Below are positions 1 to 64,000 of a DNA stretch of 64,000 nucleotides, piece by piece (the stretch's first letter is position 1; each line of letters starts with the position of its first letter). The notes under the pieces are model-generated. The model worked only from the letters and a program-made list of their open reading frames with translations. It was not told the DNA's origin and searched no databases. The translations under genes and the position numbers were made by a program. This DNA is from Rhodanobacter sp. 67-28 (GTDB lineage Bacteria > Pseudomonadota > Gammaproteobacteria > Xanthomonadales > Rhodanobacteraceae), in the NCBI GenBank assembly GCA_001898415.1, contig MKTU01000039.1:1-64000 (forward strand). Reading direction: 5' to 3'.

Positions 1-18
1 TAAATTTCCTGATCTAAT

Positions 19-59
19 CGTTACATATATAACGTAATACTGTGATATACACTGTTACG
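19..59. promoter_or_regulatory. AT-rich leader with inverted half-sites ahead of the KfrA-like gene
   Basis: The first 65 bases are far richer in A and T than anything else in the window. They contain CGTTA at 19-23 facing TAACG at 30-34, and CGTAA at 33-37 facing TTACG at 55-59. Such facing half-sites upstream of a gene for a DNA-binding protein fit an autoregulatory operator, as known for plasmid KfrA. That use is inferred; no clear -35/-10 pair is visible. Confidence 0.25.
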
Positions 60-98
60 ATACTTCAAAAATGACCCTTCGAGCGACTGGAACTGCCC

Positions 99-1103
99 AT
101 GAGCCGTGTCAGTGATACCCGCCAACGTACCCGTGAAGCCGCCACCACCTTGGTGGCCGACGGGAAACGACCACATGAGCTCACCGTTGATCTGATCTAT
201 GCCGCCATCCAGCAAGGCAGTCGAACCACCATCAACGACGAGCTGAAATTGTGGAAGGACGAGCGGGCCAAAGCTGATGCACTCGGTGCTGAGCTGCCGC
301 CGATGATCGCGGACGCCATGCGTTCGCTCTGGGTGGCTGCGGTGGAACAAGGCGAACAAGTCTTTAGCGAGCATCGGCAGGCGCTGGAATCCGATCTGGA
401 GGCGCTGAAGCGGACGCACGATGACGTCGTTGCCGAATGCGCCGCGACGGTGGCGACCGTCCAACAACTGCAGCAGCAGCTCAACCAGCACCGTGAGGAA
501 AGTGCCGAGTTGAAGCGGCAGCTTGCCCAGGAAACTGACGCCAAGGGCGACGCACTCGGCCAAGTTCACGCCTTGCAGCAGGAAGTGGCTGCCGTTCGTG
601 CCGACTTGACCCATCAACTAGCGGAGGCGCGACACGCCCAGGATCGGCTGACCTCCGAGTTCCAGTCGACCCTTGCGACCCGCGATGCGGCCTTTCAAGC
701 AGAGCGCGACAAAGCAAACGAACGCGTGGAGGCGGCTCAGGCTCGCATGCTGCAGGAAACGGACGCCGCTCGCGAAGGGCTACGTCAAACCGAGCAGCAC
801 ATGGTCAAGCTCCGACAGCGATGCGAAGAGCAGCAAGGGAACCTCACGGAAGCACGCATGGAAGTCGCTCGCCATCGCCGTGAACTAGCCGATCGCGAGT
901 CCCAAATAGCAGCCTTGGTCAACGTGCAAACCGAACGCGATCAGTTGGCCCTTGAATTGGCCGCAATGCGCGGGCAGCTGACTGGGATGACGGTGGCGAT
1001 CCAGTCGGCCGAAGCCCGGGCCGCAGCCGCGGAGTTCCGGCTCGCTAAGGCGCCACCAACTTCCCGGAAACGGGCGCGATCAGAGGGAGGGGCTATTGGG
1101 TAG
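99..1103 (+). CDS. KfrA-type DNA-binding coiled-coil protein
   Basis: This 334-residue protein starts with a short basic region and a helix-turn-helix-like segment (about residues 10-60, around DLIYAAIQQGSRTTINDELK). The segment matches the N-terminal domain of plasmid replication/segregation proteins of the KfrA family. From about residue 70 to 310 it is almost entirely glutamine-, glutamate- and arginine-rich heptad sequence, as in the long alpha-helical tail of KfrA. KfrA binds its own promoter and can form DNA-bound filaments that aid plasmid maintenance; chromosomal relatives often sit in mobile elements. Here it lies alone at the window edge, with an AT-rich leader and gene-poor DNA downstream, so it is probably part of an acquired element. 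The family call is fairly secure; the role here is inferred. Confidence 0.75.
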   Translation: MSRVSDTRQRTREAATTLVADGKRPHELTVDLIYAAIQQGSRTTINDELKLWKDERAKADALGAELPPMIADAMRSLWVAAVEQGEQVFSEHRQALESDLEALKRTHDDVVAECAATVATVQQLQQQLNQHREESAELKRQLAQETDAKGDALGQVHALQQEVAAVRADLTHQLAEARHAQDRLTSEFQSTLATRDAAFQAERDKANERVEAAQARMLQETDAAREGLRQTEQHMVKLRQRCEEQQGNLTEARMEVARHRRELADRESQIAALVNVQTERDQLALELAAMRGQLTGMTVAIQSAEARAAAAEFRLAKAPPTSRKRARSEGGAIG

Positions 1104-1105
1104 GG

Positions 1106-1369
1106 ACTTTACATTTTTGGGGGTTAGGCAAAATTAGCCATCATCGAGGCATCGACCTCCACACGCTATCGGCACGTGCTCTTGTCGATCTCGGTCGACT
1201 CTGCGCCTGGCACACGCTCGCGAAAGAACGGCATCTAGCGCCGGGCGCCCAATGTGGCTGGCGGACCTTCACCCTCGCCGACCTTGCGGCGTTGGCGAGA
1301 GGCAACCCTCAGGCGCTGCCCATTGTCCGGGTCGCTCTCGTGCGGCCGACCCGCTGCAACCAGTCGTAA
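1106..1369 (+). pseudogene. Start-less open frame, possible gene remnant
   Basis: A reading frame stays open from inside the end of the KfrA-like gene to a TAA at 1367-1369. It has no ATG, GTG or TTG near a plausible ribosome site. From about 1136 the translation looks like real protein (ordinary hydrophobic pattern, for example IDLHTLSARALVDLGRLCAW and CGWRTFTLADLAALARG). I do not recognise the family. A 5'-truncated gene left by an insertion or deletion is the simplest reading; chance openness in GC-rich DNA is the alternative. Confidence 0.25.
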
Positions 1370-1500
1370 CCGTCGTCGGAACTCAGTCCGCCCATGCTCG
1401 CGGTGTCCTGACGGGAGGCGTCGCGACTGGCACGGCCGGAGACGCCGCGCTGATGGTGCTGGTATGGCTGCCGCGGTTTCTGTCTGTTGTCGCGTGTCAT
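1309..1500 (-). CDS. Possible small basic hypothetical protein
   Basis: A 63-codon frame begins with ATG at 1500, preceded by AGGA nine bases upstream on the minus strand. The product is very hydrophilic, rich in Arg, Gln and Ser, with no recognisable domain or signal. It overlaps the start-less plus-strand frame that ends at 1369, so at most one of the two is likely to be functional. The only support is the ribosome-site match and the absence of any better gene in this stretch. Confidence 0.2.
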   Translation of the reverse strand: MTRDNRQKPRQPYQHHQRGVSGRASRDASRQDTASMGGLSSDDGYDWLQRVGRTRATRTMGSA

Positions 1501-1742
1501 GGTGTTGAGTCCTGTGGACGAGGCAATGACCGGTCAACGAGCACACCGGTCCGGGCGTGACCAGGGAATCAGGCCGGAATGGCCCGGGATCAATGGCGCT
1601 GCGGTGATCGCACCGTTCCCGGCAAGAAACAGCGGTGGGCTGGCGGACTGTTCGCCCCGGGAAACACACCGGTCATCAGTCACGGGTTTTGCCGAGGGGG
1701 ATCGGCACCATCTGGCTGCCGAGTTCTTCGGAAATCCCCGCC
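1501..1742. other. Stretch without a recognisable gene
   Basis: Frames in this part are open only because the DNA is GC-rich. Their translations are Arg/Ala/Pro-rich and do not look like proteins. No tRNA, IS end or convincing hairpin was found. It probably holds the promoter of the exported VOC-fold gene that starts at 1743 and the junction of the accessory segment on the left. Confidence 0.4.
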
Positions 1743-2779
<1,037 letters not shown>

Positions 2780-2840
2780 TTATCTGGGAAAGATTGGAGC
2801 CAAGCTGGCCTTTCCCGACATACGCAAGCCATTGATTTGC

Positions 2841-4418
<1,578 letters not shown>

Positions 4419-4535
4419 GGGCGGCGGACGGGTATCGGGAAAGGATGGGCCAACGAGTGCGACGGGTGACGGAAGCTGCATGCCGGTCGCCGCGGCGAAA
4501 GCAGGAAGCTACGCGAGGCGACGATTCCCCATGCC

Positions 4536-4620
4536 CGTCATCCCGGCGAAAGCCGGGACCCGGTGACTTGTGCCGCGACGCTTGGGAAGGCGCTGGACCC
4601 CGGCTTTCGCCGGGATGACG
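4536..4620. repeat. Long perfect inverted repeat (REP-like) between guaB and guaA
   Basis: A 22-bp sequence at 4536-4557, beginning CGTCATCCCGGCGAAAG, is repeated as an exact reverse complement at 4599-4620, separated by 41 bp. Related palindromes occur in the window at 20387-20407 and 57328-57355. The folded RNA would form a strong hairpin between the guaB and guaA messages and could stop transcription partly or protect the upstream message from 3' decay. The repeat is seen directly; the effect is inferred. Confidence 0.8.
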
Positions 4621-4683
4621 GCGGTGTGGTACGGCGTGTGGCGGGAGGGGCGGGCATGGTAATGACCACCCTTCCCGGCCGGA

Positions 4684-6196
<1,513 letters not shown>

Positions 6197-6279
6197 GCGC
6201 CGGACCCGCGCGGCGCGGCCAATGTGATGACATAGCACCGCACCCGGCATGTATCTTGGCGACCTTCGCAGGAGCCGCC

Positions 6280-7293
6280 GTGCACGCCCATTCCTCTCAC
6301 GATCACCCCCACGATCACCCTCGCGATCACGCACAGGGACACGACCATGCCCATGCCCATGCGGCCGGTCATCCGCATGCCCACGGCGTGGCCCGTGATG
6401 CCGATCGGCGTTATCTGACGATCGCCCTGCTGTTGCTGCTGGGTTTCATGATCGTCGAGGTGGTGGTCGGCATGCTGGCCCAATCGCTGGCGCTGATCTC
6501 CGATGCCGGCCACATGCTGACCGACGTCGGCGCGATCGCCCTGGCGCTGGTGGCGATGCGGCTGGCCAGCCGACCGGCGCGCGGCAGCTACACGTTCGGG
6601 CTCAAGCGGGTGGAAATTCTCAGCGCGCAGGCCAATGGCGTGACCTTGCTGTTGCTCTCGGCGTGGTTCGTGGTCGAGGCCGTGCGCCGGCTGATCCACC
6701 CGCCCGCCGTGCACGGCCTGCTGGTCACCGTCGTGGCGGTGGCGGGCATCGGCGTGAACCTGCTGGCGGTGTGGGCGATGCACAAGGCCAACCGGGAAAG
6801 CCTCAACATCCAGGGCAGTTACCAGCACGTGCTCACCGACCTGTATGCATTCATCGCCACGGCGGTGGCCGGCGTGCTGGTCTGGTGGACGGGGTGGAAC
6901 CAGTTCGATTCCCTGGCGGCGCTGGTGGTGGCGGCGCTGATGCTCAAGGCCGGCATCGGGCTGGTGCGCGACGCCGGCCGGGTTTTCCTGGAGGCGGCGC
7001 CGCGCGGACTGGAACCGGACGCGATCGGCCAGGCCATGCACGCCCTGCCCGCGGTCACGCGGGTGGACGACCTGCACGTGTGGGAAGTGACCTCGGGCAT
7101 GCCGGCGCTGTCGGCACACGTCTTCGTCGAGCTCGACGTCGACTGCCACGACGTGCGCCGCGAACTGGAAGCCATGTTGCGCGATCGATTCGCGATCACC
7201 CATACGACCATCCAGACCGACCATGCGGCCAGCGGCCAGGTGGTCGCGACGCCCTGTTCGCTCGAGGCGCACGACACCGGCCACCGCAGCTGA
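6280..7293 (+). CDS. CDF-family divalent metal cation exporter
   Basis: A cation diffusion facilitator of the ZitB/CzcD/DmeF type, expected to export Zn2+ (or Co2+/Cd2+) across the inner membrane in exchange for protons. The first 40 residues are extremely His/Asp-rich, a metal-sensing tail. The first of about six membrane segments starts near residue 45. Transport-site pairs are visible as D75/H78/D82 in SDAGHMLTDV and as HVLTD in a later helix. A cytosolic C-terminal domain follows (VDDLHVWEVTSGM). The GTG at 6280 was chosen because AGGAG lies just upstream and no in-frame ATG fits. It is monocistronic and convergent with folD. Confidence 0.88.
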   Translation: MHAHSSHDHPHDHPRDHAQGHDHAHAHAAGHPHAHGVARDADRRYLTIALLLLLGFMIVEVVVGMLAQSLALISDAGHMLTDVGAIALALVAMRLASRPARGSYTFGLKRVEILSAQANGVTLLLLSAWFVVEAVRRLIHPPAVHGLLVTVVAVAGIGVNLLAVWAMHKANRESLNIQGSYQHVLTDLYAFIATAVAGVLVWWTGWNQFDSLAALVVAALMLKAGIGLVRDAGRVFLEAAPRGLEPDAIGQAMHALPAVTRVDDLHVWEVTSGMPALSAHVFVELDVDCHDVRRELEAMLRDRFAITHTTIQTDHAASGQVVATPCSLEAHDTGHRS

Positions 7294-7302
7294 GCGAACG
7301 AC

Positions 7303-8172
7303 CTAGCCGGCGCTGCCGCGGGCAGCCTGTGCCTCGGCCGCTTCCAGCGTGTTCTCCATCAAGGTGGCGACGGTCATCGGCCCCACCCCGCCCGGCACCG
7401 GCGTGATCCAGCTGGCGCGCTCGGCGGCCGGGGCGAACTCCACGTCGCCGACCAGCCGGCCGTCCTCCAGCCGATTGATGCCGACGTCGATCACCACCGC
7501 GCCGGGCTTGATCCAGTCGCCCCGCACCAGGCCGGGCTTGCCGACCGCGACGATCACGATGTCGGCCTGGCGCACGAAACTTTCCAGCTCCCGCGTGAAG
7601 CGATGGCACGAGGTGGTGGTGCAACCGGCGATCATCAGCTCCAGCACCAGCGGCCGGCCGACGTGGTTGGACACGCCCACCACCACCGCATGCTGCCCGC
7701 GCACCGGCCGATCGGTGTGGCCGAGCAGGGTCATCACGCCGCGCGGGGTGCACGGCCGCAGGCCGAACCGGCGCAGCGCCAGCCGCCCCACGTTGACTGC
7801 CTGGAACCCGTCCACGTCCTTGTCCGGGTCGATGCGGTCGACCAGCGCGTCTTCGTCGATGTGTGCCGGCAGCGGCGACTGCACCAGGATGCCGTGCACC
7901 TGCGGGTCGGCGTTGAGGCGGTCGATCAGCGCGAACAACTCGGCCTGCGTGGTCTCGGCCGGAAGGTCGTGATCGAAGGAACGGAAGCCCACCTGGTGGC
8001 AGGCCTTGCGCTTGTTGCGCACGTACACCGTCGAGGCCGCGTCGCTGCCGACCAGCACCACGGCCAGCCCCGGTGCAGGCAGGCCCCGACCGACCCGTTC
8101 GGCCACGCGCAGGTGCAGCTGTTCCAGCAGTTCCCGGGCGATGCGTTTGCCGTCGAGTATGCGTGCGCTCAT
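7303..8172 (-). CDS. folD: Bifunctional methylenetetrahydrofolate dehydrogenase/cyclohydrolase FolD
   Basis: FolD interconverts 5,10-methylene-THF and 10-formyl-THF with NADP+, supplying one-carbon units for purine synthesis and initiator tRNA formylation. The 289-residue protein shows the catalytic Tyr/Lys motif ([13 protein letters not shown]), the folate-site stretches QSPLPAHID and [25 protein letters not shown], and the terminal [14 protein letters not shown]. The nucleotide-binding loop reads GVSNHVGRP, where many family members have GRS. Start at 8172 is supported by AGGGA a few bases upstream; a -10-like GATAAT lies at 8199-8204 on the minus strand. Confidence 0.94.
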
Positions 8173-8256
8173 GCTGATCCCTGGCCGTAAAGGATGCATT
8201 ATCCGGGCTGGACGACATGCGCACAAACGGCAGCGCGCCGGCAACCAGGCAGGCTG

Positions 8257-8820
8257 ATGGAACACGACCCGCAATACACGATCGAGCTGGGCGACGCGCG
8301 CGTGCGGTTGCGCCCTTGGAACCACGCTGACGCCGACGCCCTGGTGGATGCCGTGCGCGACTCCGTGGACAGCGTCGGGCGCTGGCTGCCGTGGTGTCGC
8401 GCCGACTACGGCCACGATGCCGCCCATGCATGGATCGCGCGTTGCCAGGACGGCTGGCAGGCCGGCAACCATTTCGCCTTCGCGGTGCGCAGTGCGGCAG
8501 ACGGCTCGCTGTTGGGCGGCGTGGGGCTCAACCAGTTCGAGCCGATCCACCGCCGCGCCAATCTCGGTTACTGGATGCGCCAGGCCTGCCAGCGGCGCGG
8601 GCTGGCGACGGCGGCGGCGCAGCACGTCGCGCGCTTCGGGTTCGAGCAGCTGGGGCTGATCCGCATCGAGATCGTGGCGCTGCCGGACAACGCGGCCAGC
8701 CGCGCCACGGCGCTGCGCATCGGCGCACGATTCGAGTCGATCGCGCGCCAGCGCTTGCTGGTGGAGGGGCAACCGCGGGACGCGGCGGTGTACGGGTTGC
8801 TGCGGTCGGATCTTCCCTGA
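8257..8820 (+). CDS. GNAT N-acetyltransferase, RimJ/RimL type
   Basis: This 187-residue protein has the layout of RimJ/RimL-type acetyltransferases: an N-terminal strand [17 protein letters not shown], a central [20 protein letters not shown], the acetyl-CoA loop region [14 protein letters not shown], and the terminal [17 protein letters not shown]. Members acetylate N-termini of ribosomal proteins or small amines; the substrate here is unknown. It is divergent from folD, with starts 84 bp apart. The ATG at 8257 was preferred to an upstream in-frame ATG because the extension has no family similarity. Confidence 0.8.
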
Positions 8821-8830
8821 GCGTCGACGA

Positions 8831-10234
8831 TCAGCGCGTGCGCTTGATCAGTTCGCTGAGCCGGCGGCGGGCCTTGTGCTGTTGCTCCTTGGTCAGCACC
8901 TTCTTGCGTCCGGCGTAGGGGTTTTCACCCTCGCGGAAGGCAATGCGGACCGGCGTGCCTTCGAGCTTGTAGCGTTTGCGGAAGAAGTTTTCCAGGTAGC
9001 GCTGATAGGCCGGCGCGATGTGCTTGGTGCGCGTGCCGTGGATGACGATGGTCGGCGGATTGGTGCCGCCCGGATGCGCAAAGCGCAGCTTCGGCGCATG
9101 GCCGTTGACCAGCGGCGGCTGGTAGCTTTCGTACGCCTTTTCCAGCGTGCGGGTCAGGTCGGAGGAGCTCAGCTCCCTGGTCGCCGACGCGTGCGCGCGC
9201 ACCACCGCGCGCATCAGCTCGCGCAGCCCGGAACCGTGCAGCGCCGATATGTGCACGCGCTTGGCCCAGTCGACGAACACCAGCCGACGATCCAGCGCGC
9301 GCAGGCATTCCTCGCGCTGATAGGCGTCCAGGCCATCCCACTTGTTGAGCGCGATCACCAGCGCCCTGCCCTCGTCGATGGCGTAGCCGATCAGGGTAAG
9401 GTCCTGGTCGGCCAGGTTCTCGCGCGCGTCGACCATCATCACCACCACCTGGGCGGCGGCGATCGACTGCAGCGTCTTGATCACGCTGAACTTCTCCACC
9501 GCCTCCTCGACCCGCGCCTTGCGTCGGATGCCGGCGGTGTCGATCAGGGTGTAACGCTTGCCGTCGCGCTCCAGCGGCACGCGGATCGGGTCGCGCGTGG
9601 TGCCCGCGACGTCGGAGACGATCAGCCGTTCTTCGCCCAGCAGGCGGTTGATCAGCGTGGACTTGCCGGCGTTCGGGCGGCCAACGATCGCCACGCGGAT
9701 ACTGCCGTCCTCCGTGGCCGGCTCGTTCGCGGCATCCTCGTCCGGCGGCAACAGCGGCAGCACGGCGCGGATCAGCTCGTCGGTGCCGCGACCATGCGCA
9801 GCGGAAATCGGCAAGGTGGTGGCCATGCCGAAGGCAGCGAATTCCGCCAGGGCGGCCTGTTCATCCAGGCCGTCGATCTTGTTCACGGCGGCGATGATCG
9901 GCTTGCCGCTGCGGCGCAACTCGCCAAGGATCACGTGATCCTGCGGCAGCAGGCCGTCGCGCGCATCGACCACGAAGACCAGCACCTGGGCCTCCTCGAT
10001 CGCCAGCCGCACTTGCCGCGCGGTGAGGACGTCGATCGCCTCATCGACACCCGACAGACCACCGGTATCGACCGCGAGAAACGGGCGCTCACCCAGATGG
10101 CACGCACCGTAGTGGCGATCGCGGGTGACCCCGGGCATGTCGGCCACCAGCGCGTCGCGGCTGCGCGTGAGCACGTTGAACAGGGTCGATTTGCCGACAT
10201 TGGGGCGACCGACCAGGGCGACGACGGGCAGCAT
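8831..10234 (-). CDS. der: Ribosome-assembly GTPase Der (EngA)
   Basis: Der is an essential GTPase needed for maturation of the 50S subunit. The 467-residue protein has two tandem G domains: the first with GRPNVGKS at residues 9-16 and DTGG as G3, the second with GRPNAGKS near residue 184, DTAG and NKWD. A KH-like C-terminal domain ([25 protein letters not shown]) and a basic tail follow. It is the last gene of the ndk-to-der cluster and lies 18 bp after bamB. Confidence 0.95.
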
Positions 10235-10252
10235 GGAAACTTCGTCCCGCGA

Positions 10253-11464
10253 TCAGGGCGAGGACAGGCGGTAGGCGCCGATGTGGCCCTTCACGTCCTG
10301 GACGTACACGACATCGCCAACCACCAGCGGCTGCGCGCGGATCGCCTTCTTGGAAAGCCGCTCGCGCGCGGCCAACGCGCCGTCGCCGGTCTGCAGCCAG
10401 TGCACATAGCCTTCGGCATCGCCGACCACCACGTAGTTGCCCTGCACGGCCGGCCCGGTCAGCCAGCGGTAGCGGAGCGCGTCGTTCTTCCACATGTCGG
10501 CGCCGCCGGACTTGTCGAAGGCCCACACGCGCGACTGATCGTCGACGCCGAAGATGGCATTGTATTTCACCGCCAGCGAGGTATAGCTGGAGAACGGATG
10601 CGACCACAGCGGGCGGCCACTGGGGCCGTCGATGGCCACAACGTTGCCGTGGTAGGCGGTGCCGTAGAGGGTGCTGCCGTCGAGCAGGATCGCGCCGTCG
10701 GCATCGTTCAGACGGTCGATCTCGGTGCGGCCCTCGCCGCTGGCCAGGCGCTGCTCCCACAGCTTGCTGCCGTTGTCCAGGCGCAGCGCGACCAGCAGGC
10801 CGTCGTCGCTGCCGAAGAACACCACGCCGTTGGCGACCAGCAAGCCGCCGTTGCCGCGCACGCTCAGCAGCGGCACGTTGCCCTGGTCGTTCACCCACTG
10901 GCGCTCGCCGGTGGCCGCGTCAAGGGAATAAACCCGGCCGTTGCTGCCGCGCACGATGACCTGGTTGCCGATGATCACCGGCGAGGCCAGCACCTGGGTA
11001 TTGAGTTCGGCTTCCCAGCGCGGGCTGCCGTCCTTTGCGTTGACGCCGTAGACGTGGCCGTCCAGCGTGCCCACCGCGAGCAGGTCGCCGCCTACCGCCG
11101 GACCGCCGGCATACTGGGCGTCCTTGCGCTTCTTGTCGCCCCAGCCGAACCAGCCGTGCGTGCGCGAACTCTTCGACCACAGCGTCTTGCCGGTCGCCGC
11201 GTCGAAGGCGGCCAGCTTGCCGTCGGTGCTGTCGGCGTAGAGCACGCCATCGACCACGGTCGGACGCAGCCGCACGCCACTGTCGCCCGCGCCGTCGCCC
11301 ACTCGTTCGCGCCACAGTCGCGTCACCTGCACCGTCGGCTTGAAATCCTTGGCCAGCGGCGTCGGCGGCTGCACGTTCTCCTTCTTGAAGGAGTGGCAGC
11401 CGGCGAGCGTCAGCAGCGAAACCAGCGAAACCAGCATGGCGCGTTTGATCATGTGAACTTTCAT
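10253..11464 (-). CDS. bamB: Outer membrane protein assembly factor BamB
   Basis: BamB is the beta-propeller lipoprotein of the BAM complex that inserts outer membrane proteins. The signal peptide ends in the lipobox LAGC (residues 20-23, lipidated C23). The rest consists of repeated PQQ/propeller blades, seen as recurrent AFDAATGKTLW, VYGVNAKDGSPRW and VYSLDAATGERQW motifs. The 403-residue length is typical. The ATG at 11464 overlaps the yfgM stop as ATGA with AGGG close upstream; a second ATG at 11452 would also give a good signal peptide. Confidence 0.93.
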   Translation of the reverse strand: MKVHMIKRAMLVSLVSLLTLAGCHSFKKENVQPPTPLAKDFKPTVQVTRLWRERVGDGAGDSGVRLRPTVVDGVLYADSTDGKLAAFDAATGKTLWSKSSRTHGWFGWGDKKRKDAQYAGGPAVGGDLLAVGTLDGHVYGVNAKDGSPRWEAELNTQVLASPVIIGNQVIVRGSNGRVYSLDAATGERQWVNDQGNVPLLSVRGNGGLLVANGVVFFGSDDGLLVALRLDNGSKLWEQRLASGEGRTEIDRLNDADGAILLDGSTLYGTAYHGNVVAIDGPSGRPLWSHPFSSYTSLAVKYNAIFGVDDQSRVWAFDKSGGADMWKNDALRYRWLTGPAVQGNYVVVGDAEGYVHWLQTGDGALAARERLSKKAIRAQPLVVGDVVYVQDVKGHIGAYRLSSP

Positions 11465-12111
11465 GCACCCTGCTTCCCGGCCACGGCCAGGTCATCGAGT
11501 TTCATCTGCAAGGCGCCGCGTTGCGGGGCGTCCTCGCTCAGCGCCGACATGGCCGCCTGGTAGGCCTTGCGTGCATCGTCCATGCGTCCAAGCTTGACCA
11601 TCGCATCGCCGCGGAGTTCCTGCACCATGCCCTGGAAGCTGCCGGGCGGCACGCGGTCGAGCGTGGCCAGCGAGGCCTGGGCCTGGTCGCGCGCCAATTC
11701 GACCCGCGCGATGCGCACCAGGGTCAGTGACTTCAGCGGCTCTTCGGTGGTGTGGCTTTCGGCCCACTCCAGCGAGACCTGGGCCTTGTCCAGTTGCTTG
11801 TCCTGCACTTGCTGGCGGGCGCGGTCGCTGACCGCGAACAGCGCATACGGCGATTTGGCGTAATCCTTCATCAACTGGTCGGTCAACTGGGCGGCCACGT
11901 CGGGCTTGCCCGACAGCTGCGCCACCTTGGCCTGCTGGTAGAGCTGCGAGGCCGCGCTCTCGTTGCGGGCCTGGTGGTTGCGCCATTGCTGCCATCCGAA
12001 GATGCCGACCAGTCCGATAAGAACACCGACAACGATCGAAACGCCGTTCTCGCGCAGCCACTTCTGTACCAACTCGCTCTGTTCGTACTTGTCGTACTCT
12101 TCAAATGCCAT
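11461..12111 (-). CDS. yfgM: YfgM-type periplasmic TPR protein (ancillary SecYEG subunit)
   Basis: The N-terminus MAFEEYDKYEQSELVQKW is the hallmark of the YfgM family. One membrane helix follows (about residues 23-41, SIVVGVLIGLVGIFGWQQW), then a periplasmic TPR-like domain. In E. coli YfgM associates with PpiD at the SecYEG translocon and helps hand proteins to periplasmic chaperones. The ATG at 12111 matches the family start; nine extra codons upstream have no support. It is translationally coupled to bamB. Confidence 0.9.
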   Translation of the reverse strand: MAFEEYDKYEQSELVQKWLRENGVSIVVGVLIGLVGIFGWQQWRNHQARNESAASQLYQQAKVAQLSGKPDVAAQLTDQLMKDYAKSPYALFAVSDRARQQVQDKQLDKAQVSLEWAESHTTEEPLKSLTLVRIARVELARDQAQASLATLDRVPPGSFQGMVQELRGDAMVKLGRMDDARKAYQAAMSALSEDAPQRGALQMKLDDLAVAGKQGA

Positions 12112-12185
12112 GCAATCACCGTTCAATAGGCCGCGCACCGCTTGGCGCAGTCCAGCGCGTAAACACAGGTAATGGGTGGATCAGA

Positions 12186-12205
12186 CCCGCCTGGTCGCAG
12201 GCGGG
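12186..12205. other. Short GC-rich hairpin between rodZ and yfgM
   Basis: CCCGCCT at 12186-12192 pairs with AGGCGGG at 12199-12205 around a 6-nt loop. There is no T-run after it in either direction, so it is more likely a message-processing or attenuating hairpin than a strong terminator. The 145-bp gap that holds it is the place where hisS stands in some related clusters. Confidence 0.3.
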
Positions 12206-12256
12206 CAGTGCGCAAGCATAACCGAATTGGGTCGCCGGCAGCGGCGGCGATGCCGA

Positions 12257-13258
12257 TCAGAGGGCAGTGGCGGAGGCCTTGCCGTCCTGCACTTGCACGC
12301 GGAAATGCGCGACGTTGGCGCGGCGGAAATCATCCATTCCCACCGCCTGCCCGTCGATCGCGACCTGGGCGCCGCCGACGTTGCCGATGCTCACGTTCAG
12401 CGGCTGGTCGCTGTGATAGACGGCGTGACTGCCCGCCGGCAGCAAACCGTATTCGAGACGCGTGCCGTCGGCACGGGTCACCTCGACCCAGCTCGGCGCG
12501 CTGAGCGTCAGCTCCAGCTGATGGCCACCGCTGCCGGCGGCGACCATCGCTGCCGGCGGCGCAGGCACGGCCGGACGAGTGTCGCTGGCGAGGCTCGGGA
12601 ACGGCGCCATCGAGGCCAGCAACGGCTGCTCTGATGCCGTGTCGGCGGCCGAGGCCTGCACCGGCGCCGCCGGCTGGCGGGCGCGGTCGGCGGCAACCAT
12701 CGCCGGGGTGCTGGTGCCGGCTTGCTCCTGCTGTGCCACCGGGGCGGCGTCCAGCGGGGCCAAATGGGTGATGTCCCGATCCAGCGTGCTTTTCACGCCG
12801 AACCAGAGCGTGGGCACGGCGATCACCAGCGTCAGCACCACGTAGGTGGCCGCAGTGGCGTAGCGGTCGAACAGGAAGCGCGAATGGGAGATGCCGCCAC
12901 TGGTCACCAGCGGCGCGTCGACCTGGCGGATGCGGTCCACTTCGAGCTGGATGGAGGCGTCGTTGATGCCCAGGTGGCGCCCGTACTTGGCGATGTAGCT
13001 GCCCAGGTAGACCTTGGAGTCGGTGCCGTCGTACTGATCCAGTTCCAGCTTGCGCAACACCCGCACCGGCAACCGCAGCGCGTTGGCGCAGGCCTCGAGA
13101 TCGAGCCCGCGTGCCTCGCGCGCCGCGCGCAGCCGGCTGCCGAAACTCGGCTGGGCCGATTCACCGGCCATCGCTCCCTGCCCCGCTCCATGGGCGAGGG
13201 AAGAATGGGTGCCGTCAGGCGCGTGGTCGAACATGGGAGACTGCTGCATGGACGTCAT
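12257..13258 (-). CDS. rodZ: Cell-shape protein RodZ
   Basis: RodZ links the MreB cytoskeleton to the membrane-spanning elongasome and keeps rod shape. The 333-residue protein has a cytoplasmic helix-turn-helix domain (about residues 38-105, GSRLRAAREARGLDLEACAN through YIAKYGRHLG), a membrane helix near residues 135-157, a Pro/Ala-rich periplasmic linker, and a C-terminal DUF4115 domain (LTLSAPSWVEVTRADGTRL). The ATG at 13258 overlaps the pilF stop as ATGA; a second ATG lies three codons later. Confidence 0.9.
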   Translation of the reverse strand: MTSMQQSPMFDHAPDGTHSSLAHGAGQGAMAGESAQPSFGSRLRAAREARGLDLEACANALRLPVRVLRKLELDQYDGTDSKVYLGSYIAKYGRHLGINDASIQLEVDRIRQVDAPLVTSGGISHSRFLFDRYATAATYVVLTLVIAVPTLWFGVKSTLDRDITHLAPLDAAPVAQQEQAGTSTPAMVAADRARQPAAPVQASAADTASEQPLLASMAPFPSLASDTRPAVPAPPAAMVAAGSGGHQLELTLSAPSWVEVTRADGTRLEYGLLPAGSHAVYHSDQPLNVSIGNVGGAQVAIDGQAVGMDDFRRANVAHFRVQVQDGKASATAL

Positions 13259-14043
13259 GGGTTGTCGATGGAGTCAAGGGCGTGCGCCTGTTCCGAGTCC
13301 GGGAACTGGCTGCGCAGTCGCTTGAGATAATTGCGGGCCCCCTCCGGGTTGCCCATGCTTGATTCGATGTCGTACCCCAGTTTCAGCGCGGCGGCAGTCG
13401 GTTTGCCCAGCGCGTCGAAACGCTGCAGGAATGCCCTTGCGCGAAACGCATCTTTCCCCTGGTAAAGAAGGTTTGCGAGCTGGAAGAGTGCCTCGCCATT
13501 CTGCGGATTTCGCGCGATGGCGTCACGAAAATCCGCTTCTGCCTTGGTTTTGTCGCCTGCCATCAGCTGGCAGACGCCGGCGTTGGCCAGGGCCTCCGAA
13601 GGGGTGGCGTAGAACGGATCGGCCACTGCCTTGCGAAAATAGGTTTCGCCCTCGGCATAGTTGCCCCGCGAACACAGGAACTGGCCGAGGTTGTTGTTCC
13701 AGGCACCCTTGGTCGGCTCCAGCGCCACCGCCTTGCGATAGTGCTGCTCCGCTTCGGCCAGCTTGCCGATCCGCGCGTCGATGTAGGCGAGGACGGTATG
13801 GGCGGGAGCGTAGTTCGGGTCGAACTGGAGCGCCATCTGCACCTTGCTCAGCGCCGTCTGCAGGTCGCCGGTGGCAAGGTAATGCTGGCCCAGTTCGGTG
13901 TGGATGCGCGCCGCGTCCGTGGCCTGCTCGGCCTTGCTCTCCTGCGGCAGCGGCTTGCCCAGCGCACCGGTGTTGGTATGCGTGGTGACGCAGCCGGCCA
14001 GGGCGAACAACAAGCAGGGAATCACCACCCGGTCAAAGCGCAT
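13255..14043 (-). CDS. pilF: Type IV pilus secretin-assembly TPR lipoprotein PilF/PilW
   Basis: PilF is the outer-membrane pilotin needed to place and assemble the PilQ secretin. The signal peptide has lipobox LAGC (residues 15-18), followed by about six TPR units (for example [40 protein letters not shown] and [20 protein letters not shown]). The length of 262 residues fits PilF/PilW. The start overlaps the end of rlmN by 11 bp and the stop overlaps the rodZ start, the usual order in gammaproteobacteria. Confidence 0.92.
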
Positions 14044-15163
14044 GCAAAGCCCCCTGGTTCTGCCGTTTGCGAAGTTCGGCGCTGCGCCGGGTACGGTCGG
14101 CGACCTGCCCCGCCAACTGGCCGCAGGCCGCGTCGATGTCGTCGCCGCGGGTTCGGCGCAGCATGGTCAGCACGCCGGCATTGAGCAGCTGACTCTGGAA
14201 ATCGTGGATCGCAGCCGCGTCCGAGCGCGCGAACTGCGTACCCGGGAAAGGGTTGAACGGAATCAGGTTGACCTTGCACGTGGGCAGCTTGCGCATCAGC
14301 TTGATGAGCTGGCGGGCGTGCTCGGGCTGGTCGTTGACGCCTTTCATCAAGGTGTATTCGAAGGTGATCGAGGTGCGCGGCTTGCGCGCGACCCAGCGCT
14401 GGCAGGCCGCCAGCAGCTCGGCGATCGGGTAGCGCTTGTTGATCGGCATCAGTTCGGTGCGCAGCTCGTCGTTGGCCGCGTGCAGCGACACCGCCAGCGA
14501 CACGTCGATGGCATCGGACAACTGGTCGATCAGCGGCACCAGGCCAGCGGTGGACAGCGTGACGCGCTTCGATGCCAGGCCGAAGCCCAGGTCGTCGCGC
14601 ATCAGCTTCATCGCCTTCAGCACGTTGTCGAAGTTGGCCAGCGGCTCGCCCATGCCCATCATCACCACGTTGGTGATGCGGCGGTTCTGGTGGGTGACGT
14701 TGCCCAGATACTTCGCCGCCACCCACACCTGGCCGATGATCTCGGCGGTGGACAGGTTGCGGTTGAAGCCCTGCGCGCCGGTGGAGCAGAACTGGCAGTT
14801 CAGCGCGCAGCCGATCTGCGAGGAGACGCACAGAGTGCCGCGGGTCGGCTCGGGGATGTAGACCGTCTCGATCGCGTTGCCCGAATCCATGCCCAGCAGC
14901 CACTTGTGCGTGCCGTCGGTGGCGACCTTGTCCAGCAGCGTCTTGGGTGCGCCGATGTAGCAAGCCTCGGTGAGCTTGGCGCGCAGCGCCTTGCCCACGT
15001 CGGTCATGTTTTCGAAGTTGTCTTCCAGGTCGTGGTAGATCCACTTCATCACCTGCTCGGCGCGATACGGCTTCTCGCCGATCTGCGTGAAGAAATCACG
15101 CAGACCCTGGCGATCGAAATCGAGCAGGTTGACCTTGTTCGAGCTGGCGACAACTGAGTTCAA
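14033..15163 (-). CDS. rlmN: Dual-specificity 23S rRNA/tRNA methyltransferase RlmN
   Basis: A radical-SAM enzyme that makes 2-methyladenosine at A2503 of 23S rRNA and A37 of some tRNAs. The [4Fe-4S] binding motif is CALNCQFC (Cx3Cx2C) after [10 protein letters not shown]. The glycine-rich SAM stretch [14 protein letters not shown] and the C-terminal region [12 protein letters not shown] with its catalytic Cys are present. The length of 376 residues is normal. The gene follows ndk after a 138-bp gap containing a tandem 52-bp repeat. Confidence 0.95.
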
Positions 15164-15182
15164 AGAGTGGCTCTTGTGAAGA

Positions 15183-15297
15183 GTGCGGCCACGGATGGCC
15201 GCTGTTTGATCTTCGCGTTCAGGGACGAACGCACTTGTTTCTACTGTGCGGCCACGAGTGGCCGCTGTCTGATCTTCGCGTTCAAGGATGAACGCAC
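15183..15297. repeat. Pair of 52-bp imperfect direct repeats with internal hairpins
   Basis: A 52-bp unit at 15183-15234 recurs at 15246-15297 with a handful of mismatches. Each copy begins with a small palindrome (GCGGCCA, four bases, TGGCCGC) and ends in GAACGCAC. They occupy the gap between ndk and rlmN, which are on the same strand. In the plus strand the copies would encode a repeated peptide (GRCLIFAF), but there is no supported gene there. They look like two copies of a dispersed intergenic element. Confidence 0.75.
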
Positions 15298-15301
15298 GAA
15301 A

Positions 15302-15727
15302 TTAACGCGAAACCACATCCGTCGCCGCAAAGAAATAGGCGATCTCCACCTTGGCGGTTTCCACGGCGTCGGAGCCATGCACGGCGTTGGCGTCGATCGA
15401 CTCGGCGAAGTCGGCGCGGATCGTGCCCGGCGCAGCTTCCTTCGGGTTGGTGGCGCCCATCAGGTCACGATGGGCCAGCACGGCGTTTTCGCCCTCCAGC
15501 ACGCTGATCATCACCGGGCCGGAGATCATGAACTCGACCAGGGCCTTGAAGAACGGGCGCTCGCGATGTACGGCATAGAAGCCTTCGGCCTCGGCGCGCG
15601 ACAGCTGCTTCATGCGGGCGGCGACGATTTTCAGGCCGGCCTTTTCGAAACGGGCGTAGATTTCGCCGATGACGTTCTTGGCGACGGCATCGGGCTTGAT
15701 GATGGAAAGGGTGCGCTCCAGCGCCAT
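15302..15727 (-). CDS. ndk: Nucleoside diphosphate kinase
   Basis: Ndk transfers the gamma-phosphate of ATP to other (d)NDPs through a phospho-histidine. The 141-residue protein has the family start [17 protein letters not shown], the nucleotide-site [16 protein letters not shown] and the active-site His of NAVHGSDA (near residue 117). The ATG at 15727 is chosen over an upstream in-frame ATG because the family starts at MALERT. It heads the cluster running to der on the minus strand. Confidence 0.95.
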
Positions 15728-15886
15728 GGGATCTGCTCCGGCTGACGGATTTCGGGAAAAGTGATTGAGCGGGCAACTACCGGCAAAGGTAGCCAATTCC
15801 GACAAGGAATGAGGATTTAGCCCACTAAAGTCTGACAGATTCTAGCTCATTGGCAAGGATCGCGCAGGCCTGATCCATACGCTCGT

Positions 15887-15931
15887 TTGACGCCCGGGAA
15901 GCGCTTCCCGTATGCTCAAACGATCGTTTGA
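15887..15931 (+). promoter_or_regulatory. psrA promoter with two adjacent 16-bp perfect palindromes
   Basis: TTGACG (15887-15892) and TATGCT (15911-15916) are 18 bp apart and form a good sigma-70 promoter. CGGGAAGCGCTTCCCG (15895-15910) fills the spacer. TCAAACGATCGTTTGA (15916-15931) covers the expected start of transcription. Both are exact palindromes. The second contains CAAAC-N4-GTTTG, which agrees with the published type of PsrA box in Pseudomonas. A repressor bound here would block RNA polymerase, so negative autoregulation released by long-chain fatty acids or their CoA esters is likely. Confidence 0.7.
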
Positions 15932-15963
15932 ATCGCGTCAGCTGCCAAAGGACGTCCGCTTCC

Positions 15964-16575
15964 GTGAACTCGACCAGCTCCACCCGGGATCGCATCCTCG
16001 GCACCGCGGAAAAAATGTTCGCCCAGCGCGGCTTCGATGGCGCCTCGCTGCGCCAGCTTACCGCCGCCGCCGGGGTCAACCTGGCCGCCGTCAACTACCA
16101 CTTCGGCTCCAAGGAGAAACTGGTCGAGGAGGTATTCCGCCGGCGCCTGGACGCCTTGAATGCCAATCGCCTGGCCGCCCTGCACAAGCTGGCCGGCGGC
16201 GAGGCCACGCTCGAACAGGTGCTCGCCGCCTACATCCGCCCGGCGCTGGAGCTGTCGCACGACGGCAAGGGCGCCCTGTTCATGCGCGTGCTGGCGCGCG
16301 CCTTCGCCGAGCACGACGACAACTTGCGCCGTTTCCTGTCGGAGAACTACGGCCACGTCATGCGCCAGTTCACCGCCGAATTCGCCCGGCTGCTGCCGCA
16401 CTTGGGCAAGGCCGAGCTGTACTGGCGCATCGACCTCGTGACCGGTGCGCTGACCCACGCCATGTCGGGCTTCGGCATGATCCAGCGCAAGGGCGACGTC
16501 AGCGAACAAGAGCATCTTGAGCAGACCGTCCAGCACCTGATCCGCTTCGCCGCCGCCGGGCTGAGCCACCCGTGA
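15964..16575 (+). CDS. psrA: TetR-family fatty-acid regulator, PsrA-like
   Basis: The N-terminal TetR helix-turn-helix (about residues 10-50) reads SLRQLTAAAGVNLAAVNYHF, very close to P. aeruginosa PsrA, which senses long-chain fatty acids and represses beta-oxidation genes. The C-terminal ligand domain keeps PsrA-like stretches (LFMRVLARAF, YGHVMRQF, YWRIDLVTGALTHAMSG). The start is taken as GTG at 15964, with AAGGA upstream; a TTG at 15928 inside the operator is the alternative. The stop is 64 bp before the FadN-type gene, with no obvious promoter between, so the three genes may form one operon. Confidence 0.8.
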   Translation: MNSTSSTRDRILGTAEKMFAQRGFDGASLRQLTAAAGVNLAAVNYHFGSKEKLVEEVFRRRLDALNANRLAALHKLAGGEATLEQVLAAYIRPALELSHDGKGALFMRVLARAFAEHDDNLRRFLSENYGHVMRQFTAEFARLLPHLGKAELYWRIDLVTGALTHAMSGFGMIQRKGDVSEQEHLEQTVQHLIRFAAAGLSHP

Positions 16576-16639
16576 ACTCGCCCTGCCAGCGCCGCCTGCC
16601 CCATTGATCGCACCACCCCTCGCACCATCGGAGAAGCCA

Positions 16640-19072
16640 ATGACTGCTGCATCCTCACCCACCCTCGGCTTGCGCATCCGCAAGGCCGCCGTGCTGGGCG
16701 CCGGTGTCATGGGCGCGCAGATTGCCGCGCACCTGACCAACGCCGGCGTGGAAACCGTGCTGTTCGACCTGCCCGCGAAAGAGGGTCCGAAGAGCGGCAT
16801 CGCGCTGAAAGCGATCGCCAACCTGGCCAAGCTGTCGCCGGCCCCGCTGGCCGACAAGGCCCTGGCCGCCTCGATCATCCCGGCCAACTACGACGATGAT
16901 CTCGATCACCTGAAGGATGTCGACCTGGTCATCGAGGCCATTGCCGAGCGCATGGACTGGAAACTCGACCTGTACAAGAAGATCGCCGGCCACCTGTCGA
17001 AGACCGCGATCATCGCCTCCAATACCTCGGGCTTGTCGATCAACACGCTGGCCGAGGCGCTGCCGGAGGAAATGCGCCACCGCTTCTGCGGCGTGCACTT
17101 CTTCAATCCGCCGCGCTACATGCACCTGGTCGAGCTGATCCCGACCAAGCTCACCGACCAGAACGTGCTGGACGGCCTCGAGGCCTTCCTGGTCACCACC
17201 GTCGGCAAGGGCGTGGTGATCGCCAAGGACACGCCCAACTTCATCGGCAACCGCATCGGCGTGTTCTCGATGCTCGCCACCATGCATCACACCGAGCAGT
17301 TCAAGCTCGGCTTCGACACCGTCGACGCGCTGACCGGCCCGGCCGTGGGCCGCCCCAAGAGCGCCACCTACCGCACCGCCGACGTGGTCGGCCTGGACAC
17401 GATGGCCCACGTCATCAAGACCATGGCCGATACCCTGCCCGACGATCCCTGGCACCGGTACTTCAAGGCGCCGGCATGGCTGGCCGGCCTGATCGAGAAG
17501 GGTGCGTTGGGCCAGAAGACCGGCGGCGGCTTCTACAAGAAGGTCGGCAAGGACATCCAGGTGCTGGACGTGGCCAATTTGAAGAGTCCGGCCAAGGATG
17601 GCCGGGCTTTTGCGGAGGGAGCCGCATATGACTTCCGCCCGTCCGAACAAAGGCCCTCCGATGAAGTCGCCGCGATTTTGGCGATCAAGGACCCCGCCGA
17701 GAAGTTCGGCAAGCTGCGCGCCTCCAGCGACCCGCAGGCGCAGTTCCTGTGGGCCACTTTCCGCGATCTGTTCCACTACACCGCCTATCACCTGGCCGAC
17801 ATCGCCGACACCGCGCGCGACGTGGATTTCGCCATCCGCTGGGGCTACGGCTGGAAGCTCGGCCCGTTCGAGACCTGGCAGGCCGCGGGCTGGCAGCAGG
17901 TCGCCGAATGGATCAATGAAGACATCAAGGCCGGCAAGGCGATGAGCGATGCGCCCCTGCCCGCCTGGGTCACCGACGGCCGCACGGGCGTGCACGGCAA
18001 GAACGGTTCGTATTCGGCCAGCGCCAACGCCGACAAGCCGCGTTCGCGGCACCCGGTGTACCAGCGCCAATTGTTCCCCGATCCGATCCTGGGCGAAAAG
18101 TTCGACACCGGCAGCACGGTGTGGGAGAACGACGGTATCCGCCTGTGGACGCTGGGCGACGACGGCGTCGGCATCATCTCGTTCAAGACCAAGATGAACA
18201 CGGTCAACGACCACGTGCTCGACGGCATCCAGCACGCGATCAGGCTGGCCGAGGAAAAGCTCAAGGCGGTGGTGATCTGGCAGACCGGCGAACCGTTCTC
18301 CGCCGGCGCGGACCTGAAGGGCGCGTTGGGCCTGCTGAAGGACGGCAAGTTCGACGACTTCGGCAAGATGGTCGCCAACTTCCAGCGCACCAGCATGGCG
18401 ATCAAGCACGCACTGGTGCCGGTGGTTTCCGCCGTGCGCGGCATGGCCTTCGGTGGCGGCTGCGAATTCCAGATGCATTCCGCCCGGACGGTTGCGGCGC
18501 TGGAAAGCTACATCGGCCTGGTCGAGGCCGGCGTCGGCCTGCTGCCCGCCGGTGGCGGCCTGCATGAACTGGCCGTGCGTGCGTCCAGGGCCAATCCGGC
18601 CGATCCGTTCGAGGAACTGAAGAAGGTGTTCGAGACCGTGGCGATGGCCAAGGTTTCCCCCAGCGCCATCGAGGCGAAGAACATGGGCCTGCTGCGCGAC
18701 AGCGACGTGGTCGTGTTCAACGCCTACGAACTGCTGTACGTCGCCAAGAAGGTGGCGCTATCGCTGGCCGAAGCCGGCTACCGCCCGCCCCTGCCTGCCC
18801 AGGTCGTCGTCGCCGGCGACGTCGGCACCGCCACCTTCAAGGCGCAACTGGCCAACCTGCAAGCCGGCTACTTCGCCTCCGAGCACGATGTCGACATCGC
18901 CTCGCGCATCGCCGACACCTTGTGCGGCGGCGTGATCGAGCGCGGCTCGACCGTCGACGAGGAATGGCTGCTGGCACTGGAACGCAAGCACTTCGTGGAG
19001 CTGGCGAAAACCGAGAAAACCCAGGCCCGCATCGCCCACACCATGACCACCGGCAAACCTTTGAGGAACTAG
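16640..19072 (+). CDS. FadN-type 3-hydroxyacyl-CoA dehydrogenase/enoyl-CoA hydratase
   Basis: This 810-residue enzyme carries out hydration and NAD+-dependent oxidation in fatty-acid beta-oxidation. The dehydrogenase comes first: Rossmann GAGVMGAQIA near residue 20, SNTSGLSINTLAE, and the catalytic His region CGVHFFNPPRYMHLVE. The hydratase comes last, from about residue 510 (VVIWQTGEPFSAGADLKG). This order is opposite to E. coli FadB and matches Bacillus FadN. The ATG at 16640 has GGAGAAG upstream. It lies between the PsrA-like regulator and fadA, supporting a regulated beta-oxidation operon. Confidence 0.92.
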   Translation: MTAASSPTLGLRIRKAAVLGAGVMGAQIAAHLTNAGVETVLFDLPAKEGPKSGIALKAIANLAKLSPAPLADKALAASIIPANYDDDLDHLKDVDLVIEAIAERMDWKLDLYKKIAGHLSKTAIIASNTSGLSINTLAEALPEEMRHRFCGVHFFNPPRYMHLVELIPTKLTDQNVLDGLEAFLVTTVGKGVVIAKDTPNFIGNRIGVFSMLATMHHTEQFKLGFDTVDALTGPAVGRPKSATYRTADVVGLDTMAHVIKTMADTLPDDPWHRYFKAPAWLAGLIEKGALGQKTGGGFYKKVGKDIQVLDVANLKSPAKDGRAFAEGAAYDFRPSEQRPSDEVAAILAIKDPAEKFGKLRASSDPQAQFLWATFRDLFHYTAYHLADIADTARDVDFAIRWGYGWKLGPFETWQAAGWQQVAEWINEDIKAGKAMSDAPLPAWVTDGRTGVHGKNGSYSASANADKPRSRHPVYQRQLFPDPILGEKFDTGSTVWENDGIRLWTLGDDGVGIISFKTKMNTVNDHVLDGIQHAIRLAEEKLKAVVIWQTGEPFSAGADLKGALGLLKDGKFDDFGKMVANFQRTSMAIKHALVPVVSAVRGMAFGGGCEFQMHSARTVAALESYIGLVEAGVGLLPAGGGLHELAVRASRANPADPFEELKKVFETVAMAKVSPSAIEAKNMGLLRDSDVVVFNAYELLYVAKKVALSLAEAGYRPPLPAQVVVAGDVGTATFKAQLANLQAGYFASEHDVDIASRIADTLCGGVIERGSTVDEEWLLALERKHFVELAKTEKTQARIAHTMTTGKPLRN

Positions 19073-19176
19073 TGAGCGCGCTGCGCGCGCGGAAGTGAGG
19101 AGTGAGAGTCGAAGCCCAGGCTTTCTTTCACTTCTCGCTCCTCTCCACTCTTTTCTCACCCTTTTGGAGTTCCGTC

Positions 19177-20382
19177 ATGACCAAACAAATCCAGGACGCC
19201 TACATCGTCGCCGCCACCCGCACCCCGGTCGGCAAGGCGCCGCGCGGCGTGTTCCGCAACACCCGCCCGGACGACATGCTCGCCCACGTGATCCGCGCGG
19301 TGATGGCGCAGGCGCCCGGCATCGACCCGCACCAGATCGGCGACGTCATCATTGGCTGCGCCATGCCCGAGGCCGAGCAAGGCATGAACGTGGCGCGCAT
19401 CGGCCTGCTGCTGGCCGGCCTGCCGCACACCGTGCCCGGCGTCACCGTCAACCGCTTCTGCTCCTCCGGCCTGCAGTCGGTGGCGATGGCCGCCGACCGC
19501 ATCCGCCTGGGCCTGGACGACCTGATGCTCGCCGGCGGCACCGAGAGCATGAGCATGGTGCCGATGATGGGCCACAAGATCGCCATGAACCCCGCGATCT
19601 TCCAGGACGAGAACATCGGCATCGCCTACGGCATGGGCATCACCGCCGAGAACGTCGCCAAGCAGTGGAAAGTCAGCCGCGAGCAGCAGGACGCGTTCTC
19701 GGTGGAGAGCCACCGCCGCGCCCTGGCCGCCCAGGCCGCCGGCGAGTTCAAGGACGAGATCACCCCGTTCCAGCTCGATGACCATTACCCGGATCTCGCC
19801 AGCCGCGGCATCACCACCGACAACCGCGTCATCGACCAGGACGAAGGCCCGCGCGCCGGCACCACGCCCGAAGTGCTGGCCAAGTTGAAAACCGTGTTCC
19901 GCAACGGCCAGTTCGGCGGCACCGTCACCGCCGGCAACTCCAGCCAGATGTCCGACGGCGCCGGCGCCGTCATGCTCGCCAGCGAAAAAGCCATCAAGCA
20001 ATACAACCTGCAACCGCTGGCCCGCTTCGTCGGCTTCTCCGTCGCCGGCGTGCCGCCCGAAGTCATGGGCATCGGCCCGAAGGAAGCGATTCCAAAGGCG
20101 CTGGCGCAGACCGGCATCAGCCAGGATCAGCTCGACTGGATCGAACTCAACGAAGCCTTTGCCGCCCAGGCCCTGGCCGTGATGGGCGACCTCAAGCTCG
20201 ACCCGGCCAAGGTCAACCCGCTCGGCGGCGCGATCGCGCTCGGCCACCCGCTCGGCGCCACCGGCGCGGTGCGCATCGCCACGCTGGTTCACGGCATGCG
20301 CCGGCGCAAGCAGAAGTACGGCATGGTGACCATGTGCATCGGCACTGGCATGGGTGCGGCGGGAATCTTCGAGGCACTCTGA
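19177..20382 (+). CDS. fadA: Acetyl-CoA C-acyltransferase (3-ketoacyl-CoA thiolase) FadA
   Basis: Thiolase of the last beta-oxidation step, releasing acetyl-CoA. The 401-residue protein has the acyl-accepting Cys in [10 protein letters not shown], the His of [11 protein letters not shown] and the proton-relay Cys of [10 protein letters not shown]. The ATG at 19177 ([11 protein letters not shown]) follows GGAG; the open frame extends upstream without family similarity. It follows the FadN-type gene by 104 bp and ends in front of a strong terminator, so it is the last gene of the unit. Confidence 0.94.
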
Positions 20383-20386
20383 AGTT

Positions 20387-20407
20387 CGTCATTCCGGCGA
20401 AGACCGG
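20387..20407. repeat. REP-like short palindromic unit after fadA
   Basis: The 21 bases after the fadA stop start CGTCATTCCGGCGAAGACC and resemble one arm of the inverted repeat between guaB and guaA. Only a single half with a short internal CCGG...CCGG symmetry is present. It is probably a decayed copy of the same dispersed element. Confidence 0.5.
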
Positions 20408-20421
20408 TATCTGAAACTGCA

Positions 20422-20447
20422 ACGGCGCCGTAGCGATACGGCGCCGT
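20422..20447 (+). terminator. Rho-independent terminator after fadA
   Basis: Two identical 10-bp arms, ACGGCGCCGT at 20422-20431 and 20438-20447, pair around a 6-nt loop and are followed by TTGCATTT. Flanking GCA/TGC can extend the stem. This is a strong terminator for the psrA-fadN-fadA transcript. Confidence 0.8.
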
Positions 20448-20523
20448 TTGCATTTGAGTGGATCTGATCCGCTTGCAAACCCTTCTCGGCCAAGGGATGC
20501 GTTTTCCAGCGGATACGGTGCTC

Positions 20524-20551
20524 GTTTGACGTATTACGTCAAACGTAATAC
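20524..20551 (+). promoter_or_regulatory. Overlapping inverted repeats, probable HigA operator
   Basis: GTTTGACGT (20524-20532) faces ACGTCAAAC (20536-20544) across 3 bp. The overlapping GTATTACG (20531-20538) faces CGTAATAC (20544-20551) across 5 bp. Both pairs are perfect. They end 9 bp before the toxin start, where HigA-type antitoxins bind to repress their own operon. The promoter must overlap these repeats but is not clear. Confidence 0.6.
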
Positions 20552-20560
20552 CGTCAGCGC

Positions 20561-20839
20561 GTGATCAGGAGCTTTCATTGCAAGGATACGCAGGCGCTGT
20601 TCGAGGGTGGCGATCCTCGTCGGTTCCGTGCCATCAAGGACGCCGCCATCCGCAAGTTGTCGCAACTCGATGCCGCGCAAACGCTTGAGTTTCTGCGTTC
20701 ACCGCCTGGCAACCAGTTCGAAGCCCTCAAGCACGATCGCGCTGGCCAGCACAGCATCCGCATCAACCGGCAGTGGCGCGTTTGCTTTGTGTGGACAGCC
20801 GGCGGACCCGAGCACGTCGAAATCGTGGATTACCACTGA
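20561..20839 (+). CDS. higB: RelE/ParE-superfamily toxin HigB
   Basis: A 92-residue protein of the HigB/GraT group, ribosome-dependent mRNA endonucleases. Recognisable parts are MIRSFHCKDTQALFEG at the start, RAIKDAAIRKLSQLDAA, and the C-terminal RINRQWRVCFVWTAGG...VEIVDYH. The last contains the conserved Arg and terminal His typical of this group. It begins with GTG at 20561. The toxin-before-antitoxin order and the 9-bp gap to higA are characteristic of hig loci. Confidence 0.88.
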   Translation: MIRSFHCKDTQALFEGGDPRRFRAIKDAAIRKLSQLDAAQTLEFLRSPPGNQFEALKHDRAGQHSIRINRQWRVCFVWTAGGPEHVEIVDYH

Positions 20840-20848
20840 GAGAGCCAT

Positions 20849-21151
20849 ATGAAACTTCCCGTCAATCGCATGCGCCCTGTACATCCCGGCGAAATCCTGC
20901 GCGAGGACTACCTCACCCCGCTGGGGATGAGCGCCAACGCCTTGGCCGTGGCACTGAGCGTACCGGCCACCCGCATCCACGAAATCGTCAACGAACGCCG
21001 CGGCATCAGCGCCGACACTGCCGAGCGCCTGGCACGCTACTTCGGCGGCGACGCGGTGTCCTGGCTGAACCTGCAGGCGACTTACGACCTCAAGACACTG
21101 TCCACACGTGACGAGATTCTGCACCGGGTGGACCACGGGCGGCCTGACTGA
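20849..21151 (+). CDS. higA: HigA antitoxin (XRE family)
   Basis: The 100-residue antitoxin has the HigA opening RPVHPGEILREDYLTPLGMS, followed by a helix-turn-helix (ANALAVALSVPATRIHEIVN) and the family motif GISADTAERLARYFG. HigA neutralises HigB and represses the operon through its helix-turn-helix. The gene is complete and follows higB on the same strand, so the pair is probably functional. Confidence 0.9.
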   Translation: MKLPVNRMRPVHPGEILREDYLTPLGMSANALAVALSVPATRIHEIVNERRGISADTAERLARYFGGDAVSWLNLQATYDLKTLSTRDEILHRVDHGRPD

Positions 21152-21229
21152 TGGCGTGCGGGCACTTCGGCGCCGACGTGGCAGCCCGAAAACCCTGCCG
21201 GCAGCCTGTAAAGTGGAACATGCGCACCA

Positions 21230-21330
21230 AAACCCCTGTCCGCCGAAGGCAACCCGGAATTCGCCACGATCATGAAGGTCGTGCAGGCGCTGGGGATGAA
21301 GTTAGCGCCGAGGCGGCGCAGCAGATCTGA
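21230..21330 (+). pseudogene. Frameshifted tail of an HI1420-type addiction antidote gene
   Basis: From 21230 the frame reads KPLSAEGNPEFATIMKVVQA and then LGMKL. This is the characteristic C-terminus of putative addiction-module antidotes (consensus like LS..GNP.F.T.LKV..ALGLKL). The expected ending (SAEAAQQI then a stop) is present just downstream, but one frame away, ending at TGA 21328-21330. One base appears to have been lost near 21303. The N-terminal two thirds and the partner toxin are absent. Similarity is judged by eye. Confidence 0.6.
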
Positions 21331-21433
21331 TGACGCCCTGGCCCTCCCGGTAATGTCAGGCACACGTGGCGATAACCACCTTCGTCCCCTTTGGTCGCAC
21401 CGGCGGCCACGTTCCGTCACCTGCGAGAAAGCC

Positions 21434-22267
21434 ATGCACTCCAAGTATCCAAACCGCACGCGTTCCGGGATCCGGTTCGCCACACGCGTGGCAGCCCTCG
21501 CCGGCCTTGCCTCGCTGGCACCTGCCGCCCTGGCCACGTCTCCACATGCCTCTACGTTACCCGACCAAACATCTGTTGAGTGTCCCTCCGCGCAGAAGCT
21601 CCGGCCCCTGCTGAAGCTGGGCAACATCTATCTCGGCGAGCTACATGGCACAGTGGAATCACCCAACCTCGTGCGTTGCTTGACGGACGCGGAAGTGGCT
21701 GCCGGCGTTGCACCGCTCTTCGTCTCGCTCGAGCTGCCCGAGTTCGCCCGCGACGCCCACAACGGGGCTTGGGCCGGGGTGGACGGCAGGACGTCGCAGG
21801 CGATGATGTCGTTGGTCGAACATCTGGAGTCACTGGAAAAGCAGGGCAAGCTCACGCTGGACTTCCAGCTGACGGGCAAGGAGCAGAATGCCGTGCAGAT
21901 GAACAAGCAAGTGGGCGAGCACCTGCGCGATCTGGCTACCAAGGGCCGCCTCATTGCCCTGGGTGGAAGTCTTCACAGCCAACGAAAGCAGGCCATGATT
22001 CCGTCACTCACTTTTGCGCCAGCCGGTGCCTTTGTGGGCGATGGCATCAAGACGGTGATGATTGTCCACGCGCGCGATGGCACGGCCTGGAACTGCACAA
22101 AAACGTGCGGCGCGCACAAGGACAAAGGTTTCACTGGCATCAAGGCTGGCGAGCTCGTGGACGGTAGCGCATACGGCCATGACTATCTCTATGGTCTGGG
22201 TCAGGTCACTGCATCTCCCCCTGCATTCGCAAGCCCCAGACCCGGCTCGTCACGACCACCCCGCTGA
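21434..22267 (+). CDS. Exported ChaN/Tiki-like protein of unknown function
   Basis: The 277-residue product has a long signal peptide (about residues 1-37, with the core VAALAGLASLAPAALA). The mature part contains LGNIYLGELHGTVESPNLV, whose GExHGT motif and following acidic/aromatic segment (PLFVSLELPEF) resemble the ChaN/TraB/Tiki superfamily of heme-binding or metalloprotease-like folds. A second His-bearing segment is IALGGSLHSQRKQA. Two cysteines near the end (CTKTC) could form a disulfide. The ATG at 21434 gives the signal peptide; the longer open frame includes the antidote remnant and is not a gene. The family call is tentative. Confidence 0.55.
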   Translation: MHSKYPNRTRSGIRFATRVAALAGLASLAPAALATSPHASTLPDQTSVECPSAQKLRPLLKLGNIYLGELHGTVESPNLVRCLTDAEVAAGVAPLFVSLELPEFARDAHNGAWAGVDGRTSQAMMSLVEHLESLEKQGKLTLDFQLTGKEQNAVQMNKQVGEHLRDLATKGRLIALGGSLHSQRKQAMIPSLTFAPAGAFVGDGIKTVMIVHARDGTAWNCTKTCGAHKDKGFTGIKAGELVDGSAYGHDYLYGLGQVTASPPAFASPRPGSSRPPR

Positions 22268-22269
22268 GT

Positions 22270-22404
22270 GCACGAAAGCGTGGTAGCTGCACGGTCGATG
22301 GGCGCAACAAGGTCGGGCAGATGCGTTGCGCGCATCATGTCCTGGACGGCGTTGACGTGGCCTTGCATGGCGCGCTGGTTGCCGGTCAGGGCCCCCACCC
22401 GGAA
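22270..22404 (-). pseudogene. Possible gene relic on the minus strand
   Basis: Within the 283-bp gap before the FNT-family gene, a minus-strand frame contains a short protein-like stretch, ALTGNQRAMQGHVNAVQDMM followed by RATHLPDLVAPI. It resembles the start of phasin-like or other helical proteins by eye. The flanking sequence does not make a gene. Nothing else was seen in this gap. Confidence 0.2.
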
Positions 22405-22550
22405 ACGCCTGGCCCACGCACACCGGTCTTCACGCGCGCTTGCACCCGTTCGGTATGTCGTTGGCCTCCCCTGACGAGCGGTTCGCCGTATGCGGCGCGC
22501 TACGGCCACCCGGCAATTGCCGTGCAGACACGCGAGTGGATCGACCTGCG

Positions 22551-23426
22551 ATGACCAAGCCACCCTCCGAAACCCCGGACAAGCGTCCCTCCGGAACCGC
22601 GAACACGGCGGCCGGCGATGGCTTTGCGCTCTCGCGCGAGGAGAAGGACGAGGTCGAGAAAAAGCGGCCGCCCCGCGCTGCGGTCCTGCACGAGATCATC
22701 CGCAGCAACGGCGAGGAGGAACTCAAGCGCACTGTCCCGGCGCTGGCCTGGTCGTCGCTTGCCGCGGGGCTGTCGATGGGTTTCTCGATGCTGGCGCGCG
22801 GCGTGCTGCATCGTCACCTGGGTGGCGTGCCGGGTGGCTTCCTGATTGAGTCGCTCGGCTATCCGCTGGGCTTCCTGGTGGTGATCCTCTCGCGCCAGCA
22901 GCTGTTCACCGAGAACATCATGACCGCCGTGCTGCCGGTAATGACCGAGCCGGGCCTGAAGAACTTCCGCCGTTTCCTCAGGCTCTGGTCGGTAGTGCTG
23001 GCAGGGAACCTTGTCGGTGTCACGCTGTTCGCGTTCGGGCTGCTGCACCTGCAGCAGTTCGATGCCGCCACGCAGAAAGCGTTCGTCGAGATCGGCGAGG
23101 AGCTGATGCGCAATTCGCCCTGGCAGATGTTCACCAAGGGCATCCTGGCCGGCTGGCTGATATCGATGATGGTGTGGATGCTGGCCGCCAGCGAACGGTC
23201 CCGCTTCATCGTGATCGTGGTAACCACGTATGTCATCGCCATCGGCGGGTTCACCCACGCCATCGTGGGATCGGTCGAGGCCATGTACCTGGTGTTCGCC
23301 GGCGGGCTCGACTTCCTCGATTGCGTCACCGGTTTCGCACTGCCCACGCTGGCCGGCAACATCGTGGGCGGCAGCCTCATCTTCGCCCTGATCAGCCACG
23401 CCCAGGTGCGCAGTGACGGTGATTGA
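22551..23426 (+). CDS. FNT-family (formate/nitrite transporter) inner membrane protein, YfdC-like
   Basis: This 291-residue protein has a charged, cytoplasmic N-tail (about 65 residues, rich in Lys/Glu/Pro) and six membrane segments. FNT features include the half-helix region LGYPLGFLVVILSRQQLFTEN, WSVVLAGNLVGV, and the second half GGFTHAIVGSVEAM with GNIVGGSLIFA. YfdC-type members form pentameric channels; the permeating anion is unknown. The ATG at 22551 was chosen because the longer open frame adds residues unlike the family. It stands alone, next to an accessory patch. Confidence 0.85.
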   Translation: MTKPPSETPDKRPSGTANTAAGDGFALSREEKDEVEKKRPPRAAVLHEIIRSNGEEELKRTVPALAWSSLAAGLSMGFSMLARGVLHRHLGGVPGGFLIESLGYPLGFLVVILSRQQLFTENIMTAVLPVMTEPGLKNFRRFLRLWSVVLAGNLVGVTLFAFGLLHLQQFDAATQKAFVEIGEELMRNSPWQMFTKGILAGWLISMMVWMLAASERSRFIVIVVTTYVIAIGGFTHAIVGSVEAMYLVFAGGLDFLDCVTGFALPTLAGNIVGGSLIFALISHAQVRSDGD

Positions 23427-23543
23427 GTGCCCCGGCTGGGCCACCCCGGCGGGAAGCGTCGCGCAGGGTTCACGACCCGCTTCGCAAAGTTGACGGGAAT
23501 TCGACACACAGCCCGGTGTTCGGGCGCGAAAAGGCAGGTGTAC

Positions 23544-25112
23544 ATGCGGCAACTGATGGGTGTGCTTGGCGCCGCGTTGCTCGGCATCGTCGTGGCGGGT
23601 TGTTCGCCGCCAGTCCCGGTGGTCAAGCCGGTGTCGAAGGCGTTGCCGCCGACGGTGGGCACGCCGGCAGCGCGCTACGTGCATGCGGAAACCGGCAAGC
23701 ACCAGGATCAATCGGGCTTCCGCCTGCTGACCCACAACACGAACGCGCTGATGAGCCGCGTGGCGCTGGCCGACCACGCGCAGCATTCGCTGGATCTGCA
23801 GTACTACATCTTCGACAACGACGCGACCGGGCGACTGATGGCGCAGCGCCTGCTGGCCGCGGCCGACCGTGGCGTGCGCGTGCGCCTGCTGGTGGACGAC
23901 ATCAACGCCAGCCAGGCGATCGACCTGTTCGACGCGCTGGATACCCACCCGAACATCGAGGTGCGCCTGTTCAACCCGTTCGCCACGAAGAAGCCGTCGG
24001 TATTCTCCAAGGCTGCCCAGTTTCTGCTCGACACGCACCGGCTGAACCGGCGCATGCACAACAAGTCGTTCATCGCCGACGGCAACGTGGCGATCGTCGG
24101 CGGACGCAACATCGGCGATGCGTATTTCGACGCGGGCGAGGACACCCATTTCCGCGACCTCGACCTGATCGCGATCGGCCCGGTGGTGCCGCAGGCCTCG
24201 CATGCCTTCGACGAGTACTGGAACTGCGACGCGGCTTATCCGGTGAAGGCATTCCATGGCAAGCATGCCGATCATGTCGACCTGGCGAAACTGCGGACAG
24301 AACTGGCGCACGATGCGCGCGCGTTCGCGCAATCGGATTACGCCCAGGCCACGCTGGACGCCCTGCCCTACGGCGCCTCCGCCGACCGCAAGGGCCAGTG
24401 GTTCTGGGGGCCGGCCACGCTGGTGGCCGACCAGCCGGCCAAGATCGAGGCGACCGAGGACCAGCCCGAGCTGCGCATCGGCCCGGACATCAAGGCGATG
24501 GCGGATGGCACGCAGCACGAGTTGCTGCTGATCTCGCCCTACTTCATCCCCGGCGAGCGCGGCACGGCCTATCTCGATGCGCTGGCCAGGCGCGGGGTGA
24601 CGGTCAAGGTGCTGACCAATTCGCTGGCCTCGAACGACGAGCCGATCGTGTATTCGGGATATTCGCGCTATCGCCGCCCGCTGCTGGAAAGCGGCGTGCA
24701 GCTGTACGAATTGCGACCTGCCGCGGGTGCGCCGCAACGGGTCACCACCGGGGGCACCTCCTCCGGCGTCAGCCTGCATGCCAAGGCCATCGTGGTGGAT
24801 CGGCGCAAGGTGTTCATCGGCTCGATGAACATGGATGCCCGCTCGAAACTGCTCAACACCGAGATGGGCATCATCGTCGACTGTCCGCCGCTGGCCGCGG
24901 CGGTCACCGCATTCTTCGACAGCGCCACGCGGCCCGAACACGCCTACCGCGTGACCCTGAAGCAGGACGGCTCGGCGCATGGCGGGGCCATGCAATGGCA
25001 GGCCACCGAACACGGCAAGCCGGTGACCTACGACCACGACCCCGGTGCCACCACCGGTCGCCGGGTCGAGGTGCAGATGCTCAAGCTGCTGCCGCTGGAA
25101 AGCCTGCTCTAG
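23544..25112 (+). CDS. Phospholipase-D-family lipoprotein, cardiolipin synthase C (ClsC)-like
   Basis: The 522-residue protein has a lipoprotein signal (VAGC at residues 17-20) and two HxKxxxxD catalytic motifs, HNKSFIADGNVAIVGG and HAKAIVVDRRKVFIGS. This architecture is shared with E. coli ClsC (YmdC), which makes cardiolipin from phosphatidylethanolamine and phosphatidylglycerol. ClsC itself is not a typical lipoprotein, so location at the outer face of the inner membrane or in the periplasm is inferred. The ATG at 23544 follows GGCAGG. Its stop shares CTAG with the convergent GlxA-type gene. Confidence 0.8.
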   Translation: MRQLMGVLGAALLGIVVAGCSPPVPVVKPVSKALPPTVGTPAARYVHAETGKHQDQSGFRLLTHNTNALMSRVALADHAQHSLDLQYYIFDNDATGRLMAQRLLAAADRGVRVRLLVDDINASQAIDLFDALDTHPNIEVRLFNPFATKKPSVFSKAAQFLLDTHRLNRRMHNKSFIADGNVAIVGGRNIGDAYFDAGEDTHFRDLDLIAIGPVVPQASHAFDEYWNCDAAYPVKAFHGKHADHVDLAKLRTELAHDARAFAQSDYAQATLDALPYGASADRKGQWFWGPATLVADQPAKIEATEDQPELRIGPDIKAMADGTQHELLLISPYFIPGERGTAYLDALARRGVTVKVLTNSLASNDEPIVYSGYSRYRRPLLESGVQLYELRPAAGAPQRVTTGGTSSGVSLHAKAIVVDRRKVFIGSMNMDARSKLLNTEMGIIVDCPPLAAAVTAFFDSATRPEHAYRVTLKQDGSAHGGAMQWQATEHGKPVTYDHDPGATTGRRVEVQMLKLLPLESLL

Positions 25113-26080
25113 GAGCGTGGCCGCACCGACGCCGGACGGTCGTCGGCATGCGCTGCCCACAAGCGGCGCAGCTGCCGTGCCGAACCCAGGCCCGCGCACT
25201 CGGCCGCCCGCTCCACGTTGTCGCCGTTGGCCAGCGCCTGCCGCGCAAGCGCCAGCCGCAGACGCGCGTGGTAGCGGTTGACCGACATGCCGCTGGCTTC
25301 GCGGAAGTGGCGCGTGAGGCTGCGCACGCTCAGGTGGCCGATGTCGGCCAGCCGCGCCAGCGGCCAGTCCTGCGCGGGCGCCTTGAGCAGTGCATCCTGC
25401 ACGCGGTGGATGGCCATGTTCATGTGGTTGCGCCCTTCCAGCCACGGCGACAGCGCCGGGTCGCCGGCGGCGCGGCGCATGTAGACGGCCATTTCCCGCG
25501 CCACGGCGACGGCCAGGCGCGGCGAGCCGAGCCTGGCGATCAGGTGCAGCGCGAGGTCGATGCCGGCGGTGATGCCGGCGCTGGTGCAGACCTCGCCGTC
25601 TTCCACGAACACGCGGCTGTCCAGCACCTCGGCCGCCGGCGCCAGTTGGCGCAGCTCGTCGAGCAGGCTGTGGTGCGTGGTGCAGCGTCTCCCGTCGAGC
25701 AGGCCGGCGGCGGCGGCCAGCAGCGCGCCGGAACAGACGCAGGCCAGCGGCCGGCCAGCGACGACATGGCGCCGCAACCAGGCCACCAGCGCCTTGCCGG
25801 CCGCCGACGACAACAGGCGCGCGGCGCTGCCGGTGGCACCGCACACCACGATCAGCGCGTGCTCGGCCAGCAGCGCCGGCAGCGGCTCGACGCCGGCAAG
25901 GCCCACGCCGAGCGCAGTCGGTGCCGCCTCGCCCGCCGCCACCGGCGCCATCAGCCGCAGGCGCACCGGCAAGCCCATCGCCGCGGCAATGCGAAAGGCG
26001 TCGGCGGCACCGGCCAGATCCAGCAGGATCAGGTCCGGCGGCAGCACGAAGCACACCTCAGTGATCGGCGAGGACGTCAT
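25109..26080 (-). CDS. GlxA-type AraC-family regulator with DJ-1/PfpI domain
   Basis: The N-terminal half (about residues 1-180) is a DJ-1/PfpI domain (EVCFVLPPDLILLDLAGAAD at its start, ACVCSGALLAAAAGLLDGRR at the nucleophile-elbow position). The C-terminal half is an AraC helix-turn-helix pair (LARLADIGHLSVRSLTRHF and AAECAGLGSARQLRRLW). Such regulators respond to small amino or quaternary ammonium compounds. The ATG at 26080 lies inside the upstream hydrolase gene, overlapping it by 23 bp, so the two are co-transcribed and the regulator probably controls the hydrolase. Confidence 0.85.
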   Translation of the reverse strand: MTSSPITEVCFVLPPDLILLDLAGAADAFRIAAAMGLPVRLRLMAPVAAGEAAPTALGVGLAGVEPLPALLAEHALIVVCGATGSAARLLSSAAGKALVAWLRRHVVAGRPLACVCSGALLAAAAGLLDGRRCTTHHSLLDELRQLAPAAEVLDSRVFVEDGEVCTSAGITAGIDLALHLIARLGSPRLAVAVAREMAVYMRRAAGDPALSPWLEGRNHMNMAIHRVQDALLKAPAQDWPLARLADIGHLSVRSLTRHFREASGMSVNRYHARLRLALARQALANGDNVERAAECAGLGSARQLRRLWAAHADDRPASVRPRS

Positions 26081-26606
26081 CGACGGTGCGGATGCGGGCA
26101 AAGCGTCCATCCAGAACCAGTTCCGTGCGTTGCTTGATGTCCTGCGCATCGTAGCGAGTGCCGCTGCCGGCGTGGACCATCGGAAAGGTCAGCGTGGCCT
26201 CGGTGACGTAGTCGACGTCGAAGCCGAGATCGGAAGCGACCCGGGCAGTCGTCTCGCAGCATTGCTCGCTGCGGATGCCGCTGATGATGACGCGGCCGAT
26301 GCCGCGCTCGCGCAGCCATGCCTGCAGGCCGGTGCCGGTGAACGCGTTGTGCACCTGCTTGCGAAACACCGTGTCGTGCACCTGCGGCACCCACGCCATC
26401 GGCTGCACCAGCCCCGACGCCACGCTGAAGTGACCGGCAGCCTCCTCGTGCAGGATGCGCACGATCGGCCAGCCGCGGGCGCTCGCGCCGTCGATCAGCT
26501 GCAGCAGCTTCTCGCGGAACGTCGGCACGTCGTCTTCGCGCCAGTACGGCGCGTGCAGGAACGATTGCTGCACGTCGATGACCAGCAAGGCGGGGGTGTC
26601 GGACAT
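26058..26606 (-). CDS. Isochorismatase-fold cysteine hydrolase
   Basis: The 182-residue protein has the catalytic triad of the family: D11 in LLVIDVQQSF, K83 in TVFRKQVHNAF and C116 in GIRSEQCCETTARVA. Members hydrolyse amides or isochorismate-like substrates (nicotinamidase, YcaC and others). The substrate is not evident; the paired GlxA-type regulator suggests a nitrogen compound. The gene is complete and normal in length. Confidence 0.85.
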   Translation of the reverse strand: MSDTPALLVIDVQQSFLHAPYWREDDVPTFREKLLQLIDGASARGWPIVRILHEEAAGHFSVASGLVQPMAWVPQVHDTVFRKQVHNAFTGTGLQAWLRERGIGRVIISGIRSEQCCETTARVASDLGFDVDYVTEATLTFPMVHAGSGTRYDAQDIKQRTELVLDGRFARIRTVDDVLADH

Positions 26607-26692
26607 GGGGCGACTCCATCATGGGGGAGCCGTCACTCTAGGCAGCCGCTGCGTCCTCGACGAGCCCTGCACCGGACCCGGAGCGGACCGAT

Positions 26693-26795
26693 CCGGCCAA
26701 GCTTTTCCGGCCAACCCTTTCCGGCCAACCCTTTCCGGCCAAACTTTCCGGCCAACTCTTTCCGGCCAAACTCGCCGGCCAAACTCGCCGGCAGA
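26693..26795. repeat. Tandem 13-14 bp minisatellite
   Basis: CCGGCCAA occurs seven times at 26693, 26707, 26721, 26735, 26748, 26762 and 26775, with a degenerate eighth copy at 26788. The period is 13-14 bp. The linkers change gradually from CCCTTT to ACTTT to ACTCG. The array lies upstream of the isochorismatase-fold gene and just downstream of the TMEM175-type gene. Confidence 0.85.
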
Positions 26796-26802
26796 ACCCG
26801 CC

Positions 26803-27387
26803 TCAGTGCGGCGCCCGTCCCGCCACCCGTTCGATGCGCCGGTCCGGCACCAGCCACAGCAGGGCGGCCACGCCATACAGCAGTTGCGCGATCCACGCGG
26901 CGCGGAACGAGACGAGGATGGCACTGGCGTAGATCACCGGCGAGAGTTTTCCCTTCCAGTCGCCGCCGACGGCGCGGGCCAGCGCGGATGCCCGGCCCTC
27001 GGCGCGGATCAGCGCGCGTTGCAGCATCCAGTACGCCAGCGCCGCCATCAGCAGCACCACGCCGTACAGCGCCGTCGGCCCCTGCGCGAAGTGGTTTTCG
27101 CCCATCCAGCCGGTGGCGAACGGCAGCAGCGACAGCCAGAACAGCAGATGCAGGTTGGCCCACAACACCGCGCCGCTGACCGGGCCGGCCAGTTGCAGCA
27201 TGTGGTGGTGGTTGTTCCAGTAGATGCCCACGTAGACGAAGCTCAGCACGTAGCTGAGAAACACCGGTGCCATCGGCAGCAACGCCGCCAGCGTCTCGCC
27301 GTGCGGCACCTTCATCTCCAGCACCATGATGGTGATGATGATGGCGAGCACGCCGTCGCTGAACGCCTCGAGTCGGTTCTTGTGCAT
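26803..27387 (-). CDS. TMEM175-family (DUF1211) potassium channel-like protein
   Basis: The 194-residue membrane protein starts MHKNRLEAFSDGVLAIIITI, containing the FSDG signature of the bacterial TMEM175/DUF1211 family, which forms leak-type K+ channels as tetramers of six-helix units. About five or six hydrophobic segments follow (VFLSYVLSFVYVGIYW, VLWANLHLLFWLSLLPF, LYGVVLLMAALAYWML and others). The ATG at 27387 is chosen by this family start; the longer open frame upstream is an antisense shadow of cysK. It may set membrane potential or potassium leak. Confidence 0.88.
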   Translation of the reverse strand: MHKNRLEAFSDGVLAIIITIMVLEMKVPHGETLAALLPMAPVFLSYVLSFVYVGIYWNNHHHMLQLAGPVSGAVLWANLHLLFWLSLLPFATGWMGENHFAQGPTALYGVVLLMAALAYWMLQRALIRAEGRASALARAVGGDWKGKLSPVIYASAILVSFRAAWIAQLLYGVAALLWLVPDRRIERVAGRAPH

Positions 27388-27466
27388 CGTCGCCCCGGGA
27401 TCGATCGAAGCCGAGTATCCGACGAGGCGCCCCGGGGCGCGAGCCCCGGTTGCCATGCAGCCGCGC

Positions 27467-28405
27467 TCAAACCTCGTCGGAACCCTCGTTGACGCCCTCG
27501 AACAGGAAGGTCGACAGGTAGCGTTCGCCGGTGTCGGGCAGCATCGCGAGCAGGACCGATCCGGCCGGCGCGTCCTTCGCCACTTCAAGCGCCGCGGCCA
27601 GCGTGCCGCCGGAGGACAGCCCGGTGAAGATACCCTCGCGCCGGGCCAGTTCCCTCGCGGTGTCGCGCGCCACCACGTCATCGACGGTGACGATCCGGTC
27701 GACCACCTTGGCATTGAGCACGGCGGGCACGAAGTCCGGCGTCCAGCCCTGGATCTTGTGCGGCTGCCATTCCTTGCCGCCGAGCAGCGAGGCGCCGGCC
27801 GGCTCCGCGCCAATCACCTTGACCTGCGGCCGAGCCACTTTCAGCACCTCCCCCACGCCGGTGAGCGTGCCGCCGGTGCCCCAGCCGCTGACGAAGTAGT
27901 CCAGTCGCCGGCCGGCGAAGTCGCCGAGCACCTCGGCTGCCGTGGTCTGGCGGTGGTAGGCGGGGTTGGCGGGATTCTCGAACTGGTCGGCGAGGAACCA
28001 GCCATGCTGTTTCGCCAGTTCGGCGGCCTTTTCCACCATGCCGGTACCGCGTGCCGCACCGGGGGTGAGCACCACCTTGCCGCCATAGGCGCGGATCAGC
28101 TTGCGCCGCTCCAGCGAGAACGTGTCGGACATCACCGCCACGAACGGATAGCCGCGCGCCGCGCACACGGCGGCCAGCGCCACGCCGGTATTGCCGGACG
28201 TGGCCTCCACCACGGTCTGCCCGGGTTTGAGCGTGCCGCGCTGCTCGGCGTCCAGGATGATCGCCAGGGCGAGTCGGTCCTTCACCGAACCGGCCGGGTT
28301 GAACGCCTCGATCTTCACGTAGATGCTCACGTGTGCGGGCGCCAGGCGGCGCAGTTTCACGATCGGTGTGCGGCCGATGGTGTCCAGGATGTTGTCGTAG
28401 ATCAT
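27467..28405 (-). CDS. cysK: Cysteine synthase A (O-acetylserine sulfhydrylase)
   Basis: CysK joins sulfide to O-acetylserine to make cysteine. The 312-residue PLP enzyme has the Schiff-base lysine in NPAGSVKDR (residue 42), the substrate loop TSGNTG, and the phosphate-binding GTGGTLTG. The start at 28405 has a strong GGAGA ribosome site; the open frame upstream is not used. cysG lies directly upstream on the same strand (76 bp) and a CysB-like gene beyond it, so sulfide production and fixation are physically linked. Confidence 0.93.
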   Translation of the reverse strand: MIYDNILDTIGRTPIVKLRRLAPAHVSIYVKIEAFNPAGSVKDRLALAIILDAEQRGTLKPGQTVVEATSGNTGVALAAVCAARGYPFVAVMSDTFSLERRKLIRAYGGKVVLTPGAARGTGMVEKAAELAKQHGWFLADQFENPANPAYHRQTTAAEVLGDFAGRRLDYFVSGWGTGGTLTGVGEVLKVARPQVKVIGAEPAGASLLGGKEWQPHKIQGWTPDFVPAVLNAKVVDRIVTVDDVVARDTARELARREGIFTGLSSGGTLAAALEVAKDAPAGSVLLAMLPDTGERYLSTFLFEGVNEGSDEV

Positions 28406-28481
28406 GGGTGTCTCCTCGGGGAATCGGGCGTGAGGAACGGGCGCATGGACGAAGGCAGATGATGCGCCGATTCGGGATCGG

Positions 28482-29948
28482 TCAACAGGCGGCGCGATGG
28501 ATCGCCTCGAGCACGCCATCGCGCGCCGCCGCGGCGGCGGGCAAGGCGTGCACGGTCGCGCCCAGCGGGGCGGCGCCGAACCAGGCCAGCGACGGCGCCA
28601 AGGCGGCCACCTCGCCCAGGATCAGCAGCGCCGGCGAGCTCACGGCATGGGCTGCGGCTCGCTCGGCAAGGTTGCCCAGCACGCCGCAGACCACGCGCTG
28701 GTTCGGCAGCGAGCCGTTTTCGATCAGGGCGAACGGCGTGGACGCAGCGCGGCCGTGTTCGACCAGGCGCGCCTGCAGGGTCGCCAGCTCGTTCACGCCC
28801 ATGTAGATCGCCAGCGTCTGCCGCTCCTGCGCCAGCGCAGGCCAGTCCACGGTGTCGTGCGAATCGCGGCAATGCGCGGTGACGAAGCGCACTGACTGGG
28901 CGCGCTCGCGATGAGTCAGCGGCACCCCCGAGTACGCCGCGCAGGCCACGGCGGCGGTGATGCCGGGCACCACTTCGAAAGGAATCGCGTGGGCGTGCAG
29001 GAACTCCAGCTCCTCGCCGCCGCGACCGAACACGAACGGGTCGCCGCCCTTCAGCCGCACCACCCGCTTGCCGGCACGCGCATGCTCCAGCAGCAAGGCG
29101 TGGATCGCCTCCTGCGTGGTGTGGTGCCGGCCGGCCTGCTTGCCGACCTCGATCCGCTCGGCATCGCGCCGGGCCAGCGCCAGCACGCCGGCACCGACCA
29201 GCCGGTCGTGCAGGATCACGTCGGCCTCGTTGAGCGCGCGCAATGCACGCAAGGTCAACAGGCCCGGATCGCCGGGGCCGGCGCCCACCAGCACCACCGA
29301 ACCGGTGGCCGGCGACGGCGCGTCGGCGAGAGCATGTTCCGCCGCCGCCTGCGCCTCGCCATCTCGCTGCTGGCGCAACAATTGCACCACCGGCCCGGCC
29401 AGCAGGCTGTCGTAGAAGGCGCGTCGCGCCGCCAGTGCGGGAAAACGGGCACGAATGCGCGGGCGCAGCCGGGCCATCAGCCGGGCCAGCGCGCCCAGCG
29501 AATCATCCAGCAGCGCTTCCAGCCGCTCGCGCAGCAGGCGCGAGAGCATCGGCGCCTCGCCGCCGCTGGAGATCGCGATGGTCAGCGGTGCGCGGTCGAT
29601 CACCGCCGGCACGTGGAAGCTGGACAGCGCCGCATCGTCGACCACGTTGACGAAGATCCGGCGCAACTCGCCCAGACTGGCCACCAGCGCGTTGATCTCG
29701 CGATCGGGCGTGGCCGCCACCACCAGCCACACGCGCTCCAGCCAGCTCTCGCGGAACGGATCGGTGCGATGGGCGATACGACCCTGCCGCACCCAGCGCT
29801 GCAGGCGCGGCGTGAGGCTGGGCGCGTTCACCGTCACCTGCGCCCGAGCCTGCAGCAGTGCTGCCACCTTGCGCTCGGCCACCGCGCCGCCGCCGACCAC
29901 CAGCACGGCGCGCTGCGACAACGAGGCAAAGATCGGGTAGAGCTTCAT
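28482..29948 (-). CDS. cysG: Siroheme synthase CysG (trifunctional)
   Basis: CysG makes siroheme, the prosthetic group of sulfite and nitrite reductases, from uroporphyrinogen III. The N-terminal dehydrogenase/ferrochelatase half has [20 protein letters not shown] and AVAERK (NAD site). The C-terminal SUMT half has [37 protein letters not shown] and [19 protein letters not shown]. The 488-residue length is near that of E. coli CysG. The ATG at 29948 (MKLYPIF) matches the family. The cysI product encoded at 55589-57283 needs its product. Confidence 0.95.
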
Positions 29949-30060
29949 GCGCAGGAATGGCCGGAGCAAGGGGTTCGCCTACGCTACGAAGCCGCCGCCG
30001 GCACCACAAATGATTTGTGCCTTGGTGCTTATGCCGTCGCGGCATGACCGGCAGGCCTGA

Positions 30061-30095
30061 TTGACATGCAACACGAATGGACGTATAGACGTCCA
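30061..30095 (+). promoter_or_regulatory. Promoter with palindromic element upstream of cysB/cysG
   Basis: A perfect -35 TTGACA (30061-30066) is followed after 17 bp by TATAGA (30084-30089), reading toward the LysR gene. The -10 lies inside the palindrome GGACGT-N4-ACGTCC (30079-30094). The 19 bases 30077-30095 match, with one mismatch, the reverse strand at 59248-59266 just upstream of cysJ. The site lies between the divergent cysG and cysB-like genes and so could regulate both. Confidence 0.6.
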
Positions 30096-30239
30096 ATATG
30101 AAAGTATGTCATTCCATCGACAAGGGTATCCGTGGCGACCGGCCAGGGGCTCGTCACGTCGGCGGCCGGGGGATTGCACGATGTATGCGCAGCTGCATCG
30201 CCCATCCGTCCCCCGACCATCGCCCACGGACTCCTGCCC

Positions 30240-31235
30240 ATGACGCTTACCCAGCTGCGCCATCTCATCGCCATCGCCGACTCCGGCCTCAACATCACCC
30301 TGGCGGCCGAGCGCGTGCATGCCACCCAGCCCGGTCTCAGCAAGCAGCTGCGCCAGCTTGAGGACGAGCTGGGTTTTCAGCTCTTCGTGCGCAAGGGCAA
30401 GAGCCTGGATGCGGTGACCCACGCGGGCGAGCAGGTGATCGAACGGGCGCGGATCATCCTGGCCGAGGCAACCAACATCCGCGCGATCGCCGCGAACCTG
30501 CGCAACGAGGCCCACGGCGAGCTGCGCATCGCCACCACGCATACCCAGGCTCGCTTCGCCCTGCCCGCGGCAATCGCCGCGCTCAATGCCAGCTTCCCCC
30601 AGGTCAGCGTGCATCTGGAGCCGACCCGCGACGCCGACGTGCTGGCCCGGCTGGAAGCCGGTCAGGTCGATCTGGCCATTATCAGCAGCGCCGGCAGCGC
30701 GCCGGCCGTCGGCATGGCGTTTGCCGCCTATCGCTGGCAACGAGTGATCGTCACCCCGCGCGACCATCCGCTGGCGCGGCGCGCCGCCGCGCCCACGCTG
30801 ACCGAGCTGGCGGGCCTGCCGCTGGTCAGCTACGACTCCTCGCTGCGGCCGGAGTCGTCCTTGCGCCGCGCGTTCGAGGAGGCCGGGCTGTCACCGCAGA
30901 TCGCGATGACTGCCGGTGACGCCGACCTGATCAAGACCTACGTGCGCGCCGGCATGGGTGTGGGCATCCTCGCCGAAATGGCCATGCAGCCCGGCGACGC
31001 CGACCTGCTCGCGCTGCCGGCCGATGCGTTGTTCGCGCCGTGCACGACCTGGGTGGTACTGCGCAGGGACAGCGTGCCGCGTGAGTACACGCTGGCCTTC
31101 ATCCACCAGTTTGCACCCCATCTCGGTCGCCACGAACTGCGCCGCGCGCTGGCCGGCGAACCACCGCGCGACGGCTGGGCCGAGGTGCCGCACTGGCGCG
31201 AACGTCAGCGGTCGCCTGCCGCGCAAGTCGCCTGA
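30240..31235 (+). CDS. cysB: LysR-family regulator, CysB/Cbl-like
   Basis: The 331-residue protein starts MTLTQLRHLIAIADSGLNIT, close to CysB and Cbl, with the LysR helix-turn-helix LAAERVHATQPGLSKQLRQL. The effector domain includes the CysB-like HGELRIATTHTQARFALPA. CysB activates sulfur-assimilation genes with N-acetylserine as inducer. It is divergent from cysG, with a 291-bp gap that contains a promoter and palindrome. The ATG at 30240 is chosen because the family starts there; the frame is open further upstream. Confidence 0.88.
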   Translation: MTLTQLRHLIAIADSGLNITLAAERVHATQPGLSKQLRQLEDELGFQLFVRKGKSLDAVTHAGEQVIERARIILAEATNIRAIAANLRNEAHGELRIATTHTQARFALPAAIAALNASFPQVSVHLEPTRDADVLARLEAGQVDLAIISSAGSAPAVGMAFAAYRWQRVIVTPRDHPLARRAAAPTLTELAGLPLVSYDSSLRPESSLRRAFEEAGLSPQIAMTAGDADLIKTYVRAGMGVGILAEMAMQPGDADLLALPADALFAPCTTWVVLRRDSVPREYTLAFIHQFAPHLGRHELRRALAGEPPRDGWAEVPHWRERQRSPAAQVA

Positions 31236-31355
31236 CGCTCCTGGTCGGGCCCGCTCCCGCAAGGACGGCTGACGATGCCGTGACGGCCGCGCGCCATCTC
31301 ACCCGGTGAGACGCGCACGCGGCCTAATCCGCGGACCTTCGCGCGGAGCCTGCCG

Positions 31356-33779
31356 ATGAACACATTACCCGACCGCTACGCCAGCGACGACCTCGTGCTG
31401 GATGGGCCGGGCGACGGCCGCAGCCTGGCCCGGCGGCTGTCGAAGCGCTATGCCGCGCGGATCACCGGCGCCTTCGTGGTGCCCGGTCGGGAGGGCACGT
31501 TCGCGCCGCTGCCCGACGATCTCCCCGATGCGCTGGCCGGGGCGCTGCGCACGCGCGGCATCGAGCAGCTCTACAGCCATCAGGCCGAGGCATGGCAAGC
31601 CACGCGGGCAGGCGCGCACGTGGCCATCGTCACGCCCACCGCCTCGGGCAAGTCGCTGTGCTACACGCTGCCGGTCATCAGCGCTGCCATGACCGATCAC
31701 GCCAAGGCGCTGTACCTGTTCCCCACCAAGGCGCTGGCGCAGGACCAGGTGGCCGAGCTGCTGGAGCTGAACCGGGCCGGTGCGCTGGGGGTGAAGGCAT
31801 TCACCTTCGATGGCGACACGCCCGGCGATGCACGACAGGCGATCCGCCTGCATGGCGACATCGTGGTCAGCAATCCGGACATGCTGCACCAGGGCATCCT
31901 GCCGCATCACACCAAGTGGGCGCAGTTCTTCGAGAACCTGCGCTACGTGGTGATCGATGAGGTGCACACGTATCGCGGCGTGTTCGGCTCGCACGTGGCC
32001 AACGTGATCCGCCGGCTCAAGCGTGTCTGCGCGTTCTACGGCGTCACCCCGCAGTTCATCCTGTGCTCGGCCACCATCGGCAATCCGCGGGAACACGCCG
32101 AGGCGCTGATCGAGGATGCGGTCACCGCGATCACCGAAAGCGGTGCGCCCAGCGGCGACCAGCACGTGCTGCTGTGGAACCCGCCGGTGGTGAACCCCGA
32201 CCTTGGTCTGCGCGCCTCGGCGCGCTCGCAGACCAACCGCATCGCGCGGCTGGCGATCAAGAGCGGCATGAAGACGCTGGTGTTCGCCCAGTCGCGCAGC
32301 ATGGTCGAGGTGCTCACCAAGTACCTCAAGGACGTGTTCGACCACGACCCGCGCAAGCGCCCGCGCATCCGCGCCTACCGCGGCGGTTACCTGCCGAAGG
32401 AGCGCCGCGCGGCCGAACGGGCGATGCGCGAAGGCAGCATCGACGGCATCGTCAGCACCTCGGCGCTGGAGCTGGGCGTGGACATCGGCAGCCTCGACGC
32501 GGTGGTGCTGAACGGCTACCCGGGCTCCGTCGCCGCGACGTGGCAGCGTTTCGGTCGTGCCGGGCGCCGCCAGCAATCGGCGCTGGGCGTGCTGGTGGCC
32601 AGCTCCGACCCGCTGGACCAGTACCTGGTGCGCCACCCGGAGTTCTTCCAGGGCGCTTCGCCGGAGCACGCGCGCATCCAGCCCGATCAACCGCTGATCC
32701 TGCTCGACCACATCCGTTGCGCCGCGTTCGAGCTGCCGTTCACCGGCGACGAGATGTTCGGCACCGAGGTCGCCACGCCGTGGCTCGACCTGCTGCGCGA
32801 GGAAGGCGTGCTGCACCGCGAGGGCGATCGCTGGGAATGGATCGCCGACAGCTACCCGGCCATCGCGGTGTCGCTGCGCTCGGTGGCCGACGGCAACTTC
32901 GTGGTGGTCGATCGCACCGACGGCCGCCAGACCATCATCGCCGAAGTCGACTACTCCGCCGCCGCGGTCGCCTTGTACGAAGGCGCGATCCACATGGTGC
33001 AGTCGCTGCCCTACCAGGTGGAGAAGCTGGACTGGGAAGGCCGCAAGGCCTACGTCACGCGCACCAGCGTCGACTACTACACCGACGCCATCGACTACAC
33101 CCGGCTCAAGGTGCTGGACTGTTTCGACAGCGCGCACGCCGGCTGCGGTCAGGCCCATCACGGCGAGGTGCACGTGGTGCGCCGGGTGCCCGGCTACAAG
33201 AAGATCCGCTTCTATTCGCACGAGAACATCGGCTACGGCCCGATCAACCTGCCCGACCAGGAACTGCACACCACGGCGGTGTGGTGGCAGCTGCCGCAGA
33301 TGGTGCTGGAAGCCGCGTTCGAGCAACGCCAGCAGGCGCTCGACGGTTTCCTCGGCGCGGCGTACGCGCTGCACATCGTCGCCACCGTGGCGGTGATGGC
33401 CGAGGCGCGCGACCTGCAGAAAGCCGTGGGCTCGGGCGACGGCGCCTGGTTCGCCAGCACCGACCTCCACGGTCGCGGCCAGCTGCGCGGCAGCGATGGC
33501 CAGCCCGCCGCGCTGGCGCCGGATGCGCCGTTCACGCCCACCGTCTACCTGTACGACGCGTTCCCCGGCGGCATCGGACACAGCGAACCGCTGTTCCGGC
33601 GTCGCGAGGACTTGCTGGCGCAATCGGTCAGCCTGATCGAACGCTGCGACTGCCGCGCCGGCTGCCCCGCCTGTGTCGGCCCGGTACTGGCGACGGACGA
33701 GCAGACCGCCGACGATCCGGCCGTCGCCACGCCCAAGGCCCTCGCCCTGCGCGTGCTCGCGCTGCTGGTGGCGTTGTGA
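31356..33779 (+). CDS. mrfA: DEAD/DEAH-box helicase of the MrfA (YprA) type
   Basis: The 807-residue protein has an SF2 helicase core: Walker A TPTASGKS at residues 93-100, DEVH at 201-204, and the helicase C domain with RAYRGGYLPKERR and GRAGRRQQS. The C-terminal part is a DUF1998-type module ending in a four-cysteine cluster (CDCRAGCPACVGP) near residue 765, a zinc site in MrfA. In Bacillus subtilis MrfA and the exonuclease MrfB repair mitomycin C damage independently of UvrABC. The next gene here encodes an MrfB-like exonuclease and overlaps this one by 4 bp. Confidence 0.85.
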   Translation: MNTLPDRYASDDLVLDGPGDGRSLARRLSKRYAARITGAFVVPGREGTFAPLPDDLPDALAGALRTRGIEQLYSHQAEAWQATRAGAHVAIVTPTASGKSLCYTLPVISAAMTDHAKALYLFPTKALAQDQVAELLELNRAGALGVKAFTFDGDTPGDARQAIRLHGDIVVSNPDMLHQGILPHHTKWAQFFENLRYVVIDEVHTYRGVFGSHVANVIRRLKRVCAFYGVTPQFILCSATIGNPREHAEALIEDAVTAITESGAPSGDQHVLLWNPPVVNPDLGLRASARSQTNRIARLAIKSGMKTLVFAQSRSMVEVLTKYLKDVFDHDPRKRPRIRAYRGGYLPKERRAAERAMREGSIDGIVSTSALELGVDIGSLDAVVLNGYPGSVAATWQRFGRAGRRQQSALGVLVASSDPLDQYLVRHPEFFQGASPEHARIQPDQPLILLDHIRCAAFELPFTGDEMFGTEVATPWLDLLREEGVLHREGDRWEWIADSYPAIAVSLRSVADGNFVVVDRTDGRQTIIAEVDYSAAAVALYEGAIHMVQSLPYQVEKLDWEGRKAYVTRTSVDYYTDAIDYTRLKVLDCFDSAHAGCGQAHHGEVHVVRRVPGYKKIRFYSHENIGYGPINLPDQELHTTAVWWQLPQMVLEAAFEQRQQALDGFLGAAYALHIVATVAVMAEARDLQKAVGSGDGAWFASTDLHGRGQLRGSDGQPAALAPDAPFTPTVYLYDAFPGGIGHSEPLFRRREDLLAQSVSLIERCDCRAGCPACVGPVLATDEQTADDPAVATPKALALRVLALLVAL

Positions 33780-34654
33780 GCGTGAACCCGCTCATCGCGA
33801 AGCTGCGCCAGCTGCGCACCGAGGCGGGACAAGCCCACGCCGCCGTGCCTGCCCGCCATGCGCTGGATGCAGCGACGCCGGGAACCCCCCGCGTCGCGTC
33901 GCCCTCTTCCGCGATGGCGCCCGAGCTGCGCCGGCTGCTCCGGCGCCACGCCCGGCTCAAGCGCGGCACCGCCGCGGTGCCGTCATCCCGCGACCGCGAG
34001 GTGCCGGGCTTCGAACTTTCCCCCGGCCTGCGCTACACCGAGGCGTTTGCCGACTGGCTCGTTCCGCCGCCGGTCATCGACGCCGGCTTCGCCCGCATGG
34101 AACCCGTGCACCACGATCGCCTGCTGCACTTCGACACCGAGACCACCGGCCTGGCCGGCGGCACCGGGACCCGCGCCTTCATGATCGGCGCGGCCGACTG
34201 GCAGGGTGGCCGCCTGCGCATCCGCCAGCTCACCATCACCACCATGGCGGCGGAGACCGCCATGCTGCGCACCTTCGCCGGCTGGCTGGACGAGGACACC
34301 GTGCTCGTCAGCTATAACGGCAAGTGCTACGACGCGCCGCTGCTGGCAACGCGCTACCGTCTCGCCCGCCTGCCGAACCCGCTGGCCGGCCGCGGCCACC
34401 TGGACCTGCTGCATCCGGTGCGCCGCCACTGGAAACACCAGTGGCCGAACTGTCGCCTCGCCACCGCCGAGCGCCAGCTGCTCGGCGTCGTGCGCGAGGA
34501 CGACCTGCCCGGCGCGGAGGCCCCCGCCGCCTGGCTCACCTACCTGCGCGGCGGCTCCGCCCGCAACCTGCGCCGCGTCGCCGCGCACAACGCGCAGGAT
34601 CTGAAAAGCCTGGCCGGGGTGCTGCTGCACATGGCAAACCTGCGGGCACCATGA
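33776..34654 (+). CDS. mrfB: RNase H-like exonuclease of the MrfB (YprB) type
   Basis: The 292-residue protein contains a DEDD-type exonuclease domain beginning LLHFDTETTGLAGGTGTRAF, with acidic metal ligands in FDTET and further motifs around VSYNGKCYDAPLL and VAAHNAQDLKSLAGVL. This matches YprB/MrfB, the nuclease partner of MrfA. The GTG at 33776 overlaps the helicase stop as GTGA; a second GTG at 33782 is possible. The first 80 residues are Ala/Arg-rich and poorly conserved in appearance. Confidence 0.8.
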   Translation: MSVNPLIAKLRQLRTEAGQAHAAVPARHALDAATPGTPRVASPSSAMAPELRRLLRRHARLKRGTAAVPSSRDREVPGFELSPGLRYTEAFADWLVPPPVIDAGFARMEPVHHDRLLHFDTETTGLAGGTGTRAFMIGAADWQGGRLRIRQLTITTMAAETAMLRTFAGWLDEDTVLVSYNGKCYDAPLLATRYRLARLPNPLAGRGHLDLLHPVRRHWKHQWPNCRLATAERQLLGVVREDDLPGAEAPAAWLTYLRGGSARNLRRVAAHNAQDLKSLAGVLLHMANLRAP

Positions 34655-34700
34655 CCGGCGGGCGGCGCGGGGGTATCCCGCGTCGCGCGGCGATCAGTCG

Positions 34701-35219
34701 TCAGCGCCTGCCCGATTCGACGACAGGTTTGCCGCCTGCCATCTTGAAATCGAATACGTACCAGAGGCTGAAAGGTTTCTGCGTCACCTCATACGTGCCA
34801 TCGCCCCGCGGATGCCGCACCCACATCGGCGTGAACGTCCATTGCATGACCGCCTGCTCGACTGCAGCCTCGAACAAGGCATGCGCCGGACCATCCGCAG
34901 TGCCGGGCTGCGGGTGCACGGCCTGGACGCGGCCGTTCTCGTCCATCACCAGCTGCACCACGACAGTGACCGGCGCAGCGCCCGGGCGAACCAGGGTGGG
35001 CGGGTACACCGGCGAGACCTGCTTGTCCAGCACGGGCTTCACCGCCGTATCCCCGGGTTGCAAGGTGTAATGCGGTGCGCTCGCAGGCGCCGCCATCTCC
35101 GCGTAACTGGTCCGGGGCTCCCCAACCGGCTTGCGTTCCTCTTGCGTACTGCAGCCGCAAACCACGGTGGCAACGAAGGTCCACAACACGAGCACCGGCC
35201 AGCTCGACGACACCTGCAT
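34701..35219 (-). CDS. Lipoprotein with TonB C-terminal-like domain
   Basis: The 172-residue product has a signal peptide with a lipobox-like VCGC (C23). The mature part resembles the TonB C-terminal domain (KQVSPVYPPTLVRPGAAPVT, VVVQLVMDENGRVQAVH, FEAAVEQAVMQWTFTPM). Classical TonB is anchored by a membrane helix and spans the periplasm; this version would be tethered by a lipid and is too short to do that. Its role is unknown. The ATG at 35219 was chosen for the signal peptide. It is convergent with mrfB and monocistronic. Confidence 0.65.
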   Translation of the reverse strand: MQVSSSWPVLVLWTFVATVVCGCSTQEERKPVGEPRTSYAEMAAPASAPHYTLQPGDTAVKPVLDKQVSPVYPPTLVRPGAAPVTVVVQLVMDENGRVQAVHPQPGTADGPAHALFEAAVEQAVMQWTFTPMWVRHPRGDGTYEVTQKPFSLWYVFDFKMAGGKPVVESGRR

Positions 35220-35338
35220 GTCCAACCTCCATGATCGAATCAGAATCCGGTTGGGGCGACCCGTCGCCCGCGCGTCAAAATGACAGGGCACCTGCCCATG
35301 CGCAATACGGGAAGGATCGAAGATACCGGCGCCCCACC

Positions 35339-35439
35339 CTTCGACTTCGGCCCCGCGGGCCTGCGCTCAGGGAGAACGGCATGGGCCACCGCCCCCCGTT
35401 CGCACTGAGCTCGACTTGGAACAGCAAGCGGCGTCGAAG
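35339..35439. repeat. Imperfect long inverted repeat, dispersed intergenic element
   Basis: GCTCAGGGAGAACGG (35365-35379) faces CCGTTCGCACTGAGC (35396-35410) with 13 of 15 pairs matching. The outer CTTCGAC (35339-35345) faces GTCGAAG (35433-35439). This is the shape of the common CTTCGAC...GCTCAGGGCGAACGG elements seen between genes in many proteobacteria. It fills the 316-bp gap between murB and the TonB-like gene; no gene was seen there. Confidence 0.65.
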
Positions 35440-35535
35440 TGCACGCGCAATGCACCACCCTTGGCCCACGGGGCTGCGCACTTGCGCCCGGGCAAAACGA
35501 CACAAGGCGCCGGGTGAAGCCCGGATGGCGCGGAC

Positions 35536-36585
35536 TCAGCCCGCGCCGATCACCACCGGTTCCGGCTCCAGCCGCACGCCGAACTTCGCGTGCACGCCGT
35601 CCATCACCTGTTGCGCCAGCGCCCACAACTGCGGGCCATTGGCGTGGCCGTGGTTGACCAGCACCAGCGCGTGGCGGTTGGAGATGCCGGCGTCGCCTTC
35701 GCGTAGCCCCTTGAAGCCGGCCGCCTCGATCATCCACGCGGCGGAAATCTTGCGGCGACCGTCACGCTGCGGCCAGGCCGGCAGGTCGGAGTGCTCGCGC
35801 TGCAATGCTTCCGCCACGGAAGCATCGACGATCGGATTCTTGAAGAAGCTGCCGGCGTTGCCGATCACCGCGGGGTCAGGCAGCTTGCGCGTGCGCAGGC
35901 GTACCACCGCCTCGGCGACGTGGAACGGCGCAGGCTTGTCCACGCCCATCCGCGCCAGTTCCTCGTCGATGCCGGCGTAGTCGGTGCGCAGCGGCCGGCT
36001 GCGCGGCAGCACGAAACGCACCGCGGTGACGATGTAGCGGCCGGGCTCGTGCTTGAACAGCGAGTCGCGATAGGCGAACGCGCAGGTGGCGTGGCCCAGC
36101 GTCACCACGCGATGCTCGCGCAGGTCCCAGGCTTCGACGCTTTCGATGAACTCGGCCACCTCGCAGCCGTAGGCGCCGATGTTCTGGATCGGTGCGGCGC
36201 CGACGGTGCCGGGGATCAGGATCAGGTTCTCCAGCCCGGCGTAGCCCTGTCCCAGCGTCCAGCGCACGAAATCGTCCCAGCGCTCGCCCGCGGCCACCGC
36301 GATGCGCGCGCTGTCGCCGCCACTTTCAACTTGCACGCCGCGCGTCGACATCCGCAGCACGGTGCCGTGGAAATCGTCGGTGAACAGCACGTTGCTGCCC
36401 TCGCCGAGCACCAGCAGCCGCCCCTGGCGGATCGCCGGGAAGTCCAGCAGCTCGGGCAACTTTCCCGCATCGCGGATGTCGGCCAGCAGGTTCGCCCGGG
36501 CATCGACGCGCAAGGTGTTGAGCCGCGCCAGCGACGCGTTCTCGGTGAGCGTGTAGCCGCCCATGTCCACGCGCTCAGACGCCAT
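35536..36585 (-). CDS. murB: UDP-N-acetylenolpyruvoylglucosamine reductase MurB
   Basis: MurB reduces the enolpyruvyl group to make UDP-N-acetylmuramic acid for peptidoglycan, using FAD and NADPH. The 349-residue type I protein has the FAD-binding stretches [16 protein letters not shown] and [20 protein letters not shown], the catalytic region [13 protein letters not shown], the proton-donor [10 protein letters not shown], and the terminal [13 protein letters not shown]. The ATG at 36585 overlaps the pyrD end by 11 bp and has GAGG upstream; a second ATG lies seven codons later. Confidence 0.93.
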
Positions 36586-37621
36586 CGACTGACGCCTCGC
36601 GCTGGCGGCGGATCTCGTTGACGCATTCGGCCACCAGGTGCGGGCCGCGATAGATCAGGCCCGAATAGAGCTGCACCAGCGAGGCGCCGGCGTCGAGCTT
36701 TTCCACCGCGTCGCTGCCGTCGAGGATGCCGCCCACGCCGATCAGCGGGATGCGCTCGCCCAGGCGTTGGCGCATGCCGGCCAGCACGGCGGTGGAGCGC
36801 TCGAACAGCGGCTTGCCGGAGAGCCCTCCTGCCTCGCCGCCGCGCGGGTCGTCCGCCACCGTGGCGCGGTCGGTCGTGGTGTTGGTGCAGATCACGCCGT
36901 CGATGCCGGTACGCAGCAGCACCTCGGCCATCGCATCGAGCTCGACCCCGGAGAGGTCCGGCGCGATCTTCAGCAGCATCGGCTTGCGCCGACCGTGCTG
37001 CGAGCCCAGCCGTTCCTGCGCGGCGCGCAGGAGCGAGATGAACTTGTACAGCGTGGCCTGTTCCTGCAGGTCGCGCAGGCCCTGGGTGTTGGGCGAGGAA
37101 ATGTTCACCGTGACGTAGCTGGCCAGCTCATGCACCTTGGTCAGGCAGGCCAGGTAGTCGTTGACCGCCTTGTCGTTCGGCGTGTCCTTGTTCTTGCCGA
37201 TGTTGATGCCGAGCACGCCGTGGTAGCTCGACTGCTGCACGTTGCGCACCAGCGCGTCGACGCCGTCGTTGTTGAAGCCCATGCGGTTGATGATCGCCTC
37301 GTGCGCGGGCAGCCGGAACAGGCGCGGCTTCGGGTTGCCCGGCTGCGGCAAGGGCGTGACCGTGCCCACCTCGATGAAACCGAAACCCAGCGTGTTCAGC
37401 GCGTCGAGATGCTCGGCGTTCTTGTCCAGGCCCGCGGCCAGCCCGACCGGGTTGGGAAACTCGATGCCGAACGCGCGCACCGGCAGGTCGGCCGGCACGG
37501 TGGCGACGCGATGGGCGAAGCCGCTGCGCTGGGCCACGCCCAGGCCGTACAGGGTCAGCCGGTGGGCCGACTCCGCCTCGAGCGAGAACAGCAGCGGACG
37601 CAGGATGTCGTAGAGGGCCAA
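36575..37621 (-). CDS. pyrD: Dihydroorotate dehydrogenase (quinone), class 2, PyrD
   Basis: PyrD oxidises dihydroorotate to orotate with ubiquinone in pyrimidine synthesis, bound to the inner membrane. The protein has the membrane-binding start [23 protein letters not shown]-site residues in [15 protein letters not shown], the active-site Ser in [14 protein letters not shown], and [15 protein letters not shown]. No ATG or GTG lies near the family start; a TTG at 37621 gives (M)ALYDILRP and 348 residues, close to the E. coli enzyme (336). The start is therefore uncertain, the function is not. Confidence 0.92.
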
Positions 37622-37697
37622 ATCGAAACGCCGGCAGTCGTGGAATGTCGCGCAGTTTAGCGTGCCGGGCAGCGCGCCGAAGGCGGCTGGATCACGC

Positions 37698-38468
37698 TCA
37701 GCCGGCCAGCAGCTGGCCGCCGTCCACGACCAGGGTCTGGCCGGTGATCCAGCCGGCCCACGGCGAGGCGAGGAACAAGGCCGCGTGCGCGACCTCTGCC
37801 GGCGTGCCGTAGCGGCCGAACGGGATCTTCGCCAGCACCTCGGCGTAGCGCGTCGGATCATCCTTGCGGCATTGGTCCCACAGGCCACCGGGAAACTCGA
37901 TCGACCCGGGCGCAATCGCGTTGACGCGGATGCGCCGGGACGCCAGGGCCTGCGCCTGGGAGGTCGTGTAATGACTCAGCGCAGCCTTCATCGCCGCGTA
38001 CGACGGGCCGCCCGGACGCGGCCGCAGCGCCGAGATCGAACTGGTGTGCAGGATGCACGGATGCGCCGACCCGGCCAGGTGCGGCAGCGCGGCCCGCGAG
38101 GCGCGCACGGCCGCCATCAGGTCCACGTTGAAGTTGGCCAGCCAGTCCTCGTCCTCGTCGCGGAAGCCGTAGCCGCTGGCGTTGTTGACCACCACGTCGA
38201 TGCCACCCAGCGCGCTCGCCGCGTCGTCGACCCAGGCCTGGATGGCCGTCGCTTGCGCCAGGTCGACGGATTGCGCGTGCACGGTCACGTCGTGGGCGGC
38301 GATCCGCAGGCGCGTTTCCTCCAGTGCCGCCGCGCCGCGTGCGCAGATCGACACCGCGGCGCCGGCCTGGGCGAAACCCAGCGCGATGCTGCGGCCGATG
38401 CCGCGGCTGCCGCCGGCCACCAGCACGCGCCAGCCATGAAAATCGAACGGCGGCGGCGCACTCACCAT
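37698..38468 (-). CDS. Short-chain dehydrogenase/reductase
   Basis: A classical SDR of 256 residues: cofactor loop [13 protein letters not shown] at the end of the nucleotide domain, and the catalytic Ser/Tyr/Lys in HTSSISAL and YAAMK. The C-terminal FPGGLWDQC and [14 protein letters not shown] are typical. The Arg after the second strand (ICARG) favours NADP(H). The substrate is unknown. Its start overlaps the end of the DUF4190 gene by 7 bp, so the two are translated together. Confidence 0.85.
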
Positions 38469-38770
38469 CCGTGCCAGCCGCCGAGCGCGAAACCGAAGAA
38501 CAGCACCGCGATCACCAAGGACACGAACAGCACCGACAGCAGCAGTTGCACGTAGCCAAGCACCAGCCCGGCAACCGCCATGCCGTCACCTTCGGGGCGG
38601 TGCTCCGGATGGCTGTTGCGGATCTCGCTGCGCGCGAGGTGTCCGCAGACGATGGCCACCACCGCGCCGAAGAACGGCAGCACGCACCAGGCCAGGATGC
38701 CGAACACCAGGCTCACCACCGCCAGCGTGCTGGTCGGGGCGGCGGCGCGATAGGACACGGGATCGTTCAT
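38462..38770 (-). CDS. DUF4190 small membrane protein
   Basis: The 102-residue protein has two hydrophobic segments (about residues 18-45, LAVVSLVFGILAWCVLPFFG, and 66-95, VAGLVLGYVQLLLSVLF) joined by a hydrophilic loop with HLARSEIRNS. This is the pattern of the DUF4190 family, integral membrane proteins of unknown function. It overlaps the SDR gene and may share its promoter. No catalytic residues can be suggested. Confidence 0.75.
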   Translation of the reverse strand: MNDPVSYRAAAPTSTLAVVSLVFGILAWCVLPFFGAVVAIVCGHLARSEIRNSHPEHRPEGDGMAVAGLVLGYVQLLLSVLFVSLVIAVLFFGFALGGWHGW

Positions 38771-38864
38771 CGGCTTGCTCGCGGAATGCGCCGGGTCGGC
38801 GTCGAGAGCATCGTAGCGTGATCGCCCGCGGCCGGCGAACCGGCCGCGAGCCTGTTGCCGGTAC

Positions 38865-40400
38865 TTACAAGTCGAACTTGATGCCCTGCGCCAGCGGCAG
38901 CGAATCGGAGTAGTTGATGGTGTTGGTCTGGCGGCGCATGTAGACCTTCCACGCGTCCGAGCCGGACTCGCGGCCGCCGCCGGTTTCCTTCTCGCCGCCG
39001 AACGCGCCGCCGATCTCGGCGCCGGAGGTGCCGATGTTGACGTTGGCGATGCCGCAGTCCGAGCCGGCCGCGGAAAGGTACTTCTCGGCCGACTTCAGGT
39101 TCTGCGTGAAGATCGCCGAGGACAGGCCCTGCGGCACGTCGTTCTGCGCTTCGATCGCCTCGTCGAGATGCTTGAACTTCATCACGTAGAGGATCGGCGC
39201 GAAGGTTTCGGTCTGCACGACTTCATCGGCATTCTTCAGGCCGGTGATGATGGTCGGCAGCACGAAGTTGCCCTTGCGGTCGGTCAGCGCCGCGCCGCCG
39301 GTGGCCACCGTGCCGCCAGCCGCCTTCGCCTTCTCGATCGCGGCGAGATAACCCTGCACCGCGTCCTGGCTGTTCAACGGGCCCATCAGCGTGGTGGCCA
39401 GCGTCGGGTCGCCGATCTTGCCCTCGACCTGCTTGTAGGCCTTGACCAGCGTGTCGAGCACGCTGTCGTGGATGGATTCATGCACGAACAGGCGGCGCGT
39501 GCTGGTGCAGCGCTGGCCGGCGGTGCCGACCGCGCCGAACACGATGCCCGGAATCGCCAGCTTCAGGTCGGCCGACTCGTCCAGGATGATCGCGTTGTTG
39601 CCGCCCAGCTCCAGCAGCGAGCGGCCCATGCGCTGCGCCACGTGCTCGCCGACCATGCGGCCGACCCTGGTCGAGCCGGTGAAGCTGATCAGCGGGATGC
39701 GCTTGTCGTCGACGAAGGCCTGCGCCAAGTCGCTGCCGGCGTCGTTGAACAGGAAGAACAGGTCGGGGTAGCCGCCGTTTTTCAGCGCCTCGTTGCAGAT
39801 CCTGATCGCGGCGATCGCCGACAACGGCGTTTTCGGCGAGGGCTTCCAGATGCAGATGTCGCCGCAGGCGGCAGCCAGCATCGCGTTCCAGGCCCACACC
39901 GCGACCGGGAAGTTGAACGCGCTGATGATGCCGACGATGCCCAGCGGGTGGTACTGCTCGTACATGCGGTGGCCGGCGCGCTCCGAGTGCATGGTGTAGC
40001 CGTACAGCATGCGGCTCTGGCCGACCGCGAAGTCGGCGATGTCGATCATCTCCTGCACTTCGCCGTCGCCCTCGGGCTTGATCTTGCCCATCTCCAGCGC
40101 GACCAGCGAACCCAGTGCGTCCTTGTGCTTGCGCAGCGCCTCGCCGCACAGCCGCACGGCTTCGCCGCGCTGCGGCGCCGGCGTGGTGCGCCACACCTTG
40201 AACGCTTCCTGCGCACGCTTGACGATGACCTCGTAGTCGGCAGCGCTGGAGGCATGCACCGTCGCAATCACCTCGCCGGTGGCCGGATTCACCGGCTGCA
40301 GGGCGCCGGCGTCGGTGGTCTTCGACCACTCGCCCTGGCCGAGATAGGTACCCGAATGTTCGGTACCGATACCGAGCGACTTGAGGATGGCATGCGACAT
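38865..40400 (-). CDS. Aldehyde dehydrogenase, ALDH7 type (probable aminoadipate semialdehyde dehydrogenase)
   Basis: A complete 511-residue NAD-dependent aldehyde dehydrogenase: cofactor loop [12 protein letters not shown], general-base Glu in [12 protein letters not shown], and nucleophile Cys in [13 protein letters not shown]. The ELGGNNAI motif and the C-terminal [20 protein letters not shown] are those of the ALDH7 (antiquitin) group, which oxidises alpha-aminoadipic semialdehyde in lysine breakdown. Without other lysine-degradation genes nearby, the substrate remains probable. The ATG at 40400 is preceded by GGAGCC; the open frame extends much further upstream without family similarity. 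Confidence 0.88.
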
Positions 40401-40624
40401 ACGTGGCTCCTGGTCGTGCGGCGCCCGCCGGCGCCGTGGATGAAGTAGGCAATTGGCCATTCTAGCAGGGTGGCAGGAATGGCTTCTTCCCTGCGCGCTG
40501 GCGAGGATCGGGTGGGTCGCTCTCGGCCCCGGTTTGCAGCGACCCTGCGCGCGCCCCCGCAATCTGCCTCCGCAAGCTGAAGGGAGGAGCAGAACCGCGC
40601 GATCCATGCGAAAATCGCCTCCCC

Positions 40625-40701
<77 letters not shown>

Positions 40702-40710
40702 ATCGCAGCG

Positions 40711-40746
40711 AACGCAAGGGTCGGCCATGTCGGCCCTTGTGCGTTT
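40711..40746. terminator. Hairpin between tRNA-Arg and selO, probably bidirectional
   Basis: AACGCAAGGG (40711-40720) pairs with CCCTTGTGCGTT in the right arm, with a two-base bulge and a GC-rich middle, ending TTT at 40744-40746. It lies between the tRNA and the convergent selO stop and can serve both transcripts. Confidence 0.55.
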
Positions 40747-42311
40747 CAGGAACTGCACGACAGCATCGAGCAACCCGCCTTGTGCCGCGCCCAGTCCGGC
40801 CGCCTCGAAGCAAATGCCTCGTGGCCGGGCTGGTCATCGTACGGATGGCGCATCACGTCGAGCAGCTCGCGGATGCCGGAAGGATCGCCCGCGCTTGCCT
40901 GGTCGATCACCTGTTGCGCGAGGTAATTGCGCAGCACGTAGCGTGGATTGACCGCCCGCATGCGCGCGCGGCGCACGTCGGCCGAAAGCGGATCGTCGAT
41001 GAGCCGGGCGGCATAGCGCACCAGCCAGTCGGCAAGCGCCGGCTCGGTTTCGCGCCGTTTCGCCTCATCGTAGAAGGCATCGTTCATCGGCTGCAGGGTT
41101 GGCCTCGCCGGATCGATGTCGGCGAGTGCGCGAAACCACAGCGTCATGTCGATTTCGGCCGACGCCATCAGCGCATGAAGATCCTGCATCAGCGCCACAT
41201 CCGCATCACGGCACTCGGCCAGCCCGAGCTTGCGCGCGATGTTGACGCGATCCGCGGCGGCGTAGACCTCGGCGTAGCGGTCGAGTCCGGCCTGCAACGG
41301 CGCCACGTCGTCGAACAGCGGCGCCAATGCCGCGGCCAACCGGCTCAGGTTCCACCACGCCACGTTCGGCTGCTGGCCGTAGCGGTAGCGGCGGCGCTGC
41401 GCGTCGGTGGTGTTCGGCGTCCAGTCCGGGTCGAAGTTGTCGACCCACCCGTAGGGGCCGTAGTCGATGGTGAGGCCGAGGATCGACATGTTGTCGGTGT
41501 TCATCACGCCATGCACGAAGCCCACCCGCATCCAGTGCGCGATCATCGTGGCCGTGCGTTCGCAGACCTGGGCGAACCACTCGGCATGCAGCGCCTCGCC
41601 CTGCCCCGACAGCTCCGGAAAGTCGCGCCTGATGGTGAAATCGACCAACTGCCGCAACAGCGCGGCATCGCCGCGCGAGGTCGGCAGCTCGAAATTGCCG
41701 AAGCGGATGAACGAAGGCGCCGCACGGCAGACGATGGCGCCGGGCTCGGGCGCGGCGTGGCCGTCGTAGAACATGTCGCGCAGCACCGGCTCGCCGGTTT
41801 CGAGCAGGCACAGGGCGCGCGTGGTCGGCACGCCGAGGTGGTGCATCGCCTCGCTGCACAGGAACTCGCGCACCGACGAACGCAGCACCGCGCGACCGTC
41901 GGCGCCGCGCGAGTACGGCGTCTGGCCCGCTCCCTTCAACTGCAACTCCCAACGTTCGCCAGCGGCGCCGATCACCTCGCCCAGCGAAATTGCACGGCCA
42001 TCGCCGAGCTGGCCGGCCCAGTTGCCGAACTGGTGGCCACCGTAATTGGCCGCCCACGGCTGCATGCCTCCGAGCAAGGCATTGCCGCCGAACACCCGGG
42101 CGAATTCATCGCTGGCGACATCCGCCTCGCTGAAACCCAGTGACGCCGCCATCTCCGCCGAATGCGCCAGCAGTCGCGGCGCGGCCACCGGCGTCGGATC
42201 GACCCGCGAGTACAGCGCCCCCTCGACCTGGCGCAGCCGCGCACCTGCCTCCTGGTCCCCGGGCAGCTCGTGCACGAACGCGTTGTCGAAACGAAGCTTG
42301 AACATCGGCAT
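40746..42311 (-). CDS. selO: Protein adenylyltransferase SelO (YdiU)
   Basis: SelO is a pseudokinase-fold enzyme that transfers AMP to Ser, Thr or Tyr of target proteins and is linked to oxidative stress. The 521-residue protein has the family stretches [60 protein letters not shown] and [12 protein letters not shown]. It ends in CSMLSCSS, the position where eukaryotic forms carry selenocysteine; the pair of cysteines may form a regulatory disulfide. The ATG at 42311 ([10 protein letters not shown]) was preferred to one 11 codons upstream. Confidence 0.92.
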
Positions 42312-42488
42312 ACCCGACCGATTGTAGGTGAGCAGCCTGTCCACAAGGGACTTCCTTTGGTCGCGCGCGATACTTTTTGCGTCACGTGATGAAGAGCATC
42401 GTGCACAGGGTGTGCCCCTACAAGCATGGCGCTACGGCGTTGGCATCGCGGACAGCTATAGTCGGCGCGCCCAGCCTGCGAGAAGCGC

Positions 42489-43076
42489 ATGAACGACACA
42501 CCCGCCGACCTCAACGCCGACGCCCTGCCCGAAGACGCGCCCTGCCTCGCCGCCACCACGCGCTGGATCGAGCGTGCAGTGGTCGGGCTGAACCTCTGCC
42601 CGTTCGCCCGCGCGCCGCACGTGCAGGGCAAGCTGCGCCTGCGGGTAAGCCACGCACGCGACACCGATACGCTGCTCGACGACCTGTGCGGCGAACTGCA
42701 ATCGTTGAACGCCCTGACGCCGGACGAATGCGAGACGGGCCTGCTGATCCATCCGTTCGTGCTGAACGACTTCCTCGACTACAACGATTTTCTCGACGTG
42801 GCCGATGCCGCGGTGCAGACGCTGGGGCTCGAAGGCGAATGGCAGGTGGCCGGCTTCCATCCGCAATACCGGTTCGCTCACAGCGCCGACGACGCGATCG
42901 AGAACTTCAGCAACCGCTCGCCCTTTCCCACCCTGCACCTGCTGCGCGAAGCTAGCGTGGAACGCGCGATGGAACAGATGAGCGACACCGACGCGATCTA
43001 CCGGCGCAACATCGAGACACTGCGGCGGCTGGGTGTCGAGGGTTGGCAGGAGCTGTGGCGTGGCGAAACCGGCTGA
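42489..43076 (+). CDS. DUF1415 family protein
   Basis: The 195-residue protein matches the DUF1415 family in the stretches TTRWIERAVVGLNLCPFARA, HPFVLNDFLDYNDFLD, GEWQVAGFHPQYRFA and NRSPFPTLHLLREASVERAM. The function is unknown; the conserved Cys of LCPFA and the His of GFHPQY suggest a metal or catalytic site, but this is a guess. The start at 42489 follows a GAGAAG ribosome site. The YkgJ-type gene follows 47 bp downstream. Confidence 0.85.
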   Translation: MNDTPADLNADALPEDAPCLAATTRWIERAVVGLNLCPFARAPHVQGKLRLRVSHARDTDTLLDDLCGELQSLNALTPDECETGLLIHPFVLNDFLDYNDFLDVADAAVQTLGLEGEWQVAGFHPQYRFAHSADDAIENFSNRSPFPTLHLLREASVERAMEQMSDTDAIYRRNIETLRRLGVEGWQELWRGETG

Positions 43077-43123
43077 ACTTGCGCCACCACACGGCGTTCA
43101 TGCCCGCCGTGCCATGCTGGCGC

Positions 43124-43468
43124 GTGAAAAACATTCCCGACCCTTATAGCGACCCTTACAGCGAAAGCATCGACCCCGGCGTGCAATGCACGACCTGCGA
43201 GGCCGTGTGCTGCCGTCTCACCGTGGTATTGATGCCCGAAGACCATGTGCCCGCCTGGCTGGTCGATCACGACGCACACGGCATGGAAATCCTGGCCAAG
43301 GGCGAAGACGGCTGGTGTGCCGCGGTGGACCCGAACACCTCCCGCTGCACCATCTACGAAGACCGCCCCGCGATTTGCCGCAAGTACGCCATGGGCAGCC
43401 CGAGCTGCCGCGACGAGCGCCACAAATGGTTCGGCAACGTCATCCCCACGGCGGTGCACGTGCTGTAG
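43124..43468 (+). CDS. YkgJ-family cysteine-cluster protein
   Basis: The 114-residue protein contains the zinc/iron-chelating cysteine pattern of the YkgJ/UPF0153 family: CTTCEAVCCRL near residue 22, then CTIYEDRPAICRKY and SCRDERHKWFG. Such proteins are thought to bind a metal cluster; the partner is unknown. The GTG at 43124 was chosen because it gives the usual short tail before the first cysteines (VKNIPDPYSD); an ATG at 43100 is possible. Confidence 0.8.
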   Translation: MKNIPDPYSDPYSESIDPGVQCTTCEAVCCRLTVVLMPEDHVPAWLVDHDAHGMEILAKGEDGWCAAVDPNTSRCTIYEDRPAICRKYAMGSPSCRDERHKWFGNVIPTAVHVL

Positions 43469-43511
43469 GGCGGACGCCGCCCGCCATCGGATTGCAAAAC
43501 AGCCGGCGGGC

Positions 43512-44210
43512 CTACGCGAAAATCAGCGCGACCTCGGCGGCATCGAGGGCGCGCCATTCGCCGGGCCGCAGGTCCCCCAAGGCGAGTCCACCGACTGAAA
43601 TCCGCTGCAGCGTTTCCACGTGGTTGCCCGCCGCAGCGAACATCCGGCGAACCTGGTGATAGCGGCCCTCAGTGACGGTCAGGCGGGCATGCCGCGGCCC
43701 CAGCACATCGAGTGTCGCCGGTGCCAGCGGTTCCTTCTCCGATTCCAGCAGCAGCGTGCCGCTGGCGAACAGCGCGCCCTCGTCGCCGCGCAGATCCTGT
43801 GCGAGGGTGGCCTCGTACACCTTGGCCACCTGCGCCTTCGGCGAAATGATCCGGTGCAGCAGCGGGCCGTCGTCGGTGAACAGCAGCAAACCGGAGGTGT
43901 CGCGGTCCAGTCGCCCCACGGTGGACAGCGCGGGCGTACGCACGCTGTAGCGCGGCGGCAGCAGGTCGTAGACGATGCGGCCCGGGTCCTTGCGCGAGCA
44001 GGTGACACCGAGCGGCTTGTTCAACATCAGCACCAGGCCAGGCGGCGGGTCCAGCGGCTCGTCGTCGACGCGGACGGTTTCCAGCGGCACCACGTCGTCG
44101 GCGTAGAGCACCTCGCCATCGGCGTCGGTGATGCGACCGCTGCGGAACAGCCGGGTCACGTCCTTGCGACTGCCGTAGCCGAGGTTGGCGATCAGCTTGA
44201 CCAGTTTCAT
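43512..44210 (-). CDS. rsuA: 16S rRNA pseudouridine synthase RsuA
   Basis: RsuA makes pseudouridine 516 in 16S rRNA. The 232-residue protein has an N-terminal S4 domain (MKLVKLIANLGYGSRKDVTR), the catalytic Asp in TVGRLDRDTSGLLLFTDDG, and the C-terminal VTEGRYHQVRRMFAAAGNHV. RluB and RluE/F are related, but the size and the MKLVKLIANLG start favour RsuA. The ATG at 44210 overlaps the stop of the upstream methyltransferase gene as ATGA. Confidence 0.87.
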   Translation of the reverse strand: MKLVKLIANLGYGSRKDVTRLFRSGRITDADGEVLYADDVVPLETVRVDDEPLDPPPGLVLMLNKPLGVTCSRKDPGRIVYDLLPPRYSVRTPALSTVGRLDRDTSGLLLFTDDGPLLHRIISPKAQVAKVYEATLAQDLRGDEGALFASGTLLLESEKEPLAPATLDVLGPRHARLTVTEGRYHQVRRMFAAAGNHVETLQRISVGGLALGDLRPGEWRALDAAEVALIFA

Positions 44211-45268
44211 GCGCGTACTCCGGTGGCCTCGATCACCTTGAATCCTTCCTGCGTCGCCAGCGTGCGCACCGTCTCGAATCGCTGGCCCAGGTGCGCCTCG
44301 TACGGCAGGTGCCGATTCGCCACCAGCAGCAGGCAGCCGTCCGGTCGCAGCGCATCCGCTGCACTGGTGATGAAGGCGCGGCCCAGCTCCGGCAGGTCCG
44401 CGCGGCCCTGGTGGAATGGCGGATTGCTGACGATGGCATCGTAGCGTTCGGGCAAGCCGCGGGTCACGTCGTGCCAGTGCACGTTCACCGCCAGCTCGCG
44501 ACCAGCATCGCGTTGTGCCCGCGCCAGGTTGACGCGCGCCGGCTCCAGCGCGCGCGCCTCGGCCTCGTACAGGTCGATCGCCGAGACCCGCGGGCAACGC
44601 GCGATCAGCTGGCAGGCGAGGTAACCGTAACCGGCGCCGAGGTCCGCCACCCGACCGTGCAATTCCACCGGCAGGTGTTCGGCCAGCAGCGCCGAGGCGC
44701 GGTCGACGCGGTCCCAGGCGAACAGCCCCGGCCGGCTGACGTAGCCGCCCGCGATCTCGCGTGGTGCATCCAGTGCCAGCCATGGCTTCAGCAACGCCTG
44801 GTCGATGGCAGCGTCGTCCCGCGTGGCCCAGAACACGCGGCATTTGTGCTTGGACAATTGCTGCACGGGGCCGGCGAGCCTCTGCAGATCCGCCTCACCG
44901 GATTTCGCACCCTCGGCATTGGCCATTGCCGCCAGCACGGTGCCGCCCGGTGCGGTGTGCTGCAGCGCCCGGGCGAACAGCGCGCGCGCCTCGTCGCGCT
45001 GGCGCGGCGGCAGCACCAGCACCAGCGCGAAACGTTCGTCGGCCGCCGGTTCGCCGACGTGCAGGCCCTGTCGCGCCAGCTCCTCCGCGAACGGCAGGAA
45101 ACCCTGCTCGCACAACCAGCCCGGCTGCGCCAGCTCGCGCAGGCGCACATTGGCGCGCGCACGCAAGAACAGCACCCGGCCATCCGCGGGCAAACTCAAC
45201 CGCGCCGTCTCGAACGGCACGAACAACGCCGCCAGCGCTGCGCTGGGGGGCGCGAATACTCCCGCCAT
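44207..45268 (-). CDS. rsmC: rRNA guanine-N2 methyltransferase, RsmC/RlmG type
   Basis: The 353-residue protein has two methyltransferase-like halves. The C-terminal one is active, with the SAM motif VADLGAGYGYLACQL and the N2-guanine methyltransferase signature SNPPFHQG. RsmC modifies G1207 of 16S rRNA and RlmG G1835 of 23S rRNA; the pairing with rsuA, another 16S rRNA enzyme, slightly favours RsmC. The ATG at 45268 has GAGTGAG upstream. It is coupled to rsuA. Confidence 0.82.
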   Translation of the reverse strand: MAGVFAPPSAALAALFVPFETARLSLPADGRVLFLRARANVRLRELAQPGWLCEQGFLPFAEELARQGLHVGEPAADERFALVLVLPPRQRDEARALFARALQHTAPGGTVLAAMANAEGAKSGEADLQRLAGPVQQLSKHKCRVFWATRDDAAIDQALLKPWLALDAPREIAGGYVSRPGLFAWDRVDRASALLAEHLPVELHGRVADLGAGYGYLACQLIARCPRVSAIDLYEAEARALEPARVNLARAQRDAGRELAVNVHWHDVTRGLPERYDAIVSNPPFHQGRADLPELGRAFITSAADALRPDGCLLLVANRHLPYEAHLGQRFETVRTLATQEGFKVIEATGVRA

Positions 45269-45347
45269 GCTCACTCGATGTCCTGACCCGGGAAACAGGC
45301 GCGCAGTGTATCGCGGCGCCTTTGCGCGCCTGCCGCCTGCACGGTGC

Positions 45348-46151
45348 TCAAGGCCGTGCGGCGGTACCCGGTGACGCCGGCAATTCGTCCAGCATCTGTT
45401 GCGCCAACGGGCCGTAGCCTTCGTCGAAATGATGACCACCCTGCTTGGCGTGCACGGTGACCCACGTCGGCAGACCGGGCTGGTCGCACAGACTGTCGGC
45501 CGCATCGTCCAGGCCGTAGTAGCACACCACTGGCGGCTGGCCGTGCAACGCCCGCAGCGGCGGCAGCGGGTCGTGATGATCGATCGGGTTGACCCACTGC
45601 AACGCGTCCTTGAGGTGCTCCTTGAACCAGCCCTGTTCGATCATGTAACCCTGCAGCTCGATCTCGAAGGTCACGTCGCGGCTGGGCGAGAGCAGCACCA
45701 TCTGGGTGATCCGCGCACGGTTCTCGGCGCCGAGCTGGTCGGTGATGGTGGGCAGCACGTCGGCGCCGAACGAAAAGCCGATCAGCCAGATCCGCCGCTT
45801 GCCCCACGCATCGAGCTGCTTCGTCATCAACGCATCCAGTTCGCGCGCAGTCTGCCGCGGGTCGTGCCCGCGCCAGTAGTACTTGAACGAGTTGATGCCG
45901 AGCACCGGCACGCCGCGGTCGATCAAGGCGATGCCCAGGCGCCGATCCACGTCGGCCCAGCCGCCGTCGCCGGAGACGATCACCGCCATCACGTCGTCCT
46001 TCCCCGCCGGCGGTGCGACGGCATGCGCGGCCACCGGCCAGACCACGGCCGCATCGGCCAGGCTGACCGACGACCAGGGCCGCCACGCCAGCAAGGCGCC
46101 AAGCACACCAAGCACCAGCACACCGGCCAGCCAGGTCTTCCATCGTCTCAT
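45348..46151 (-). CDS. virJ: VirJ/AcvB-like periplasmic hydrolase
   Basis: The 267-residue protein has an N-terminal membrane or signal segment (WLAGVLVLGVLGALLAW) and an alpha/beta-hydrolase domain typical of VirJ/AcvB: VSGDGGWADVDRRLGIALID, GVPVLGINSFKYYW and the nucleophile elbow GFSFGADV. A terminal His lies in KQGGHHFDEGYG. In Agrobacterium and Rhizobium, AcvB hydrolyses lysyl-phosphatidylglycerol made by the MprF homologue LpiA from the same operon. Here the gene overlaps the mprF stop as ATGA, the same arrangement. Confidence 0.85.
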   Translation of the reverse strand: MRRWKTWLAGVLVLGVLGALLAWRPWSSVSLADAAVVWPVAAHAVAPPAGKDDVMAVIVSGDGGWADVDRRLGIALIDRGVPVLGINSFKYYWRGHDPRQTARELDALMTKQLDAWGKRRIWLIGFSFGADVLPTITDQLGAENRARITQMVLLSPSRDVTFEIELQGYMIEQGWFKEHLKDALQWVNPIDHHDPLPPLRALHGQPPVVCYYGLDDAADSLCDQPGLPTWVTVHAKQGGHHFDEGYGPLAQQMLDELPASPGTAARP

Positions 46152-48754
46152 CGGCGCACGACTCCTCCCAATCCGCCGGCGATCAGGCTGGCCACGTTGG
46201 CCAGGATCATCGGCAAGGCGATGCCGCGGGGCACCGCCATGTAGCGCGGCTCCCACTGCGGGTCGAACTTCTGCTTGTAGCGTTGCAGGCCGCGGAAGTT
46301 GTAGAAGCGCTCGCCGCGACCGAACACCATCGCGCCGAACCGGTTCCACCATGGCGCATGCCGCCGGCTGTGCAGCCCGGCCAGCGGCGCCATGCCGAGG
46401 TTGAACCAGCGGTAGCCCTCGGCGCGCGCCCACAGCATCAGCTCCACGAACAGGTAGTCCATGATGCCGGCCGGGGCGTCCGGGCGATGGCGCATCAGAT
46501 CGACCGATGCCTCTTCACGGGTGTCGCTGAGCAGCAGGTTGGCGAATGCCACCAGCTCATCGCCCTGCCACACCAGCGCCATCGGCGTGCGCGCCAGGTA
46601 GTGCGGATCGAAGGCACCGAGCGAGAAGCGCTTTTCGCGCACGTGCTTGTCGCGCAGCCAGGCGTCCGACACCGGCCGCAGCTTCGGCAGCAGGCCGGCC
46701 ACCGCGTCGGCCGGCACGATCTCCAGGCGCAGGCCGTCGCGCTGCAGCCTGTTGACCGTGTTGCGCAGCACCTTCTTCGACTTGCCGTCGAGGTTGAAGG
46801 CATCCAGTCGCACCCGCGCCTCTTCGCCGATCTTAAGCAGGTTCAGGCCCACCTCCAGGTACAGGTCCAGGTTGGCCGGGCTGACCTGGTAGAACACCGG
46901 CCAGCCACCCGCTCGCTCGCACTGTTCGAGGAAGGTCCACACCAGCTCGCGCCGTGCGGCCTCGTCGGTGCCCACCGGATCGCCCATCGCGACCCAACTG
47001 CGTCCGATCGTGTCGAACATCACGAAGGCCTTGTGCTCGTCGTCGAACAGCAAGGTCTTGTCGCCCATCAGGGCCAGGTGTGCCTGCGCCGAGGGAAACT
47101 GCTTGATCAGCGGCAGCGCCTGCGCCAACTCGGCCTCGCCGGGTCGTTCGCGCTGCAGTTTCTGCGGACGGATCAGGCTGGCCGCCGCGAACAGCATGCC
47201 GGTGACGGCCGCGGCCACCAGCGCGCGCAGCGCGCGCGGCGCGCCGCCGTGTTGCAGGCTGAACTGCCACCACAGGTCGGCGCTGTAGTCGACGTGCTTG
47301 TAGCTGAACACCACCAGCCACGCCGCGCAGCCCAGCGTCGCCACGATCGCCACGATCCAGCCCACGCCGAAGCTGGTGCTGAACAGCGACGCGCGCCGAT
47401 GGAACAACCGGTGGGCCGGCGCCAGCGCCAGCGCCAGCAAGGTCATCAGCGCGGCCTCCTCGTAGTCGATGCCCTTGAGCAGCGAGAACACCGCGCCGGC
47501 CAGCAGCAACACCAGGGTCAGCCAGTAGGCGGCATCCAGCCGCCGTTGCAGGCCGCGCGCCAGGATCAGCAGCAGCATGCCGATCACGCTGGCCAGCAGG
47601 TGCGAAACCTCCAGCACCGACAGCGGCAACAGCTCGCCGAGGATCGCCATGCGCACCGGCAGCGCGCGGGTCGCGCCGGAGAACAGCAGCACCGCCCCGC
47701 AGACCAGGGTCAGGCCGGCGAAGAACGAAGGCAGCAAGCCGGTGAACCATGGCGCCAGCACGGCCTTGCGGCGCCAGCCCTGCGCCTCGCGCTGCAGCAC
47801 CAGCACGGCGGCGGCGCACAGCGGCAGCAGGTAATAGATCACCCGGTACGCGGCCAGCGCACCGAGGATCGGTGCCGTCAGCTGCGCGTTGCCGGTGGCG
47901 CCGAAGCCGGCCAGCATCACCGCCTCGAACACGCCCAGCCCGCCGGGCACGTGGCTCACCAGGCCGACGATCTGGGCGATCACGAAAATCGCCAGGAAGT
48001 GCCCGAAGCCGTTGTTCAACGCATCCGGCATCAGCACGTAAAGCACCGCGGCAGCGAGGCCCCAGTCGCAGGCGCCGACCAGGATCTGTTTCAACGCGGT
48101 GCCCACCGAAGGCAGCATCACGCGCCAGCGCCAGATGCGCAGCGGGCGATGGATCAATCCGCCAGCCAGCCACGCCAGCGGCAGTGCGACCAGCACCGCG
48201 CCCAACGGCTGGCTCAGACCGGCCAGCGGCAGCTCCGGCGGCAGCGGCACCCACAACAAGGTGGTGCCGGTGAGCGCCAGCAGGCCGAGCCAGAAGCTGC
48301 TGGTGCAGAACAGCACCACGCGGGCGATCTCGCCGTTGCCCAGCCCGTTCTGCACGTAGAAGCGATAGCGGATCGAACCGGACACCAGCAGCGACATGCC
48401 CAGGGCGTTGCTGAAGGCGTAGCTGATGAAGGAAATCAGGCCGACCCGCCGCCACGGCAGCCGACGTCCGATCGCGGCCAGCGCCAGGCGGTCGTACATC
48501 GTCATCACCGCGTAGCCGGCCAGGGTAAACAGCACCGCCAGGCCCAGGCGTTCGTGCGACAGGCCCTGCACGTACTGGCGCACCTGGTGGTAATTCACCT
48601 CGCGCGCCAGCAGATGCAGGGCGAACAGCGCCAGGCACAGCATGCCCACCGAGAACAGCGGGCCGGCGGCGTGGCGCAACCACACCGCGCGCTGGCTGGG
48701 GGCATCGAGAATCGCGCCCGCGCGCGGCGCCCGTTCGTCTAGTTCCTGCACCAC
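46148..48754 (-). CDS. mprF: Lysyl-phosphatidylglycerol synthase/flippase MprF
   Basis: MprF adds lysine (or alanine) from charged tRNA to phosphatidylglycerol and flips the product outward, reducing the negative charge of the membrane and lowering sensitivity to cationic peptides. The 868-residue protein has about 14 membrane segments in its first 560 residues (for example GLVSHVPGGLGVFEAVMLAG in the flippase part) and a C-terminal DUF2156/GNAT-like synthase domain (FVMFDTIGRSWVAMGDPVG, LGAFDPHYLARTPMALVW, GYRWFNLGMAPLAGL). The start at 48754 gives a full-length family member. It is the first gene of a two-gene operon with virJ. Confidence 0.93.
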   Translation of the reverse strand: MVQELDERAPRAGAILDAPSQRAVWLRHAAGPLFSVGMLCLALFALHLLAREVNYHQVRQYVQGLSHERLGLAVLFTLAGYAVMTMYDRLALAAIGRRLPWRRVGLISFISYAFSNALGMSLLVSGSIRYRFYVQNGLGNGEIARVVLFCTSSFWLGLLALTGTTLLWVPLPPELPLAGLSQPLGAVLVALPLAWLAGGLIHRPLRIWRWRVMLPSVGTALKQILVGACDWGLAAAVLYVLMPDALNNGFGHFLAIFVIAQIVGLVSHVPGGLGVFEAVMLAGFGATGNAQLTAPILGALAAYRVIYYLLPLCAAAVLVLQREAQGWRRKAVLAPWFTGLLPSFFAGLTLVCGAVLLFSGATRALPVRMAILGELLPLSVLEVSHLLASVIGMLLLILARGLQRRLDAAYWLTLVLLLAGAVFSLLKGIDYEEAALMTLLALALAPAHRLFHRRASLFSTSFGVGWIVAIVATLGCAAWLVVFSYKHVDYSADLWWQFSLQHGGAPRALRALVAAAVTGMLFAAASLIRPQKLQRERPGEAELAQALPLIKQFPSAQAHLALMGDKTLLFDDEHKAFVMFDTIGRSWVAMGDPVGTDEAARRELVWTFLEQCERAGGWPVFYQVSPANLDLYLEVGLNLLKIGEEARVRLDAFNLDGKSKKVLRNTVNRLQRDGLRLEIVPADAVAGLLPKLRPVSDAWLRDKHVREKRFSLGAFDPHYLARTPMALVWQGDELVAFANLLLSDTREEASVDLMRHRPDAPAGIMDYLFVELMLWARAEGYRWFNLGMAPLAGLHSRRHAPWWNRFGAMVFGRGERFYNFRGLQRYKQKFDPQWEPRYMAVPRGIALPMILANVASLIAGGLGGVVRR

Positions 48755-48838
48755 GCGGCTCGCATTCCCCGGAAAGGCCGCCAGTTTAGGGCCAGTCGCG
48801 TGGCAGCCGCTGAACGGCAGCCACGCGGCAAGGCGACC

Positions 48839-50830
48839 TCAGCCGCCCTGCCCCATCCGCGCGATCCAGCGGTACATCACCACGATCGTCGCGGTGAAGG
48901 CGAGGCCGCCGATCCAGATCGCCGGGGTCGCGAAACTTTCGCCCACCACGGCCAGCGGCGACTGGTTGCCGGACAGCGCCACCGCTGCCGCCACGATCAC
49001 GCCGAGCAGGCTCTCGCCCACGATCAGGCCCGACGCCAGCAGCACGCCCAACTGCTTGGTCGGCTCCGCCTTGGGGCCGCGCTCGGCACGCTTGTCGAAC
49101 CAGGCGCCGACCATCGCGCCGACCACCACCATCAGCGTGGTCGAGGTGGGCAGGTAGATGCCCAGGCCCACCGCCAGCGGCGGCAGGCGCATCGACTTGC
49201 CGTTCTTGCCCAGCACCTCGTCGACCACGATCAGCACCGCGCCGATGCCGCCGCCGATGGCGATCAGGCTCCAGTCGATGTTGCCGGTGATCACGCCCTG
49301 CGCCAGCGCCGAGATCAGCCCGGCCTGCGGCGCCGGCAACGCGCGCGCGGGGTCCACGCCCGGCGCGCCGAGGAAACCGTAGGCCTGGTTCAGCAGGTCC
49401 AGCACCGGCGGAATCACCAGCGCGCCGGCGATCACGCCGATCACCAGCGCCCATTGCTGCAGCGAGGGCGTGGCGTCCACCAGCTGCCCGGTCTTGAGAT
49501 CCTGCAGGTTGTTGTTGGCGATGGAGGCCACCGCGAACACGATCGAGGTGATGAACAGCGCGAAGGCCACCAGCGCCTTGCCGGCGTCCTCCGGCACCAG
49601 CGACTTCACCCCCAGCACCAGCAGCAGCGCGGCGATGATCACCACCAGGATGCCCACGCCCGACAGCGGGCTGTTGGACGAGCCGATCAGGCCAGCCATG
49701 TAGCCGCATACCGCGGAAACCAGGAAGCTCATGATGATCACGAACACCACGCCGCCGATCACCAGCAGCGCCATGTGCTCGCCCAGCCCGCTGATGTTGG
49801 CGAAGTGGCCCAGCAGCCACGCTACCGGGATCAGGCACAGCAAGGTGATGATGCCGACCTGGCCGATCGGCATGTCGTGTTCGGTGCGCGGCAGCGAATG
49901 CAGCGTGCCCGCCTTGCGCGCGCTGGAGGCGCGCATCGCGCCGGCCAGGCCGCCGATCACCGGCTTGACCAGCTTGGCCAGCGTCCAGATCGCCGCCACG
50001 CCGATGGTGCCGGCGCCCACGAAACGCACGTAGTGGCTCCAGGTGGCCTGGGCAGCTTCCGCCGCCGCGCCGCCCTCCGGATGCAGCAGCAGGAAGTGCG
50101 GCACCGCCCAGCCCCAGCCGATGATCGCGCCCAGCAGCATCGCCACGCCCACCCACAGGCCCACCAGGTGTCCCACCGCGAACAGCGCGAAGGAGAGACC
50201 GAAGTCGAAACCGCTAGCCGCACCCCGATCACCGATGCGGAAATAGCTGGACACCGCGGCGGCGAAGATCTTGGTCTGCACGACCACGTAGAACGCCGCC
50301 GAGACGATCGAGCCCACCACCACCGCCTTCAGCCCGGCACCGCCGGACTCCACCGACTCGGCGGCCTCCGGCGAATCGCCCGAGCCCACCTTGAGCACCT
50401 CGGCGCAGGCCACGCCTTCCGGATACGGCAAGTCGGAATCGGTGACCAGCGCGCGGCGCAGCGGGATGGTGTACATCACGCCGAGGATGCCGCCGGTGGC
50501 GCAGATGCCGAAGCTCATCCAGAACGGGAAGCCGTTCCAGTAGCCCAGGATCACCAGGCCCGGCAGGACGAAGATGATCGCCGACAGCGTGCCGGCGGCC
50601 GAGGCCACCGTCTGCACGATGTTGTTCTCCTGCACGGTGGAGTTCTTCAACGCGCGCAGGATCGCCATGGAAATCACCGCGGCGGGGATCGAGGTGGCGA
50701 AGGTGAGTCCGGCCTTGAGGCCAAAGAACACGTTCGCAGCGGTGAACACCACGGTGATCACGATGCCGATGATGACGCCACGAAGGGTGAGCTCGCGGCG
50801 CGATGGGCTGGACAAGACTGGCTGGGTCAC
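48839..50830 (-). CDS. OPT-family oligopeptide transporter
   Basis: The 663-residue membrane protein belongs to the OPT/YSL family of proton-coupled oligopeptide or metal-chelate transporters. Seen are the opening ELTLRGVIIGIVITVVFTAA, FGLKAGLTFATSIPAAVISM, NGFPFWMSFGICATGGILGV, SDLPYPEGVACAEVLK and SNSPLSGVGILVV, with many hydrophobic segments. The GTG at 50830 has a GGGGGAGAG ribosome site and fits the family start; a much longer open frame runs through the neighbour on the same strand. The substrate is unknown. Confidence 0.9.
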   Translation of the reverse strand: MTQPVLSSPSRRELTLRGVIIGIVITVVFTAANVFFGLKAGLTFATSIPAAVISMAILRALKNSTVQENNIVQTVASAAGTLSAIIFVLPGLVILGYWNGFPFWMSFGICATGGILGVMYTIPLRRALVTDSDLPYPEGVACAEVLKVGSGDSPEAAESVESGGAGLKAVVVGSIVSAAFYVVVQTKIFAAAVSSYFRIGDRGAASGFDFGLSFALFAVGHLVGLWVGVAMLLGAIIGWGWAVPHFLLLHPEGGAAAEAAQATWSHYVRFVGAGTIGVAAIWTLAKLVKPVIGGLAGAMRASSARKAGTLHSLPRTEHDMPIGQVGIITLLCLIPVAWLLGHFANISGLGEHMALLVIGGVVFVIIMSFLVSAVCGYMAGLIGSSNSPLSGVGILVVIIAALLLVLGVKSLVPEDAGKALVAFALFITSIVFAVASIANNNLQDLKTGQLVDATPSLQQWALVIGVIAGALVIPPVLDLLNQAYGFLGAPGVDPARALPAPQAGLISALAQGVITGNIDWSLIAIGGGIGAVLIVVDEVLGKNGKSMRLPPLAVGLGIYLPTSTTLMVVVGAMVGAWFDKRAERGPKAEPTKQLGVLLASGLIVGESLLGVIVAAAVALSGNQSPLAVVGESFATPAIWIGGLAFTATIVVMYRWIARMGQGG

Positions 50831-50904
50831 TTCGTGCTCTCCCCCGATGAAAACTGCCGCGCACGATAGCGCGGAACCGTCGCCCGGCGATACGCCGGCC
50901 TTCG

Positions 50905-51513
50905 TCAGCCAGGCAGCCGCGCGCGCTCCAGCGCGGCCACATGCTGCTCCAGTCGCGGCCCGAGATAGCAATGCGATCCGCACGGCAACAGGCCCACGCG
51001 GCCGAACTCGCGCAAGTACCAGGCGGGAGCGCGCGCGATGAAACCCTGGCGGTCGCCCGCCACGTCGTCGCGGCTGGTGAACACTTCCAGAAAGGCCACG
51101 CCATCGAGCATCTCGCCGATACCGTGCAGCCCGGCACGGATCTCGGCTGGCTTGAGGTAGTGCAGCACGTCGCTGCACACGATCAGGTCGAAGCGGGTGT
51201 CGAAGCGCAGCTGTTCGAGCTGGCCGAAGCGCGCCAGGCCGATCCGGCGGCTGCGGCCGTAACGCGCCACCACGTACTCGCTGGCATCCAGCCCGCGATA
51301 CTCCACGCCTGGTCGCAGCGCGCGCAGCGGCGCCCGCCACGTGGCTTCGCCGCAACCCACGTCCAGCACGTTGCGGATCGTGCGGCCCAGGTAGTACTCG
51401 GTTTGCGCCACCGCCATCGCCACCTTGCGCCGCAACTCGGCCGGGGAGCCGACCGCATGGCGCGGGTCGCGATACCACTTGTCGAAATAGATGCGGTCGT
51501 AGGTCTTGGGCAT
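50905..51513 (-). CDS. Class I SAM-dependent methyltransferase
   Basis: The 202-residue protein has motif I IRNVLDVGCGEATWRAPL, the acidic motif VEYRGLDASEYVV and motif IV FDLIVCSDVLHYL, as in small-molecule or lipid methyltransferases. The N-terminal MPKTYDRIYFDKWYRD recurs in a subgroup of unknown substrate. It lies directly upstream of the OPT transporter on the same strand (75 bp). No other context tells the substrate. Confidence 0.8.
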   Translation of the reverse strand: MPKTYDRIYFDKWYRDPRHAVGSPAELRRKVAMAVAQTEYYLGRTIRNVLDVGCGEATWRAPLRALRPGVEYRGLDASEYVVARYGRSRRIGLARFGQLEQLRFDTRFDLIVCSDVLHYLKPAEIRAGLHGIGEMLDGVAFLEVFTSRDDVAGDRQGFIARAPAWYLREFGRVGLLPCGSHCYLGPRLEQHVAALERARLPG

Positions 51514-51640
51514 GGCTTCCCGGCGCGGGCCGGAGTGGCTGGCGGATGAACGCCCATGGTAGCGCGCGGCACGGCATCACTTTTCGCATGCGTTTCGCTT
51601 GCGATGCTCGCCCCGCCCCCGACCACCCGGAGCCAACACC

Positions 51641-51928
51641 ATGCCCATGATCCGTTTTCGCCTGATCGGCAGTCGCGCCGACGCCGACACCCTCATTATC
51701 GGCCTGCACGGCATCGACGGCGTCGAGCACATCGAGGAAATCGACGACCCCGCGCTGGGCATCCGCGACGACTCCAGCTCGCTGGGTTCGGCCGGCGACA
51801 GCGACGCACATGCCTATCTCATCGAAGTGGGCGCGGCCAGCGACAGCCTGGCCGACGACGTGCGCATGAACGCCGAAGTACTGGCCAGCGAATGCAGCGC
51901 CGGCATCGAGTTCGTGGATGATTTCTGA
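51641..51928 (+). CDS. Small acidic hypothetical protein
   Basis: A 95-residue product, strongly acidic, starting MPMIRFRLIGSRADADTLII and continuing through VEHIEEIDDP to a terminal EFVDDF. The beta-alpha pattern of the first 40 residues could be a small ferredoxin-like fold. There are no cysteines apart from one near the end. Family unknown. A good CGGAG ribosome site precedes the ATG. It stands alone between oppositely oriented genes. Confidence 0.6.
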   Translation: MPMIRFRLIGSRADADTLIIGLHGIDGVEHIEEIDDPALGIRDDSSSLGSAGDSDAHAYLIEVGAASDSLADDVRMNAEVLASECSAGIEFVDDF

Positions 51929-51965
51929 AAGCCGCGACGACGCCGGTCACCCCGGCGCGCTGGGG

Positions 51966-52412
51966 CTACGGGACGCGACGGTAGCTGCCCTGCATGACCT
52001 TCTCCCAGCTTGTACCGCCGTCGAACGAGCTTTCCAGCACCAGGGTGAACTCGTCGTTGCCCAGCCAGTGGTACACATGTCGTGTCTGCCCGCGCGACGA
52101 ACTGCGCACGAACACCAGCCGATCGCCGTCGCGATATCCGGGCGCAGGTTCTGCGGGAGTGAAGCCGTAGCTGTCGAACCAGTGCAGCGCGAAGTCGCCG
52201 GGACTGGCACCGTCGGCGAATACCGCGTGCGCCTGCAGCGCGGGTTGGCCGTCCCGCGTTTCGCGGTAATCCATCAGCAGCACCCTGCCGCCGAGGGCCA
52301 ACCGCCCGCTGATCTGCGCGAGCGCCGGGCCGCCCTCGCCCCAGCGAGTCGTCGCGATGGTTTCCTCGCCTTCCCATGCCCCATCGAAACGGGCGAGCAG
52401 ATCGTCTCTCAT
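51966..52412 (-). CDS. DUF1579-like small protein
   Basis: The 148-residue protein begins DDLLARFDGAWEGEETIATT, typical of DUF1579-type beta-barrel (lipocalin-like) proteins, with further stretches GRVLLMDYRETRDGQP and VYHWLGNDEFTLVLESSFDG. No signal peptide. Its ATG overlaps the stop of the upstream membrane-protein gene as ATGA, so it is translated together with the PadR/HAAS pair. A binding or regulatory role is possible; none is known. Confidence 0.65.
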   Translation of the reverse strand: MRDDLLARFDGAWEGEETIATTRWGEGGPALAQISGRLALGGRVLLMDYRETRDGQPALQAHAVFADGASPGDFALHWFDSYGFTPAEPAPGYRDGDRLVFVRSSSRGQTRHVYHWLGNDEFTLVLESSFDGGTSWEKVMQGSYRRVP

Positions 52413-53341
52413 GATGTGCTCCGAGTCGTGCCGCGCACCAGCAGGTGTTTGGCCATGGCGCCGTGCAAGCGGCCGATTCCGCGTACCAGGTGCAGGGTGG
52501 CGAACAGCAGCACGGCGCCGAACAGGAACATCGCCAGCACCTCGGCCCAGCCAGGCACGTGCGGGCCGGAACCCCAGTCCAGCAGGATCGTGTGATCCAC
52601 GTACAGGCCCTGCAGCCAGTCGCGGCCAAACAGCATCGCCACCGGCAGTCCCAGCAGGCCCAGCGCGACGGCCAGCAGGACTGCGGTGATGATGAAGTAC
52701 GCGATGCCCAGCGGCAACATCAGCACCATGTAGAACAGCGTGGTCCAGGTGCGCGGGTCGGTAAACATGGCGCCGATCCGCCCCAGCAGCGGCACGCCGC
52801 GTTGCGGGTACGGTGGCCGCCGCGGCATGCGCACGCCCAGCAGCGCTTCCACGATGCGCCCTTCGAGCAGCGAGAGCCCCCGCATGCTGCCGATGAACAG
52901 CACTATGAACGGCAGGCCGATGATCAGCACGGACAGGCCCGCCGACAGCGCGATGCCACCCAGGGCCAGCGTGAAATAGGCGATGCCCGTGGCCGACCCC
53001 AGCAGGATGTAGAACAGCGCACCCCAGGTATGCAGGTCGGTCGCCACGCCGAAGAAGCGCCCGGCCAGCGAGCGACGCGGCGGTGCTGGCGGCGGGCGGA
53101 TCGCCCGCTGCACCTTTATCTCCTGGTCGCGGTAGATCTCGGCCACCTCGTCCGGTGCGCCGTAGCTCTGCACCACTTGTTCGAGCATCGCCGCCTCGTC
53201 GCGTCCGGGGCGTTCGTAAAGCTCGGCGCGCAGGTGTTCCTCGGCGTCGTAGAGCGCATCCTGGATCAGCGCAGGGTCGGCCCCGCGCAGCGCGGCGCGC
53301 AGCTGATCGAGATATTGGGCAATCGTGCGTGGCGCGTTCAT
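52409..53341 (-). CDS. HAAS-domain membrane protein with sensor domain
   Basis: The 310-residue protein starts with a HAAS (helical antisigma-associated sensory) type region (about residues 5-70, YLDQLRAALRGADPALIQDA through GAPDEVAEIYRD). Membrane segments then resemble bacterial sensor domains, with two similar blocks (TDLHTWGALFYILLGSATGI and TDPRTWTTLFYMVLMLPLGI). Such proteins commonly pair with PadR regulators. The ATG at 53341 overlaps the padR stop. It may sense membrane or envelope state and control the PadR protein. Confidence 0.78.
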   Translation of the reverse strand: MNAPRTIAQYLDQLRAALRGADPALIQDALYDAEEHLRAELYERPGRDEAAMLEQVVQSYGAPDEVAEIYRDQEIKVQRAIRPPPAPPRRSLAGRFFGVATDLHTWGALFYILLGSATGIAYFTLALGGIALSAGLSVLIIGLPFIVLFIGSMRGLSLLEGRIVEALLGVRMPRRPPYPQRGVPLLGRIGAMFTDPRTWTTLFYMVLMLPLGIAYFIITAVLLAVALGLLGLPVAMLFGRDWLQGLYVDHTILLDWGSGPHVPGWAEVLAMFLFGAVLLFATLHLVRGIGRLHGAMAKHLLVRGTTRSTS

Positions 53342-53700
53342 GAAACCCCTCCTTGCAAGACGTTGTCGACCGAATCGCGGGTGGCGATCCACGCGGCGGT
53401 CCAGTCGCGCAGCGCGTCGCGCCCGGGCCGGGTGATGCGGTAATAGCGTCGCGGCGGTCCGCTGATCGAAGGCTCGACCTCGCTGGCCAGCAATCCCGAC
53501 GCCTCGAGATTGCGCAGCACCGGATACAACGCGCTCTGCTTGCCGGCGAGCACGCCCTCGCCCACCGCCTCCAGCCGCTTGGCGATCTGGTAGCCGTACA
53601 TCGGCTGGCGCGACTGCGCCAGCACGGCCAGCAGGACCAGCGCCACCGTGCCGGTGGACAGCTCCTTCTGGAACTTCTTCAGTTGACTGCCGTCATCCAT
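53338..53700 (-). CDS. PadR-family transcriptional regulator
   Basis: The 120-residue protein has the PadR winged helix: KELSTGTVALVLLAVLAQ, PMYGYQIAKRLEA, LYPVLRNLEASGLLASEV and PPRRYYRITRPGRDAL. PadR proteins are small repressors with an alpha-helical dimerisation tail. The ATG at 53700 is taken as the start; GTG codons upstream (53721) are possible. It is the first gene of an operon of three, each overlapping the next by ATGA, and is divergent from the cyclophilin gene. Confidence 0.87.
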   Translation of the reverse strand: MDDGSQLKKFQKELSTGTVALVLLAVLAQSRQPMYGYQIAKRLEAVGEGVLAGKQSALYPVLRNLEASGLLASEVEPSISGPPRRYYRITRPGRDALRDWTAAWIATRDSVDNVLQGGVS

Positions 53701-53848
53701 CGCGCTCACCCGCACTGTCACCTGTTACGGTATTCATTCTAGTGTGCAGTTATGACTAGTGAATATGCCTGAAGTCATGCGCCTGCCGGCGACGCGGACG
53801 CTCTGCTAAGTTGCGGGTCTCGCCGTTGCAAACCTTGAGGGGATAGCC

Positions 53849-54790
53849 ATGCATGCACGTCGTCAATTCGCGGCCCTGACGCTGCTGGCCAGCCTGGTCG
53901 CCGTGCCGGCGCTCGCCGCCACGGATACCCAGGCGCCCACGCCGAGCCGCGCCGAGCTGTTGGCCAAGTCCACCGCGGCCGAATGGCGCACGCCCGACCC
54001 GCACAACCTGCTGGTGATGCGGCTGCAGACGGGACGCGTGCTGATCGAGCTGGCGCCGGACTTCACCCCGCTGCATGCGGCGAACATCCGCACCATGGCG
54101 CGCCAGCACTATTACGACGGCCTGGCGATCGTGCGTGTGCAGGACAACTTCGTCACGCAATGGGGCGACCCGGCGGGCGACAACAACGATCCCGCCAGCA
54201 AGCCGCGCTCGCTTGGCAAGGCGCACGCCACGCTGCCGCCGGAATACACGCGGCCGATCGACCCGAGGCTGGAATGGACCCCGCTGCCCGACGGCGACGT
54301 CTATGCACCCGAGGTCGGTTTCAGTGAAGGCTTCCCCGCCGCGCGCGACCCGGCCAGCGGCGAGCAGTGGCTGACCCATTGCTACGGCATGGTCGGCGTG
54401 GGACGCGACATCGGCCCGGAAACCGGCAGCGGCAGCGAGCTGTACGTGGTGATCGGCCAGTCCCCGCGCCGGCTCGACCGCAACCTGGCGATCGCCGGCC
54501 GCGTGCTGGAAGGCATGCCGCTGCTGTCCGCCCTGCCGCGTGGTACCGGCCCGATGGGCTTCTACGACAAGCCCGCGCAACGCACGCCGATCGAATCCGT
54601 GCGACTGGCCTCCGAACTGCCGCCGGCGCAGCGCCCGGCCGTGCAGGTGCTGCGCACGGACAGCGCCACCTTCGCCGCCCTGCTCGACGCCCAGCGCCAC
54701 CGGCATGACGATTTCTACAAGGTGTCGTCCGGCAAGGTCGGCCTGTGCAGCGTCGACATCCCCGTGCGTGAGCCGAAAGCAGCGCATTGA
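53849..54790 (+). CDS. Periplasmic cyclophilin-type peptidyl-prolyl isomerase
   Basis: The 313-residue protein has a signal peptide (about residues 1-23, LLASLVAVPALAA) and a cyclophilin domain: GRVLIELAPDFTPLHAANIR, YYDGLAIVRVQDNFVTQWGD and GMVGVGRDIGPETGSGSELY. A long insert lies between the first and second halves, rich in Pro and charged residues. A GAGGGG ribosome site supports the start. It probably helps fold envelope proteins; the C-terminal 60 residues after the domain are of unknown role. Confidence 0.85.
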   Translation: MHARRQFAALTLLASLVAVPALAATDTQAPTPSRAELLAKSTAAEWRTPDPHNLLVMRLQTGRVLIELAPDFTPLHAANIRTMARQHYYDGLAIVRVQDNFVTQWGDPAGDNNDPASKPRSLGKAHATLPPEYTRPIDPRLEWTPLPDGDVYAPEVGFSEGFPAARDPASGEQWLTHCYGMVGVGRDIGPETGSGSELYVVIGQSPRRLDRNLAIAGRVLEGMPLLSALPRGTGPMGFYDKPAQRTPIESVRLASELPPAQRPAVQVLRTDSATFAALLDAQRHRHDDFYKVSSGKVGLCSVDIPVREPKAAH

Positions 54791-54872
54791 CGCAGGGCAG
54801 CCCTGCCCGCCTGCTCTTCAACGCACCCGGACCAGGAGCGGCGGGCACTGCCCGCCCTGCGGGGACCCACCG

Positions 54873-55592
54873 TCACGCGATGCCGTGCAGTCCGCACTCG
54901 CGCTTGAGGCCGAAGAAGCGTGTTTCCTCAGGGTCCATGCCGGGCTCCCAACGGCGGCTGGTGTGGTGGTCGCCGATCGAGACGTAGCCCTGCTCCCACA
55001 GCGGGTGGTACGGCAGGCGATGGCGGCTGAGATAGTGGCCGACGTCGCGGTCGCTCCAGTCGGCCAGCGGGTGCAGTTTCCAGCGGCCGTGGCGGAGTTC
55101 GAGAAAGTCGATCGCGGCGCGGCTGCGCGATTGCTGCCGGCGCAACCCGGCGATCCAGCTGCCGGCATGCAGTTCATCGAGCGCGCGCTGCATCGGCTCG
55201 ATCTTGCGAACGCGGTTGTACTGGTCGATGCCACTCACTCCCTGGCGCCACAACTGGCCGTGCCGCGCCTCCATCCGCGCGGGGCTGAGCGGCGACTGGT
55301 AGACCTTGAGATTGAGCCCGAGCCGCGCCGTCAGTTGGTCGACGAAATGGTAGGTCTCGGGGAACAGGTAACCGGTATCGATCAGGATCACCGGGATGTC
55401 CGGACGCTGGCGGCTGACCAGATGCAGCGACACGGCGGCCTGCGCCCCGAAACTGGACGACAGCACGTGTTCTCCGGGCAGGTGCTCCAGCGCCCACGCC
55501 ACCCGCTGCGCAGCGCTGCGCGTGGCCAGCATGGCGTTGATCCCCGCAAGCGCCTGCGCGTCGGGGGCGGTGTCCGCCGGCAGCGGTTTCAC
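54873..55592 (-). CDS. cysH: Phosphoadenylyl-sulfate reductase CysH
   Basis: CysH reduces PAPS to sulfite using thioredoxin. The 239-residue protein has the P-loop-like [16 protein letters not shown], the [14 protein letters not shown] motif, and the C-terminal ECGLH with the nucleophilic Cys. The two Cys-Cys pairs that bind the iron-sulfur cluster in APS reductases are absent, so it should use PAPS. Its ATG overlaps the cysI stop as ATGA. It is the last gene of cysJ-cysI-cysH. Confidence 0.93.
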
Positions 55593-57283
55593 GCGAGCAC
55601 CGTGGCGGCGATGCGCCGCGCAGGTGGTGGCTGCAGAACAGCCGCGCGCAGCAGGAAATCACCGAAGCCCTCGCCCGCCTCGCGCTCGGCGGCATAGCGC
55701 GCGAACAGCGGGTCGAGTGCAGCGAGGATGGCCGCTTCGTCGACGTTCTCGCGCCAGACCTGGTTCAGGCGTTGGCCGCGGAAATCCGCGCCCAGGCGCA
55801 GGTCGTAACGCCCCGGGCCGCGACCGACCAGGGCGATCTCGCCCAGGTAAGGACGCGAGCAGCCGTTGGGGCAACCGGACAGGCGCAGCAGGATCGGCGT
55901 GTCGAGCAGGCCGTGCCGGTCCAGCAAGGCTTCCAGTTTCGGCAGCAGCGTCGGCAGGTAGCGCTCGCTCTCGGCCATCGCCAGGCCGCAGGTGGGCAGC
56001 GCCACGCAGGCGATCGCGTGCTGGCGGATCGCGCTGTGCCTTTTGTAGCCGTCCATGCCGTGGCTGGCCACCAGGGCGTCGATCGCGGCGCGATCGGCGG
56101 CCGCCACGTTGGCGATGATCAGGTTCTGGTTGCAGGTGAGCCGGATGTCGCCGGTGTGCACGCCGGCCAGTTCGCGCATGCCGCTGAGCCAGGTGTGCGC
56201 TCCGCGGTCGAGCAGGCGGCCGGACTCCACCTGCAAGGTCAGGTGCCAGCGCCCGGCATGGCCTTCGACCCAACCGTAGCGATCGCCGTTATTGTCGAAA
56301 CGGAACGCGCGCGCCGGCTCCAGCGCGAAGCCCAGGCGCTGCTCGATCTCGGCCTTGACCGCACCGAGCCCAAGCGTGTCGATGGTGTACTTCAGCCGCG
56401 CATGCTTGCGCTCCTCGCGATCGCCCCGGTCGCGCTGCACGGCGATGACGGTTTCGGCCAGCGCGATGAGTTGCGACGGCCGCACGAAGCCGATCACGTC
56501 GGCCAGCCGCGGATAGGTGGCCGGGTCGCCATGGGTGGCACCCATGCCGCCGCCGATGCCCACGTTGAATCCAAGCAACTCGCCGTGTTCGACGATGGCG
56601 ATCAGGGCCAGGTCCTGGGCGAACACGTCGATGTCGTTCTGCGGCGGGATCGCCAGCCCGATCTTGAACTTGCGCGGCAGGTAGGTGGCGCCGTACAGCG
56701 GTTCGCTTTCGTTGGCGGCTTCCTCGCCCACCAGCTTTTCGCCATCGAGCCAGAACTCGTGGTAGGCGCGCGTCTTCGGCTTGAGGTGCTCGGACAGGCG
56801 CACCGCCCACGCGTACGCCGCCTCGTGCGCCGGCGATTCGACCGGGTTGGTGTTGCACACCACGTTGCGGTTGACGTCGCCGCAGGCGGCGATGGTGCTG
56901 GCCATGGCCGCGTTGATCGCGGCGATGGCGGGCTTCAGGTCGCGCTTGATGATGCCGTGCCACTGGAAGGTCTGCCGCGTGGTGATGCGCAGTCCGCTGG
57001 AGGCGTAGTCGCCGGCGATCCGGTCGAAGGCGAGCCACTGCGCCGGGGTCATCACGCCGCCAGGCAGGCGCGCGCGCACCATGAAGGCATACGCCGGTTC
57101 CAGCTTCTGGCGGCGGCGCTCGTCGCGGATGTCGCGATCGTCCTGCATGTAGCTGCCGTGGAACTTCAGCAGCTTGGTGTCGCTCTCGGCGATCGCGCCG
57201 GTGACGGCATCGGCCAGCCCCTCGGCGATGGTGCCGCGCAGGAGGCGGCTTTCGATCTTGATCTTTTCCAGGTGGGAAGGCAT
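55589..57283 (-). CDS. cysI: Sulfite reductase hemoprotein beta subunit CysI
   Basis: CysI carries siroheme and a [4Fe-4S] cluster and reduces sulfite to sulfide with electrons from CysJ. The 564-residue protein has the repeat signatures of the family ([45 protein letters not shown]) and the four cluster/siroheme cysteines in CVALPTCG and [12 protein letters not shown]. The length is close to E. coli CysI (570). It is separated from cysJ by an 83-bp gap with a REP-like hairpin. Confidence 0.95.
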
Positions 57284-57327
57284 CGGGATTCAAGCCAGTT
57301 CGCGTTCGGGTTGCATGCTTATTTGTT

Positions 57328-57355
57328 CGTCATTCCCGCGAAGGCGGGAATGACG
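57328..57355. repeat. REP-like perfect hairpin between cysJ and cysI
   Basis: CGTCATTCCCGC (57328-57339) and GCGGGAATGACG (57344-57355) pair perfectly over a GAAG loop. The sequence belongs to the same kind of element as the repeat between guaB and guaA. Placed between cysJ and cysI it may protect the cysJ message or reduce expression of cysI and cysH. Confidence 0.8.
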
Positions 57356-57366
57356 ACGCGGTTCAC

Positions 57367-59241
57367 TCAATAGACATCGCGGGCGTAACGCCCCTGCTGC
57401 AGAAGATCGGCCAACCAGGCCCGCGCGCCCTCGGCGGACAACCCGCCGTGGGTGGCGACGATCTCCAGCAGGGCTTCGTGCACGTCCCGGGCCATGTGCG
57501 CGGAATCGCCGCAGACATACAGATGCGCGCCTTCGCGCAGCCATGCGTACAGTTCACGACCGTTCTCGCGCAGGCGCTGCTGCACGTAGACCTTGTGCGA
57601 GTCCCTCGCAACACCCCGCACATCCCTGGGCGGACTCTCTGAACGAGCCACGCCGTCGCGCGAGAAGGCCAGGTCGAGGCGGCTCAGGCTGCCGCGGCGC
57701 AAGGCGTCCTGCCACTCGAGCTGGTAGAGGAAGTCGCGGGCGAAGTGGCGGTTGCCGAAGAACAGCCAGTTGCGGCCGCTGGCGGCAGTCGCCTCGCGCT
57801 CCTGCACGAAGGCGCGGAACGGGGCGACGCCGGTACCGGGGCCGATCATGATCACGTCGCGGCTGCCGTCGGCCGGCAGGCGGAAGCGTTCGTTCGGTTC
57901 GATGAATACCGGCACTGTCGCGTCATCGCCCGCGCTGGCAAGGAAGCTCGATGCCGCGCCGTAATGCGTGCTGCCATGCGCAGCGTATTCCACCACCGCC
58001 ACGGTCAGGTGCACCTCGTCCGGCCCCACGGCTTTCGGGCTGGACGCAATCGAATACAGCCGTGGCGTCAGCGGGCGCAGTGCGGCGACCAGTTCGGCGG
58101 CGTCCCACGCGGCGGGAAACTCGCGCAGGAGATCGATCGGCTGGTGGCTTTCCAGCAAGGCGGCGAACTCGGCGCGCTGCTCCGGAGCCAGCAGGCGCTG
58201 CAGACCTGCATGCCTCGTGGCTGCGGCCTGCGCCGCGACCAACGGACGGGTCAGTCGGGTGATTTCGCGCTCCTCGGCCAGCCAGCGCGCCAGCGGCAGG
58301 TGCTTGCCGCCATGTTCGACTTCCGCAGCGCCATCCAGCCGCAACGTCGTCAGCCACTGCTCGACCAGCGCCGGCGGGTTGCGCGGCCACACGCCGACCG
58401 CATCACCGGCTTCGTAACGCAGGCCCGAACCTTCCAGCGACAGTTCGACATGCCGCACGTCGCGCTCGCTGTCGCGCGAGACGATGCGCTGGTTCTCCAG
58501 CACGGCGGCGGCGAACGGTTGCTCGCGCGAGTATGTCGCCACCGTGCGCACCGCGTGCAGTGCCGCGCCCTGACGCGGAGCCGTCGCGGGCACGTCGAGC
58601 GTCTCGCGGGCTGCGGCGAGGGCGCGTTCGGACCAGCCTGCCGCCGCCGCCTCGAAATCCACGTCGGCCTCGCCCAGCTCGGCAAAGCGCTGTCCACCCA
58701 GCTCGGCCAGCCGCGCATCCAGCGCCTGGCTGACCGCGCAGTACTTCGGGTAACTCGAATCGCCCAGGCCCAGCACGGCGAACTTCAGTTGCGGCAACTT
58801 CGGTGCGCGCTTGCCGGCGATGAACTCGACGAAACCCACCGCATCGTCCGGCGGATCGCCGTCACCCTGGCTGCTGATCACCACGCTCAGGAAGCGCTCC
58901 TGGGCCAGCTCGCGCAGCGGGTAGGCGCCGGCGCGCAGCAAGCGCACCGGCAGGCCGGCGGCCTCGGCGCGGGTCGCCAGTTGCTCGGCCACACGGCGGG
59001 AGTTGCCGGTCTGGCTGCCATAGACGATGGTCAACCGCCGGCCCGCGTCCGCCGGTTGCTCGCCCATGCCCGGCAAGCTGGCCGCAACCGCGCCGCCAGC
59101 GGCGGCCGCGGCGCTGTACGCCGCGATCCAGTACAGGTCGGCCGGTGCCAGGCCGTTGGTCAAGCGGGCCAGCAGCGCCAGCCGCTCCGGATCGAGCGTA
59201 GGTGCAGGCGGCAGCGATTTCAGCGCAGCGTTCACGGTCAT
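57367..59241 (-). CDS. cysJ: Sulfite reductase flavoprotein alpha subunit CysJ
   Basis: CysJ passes electrons from NADPH through FAD and FMN to CysI. The 624-residue protein has, in order, a flavodoxin domain (TIVYGSQTGNSRRVAEQL), the FAD region (RLYSIASSP), and the NADPH region (GPGTGVAPFRAFVQER, YVCGDSAHMARDV). The ATG at 59241 directly touches AGAAGGA, leaving no spacer; the GTG two codons later (59235) has better spacing and may be the true start. The gene is divergent from the sulfite exporter and has the palindromic element 59248-59266 just upstream. Confidence 0.94.
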   Translation of the reverse strand: MTVNAALKSLPPAPTLDPERLALLARLTNGLAPADLYWIAAYSAAAAAGGAVAASLPGMGEQPADAGRRLTIVYGSQTGNSRRVAEQLATRAEAAGLPVRLLRAGAYPLRELAQERFLSVVISSQGDGDPPDDAVGFVEFIAGKRAPKLPQLKFAVLGLGDSSYPKYCAVSQALDARLAELGGQRFAELGEADVDFEAAAAGWSERALAAARETLDVPATAPRQGAALHAVRTVATYSREQPFAAAVLENQRIVSRDSERDVRHVELSLEGSGLRYEAGDAVGVWPRNPPALVEQWLTTLRLDGAAEVEHGGKHLPLARWLAEEREITRLTRPLVAAQAAATRHAGLQRLLAPEQRAEFAALLESHQPIDLLREFPAAWDAAELVAALRPLTPRLYSIASSPKAVGPDEVHLTVAVVEYAAHGSTHYGAASSFLASAGDDATVPVFIEPNERFRLPADGSRDVIMIGPGTGVAPFRAFVQEREATAASGRNWLFFGNRHFARDFLYQLEWQDALRRGSLSRLDLAFSRDGVARSESPPRDVRGVARDSHKVYVQQRLRENGRELYAWLREGAHLYVCGDSAHMARDVHEALLEIVATHGGLSAEGARAWLADLLQQGRYARDVY

Positions 59242-59247
59242 TCCTTC

Positions 59248-59266
59248 TGGACGTCTTTACGTCCAT
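59248..59266 (-). promoter_or_regulatory. 19-bp palindromic element upstream of cysJ
   Basis: On the minus strand the element reads ATGGACGTAAAGACGTCCA; it differs at one position from the plus-strand copy at 30077-30095 near cysG/cysB. Its core GGACGT-N4-ACGTCC is an inverted repeat. It begins seven bases before the cysJ ATG, so a bound protein would cover the ribosome-site DNA and early transcribed region. The regulator is unproved; the CysB-like protein is the best candidate from context. Confidence 0.6.
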
Positions 59267-59381
59267 ATGACAATGGTAGGTTTCGGTTCGAACTCGGGGA
59301 AAGCATCTGTCGGCATGTCGTTATGTCCGCTGCTCATTTCCTGCGCGCGGCCGGGCGCGCCGTATACTGCGCATCCACCCG

Positions 59382-60140
59382 ATGTGGTTGCCGACGCGCT
59401 TGAGCGAACTGCTTGCATTCATGGTCGTGGGCGCCCTCGCCCAGCTGGTCGACGGCGCGCTGGGCATGGCCTTCGGGGTCACCGCGTCCGGCCTGCTGCT
59501 GGCGCTGGGCGTGCCGCCGGTGGCCGCCAGCGCCAGCGTGCATTACGCGGAGGCCTTCACCTGCGGTGCTTCCGGCCTCAGCCACCTGCTGGCCGGCAAC
59601 GTGCGCCGCGCGCTGTTCCTGGCACTGGTGATCCCCGGCGTGTTGGGGGCGCTGATCGGCGTGTGGATCGCCGTGCACGTACCGCCTTCCTGGCTGCGCG
59701 CCTTGCTGGCGCCCTACCTGCTGGGCATGGGCGGCTTCCTGCTGCTGCGCTGCCGACGAGCGGCCGGCGCACGCATGGACGTCCCGCGCGGCACCGGCAT
59801 CACCGGCGGCATTGCCGGCCTGGTCGACGCCATCGGCGGCGGCGGCTGGAGCGCAATCACCGTCACCACGCTGCTGGCGCGCGGCCTGCAGCCGCGAGCG
59901 GTGATCGGCAGCGTGCACCTGGCCAAGTGCGTGGTCAGCGTGGCCGCCAGCTTCAGTTTCCTGCTCACCATCGGCGTCAGCCATGCGGCCGCGGTGGTCG
60001 GGCTGATCATCGGCGGCGCCCTGGCCGCGCCGTTCGGCGCCGTGTTCGTGCGACGCGTGCCGGCGCGCGTCGCCACCGCGCTGGCCGGGTTGGCAGTGCT
60101 GGCGCTGGGCCTCAACAACACCGTGCGCCTGTTCACCTGA
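59382..60140 (+). CDS. TauE/SafE-family sulfite or sulfonate exporter
   Basis: The 252-residue protein has about eight membrane segments and the family features LSELLAFMVVGALAQLVDGA, GMAFGVTASGLLLALGVPPV and a second-half repeat (GITGGIAGLVDAIGGGGWSA). TauE/SafE members export sulfite, sulfoacetate or take up sulfur anions. Divergent placement from cysJ suggests it removes excess sulfite formed by CysH. The start is uncertain: ATG at 59382, TTG at 59400 or ATG at 59421. A TATACT -10 lies at 59363-59368, close to the first ATG. Confidence 0.82.
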   Translation: MWLPTRLSELLAFMVVGALAQLVDGALGMAFGVTASGLLLALGVPPVAASASVHYAEAFTCGASGLSHLLAGNVRRALFLALVIPGVLGALIGVWIAVHVPPSWLRALLAPYLLGMGGFLLLRCRRAAGARMDVPRGTGITGGIAGLVDAIGGGGWSAITVTTLLARGLQPRAVIGSVHLAKCVVSVAASFSFLLTIGVSHAAAVVGLIIGGALAAPFGAVFVRRVPARVATALAGLAVLALGLNNTVRLFT

Positions 60141-60161
60141 GCCGGCCACTACAATGGCCGG

Positions 60162-61358
60162 ATGAACGCCACCCCGACTTTTCCGATCGAAGTGCGCGGC
60201 AGCGCCACGCGCCCGCTGGGCATGAGCCCGGCCCGTTTCCTGCGCGACTACTGGCAGAAGCGCCCGCTGCTGATCCGCAACGCCTTCCCCGGCTTCCGCC
60301 CGCCGCTGCAACCGGACGATCTCGCCGGCCTGGCCTGCGAGCCCACCGCGCTGGCGCGGCTGATCGTGCACGACGAGGTGCGCGACCGCTGGCGGGTCAA
60401 GTCGAGCCCGCTGGAAGAGGCCGATTTCGCCACCACGCCACCACGCAACTGGACCTTGCTGGTGCAGGACGTGGACAAGTGGGACGCCGACGTGGCCGGC
60501 CTGCTGCAACACTTCCGGTTCCTGCCGAGCTGGCGCATGGACGACGTGATGGTGTCCTACGCCGAACCCGGCGGCGGCGTCGGCGCGCACATCGATCAGT
60601 ACGACGTGTTCCTGCTGCAGGGCCTGGGCCAGCGCCACTGGGCGATCAGCGACGATCCGCTGGCACCGAAGGCGTTCCGGCCCGACATCGAGCTCAAGCA
60701 ACTGGTGCAGTTCGAGCCGACCCACGAATGGCTGCTCGACCCGGGCGACATGCTCTACCTGCCGCCGGGCGTGCCGCACGACGGCGTCGCCTTCGGCGGC
60801 CCGTGCATGACGTTCTCCGTCGGCATGCGCGCGCCCTCGCAAGCCGAACTGACCGGCGACCTGGCCGATTACATCGCCGAGCAGTTGCCTGACGAGTTGC
60901 GTTACGCCGATCCCGACCTGACCCCGGCCCGGCATGCCGGCGAGATCGACCGCGCCGCGCTGGAGCGGCTCAAGGCGGCCCTGCCATTTGCCGCCACCCT
61001 GCGCGAGGACCTGCTGCGTGACTGGTTCGGCCGCTTCATCACCCGCTACCGCAACGCGCAGGTGCCGGTGGCGCCGGAGCATCCACTGAGCGATGAGCGG
61101 TTCGCCGCGCGCCTCGCCGCCGGTGCCCGGCTGCTGCGCCACCCCTGGGCGCGCATGGCCTGGGCGGGCGGCAAGACCGGTGGCGTGCTGTACGTGTGTG
61201 GCCAGGCCTATGGCGCATCGGTGGAACTGGCGCAACGGCTGTGTGCCGAACGCGAACTGGCCTTCGACCGCACGCCTGTCGCCGCCGACCGCGAACTCCT
61301 GCTCGCCCTGGTCAACGACGGCCACCTGCTGCTGCGCCCGGCGCGCCGCCGCCGATGA
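60162..61358 (+). CDS. JmjC-type ribosomal protein hydroxylase, RoxA (YcfD)-like
   Basis: The 398-residue protein is a JmjC/cupin 2-oxoglutarate oxygenase resembling E. coli YcfD, which hydroxylates an Arg of ribosomal protein L16. Iron ligands are H143 and D145 in GAHIDQYDVF and H206 in PPGVPHDGVAF. The N-terminal FLRDYWQKRPLLIRNAFPGF is typical, and the C-terminal winged-helix part is present. TACAAT (60150-60155) lies only 6 bases before the ATG, suggesting a leaderless message. The stop overlaps the next start as ATGA. Confidence 0.88.
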   Translation: MNATPTFPIEVRGSATRPLGMSPARFLRDYWQKRPLLIRNAFPGFRPPLQPDDLAGLACEPTALARLIVHDEVRDRWRVKSSPLEEADFATTPPRNWTLLVQDVDKWDADVAGLLQHFRFLPSWRMDDVMVSYAEPGGGVGAHIDQYDVFLLQGLGQRHWAISDDPLAPKAFRPDIELKQLVQFEPTHEWLLDPGDMLYLPPGVPHDGVAFGGPCMTFSVGMRAPSQAELTGDLADYIAEQLPDELRYADPDLTPARHAGEIDRAALERLKAALPFAATLREDLLRDWFGRFITRYRNAQVPVAPEHPLSDERFAARLAAGARLLRHPWARMAWAGGKTGGVLYVCGQAYGASVELAQRLCAERELAFDRTPVAADRELLLALVNDGHLLLRPARRRR

Positions 61359-62308
61359 AGCTGCAGCACTTCCACGTCGAGATCGCCGACTGGTCGCGCG
61401 AGGACCAGCGCGCCGCCCTGCTCGACCTGCGCGCCACGGTGTTCATCCACGAACAGGGCGTGAGCGAGCAGCGCGAGCGCGACGGGCTGGACGTCGACTG
61501 CTGGCACGTGCTGGCCCGCGACGATGCCGGCCACCCGATCGGCTGCGGCCGGCTCACGCCGCAACACAAGATCGGCCGCATGGCGGTATTGCCGGACTGG
61601 CGCGGCCAGGGCGTAGGCGCGGCGCTGCTGCGCGAGCTGCTGGGCCTGGCGCGCGCGCAGGGCTGGTCCGAGGTGGCACTGGACGCCCAGGTCAGCGCGA
61701 TCGGCTTCTACACCCGCGCCGGTTTCGTGGCATATGGGGACGAATTCGAGGACGCGGGGCTGGCACACCGCGCCATGCGGCTGGTGTTCGAGCGGGACGC
61801 GACGGTCGAGCATCCGCCTGGTCGCGATCCCGGACGGCTGGCGACCGGCACGGCGGCGGAATGCGTGCAGGCGCGGCTGCAACTGCTGCGTGATGCGCGT
61901 CATCAGCTGGCCGTGCGCCTGCCCGCGCTCACTGCCGACACCTTCGCCGATGCGGAACAACTGGCCGAGTTGCGACGCATCGCCACCTCCGGCCGCAGTG
62001 CGCTGATCCGCGTGCTGCTGCACGAGCCGCAGGCCGCGCTGCAGGCCGACCATCCACTGATCGGCCTGGCCCAGCGCCTGTCCAGCGCGTTCCAGATCCG
62101 CGTGCCGGTCGACGACGTCGACCTGGCCTGGCCTTCGGCCTGCCTGCTCAACGACGTCGGCGGTTACCTGTTCCTGCCCGCGGCGGAGCGTCCACCTGGA
62201 CGCGCGGCGCGCGACGACCGCGCCGGCGCCGCGCCGCTGCAACAGCAATTCGACGAGGTGTGGGAGCGCTCCGAGCGCGCCACGGCGCTGCAGCGGCTGG
62301 ATATCTGA
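61355..62308 (+). CDS. GNAT acetyltransferase fused to an unrecognised C-terminal domain
   Basis: Residues 1-145 form a GNAT domain of the ElaA/YjcF kind (AALLDLRATVFIHEQGVSEQ, GCGRLTPQHKIGRMAVLPDW, GFYTRAGFVAYGDEF). Residues 150-317 are a separate domain, from RDARHQLAVRLPALTADTFA through ALIRVLLHEPQAALQADHPL to ACLLNDVGGYLFLPAAERPP, that I cannot assign; its strands and placement of His/Asp recall a degenerate phospholipase-D-like fold, but no HKD motif is visible. It is translationally coupled to the ribosomal oxygenase gene. Confidence 0.78.
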   Translation: MKLQHFHVEIADWSREDQRAALLDLRATVFIHEQGVSEQRERDGLDVDCWHVLARDDAGHPIGCGRLTPQHKIGRMAVLPDWRGQGVGAALLRELLGLARAQGWSEVALDAQVSAIGFYTRAGFVAYGDEFEDAGLAHRAMRLVFERDATVEHPPGRDPGRLATGTAAECVQARLQLLRDARHQLAVRLPALTADTFADAEQLAELRRIATSGRSALIRVLLHEPQAALQADHPLIGLAQRLSSAFQIRVPVDDVDLAWPSACLLNDVGGYLFLPAAERPPGRAARDDRAGAAPLQQQFDEVWERSERATALQRLDI

Positions 62309-62462
62309 GCGAGACGGCCGCGCGGACTGAACCGCAGCTGGCTCGTGGCCATCCGCGTCCGCGACGATGCGCAACGCGACCAGGCCACACCCCTTGCGCG
62401 TTTGCGGCCGTGCATCGTGGCCGCGGAGCCGCGCCGCAGGCCGTCTGCGACCATTTCACGGG

Positions 62463-62493
62463 TTGCCGTGCCGTGGCGGGCGAAGGGTATAAT
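62463..62493 (+). promoter_or_regulatory. Probable sucA promoter
   Basis: A perfect TATAAT (62488-62493) is preceded by TTGCCG (62463-62468) with a 19-bp spacer. Transcription would begin about 110 bases before the sucA GTG, giving a long leader. No recognisable riboswitch was found in the leader or in the rest of the 303-bp gap after the acetyltransferase gene. Confidence 0.5.
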
Positions 62494-62611
62494 CACGCAG
62501 ATTGATACCAGTCATCCGCACGAGCCACCGGTCGGACTTGAAAACCGGTCGCAAGCCGCGACGTTCAGCTCACATGGATGGCTGCAAGCCTCTTTTTCTG
62601 CCGGTGGTGAC

Positions 62612-64000
62612 GTGAGTACAAACCTGATCCGCGAGTTCTACGAATCCTCCCAACTCGCTGGCGGCAACGCCGATTACGTGGAATCGCTGTACGACGCATG
62701 GCTGGCCGACCCCACGGCCGTTCCCGCCGAATGGGCAGGTTATTTCGAGACGTTCAAGGGTCGCGAATCGGGCGATGTCCCGCATGGCGCCGCCATTGCG
62801 CGGATCGAGGCGGCGCAGAAGCAGGGCCGCAACGGCGCCGCCGCCGTACCGATGAGCGACGAGTACGCGCGCAAGCAGGCCGGCGTGCTGCGCCTGCTCA
62901 CCGCCTACCGCTCGCGCGGCCACCTTGCCGCCGACCTCGACCCGCTGGGCCTGGCCGACAAGATGCCGGCCCCCGATCTCGGCCTGGCCTTCCACGGCTT
63001 GTCCGACGCCGACCTGGATACCGAATTCGACACCGGCAACTACGCTGGCGGCGGCCAGCGGCTGAAACTGCGTGACCTGCTCGATCGGTTGAAGAAGACC
63101 TACGCCAGCTCGATCGGCGCGGAGTTCATGCACATCAGCAACCACGAGCAGCGCAACTGGATCTACAGCCGGCTCGAACAATCCGCCGGCCAGAGCGGCC
63201 TGGACAAGGCCGGCAAGCAGCGCGTGCTCGACGGCCTCACCGCCGCCGAGGGCTTGGAGCGCTACCTGCACACCAAGTACGTCGGCCAGAAGCGCTTCTC
63301 GCTGGAAGGCGGCGACAGCCTGATCCCGATGCTCGACGACGTGGTGCGCGCGGCCGGCGACAACGGCATCAAGGAGCTGGTGATCGGCATGGCCCACCGC
63401 GGCCGCCTCAACGTGCTGGTCAACATCCTGGGCAAGCCGCCGAAGACCCTGTTCGACGAGTTCGAGGGCCGTTTCGACCACCCCGACGACCCGGCCCACT
63501 CCGGCGACGTGAAGTACCACATGGGCTTCTCCGCCGACGTCAAGACGCCCAAGGGCGGCGTGCACGTGGCGCTGGCGTTCAACCCCTCGCATCTGGAAAT
63601 CGTCAACCCGGTGGTGACCGGCTCGGTGCACGCGCGCCAGACCCGCCGCCGCGATACCGCGCACACGCAGTCGATGGCCGTGCTGATCCACGGCGACGCC
63701 GCGTTCGCCGGCCAGGGCGTGAACATGGAACTGTTCAACATGTCGCAGGCGCGCGGCTTCAAGATCGGCGGCAGCCTGCACATCGTGGTCAACAACCAGG
63801 TCGGCTTCACCACCTCCAATCCGGAGGACGCGCGTTCCACCATGTACTGCACCGACCTGGCCAAGATGGTCAACGCGCCGGTGCTGCACGTGAACGGCGA
63901 CGACCCGGAAGCGGTGATCCTGGTGACCCGGCTGGCCTACGACTTCCGCAAGCGGTTCCGCCGCGACGCGGTGATCGACCTGGTCTGCTACCGCCGCCAC
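62612..64000 (+). CDS. sucA: 2-oxoglutarate dehydrogenase E1 component SucA (partial, 5' part)
   Basis: SucA is the thiamine-diphosphate E1 of the 2-oxoglutarate dehydrogenase complex of the citric acid cycle. The frame runs for 463 codons to the window edge without a stop. The N-terminal REFYESSQLAGGNADYVESL binds E2. Further on are the conserved HISNHEQRNWIYSRLE, KRFSLEGGDSLIPMLD, GMAHRGRLNVLVNILGKP and HGDAAFAGQG (ThDP and metal region). The start is GTG at 62612 after GGTGGTGA; no in-frame ATG fits. About half the protein is missing. Confidence 0.95.
   Translation, partial: MSTNLIREFYESSQLAGGNADYVESLYDAWLADPTAVPAEWAGYFETFKGRESGDVPHGAAIARIEAAQKQGRNGAAAVPMSDEYARKQAGVLRLLTAYRSRGHLAADLDPLGLADKMPAPDLGLAFHGLSDADLDTEFDTGNYAGGGQRLKLRDLLDRLKKTYASSIGAEFMHISNHEQRNWIYSRLEQSAGQSGLDKAGKQRVLDGLTAAEGLERYLHTKYVGQKRFSLEGGDSLIPMLDDVVRAAGDNGIKELVIGMAHRGRLNVLVNILGKPPKTLFDEFEGRFDHPDDPAHSGDVKYHMGFSADVKTPKGGVHVALAFNPSHLEIVNPVVTGSVHARQTRRRDTAHTQSMAVLIHGDAAFAGQGVNMELFNMSQARGFKIGGSLHIVVNNQVGFTTSNPEDARSTMYCTDLAKMVNAPVLHVNGDDPEAVILVTRLAYDFRKRFRRDAVIDLVCYRRH

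What the first reader, a model, noticed from the sequence alone, without database searches (positions are those of the whole stretch)
30061..59266. Near-identical 19-bp palindrome at two distant sulfur-assimilation loci
ATGGACGTAWAGACGTCCA occurs at 30077-30095 (plus strand, between cysG and the CysB-like gene, overlapping a TTGACA-N17-TATAGA promoter) and at 59248-59266 (minus strand, just upstream of cysJ and opposite the sulfite exporter), 18 of 19 bases identical. The core is an inverted repeat GGACGT-N4-ACGTCC. It does not follow the LysR T-N11-A pattern, but its halves resemble tandem met boxes (AGACGTCT). So it may be the target of a sulfur regulator other than CysB, or a CysB variant site. 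A weaker related sequence lies at 59312-59328. The shared site at two cys loci is visible; the regulator is inferred.
Basis: partly seen in the sequence, partly recalled or inferred. Interest (0 to 1): 0.7.

Follow-up and report, generated by a model that had tools for sequence, protein, structure and literature searches.

The report
MetJ operators control sulfate-assimilation genes
The repeated palindrome is very probably the docking site of the methionine repressor MetJ, which in this Rhodanobacter appears to switch off sulfite reduction and the gene of a cysteine-pathway activator when S-adenosylmethionine is plentiful.

Summary
Observation confirmed. The two 19-mers are where stated, 18/19 identical. 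They are the window's two strong matches to a matrix built from metJ-upstream sites; 60 shuffles gave none as strong. The genome (genus Rhodanobacter, by titles) encodes one MetJ with the same 16-mer upstream. In the genus the element lies upstream of metJ (30 of 30 loci examined), cysJ (30 of 30) and cysG/LysR (27 of 29), metX (18 of 20) and metK (11 of 20). At cysJ it recurs in 65 of 82 further family genomes; MetJ is in 117 of 117. It was not found at cysJ in 10 MetJ-less relatives, nor in 2 MetJ-bearing genomes of another family. A third box lies 8 bp away at cysJ and metX. At 30079-30094 the operator covers the -10 box of the LysR gene (25 of 27). The 'weaker related sequence' belongs to another conserved block. 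New here: MetJ over sulfite reduction and a cys activator, with a histone-H1-like tail. All computational; binding untested.

The parts
30079..30094 (.). MetJ operator 1 (GGACGTAT|AGACGTCC) between cysG and the LysR gene, covering the -10 box of the LysR promoter
   Evidence: exact match; matrix score 26.9; present in 27 of 29 same-genus cysG loci examined
30061..30066 (+). -35 box TTGACA of the LysR-gene promoter
   Evidence: TTGACN at this spacing in 23 of 27 loci, own genome included
30084..30089 (+). -10 box TATAGA of the LysR-gene promoter, inside operator 1
   Evidence: TATAGA in 25 of 27 loci, own genome included
30240..31235 (+). CysB-like LysR-type regulator
   Evidence: LysR HTH and substrate domains; best NCBIfam model PRK12680 428 bits (cut-off 482), CysB model 301.7 bits (cut-off 436)
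30006..30048 (-). second conserved block, probable activator (CysB-type) site, cysG side
   Evidence: matches the cysJ block: 20 of 27 cysG loci at p<=0.01 against 0 of 20 metX and 0 of 29 metJ
28482..29969 (-). cysG siroheme synthase (conserved start probably at 29948)
   Evidence: NCBIfam CysG 594 bits; invariant ATGAA start in 15 aligned loci
27467..28519 (-). cysK cysteine synthase, downstream of cysG
   Evidence: TIGR01139 407 bits
59249..59264 (.). MetJ operator 2 (on the - strand GGACGTAA|AGACGTCC) just before cysJ
   Evidence: exact match; matrix score 20.1; 30 of 30 same-genus cysJ loci examined and 65 of 82 further family genomes
   Evidence: conserved in the alignment of 30 cysJ upstream regions; located in the window
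57367..59241 (-). cysJ sulfite reductase flavoprotein (start may be the conserved GTG at 59235)
   Evidence: TIGR01931 732 bits; conserved GTGAA in relatives
55589..57283 (-). cysI sulfite reductase hemoprotein
   Evidence: TIGR02041 809 bits
54873..55592 (-). cysH PAPS reductase
   Evidence: TIGR02057 280 bits
59382..60140 (+). TauE/SafE-type sulfite exporter, divergent from cysJ
   Evidence: PF01925 7e-30

Best explanation
Both palindromes are operators (tandem 8-bp met boxes) of the SAM-dependent repressor MetJ, encoded elsewhere in the same genome. When S-adenosylmethionine is abundant, MetJ-SAM dimers bind the boxes side by side. At 59249-59264 this blocks the start region of cysJIH (sulfite and PAPS reduction). 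At 30079-30094 it covers the -10 box of the promoter that drives the divergent CysB-like LysR gene, so the activator is repressed as well, and possibly cysG-cysK. The result would be a coherent feed-forward loop: MetJ shuts off the cys operon directly and, by lowering its activator, indirectly. Shown: the sites, their conservation, the MetJ gene, the third box at 8-bp spacing and the promoter overlap. Inferred: MetJ binding, SAM dependence, repression, and that the LysR protein activates cysJ and cysG through the second conserved block.
For: One MetJ gene, PF01340 2.4e-35, aligned to the solved E. coli repressor with an identical kitvsipl strand (1cma, 1.5e-30). Same element upstream of metJ in 30 of 30 loci examined (of 35 same-genus genomes with MetJ), always 181-185 bp before the domain match. 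Matrix built from those metJ sites only: cysJ hit at p<=0.01 in 65 of 82 family genomes; metX 18 of 20, metK 11 of 20. Controls at p<=0.01: cysJ in 10 MetJ-less genomes of other families 0 of 10; cysG in 8 of the other-family loci 0 of 8 (lowest p 0.035); metF 0 of 6; 13 of 23 PF01053 loci 0 of 13. A third box at -8 at cysJ and metX. The matrix's two best positions in 2.1 kb around E. coli metJ are 8 bp apart and 182 bp upstream of it (13.1 and 9.6); nothing at E. coli cysJ (best -3.9). LysR promoter -10 inside the operator, 25 of 27. 21-mer pattern: 75 matches in the own genome against 5 for the reversed control, palindromic sites counting on both strands.
Against: No binding or expression data. 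In 17 of 82 family genomes, in six genera, cysJ lacks a significant site although MetJ is present: 5 of 5 in one genus, 4 of 4 and 2 of 2 in two others. Two MetJ-bearing genomes of another family (f12) lack it at cysJ. metX lacks it in 2 of 20 and metK in 9 of 20; metF shows none in 6. 28 of 33 exact or one-mismatch 16-mers in the own genome lie inside called ORFs. At the cysG side the operator is 125-180 bp from the start of the match, so direct control of cysG is uncertain. The reversed pattern reached 2-5 mismatches in the same upstream regions. The peaks at 0 and +8 follow from how the sites were registered; only the -8 peak is independent. Upstream regions of related species are not independent samples.
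Confidence: 0.92

Rival explanations
1. The palindrome is the binding site of the CysB-like LysR regulator encoded next to operator 1.
For: It adjoins the LysR gene and lies at two cys loci; LysR regulators often bind next to their own gene (general knowledge).
Against: The same element lies at metJ, metX and metK; arrays of three 8-bp boxes at cysJ; no T-N11-A within the 19-mer (read from the sequence). A different conserved block, found at the two cys promoters and not at metX or metJ, fits the LysR protein better (metK was not tested for it).
Confidence: 0.04
2. Chance or codon-bias matches: GAC GTC runs are frequent in this GC-rich genome.
For: 28 of 33 exact or one-mismatch 16-mers in the genome are inside called ORFs; raw pattern not enriched against its reverse.
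Against: Present at similar distances in 30 of 30 cysJ and 27 of 29 cysG loci examined in the genus, at cysJ in 65 of 82 family genomes; no equally strong score in 60 window shuffles.
Confidence: 0.01
3. MetJ binds, but operator 1 serves mainly cysG-cysK and not the LysR gene. (This is a variant of the best explanation, not exclusive with it.)
For: cysG faces the operator; siroheme is needed for sulfite reductase (general knowledge).
Against: The operator sits 125-180 bp from cysG with the second block in between, whereas it covers the conserved -10 box of the LysR promoter.
Confidence: 0.2
4. The sites act as RNA hairpins or terminators.
For: They are short inverted repeats; the metK variant could also pair as RNA.
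Against: They sit at promoters and starts in 8-bp arrays; no Rfam match at gathering score in L066 and L096, which hold the two cys loci.
Confidence: 0.02

Closest known systems
Enterobacterial MetJ regulon (met boxes AGACGTCT)
   Same: MetJ domain aligned to the E. coli repressor; tandem 8-bp boxes; metJ, metX and metK as targets; the matrix finds a tandem site upstream of E. coli metJ.
   Different: Here cysJIH and a CysB-like activator gene are targets; E. coli cysJ has no site by this matrix. Box consensus is GGACGTCC. The protein carries a Lys/Ala-rich tail absent from the 20 enteric-type MetJ loci kept. The MetJ section of PMC4239095 (read whole) names no sulfate-reduction gene; its Table S2 was not seen.
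SamR regulon of Xanthomonadales (PMC4239095)
   Same: Controls methionine genes in the same order.
   Different: SamR is a distant SahR (ArsR-type) homolog with a 24-bp motif (passages); this is MetJ. That paper places MetJ in enteric-related orders and notes the absence of potential transfers to other lineages.
McbR-CysR cascade of Corynebacterium glutamicum (PMC2580772)
   Same: The sulfate-reduction activator gene belongs to the regulon of a sulfur-metabolism repressor (abstract).
   Different: Unrelated proteins: McbR TetR-type (PMC4239095 passage), CysR ROK-type. That the wiring is the same is my inference.
E. coli CysB control of cys genes
   Same: A LysR-type activator probably acts at the second block of both promoters (inference).
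   Different: No met box at E. coli cysJ by this matrix.

Membership tests
MetJ operator (met-box array) | two or more tandem 8-bp boxes related to AGACGTCT | tested here: met
   two boxes at each site; a third box at -8 at cysJ and metX in relatives; box consensus as in PMC4239095
MetJ operator (met-box array) | a MetJ gene in the same genome | tested here: met
   117 of 117 family genomes
MetJ operator (met-box array) | same element at known MetJ targets | tested here: met
   metJ 30 of 30, metX 18 of 20, metK 11 of 20; metF 0 of 6; metE and metH not tested
MetJ operator (met-box array) | SAM-dependent MetJ binding | not testable with these tools
   needs a binding assay
MetJ repressor family | MetJ ribbon-helix-helix domain | tested here: met
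   PF01340 4.3e-35, NCBIfam MetJ equivalog 125 bits over cut-off 110; strand kitvsipl identical to 1cma; which residues touch DNA is recalled
MetJ repressor family | short protein (104-residue chain in 1cma) without a basic tail (usual form, not strictly defining) | tested here: not met
   183-211 aa with Lys/Ala tail; HC2 4.5e-8, below its cut-off; tail in 51 of 52 closed frames of L176-L235, 0 of 20 of L236-L255
LysR-type (CysB) operator | T-N11-A dyad | tested here: not met
   no T-N11-A within the 19-mer (read by eye)
LysR-type (CysB) operator | found at cys promoters and not at met genes | tested here: not met
   element also at metJ, metX, metK

The most novel reading that the evidence does not exclude
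In this family MetJ has become the top-level switch of reduced-sulfur supply, wired as a coherent feed-forward loop over sulfite reduction and its activator, with a second SAM sensor (an S-box riboswitch) stacked below it at metX; and its histone-H1-like tail lets it spread or bridge DNA between operators, making it part repressor, part nucleoid protein.
Probability: 0.2. Interest if true: 0.7.

Novelty: new variant of a known kind. Interest (0 to 1): 0.5.

Why it matters
It brings the MetJ regulon into an order for which a wide comparative study reported SamR in the genomes it examined (PMC4239095), and ties methionine sufficiency to sulfate reduction through the repressor itself, which the matrix does not show in E. 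coli. The tailed MetJ raises a question that can be tested at the bench: does a basic tail change operator affinity, cooperativity or range? PMC12146267 (passages) proposes that MetJ mediated the down-regulation of methionine enzymes in Rhodanobacter thiooxydans in a denitrifying community; this finding supplies candidate operators.

Tried and rejected
CysB/LysR site, chance and RNA hairpin readings: see rivals. Raw mismatch counts of GGACGT-N4-ACGTCC were rejected as a genome-wide test. Other matches outside called ORFs were not pursued: C19:37239 (between convergent ORFs), C17:109062, C57:13755 (between gltB and an ORF without family match), C74:53945 (near an IS1182 transposase), C77:62843. 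The aspartokinase site (C24:141288) was seen in the own genome only. Operator 1 was not tested outside Rhodanobacter except in 8 other-family cysG loci. Partial cysJ hits in G053 and G056 were not examined. No structure prediction was run. Literature: ten searches listed no paper that I recognised as describing this regulon or the tailed MetJ; most listed papers were not opened, one search showed 10 of 187 papers and so says little, only openly licensed PMC papers are held, and supplements were not readable. Papers opened: PMC4239095 (outline, passages, one whole section, part of Discussion), PMC12146267 and PMC10963904 (passages), PMC2580772 (abstract and outline).
Full report
What is there. 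The window (4.08-Mb genome in 82 contigs) carries at 30079-30094 GGACGTATAGACGTCC and at 59249-59264, read on the minus strand, GGACGTAAAGACGTCC. The first lies between cysG-cysK and a CysB-like LysR gene, the second directly before cysJIH, opposite a TauE-type exporter.

The regulator. The genome has one MetJ match (E 2.4e-35). Its upstream region holds an exact 16-mer, GGACGTCTAGACGTCC. Its domain aligns to the solved E. coli repressor (1cma, 1.5e-30) with an identical kitvsipl strand. Beyond the domain it has a Lys/Ala-rich tail, with a weak match to histone-H1-like HC2 (4.5e-8, 33.9 bits, below the cut-off of 40).

Conservation in the genus. Of 36 genomes of the genus searched, 35 have MetJ and 31 a full-length cysJ; loci were returned for 30 of each. 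In one search the element was found with at most 3 mismatches upstream of metJ in 30 of 30 loci, always 181-185 bp before the domain match; upstream of cysJ in 30 of 30, within 74 bp of the match start; and upstream of cysG in 27 of 30 loci. The three cysG misses are a genome of another family without MetJ (L123), a locus cut by the contig end (L124) and L125, a 63%-identical cysG. The reversed control pattern reached 2-5 mismatches in the same regions, so mismatch counts alone prove little; constant position and the alignments carry the argument.

Independent matrix test. A 16-column matrix was made from the 30 metJ sites only. In 82 further genomes of the family (two of them Rhodanobacter), the best score upstream of cysJ was reached by at most 1 of 200 shuffles in 65. 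The 17 failures fall in six genera; in two of these (g22, g24) the listed best match still holds one box-like stretch next to the start. MetJ itself was found in 117 of 117 family genomes, 26 genera. Same matrix, same threshold: cysJ in 10 genomes of other families without MetJ 0 of 10; in two MetJ-bearing genomes of family f12 0 of 2; cysG in 8 of the other-family loci 0 of 8 (lowest p 0.035); metF 0 of 6; 13 of the 23 PF01053 loci 0 of 13. metX, which is followed by a PF01053 gene on the same strand in the own genome, 18 of 20; metK 11 of 20. On the window, two positions score above 18 and none in 60 shuffles does. In E. coli the two best positions in the 2.1-kb region around metJ are 8 bp apart, 182 bp upstream of metJ (13.1 and 9.6); the cysJ-queD region has none (best -3.9).

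Array logic. Single-box scores are high at 0 and +8 at metJ, cysJ, cysG and metX, which is expected from the way the sites were chosen; independent of that, a third box stands out at -8 at cysJ and metX but not at metJ or cysG. The alignment shows three boxes at cysJ in relatives. Tandem 8-bp boxes are the described MetJ operator structure (PMC4239095 passage).

How it probably works. At 30079 the operator covers TATAGA of a TTGACA-N17-TATAGA promoter that reads into the LysR gene. Over 27 genus loci (own included) TATAGA is kept in 25 and TTGACN at the same spacing in 23; the LysR homolog is present divergently in 26. At 59249 the operator lies next to the ribosome site of cysJ. A second conserved block, 59298-59340 and 30006-30048 on the minus strand, is shared by the cysJ and cysG promoters (20 of 27 cysG at p<=0.01; 0 of 20 metX, 0 of 29 metJ). 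So MetJ-SAM would repress the activator gene and the activator's target together. MetJ binding, SAM dependence and the activator's role are inference.

Wider regulon. A 21-base pattern gives 75 matches in the own genome against 5 for its reverse (palindromic sites count twice). Of the 33 exact or one-mismatch 16-mers, 28 lie inside ORFs by a crude GC3-based caller; the other five are metJ, LysR/cysG, cysJ, C19:37239 and C17:109062. Among weaker matches, sites in gaps upstream of genes lie at metX, metK and an aspartokinase gene, and one by gltB. metX has in addition an S-box SAM riboswitch between operator and gene (76.4 bits; also in the three relatives tested).

The tail. One search kept the best 80 of at least 519 MetJ loci. 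Of L176-L235 (60 loci, titled as Rhodanobacteraceae or Lysobacterales or as unnamed proteobacterial MAGs), 52 have a closed frame and 51 of these a Lys-rich tail; 8 run off the contig. None of L236-L255 (20 loci: enterics, Vibrio, Oceanisphaera, Kangiella) has one (listing). Its function is unknown; DNA bridging or spreading is a guess.

Known and new. PMC4239095 (MetJ section, first part of the Discussion and passages read) gives MetJ to enteric-related orders, SamR to the Xanthomonadales it studied, and names no sulfate-reduction gene among MetJ targets in the text read; Table S2 was not seen. PMC12146267 (passages) mentions a putative MetJ in R. thiooxydans; the passages name no operators. 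In Corynebacterium the activator gene cysR belongs to the McbR regulon (PMC2580772 abstract): similar wiring from unrelated parts. The searches listed under Tried and rejected showed me no description of this regulon.

Noticed in passing
L151:1352-1468 (-), own genome contig C46 (also L386); relatives L388, L400, L405: S-box SAM riboswitch (RF00162) between the MetJ operator and metX: two SAM sensors on one gene.
   Followed up: partly
L011:1239-1874 (-): MetJ carries a Lys/Ala-rich histone-H1-like C-terminal tail, shared by 51 of 52 closed frames of L176-L235.
   Followed up: partly
window 59298-59340 and 30006-30048, minus strand: Conserved 43-bp block shared by the cysJ and cysG promoters, probable LysR activator site.
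   Followed up: partly
L165:1759-1774 (own genome C57:13755): Weaker met-box-like element in the gap between gltB and a divergent ORF without Pfam or NCBIfam match.
   Followed up: no
L143:1503-1518 (own genome C24:141288): Met-box-like element upstream of an aspartokinase gene; conservation untested.
   Followed up: no
L211: A Luteibacter MAG whose metJ frame closes after 41 residues of the matched stretch, the one untailed closed frame of L176-L235.
   Followed up: no
window 59235: The conserved cysJ start in relatives is a GTG; here it lies six bases inside the ATG-started ORF and has better spacing to AAGGA.
   Followed up: partly
genomes G014, G022, G023, G028, G031 (same genus): Five of 36 genomes of the genus gave no full-length cysJ match, although G014, G022, G023, G028 and G031 have MetJ.
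   Followed up: no
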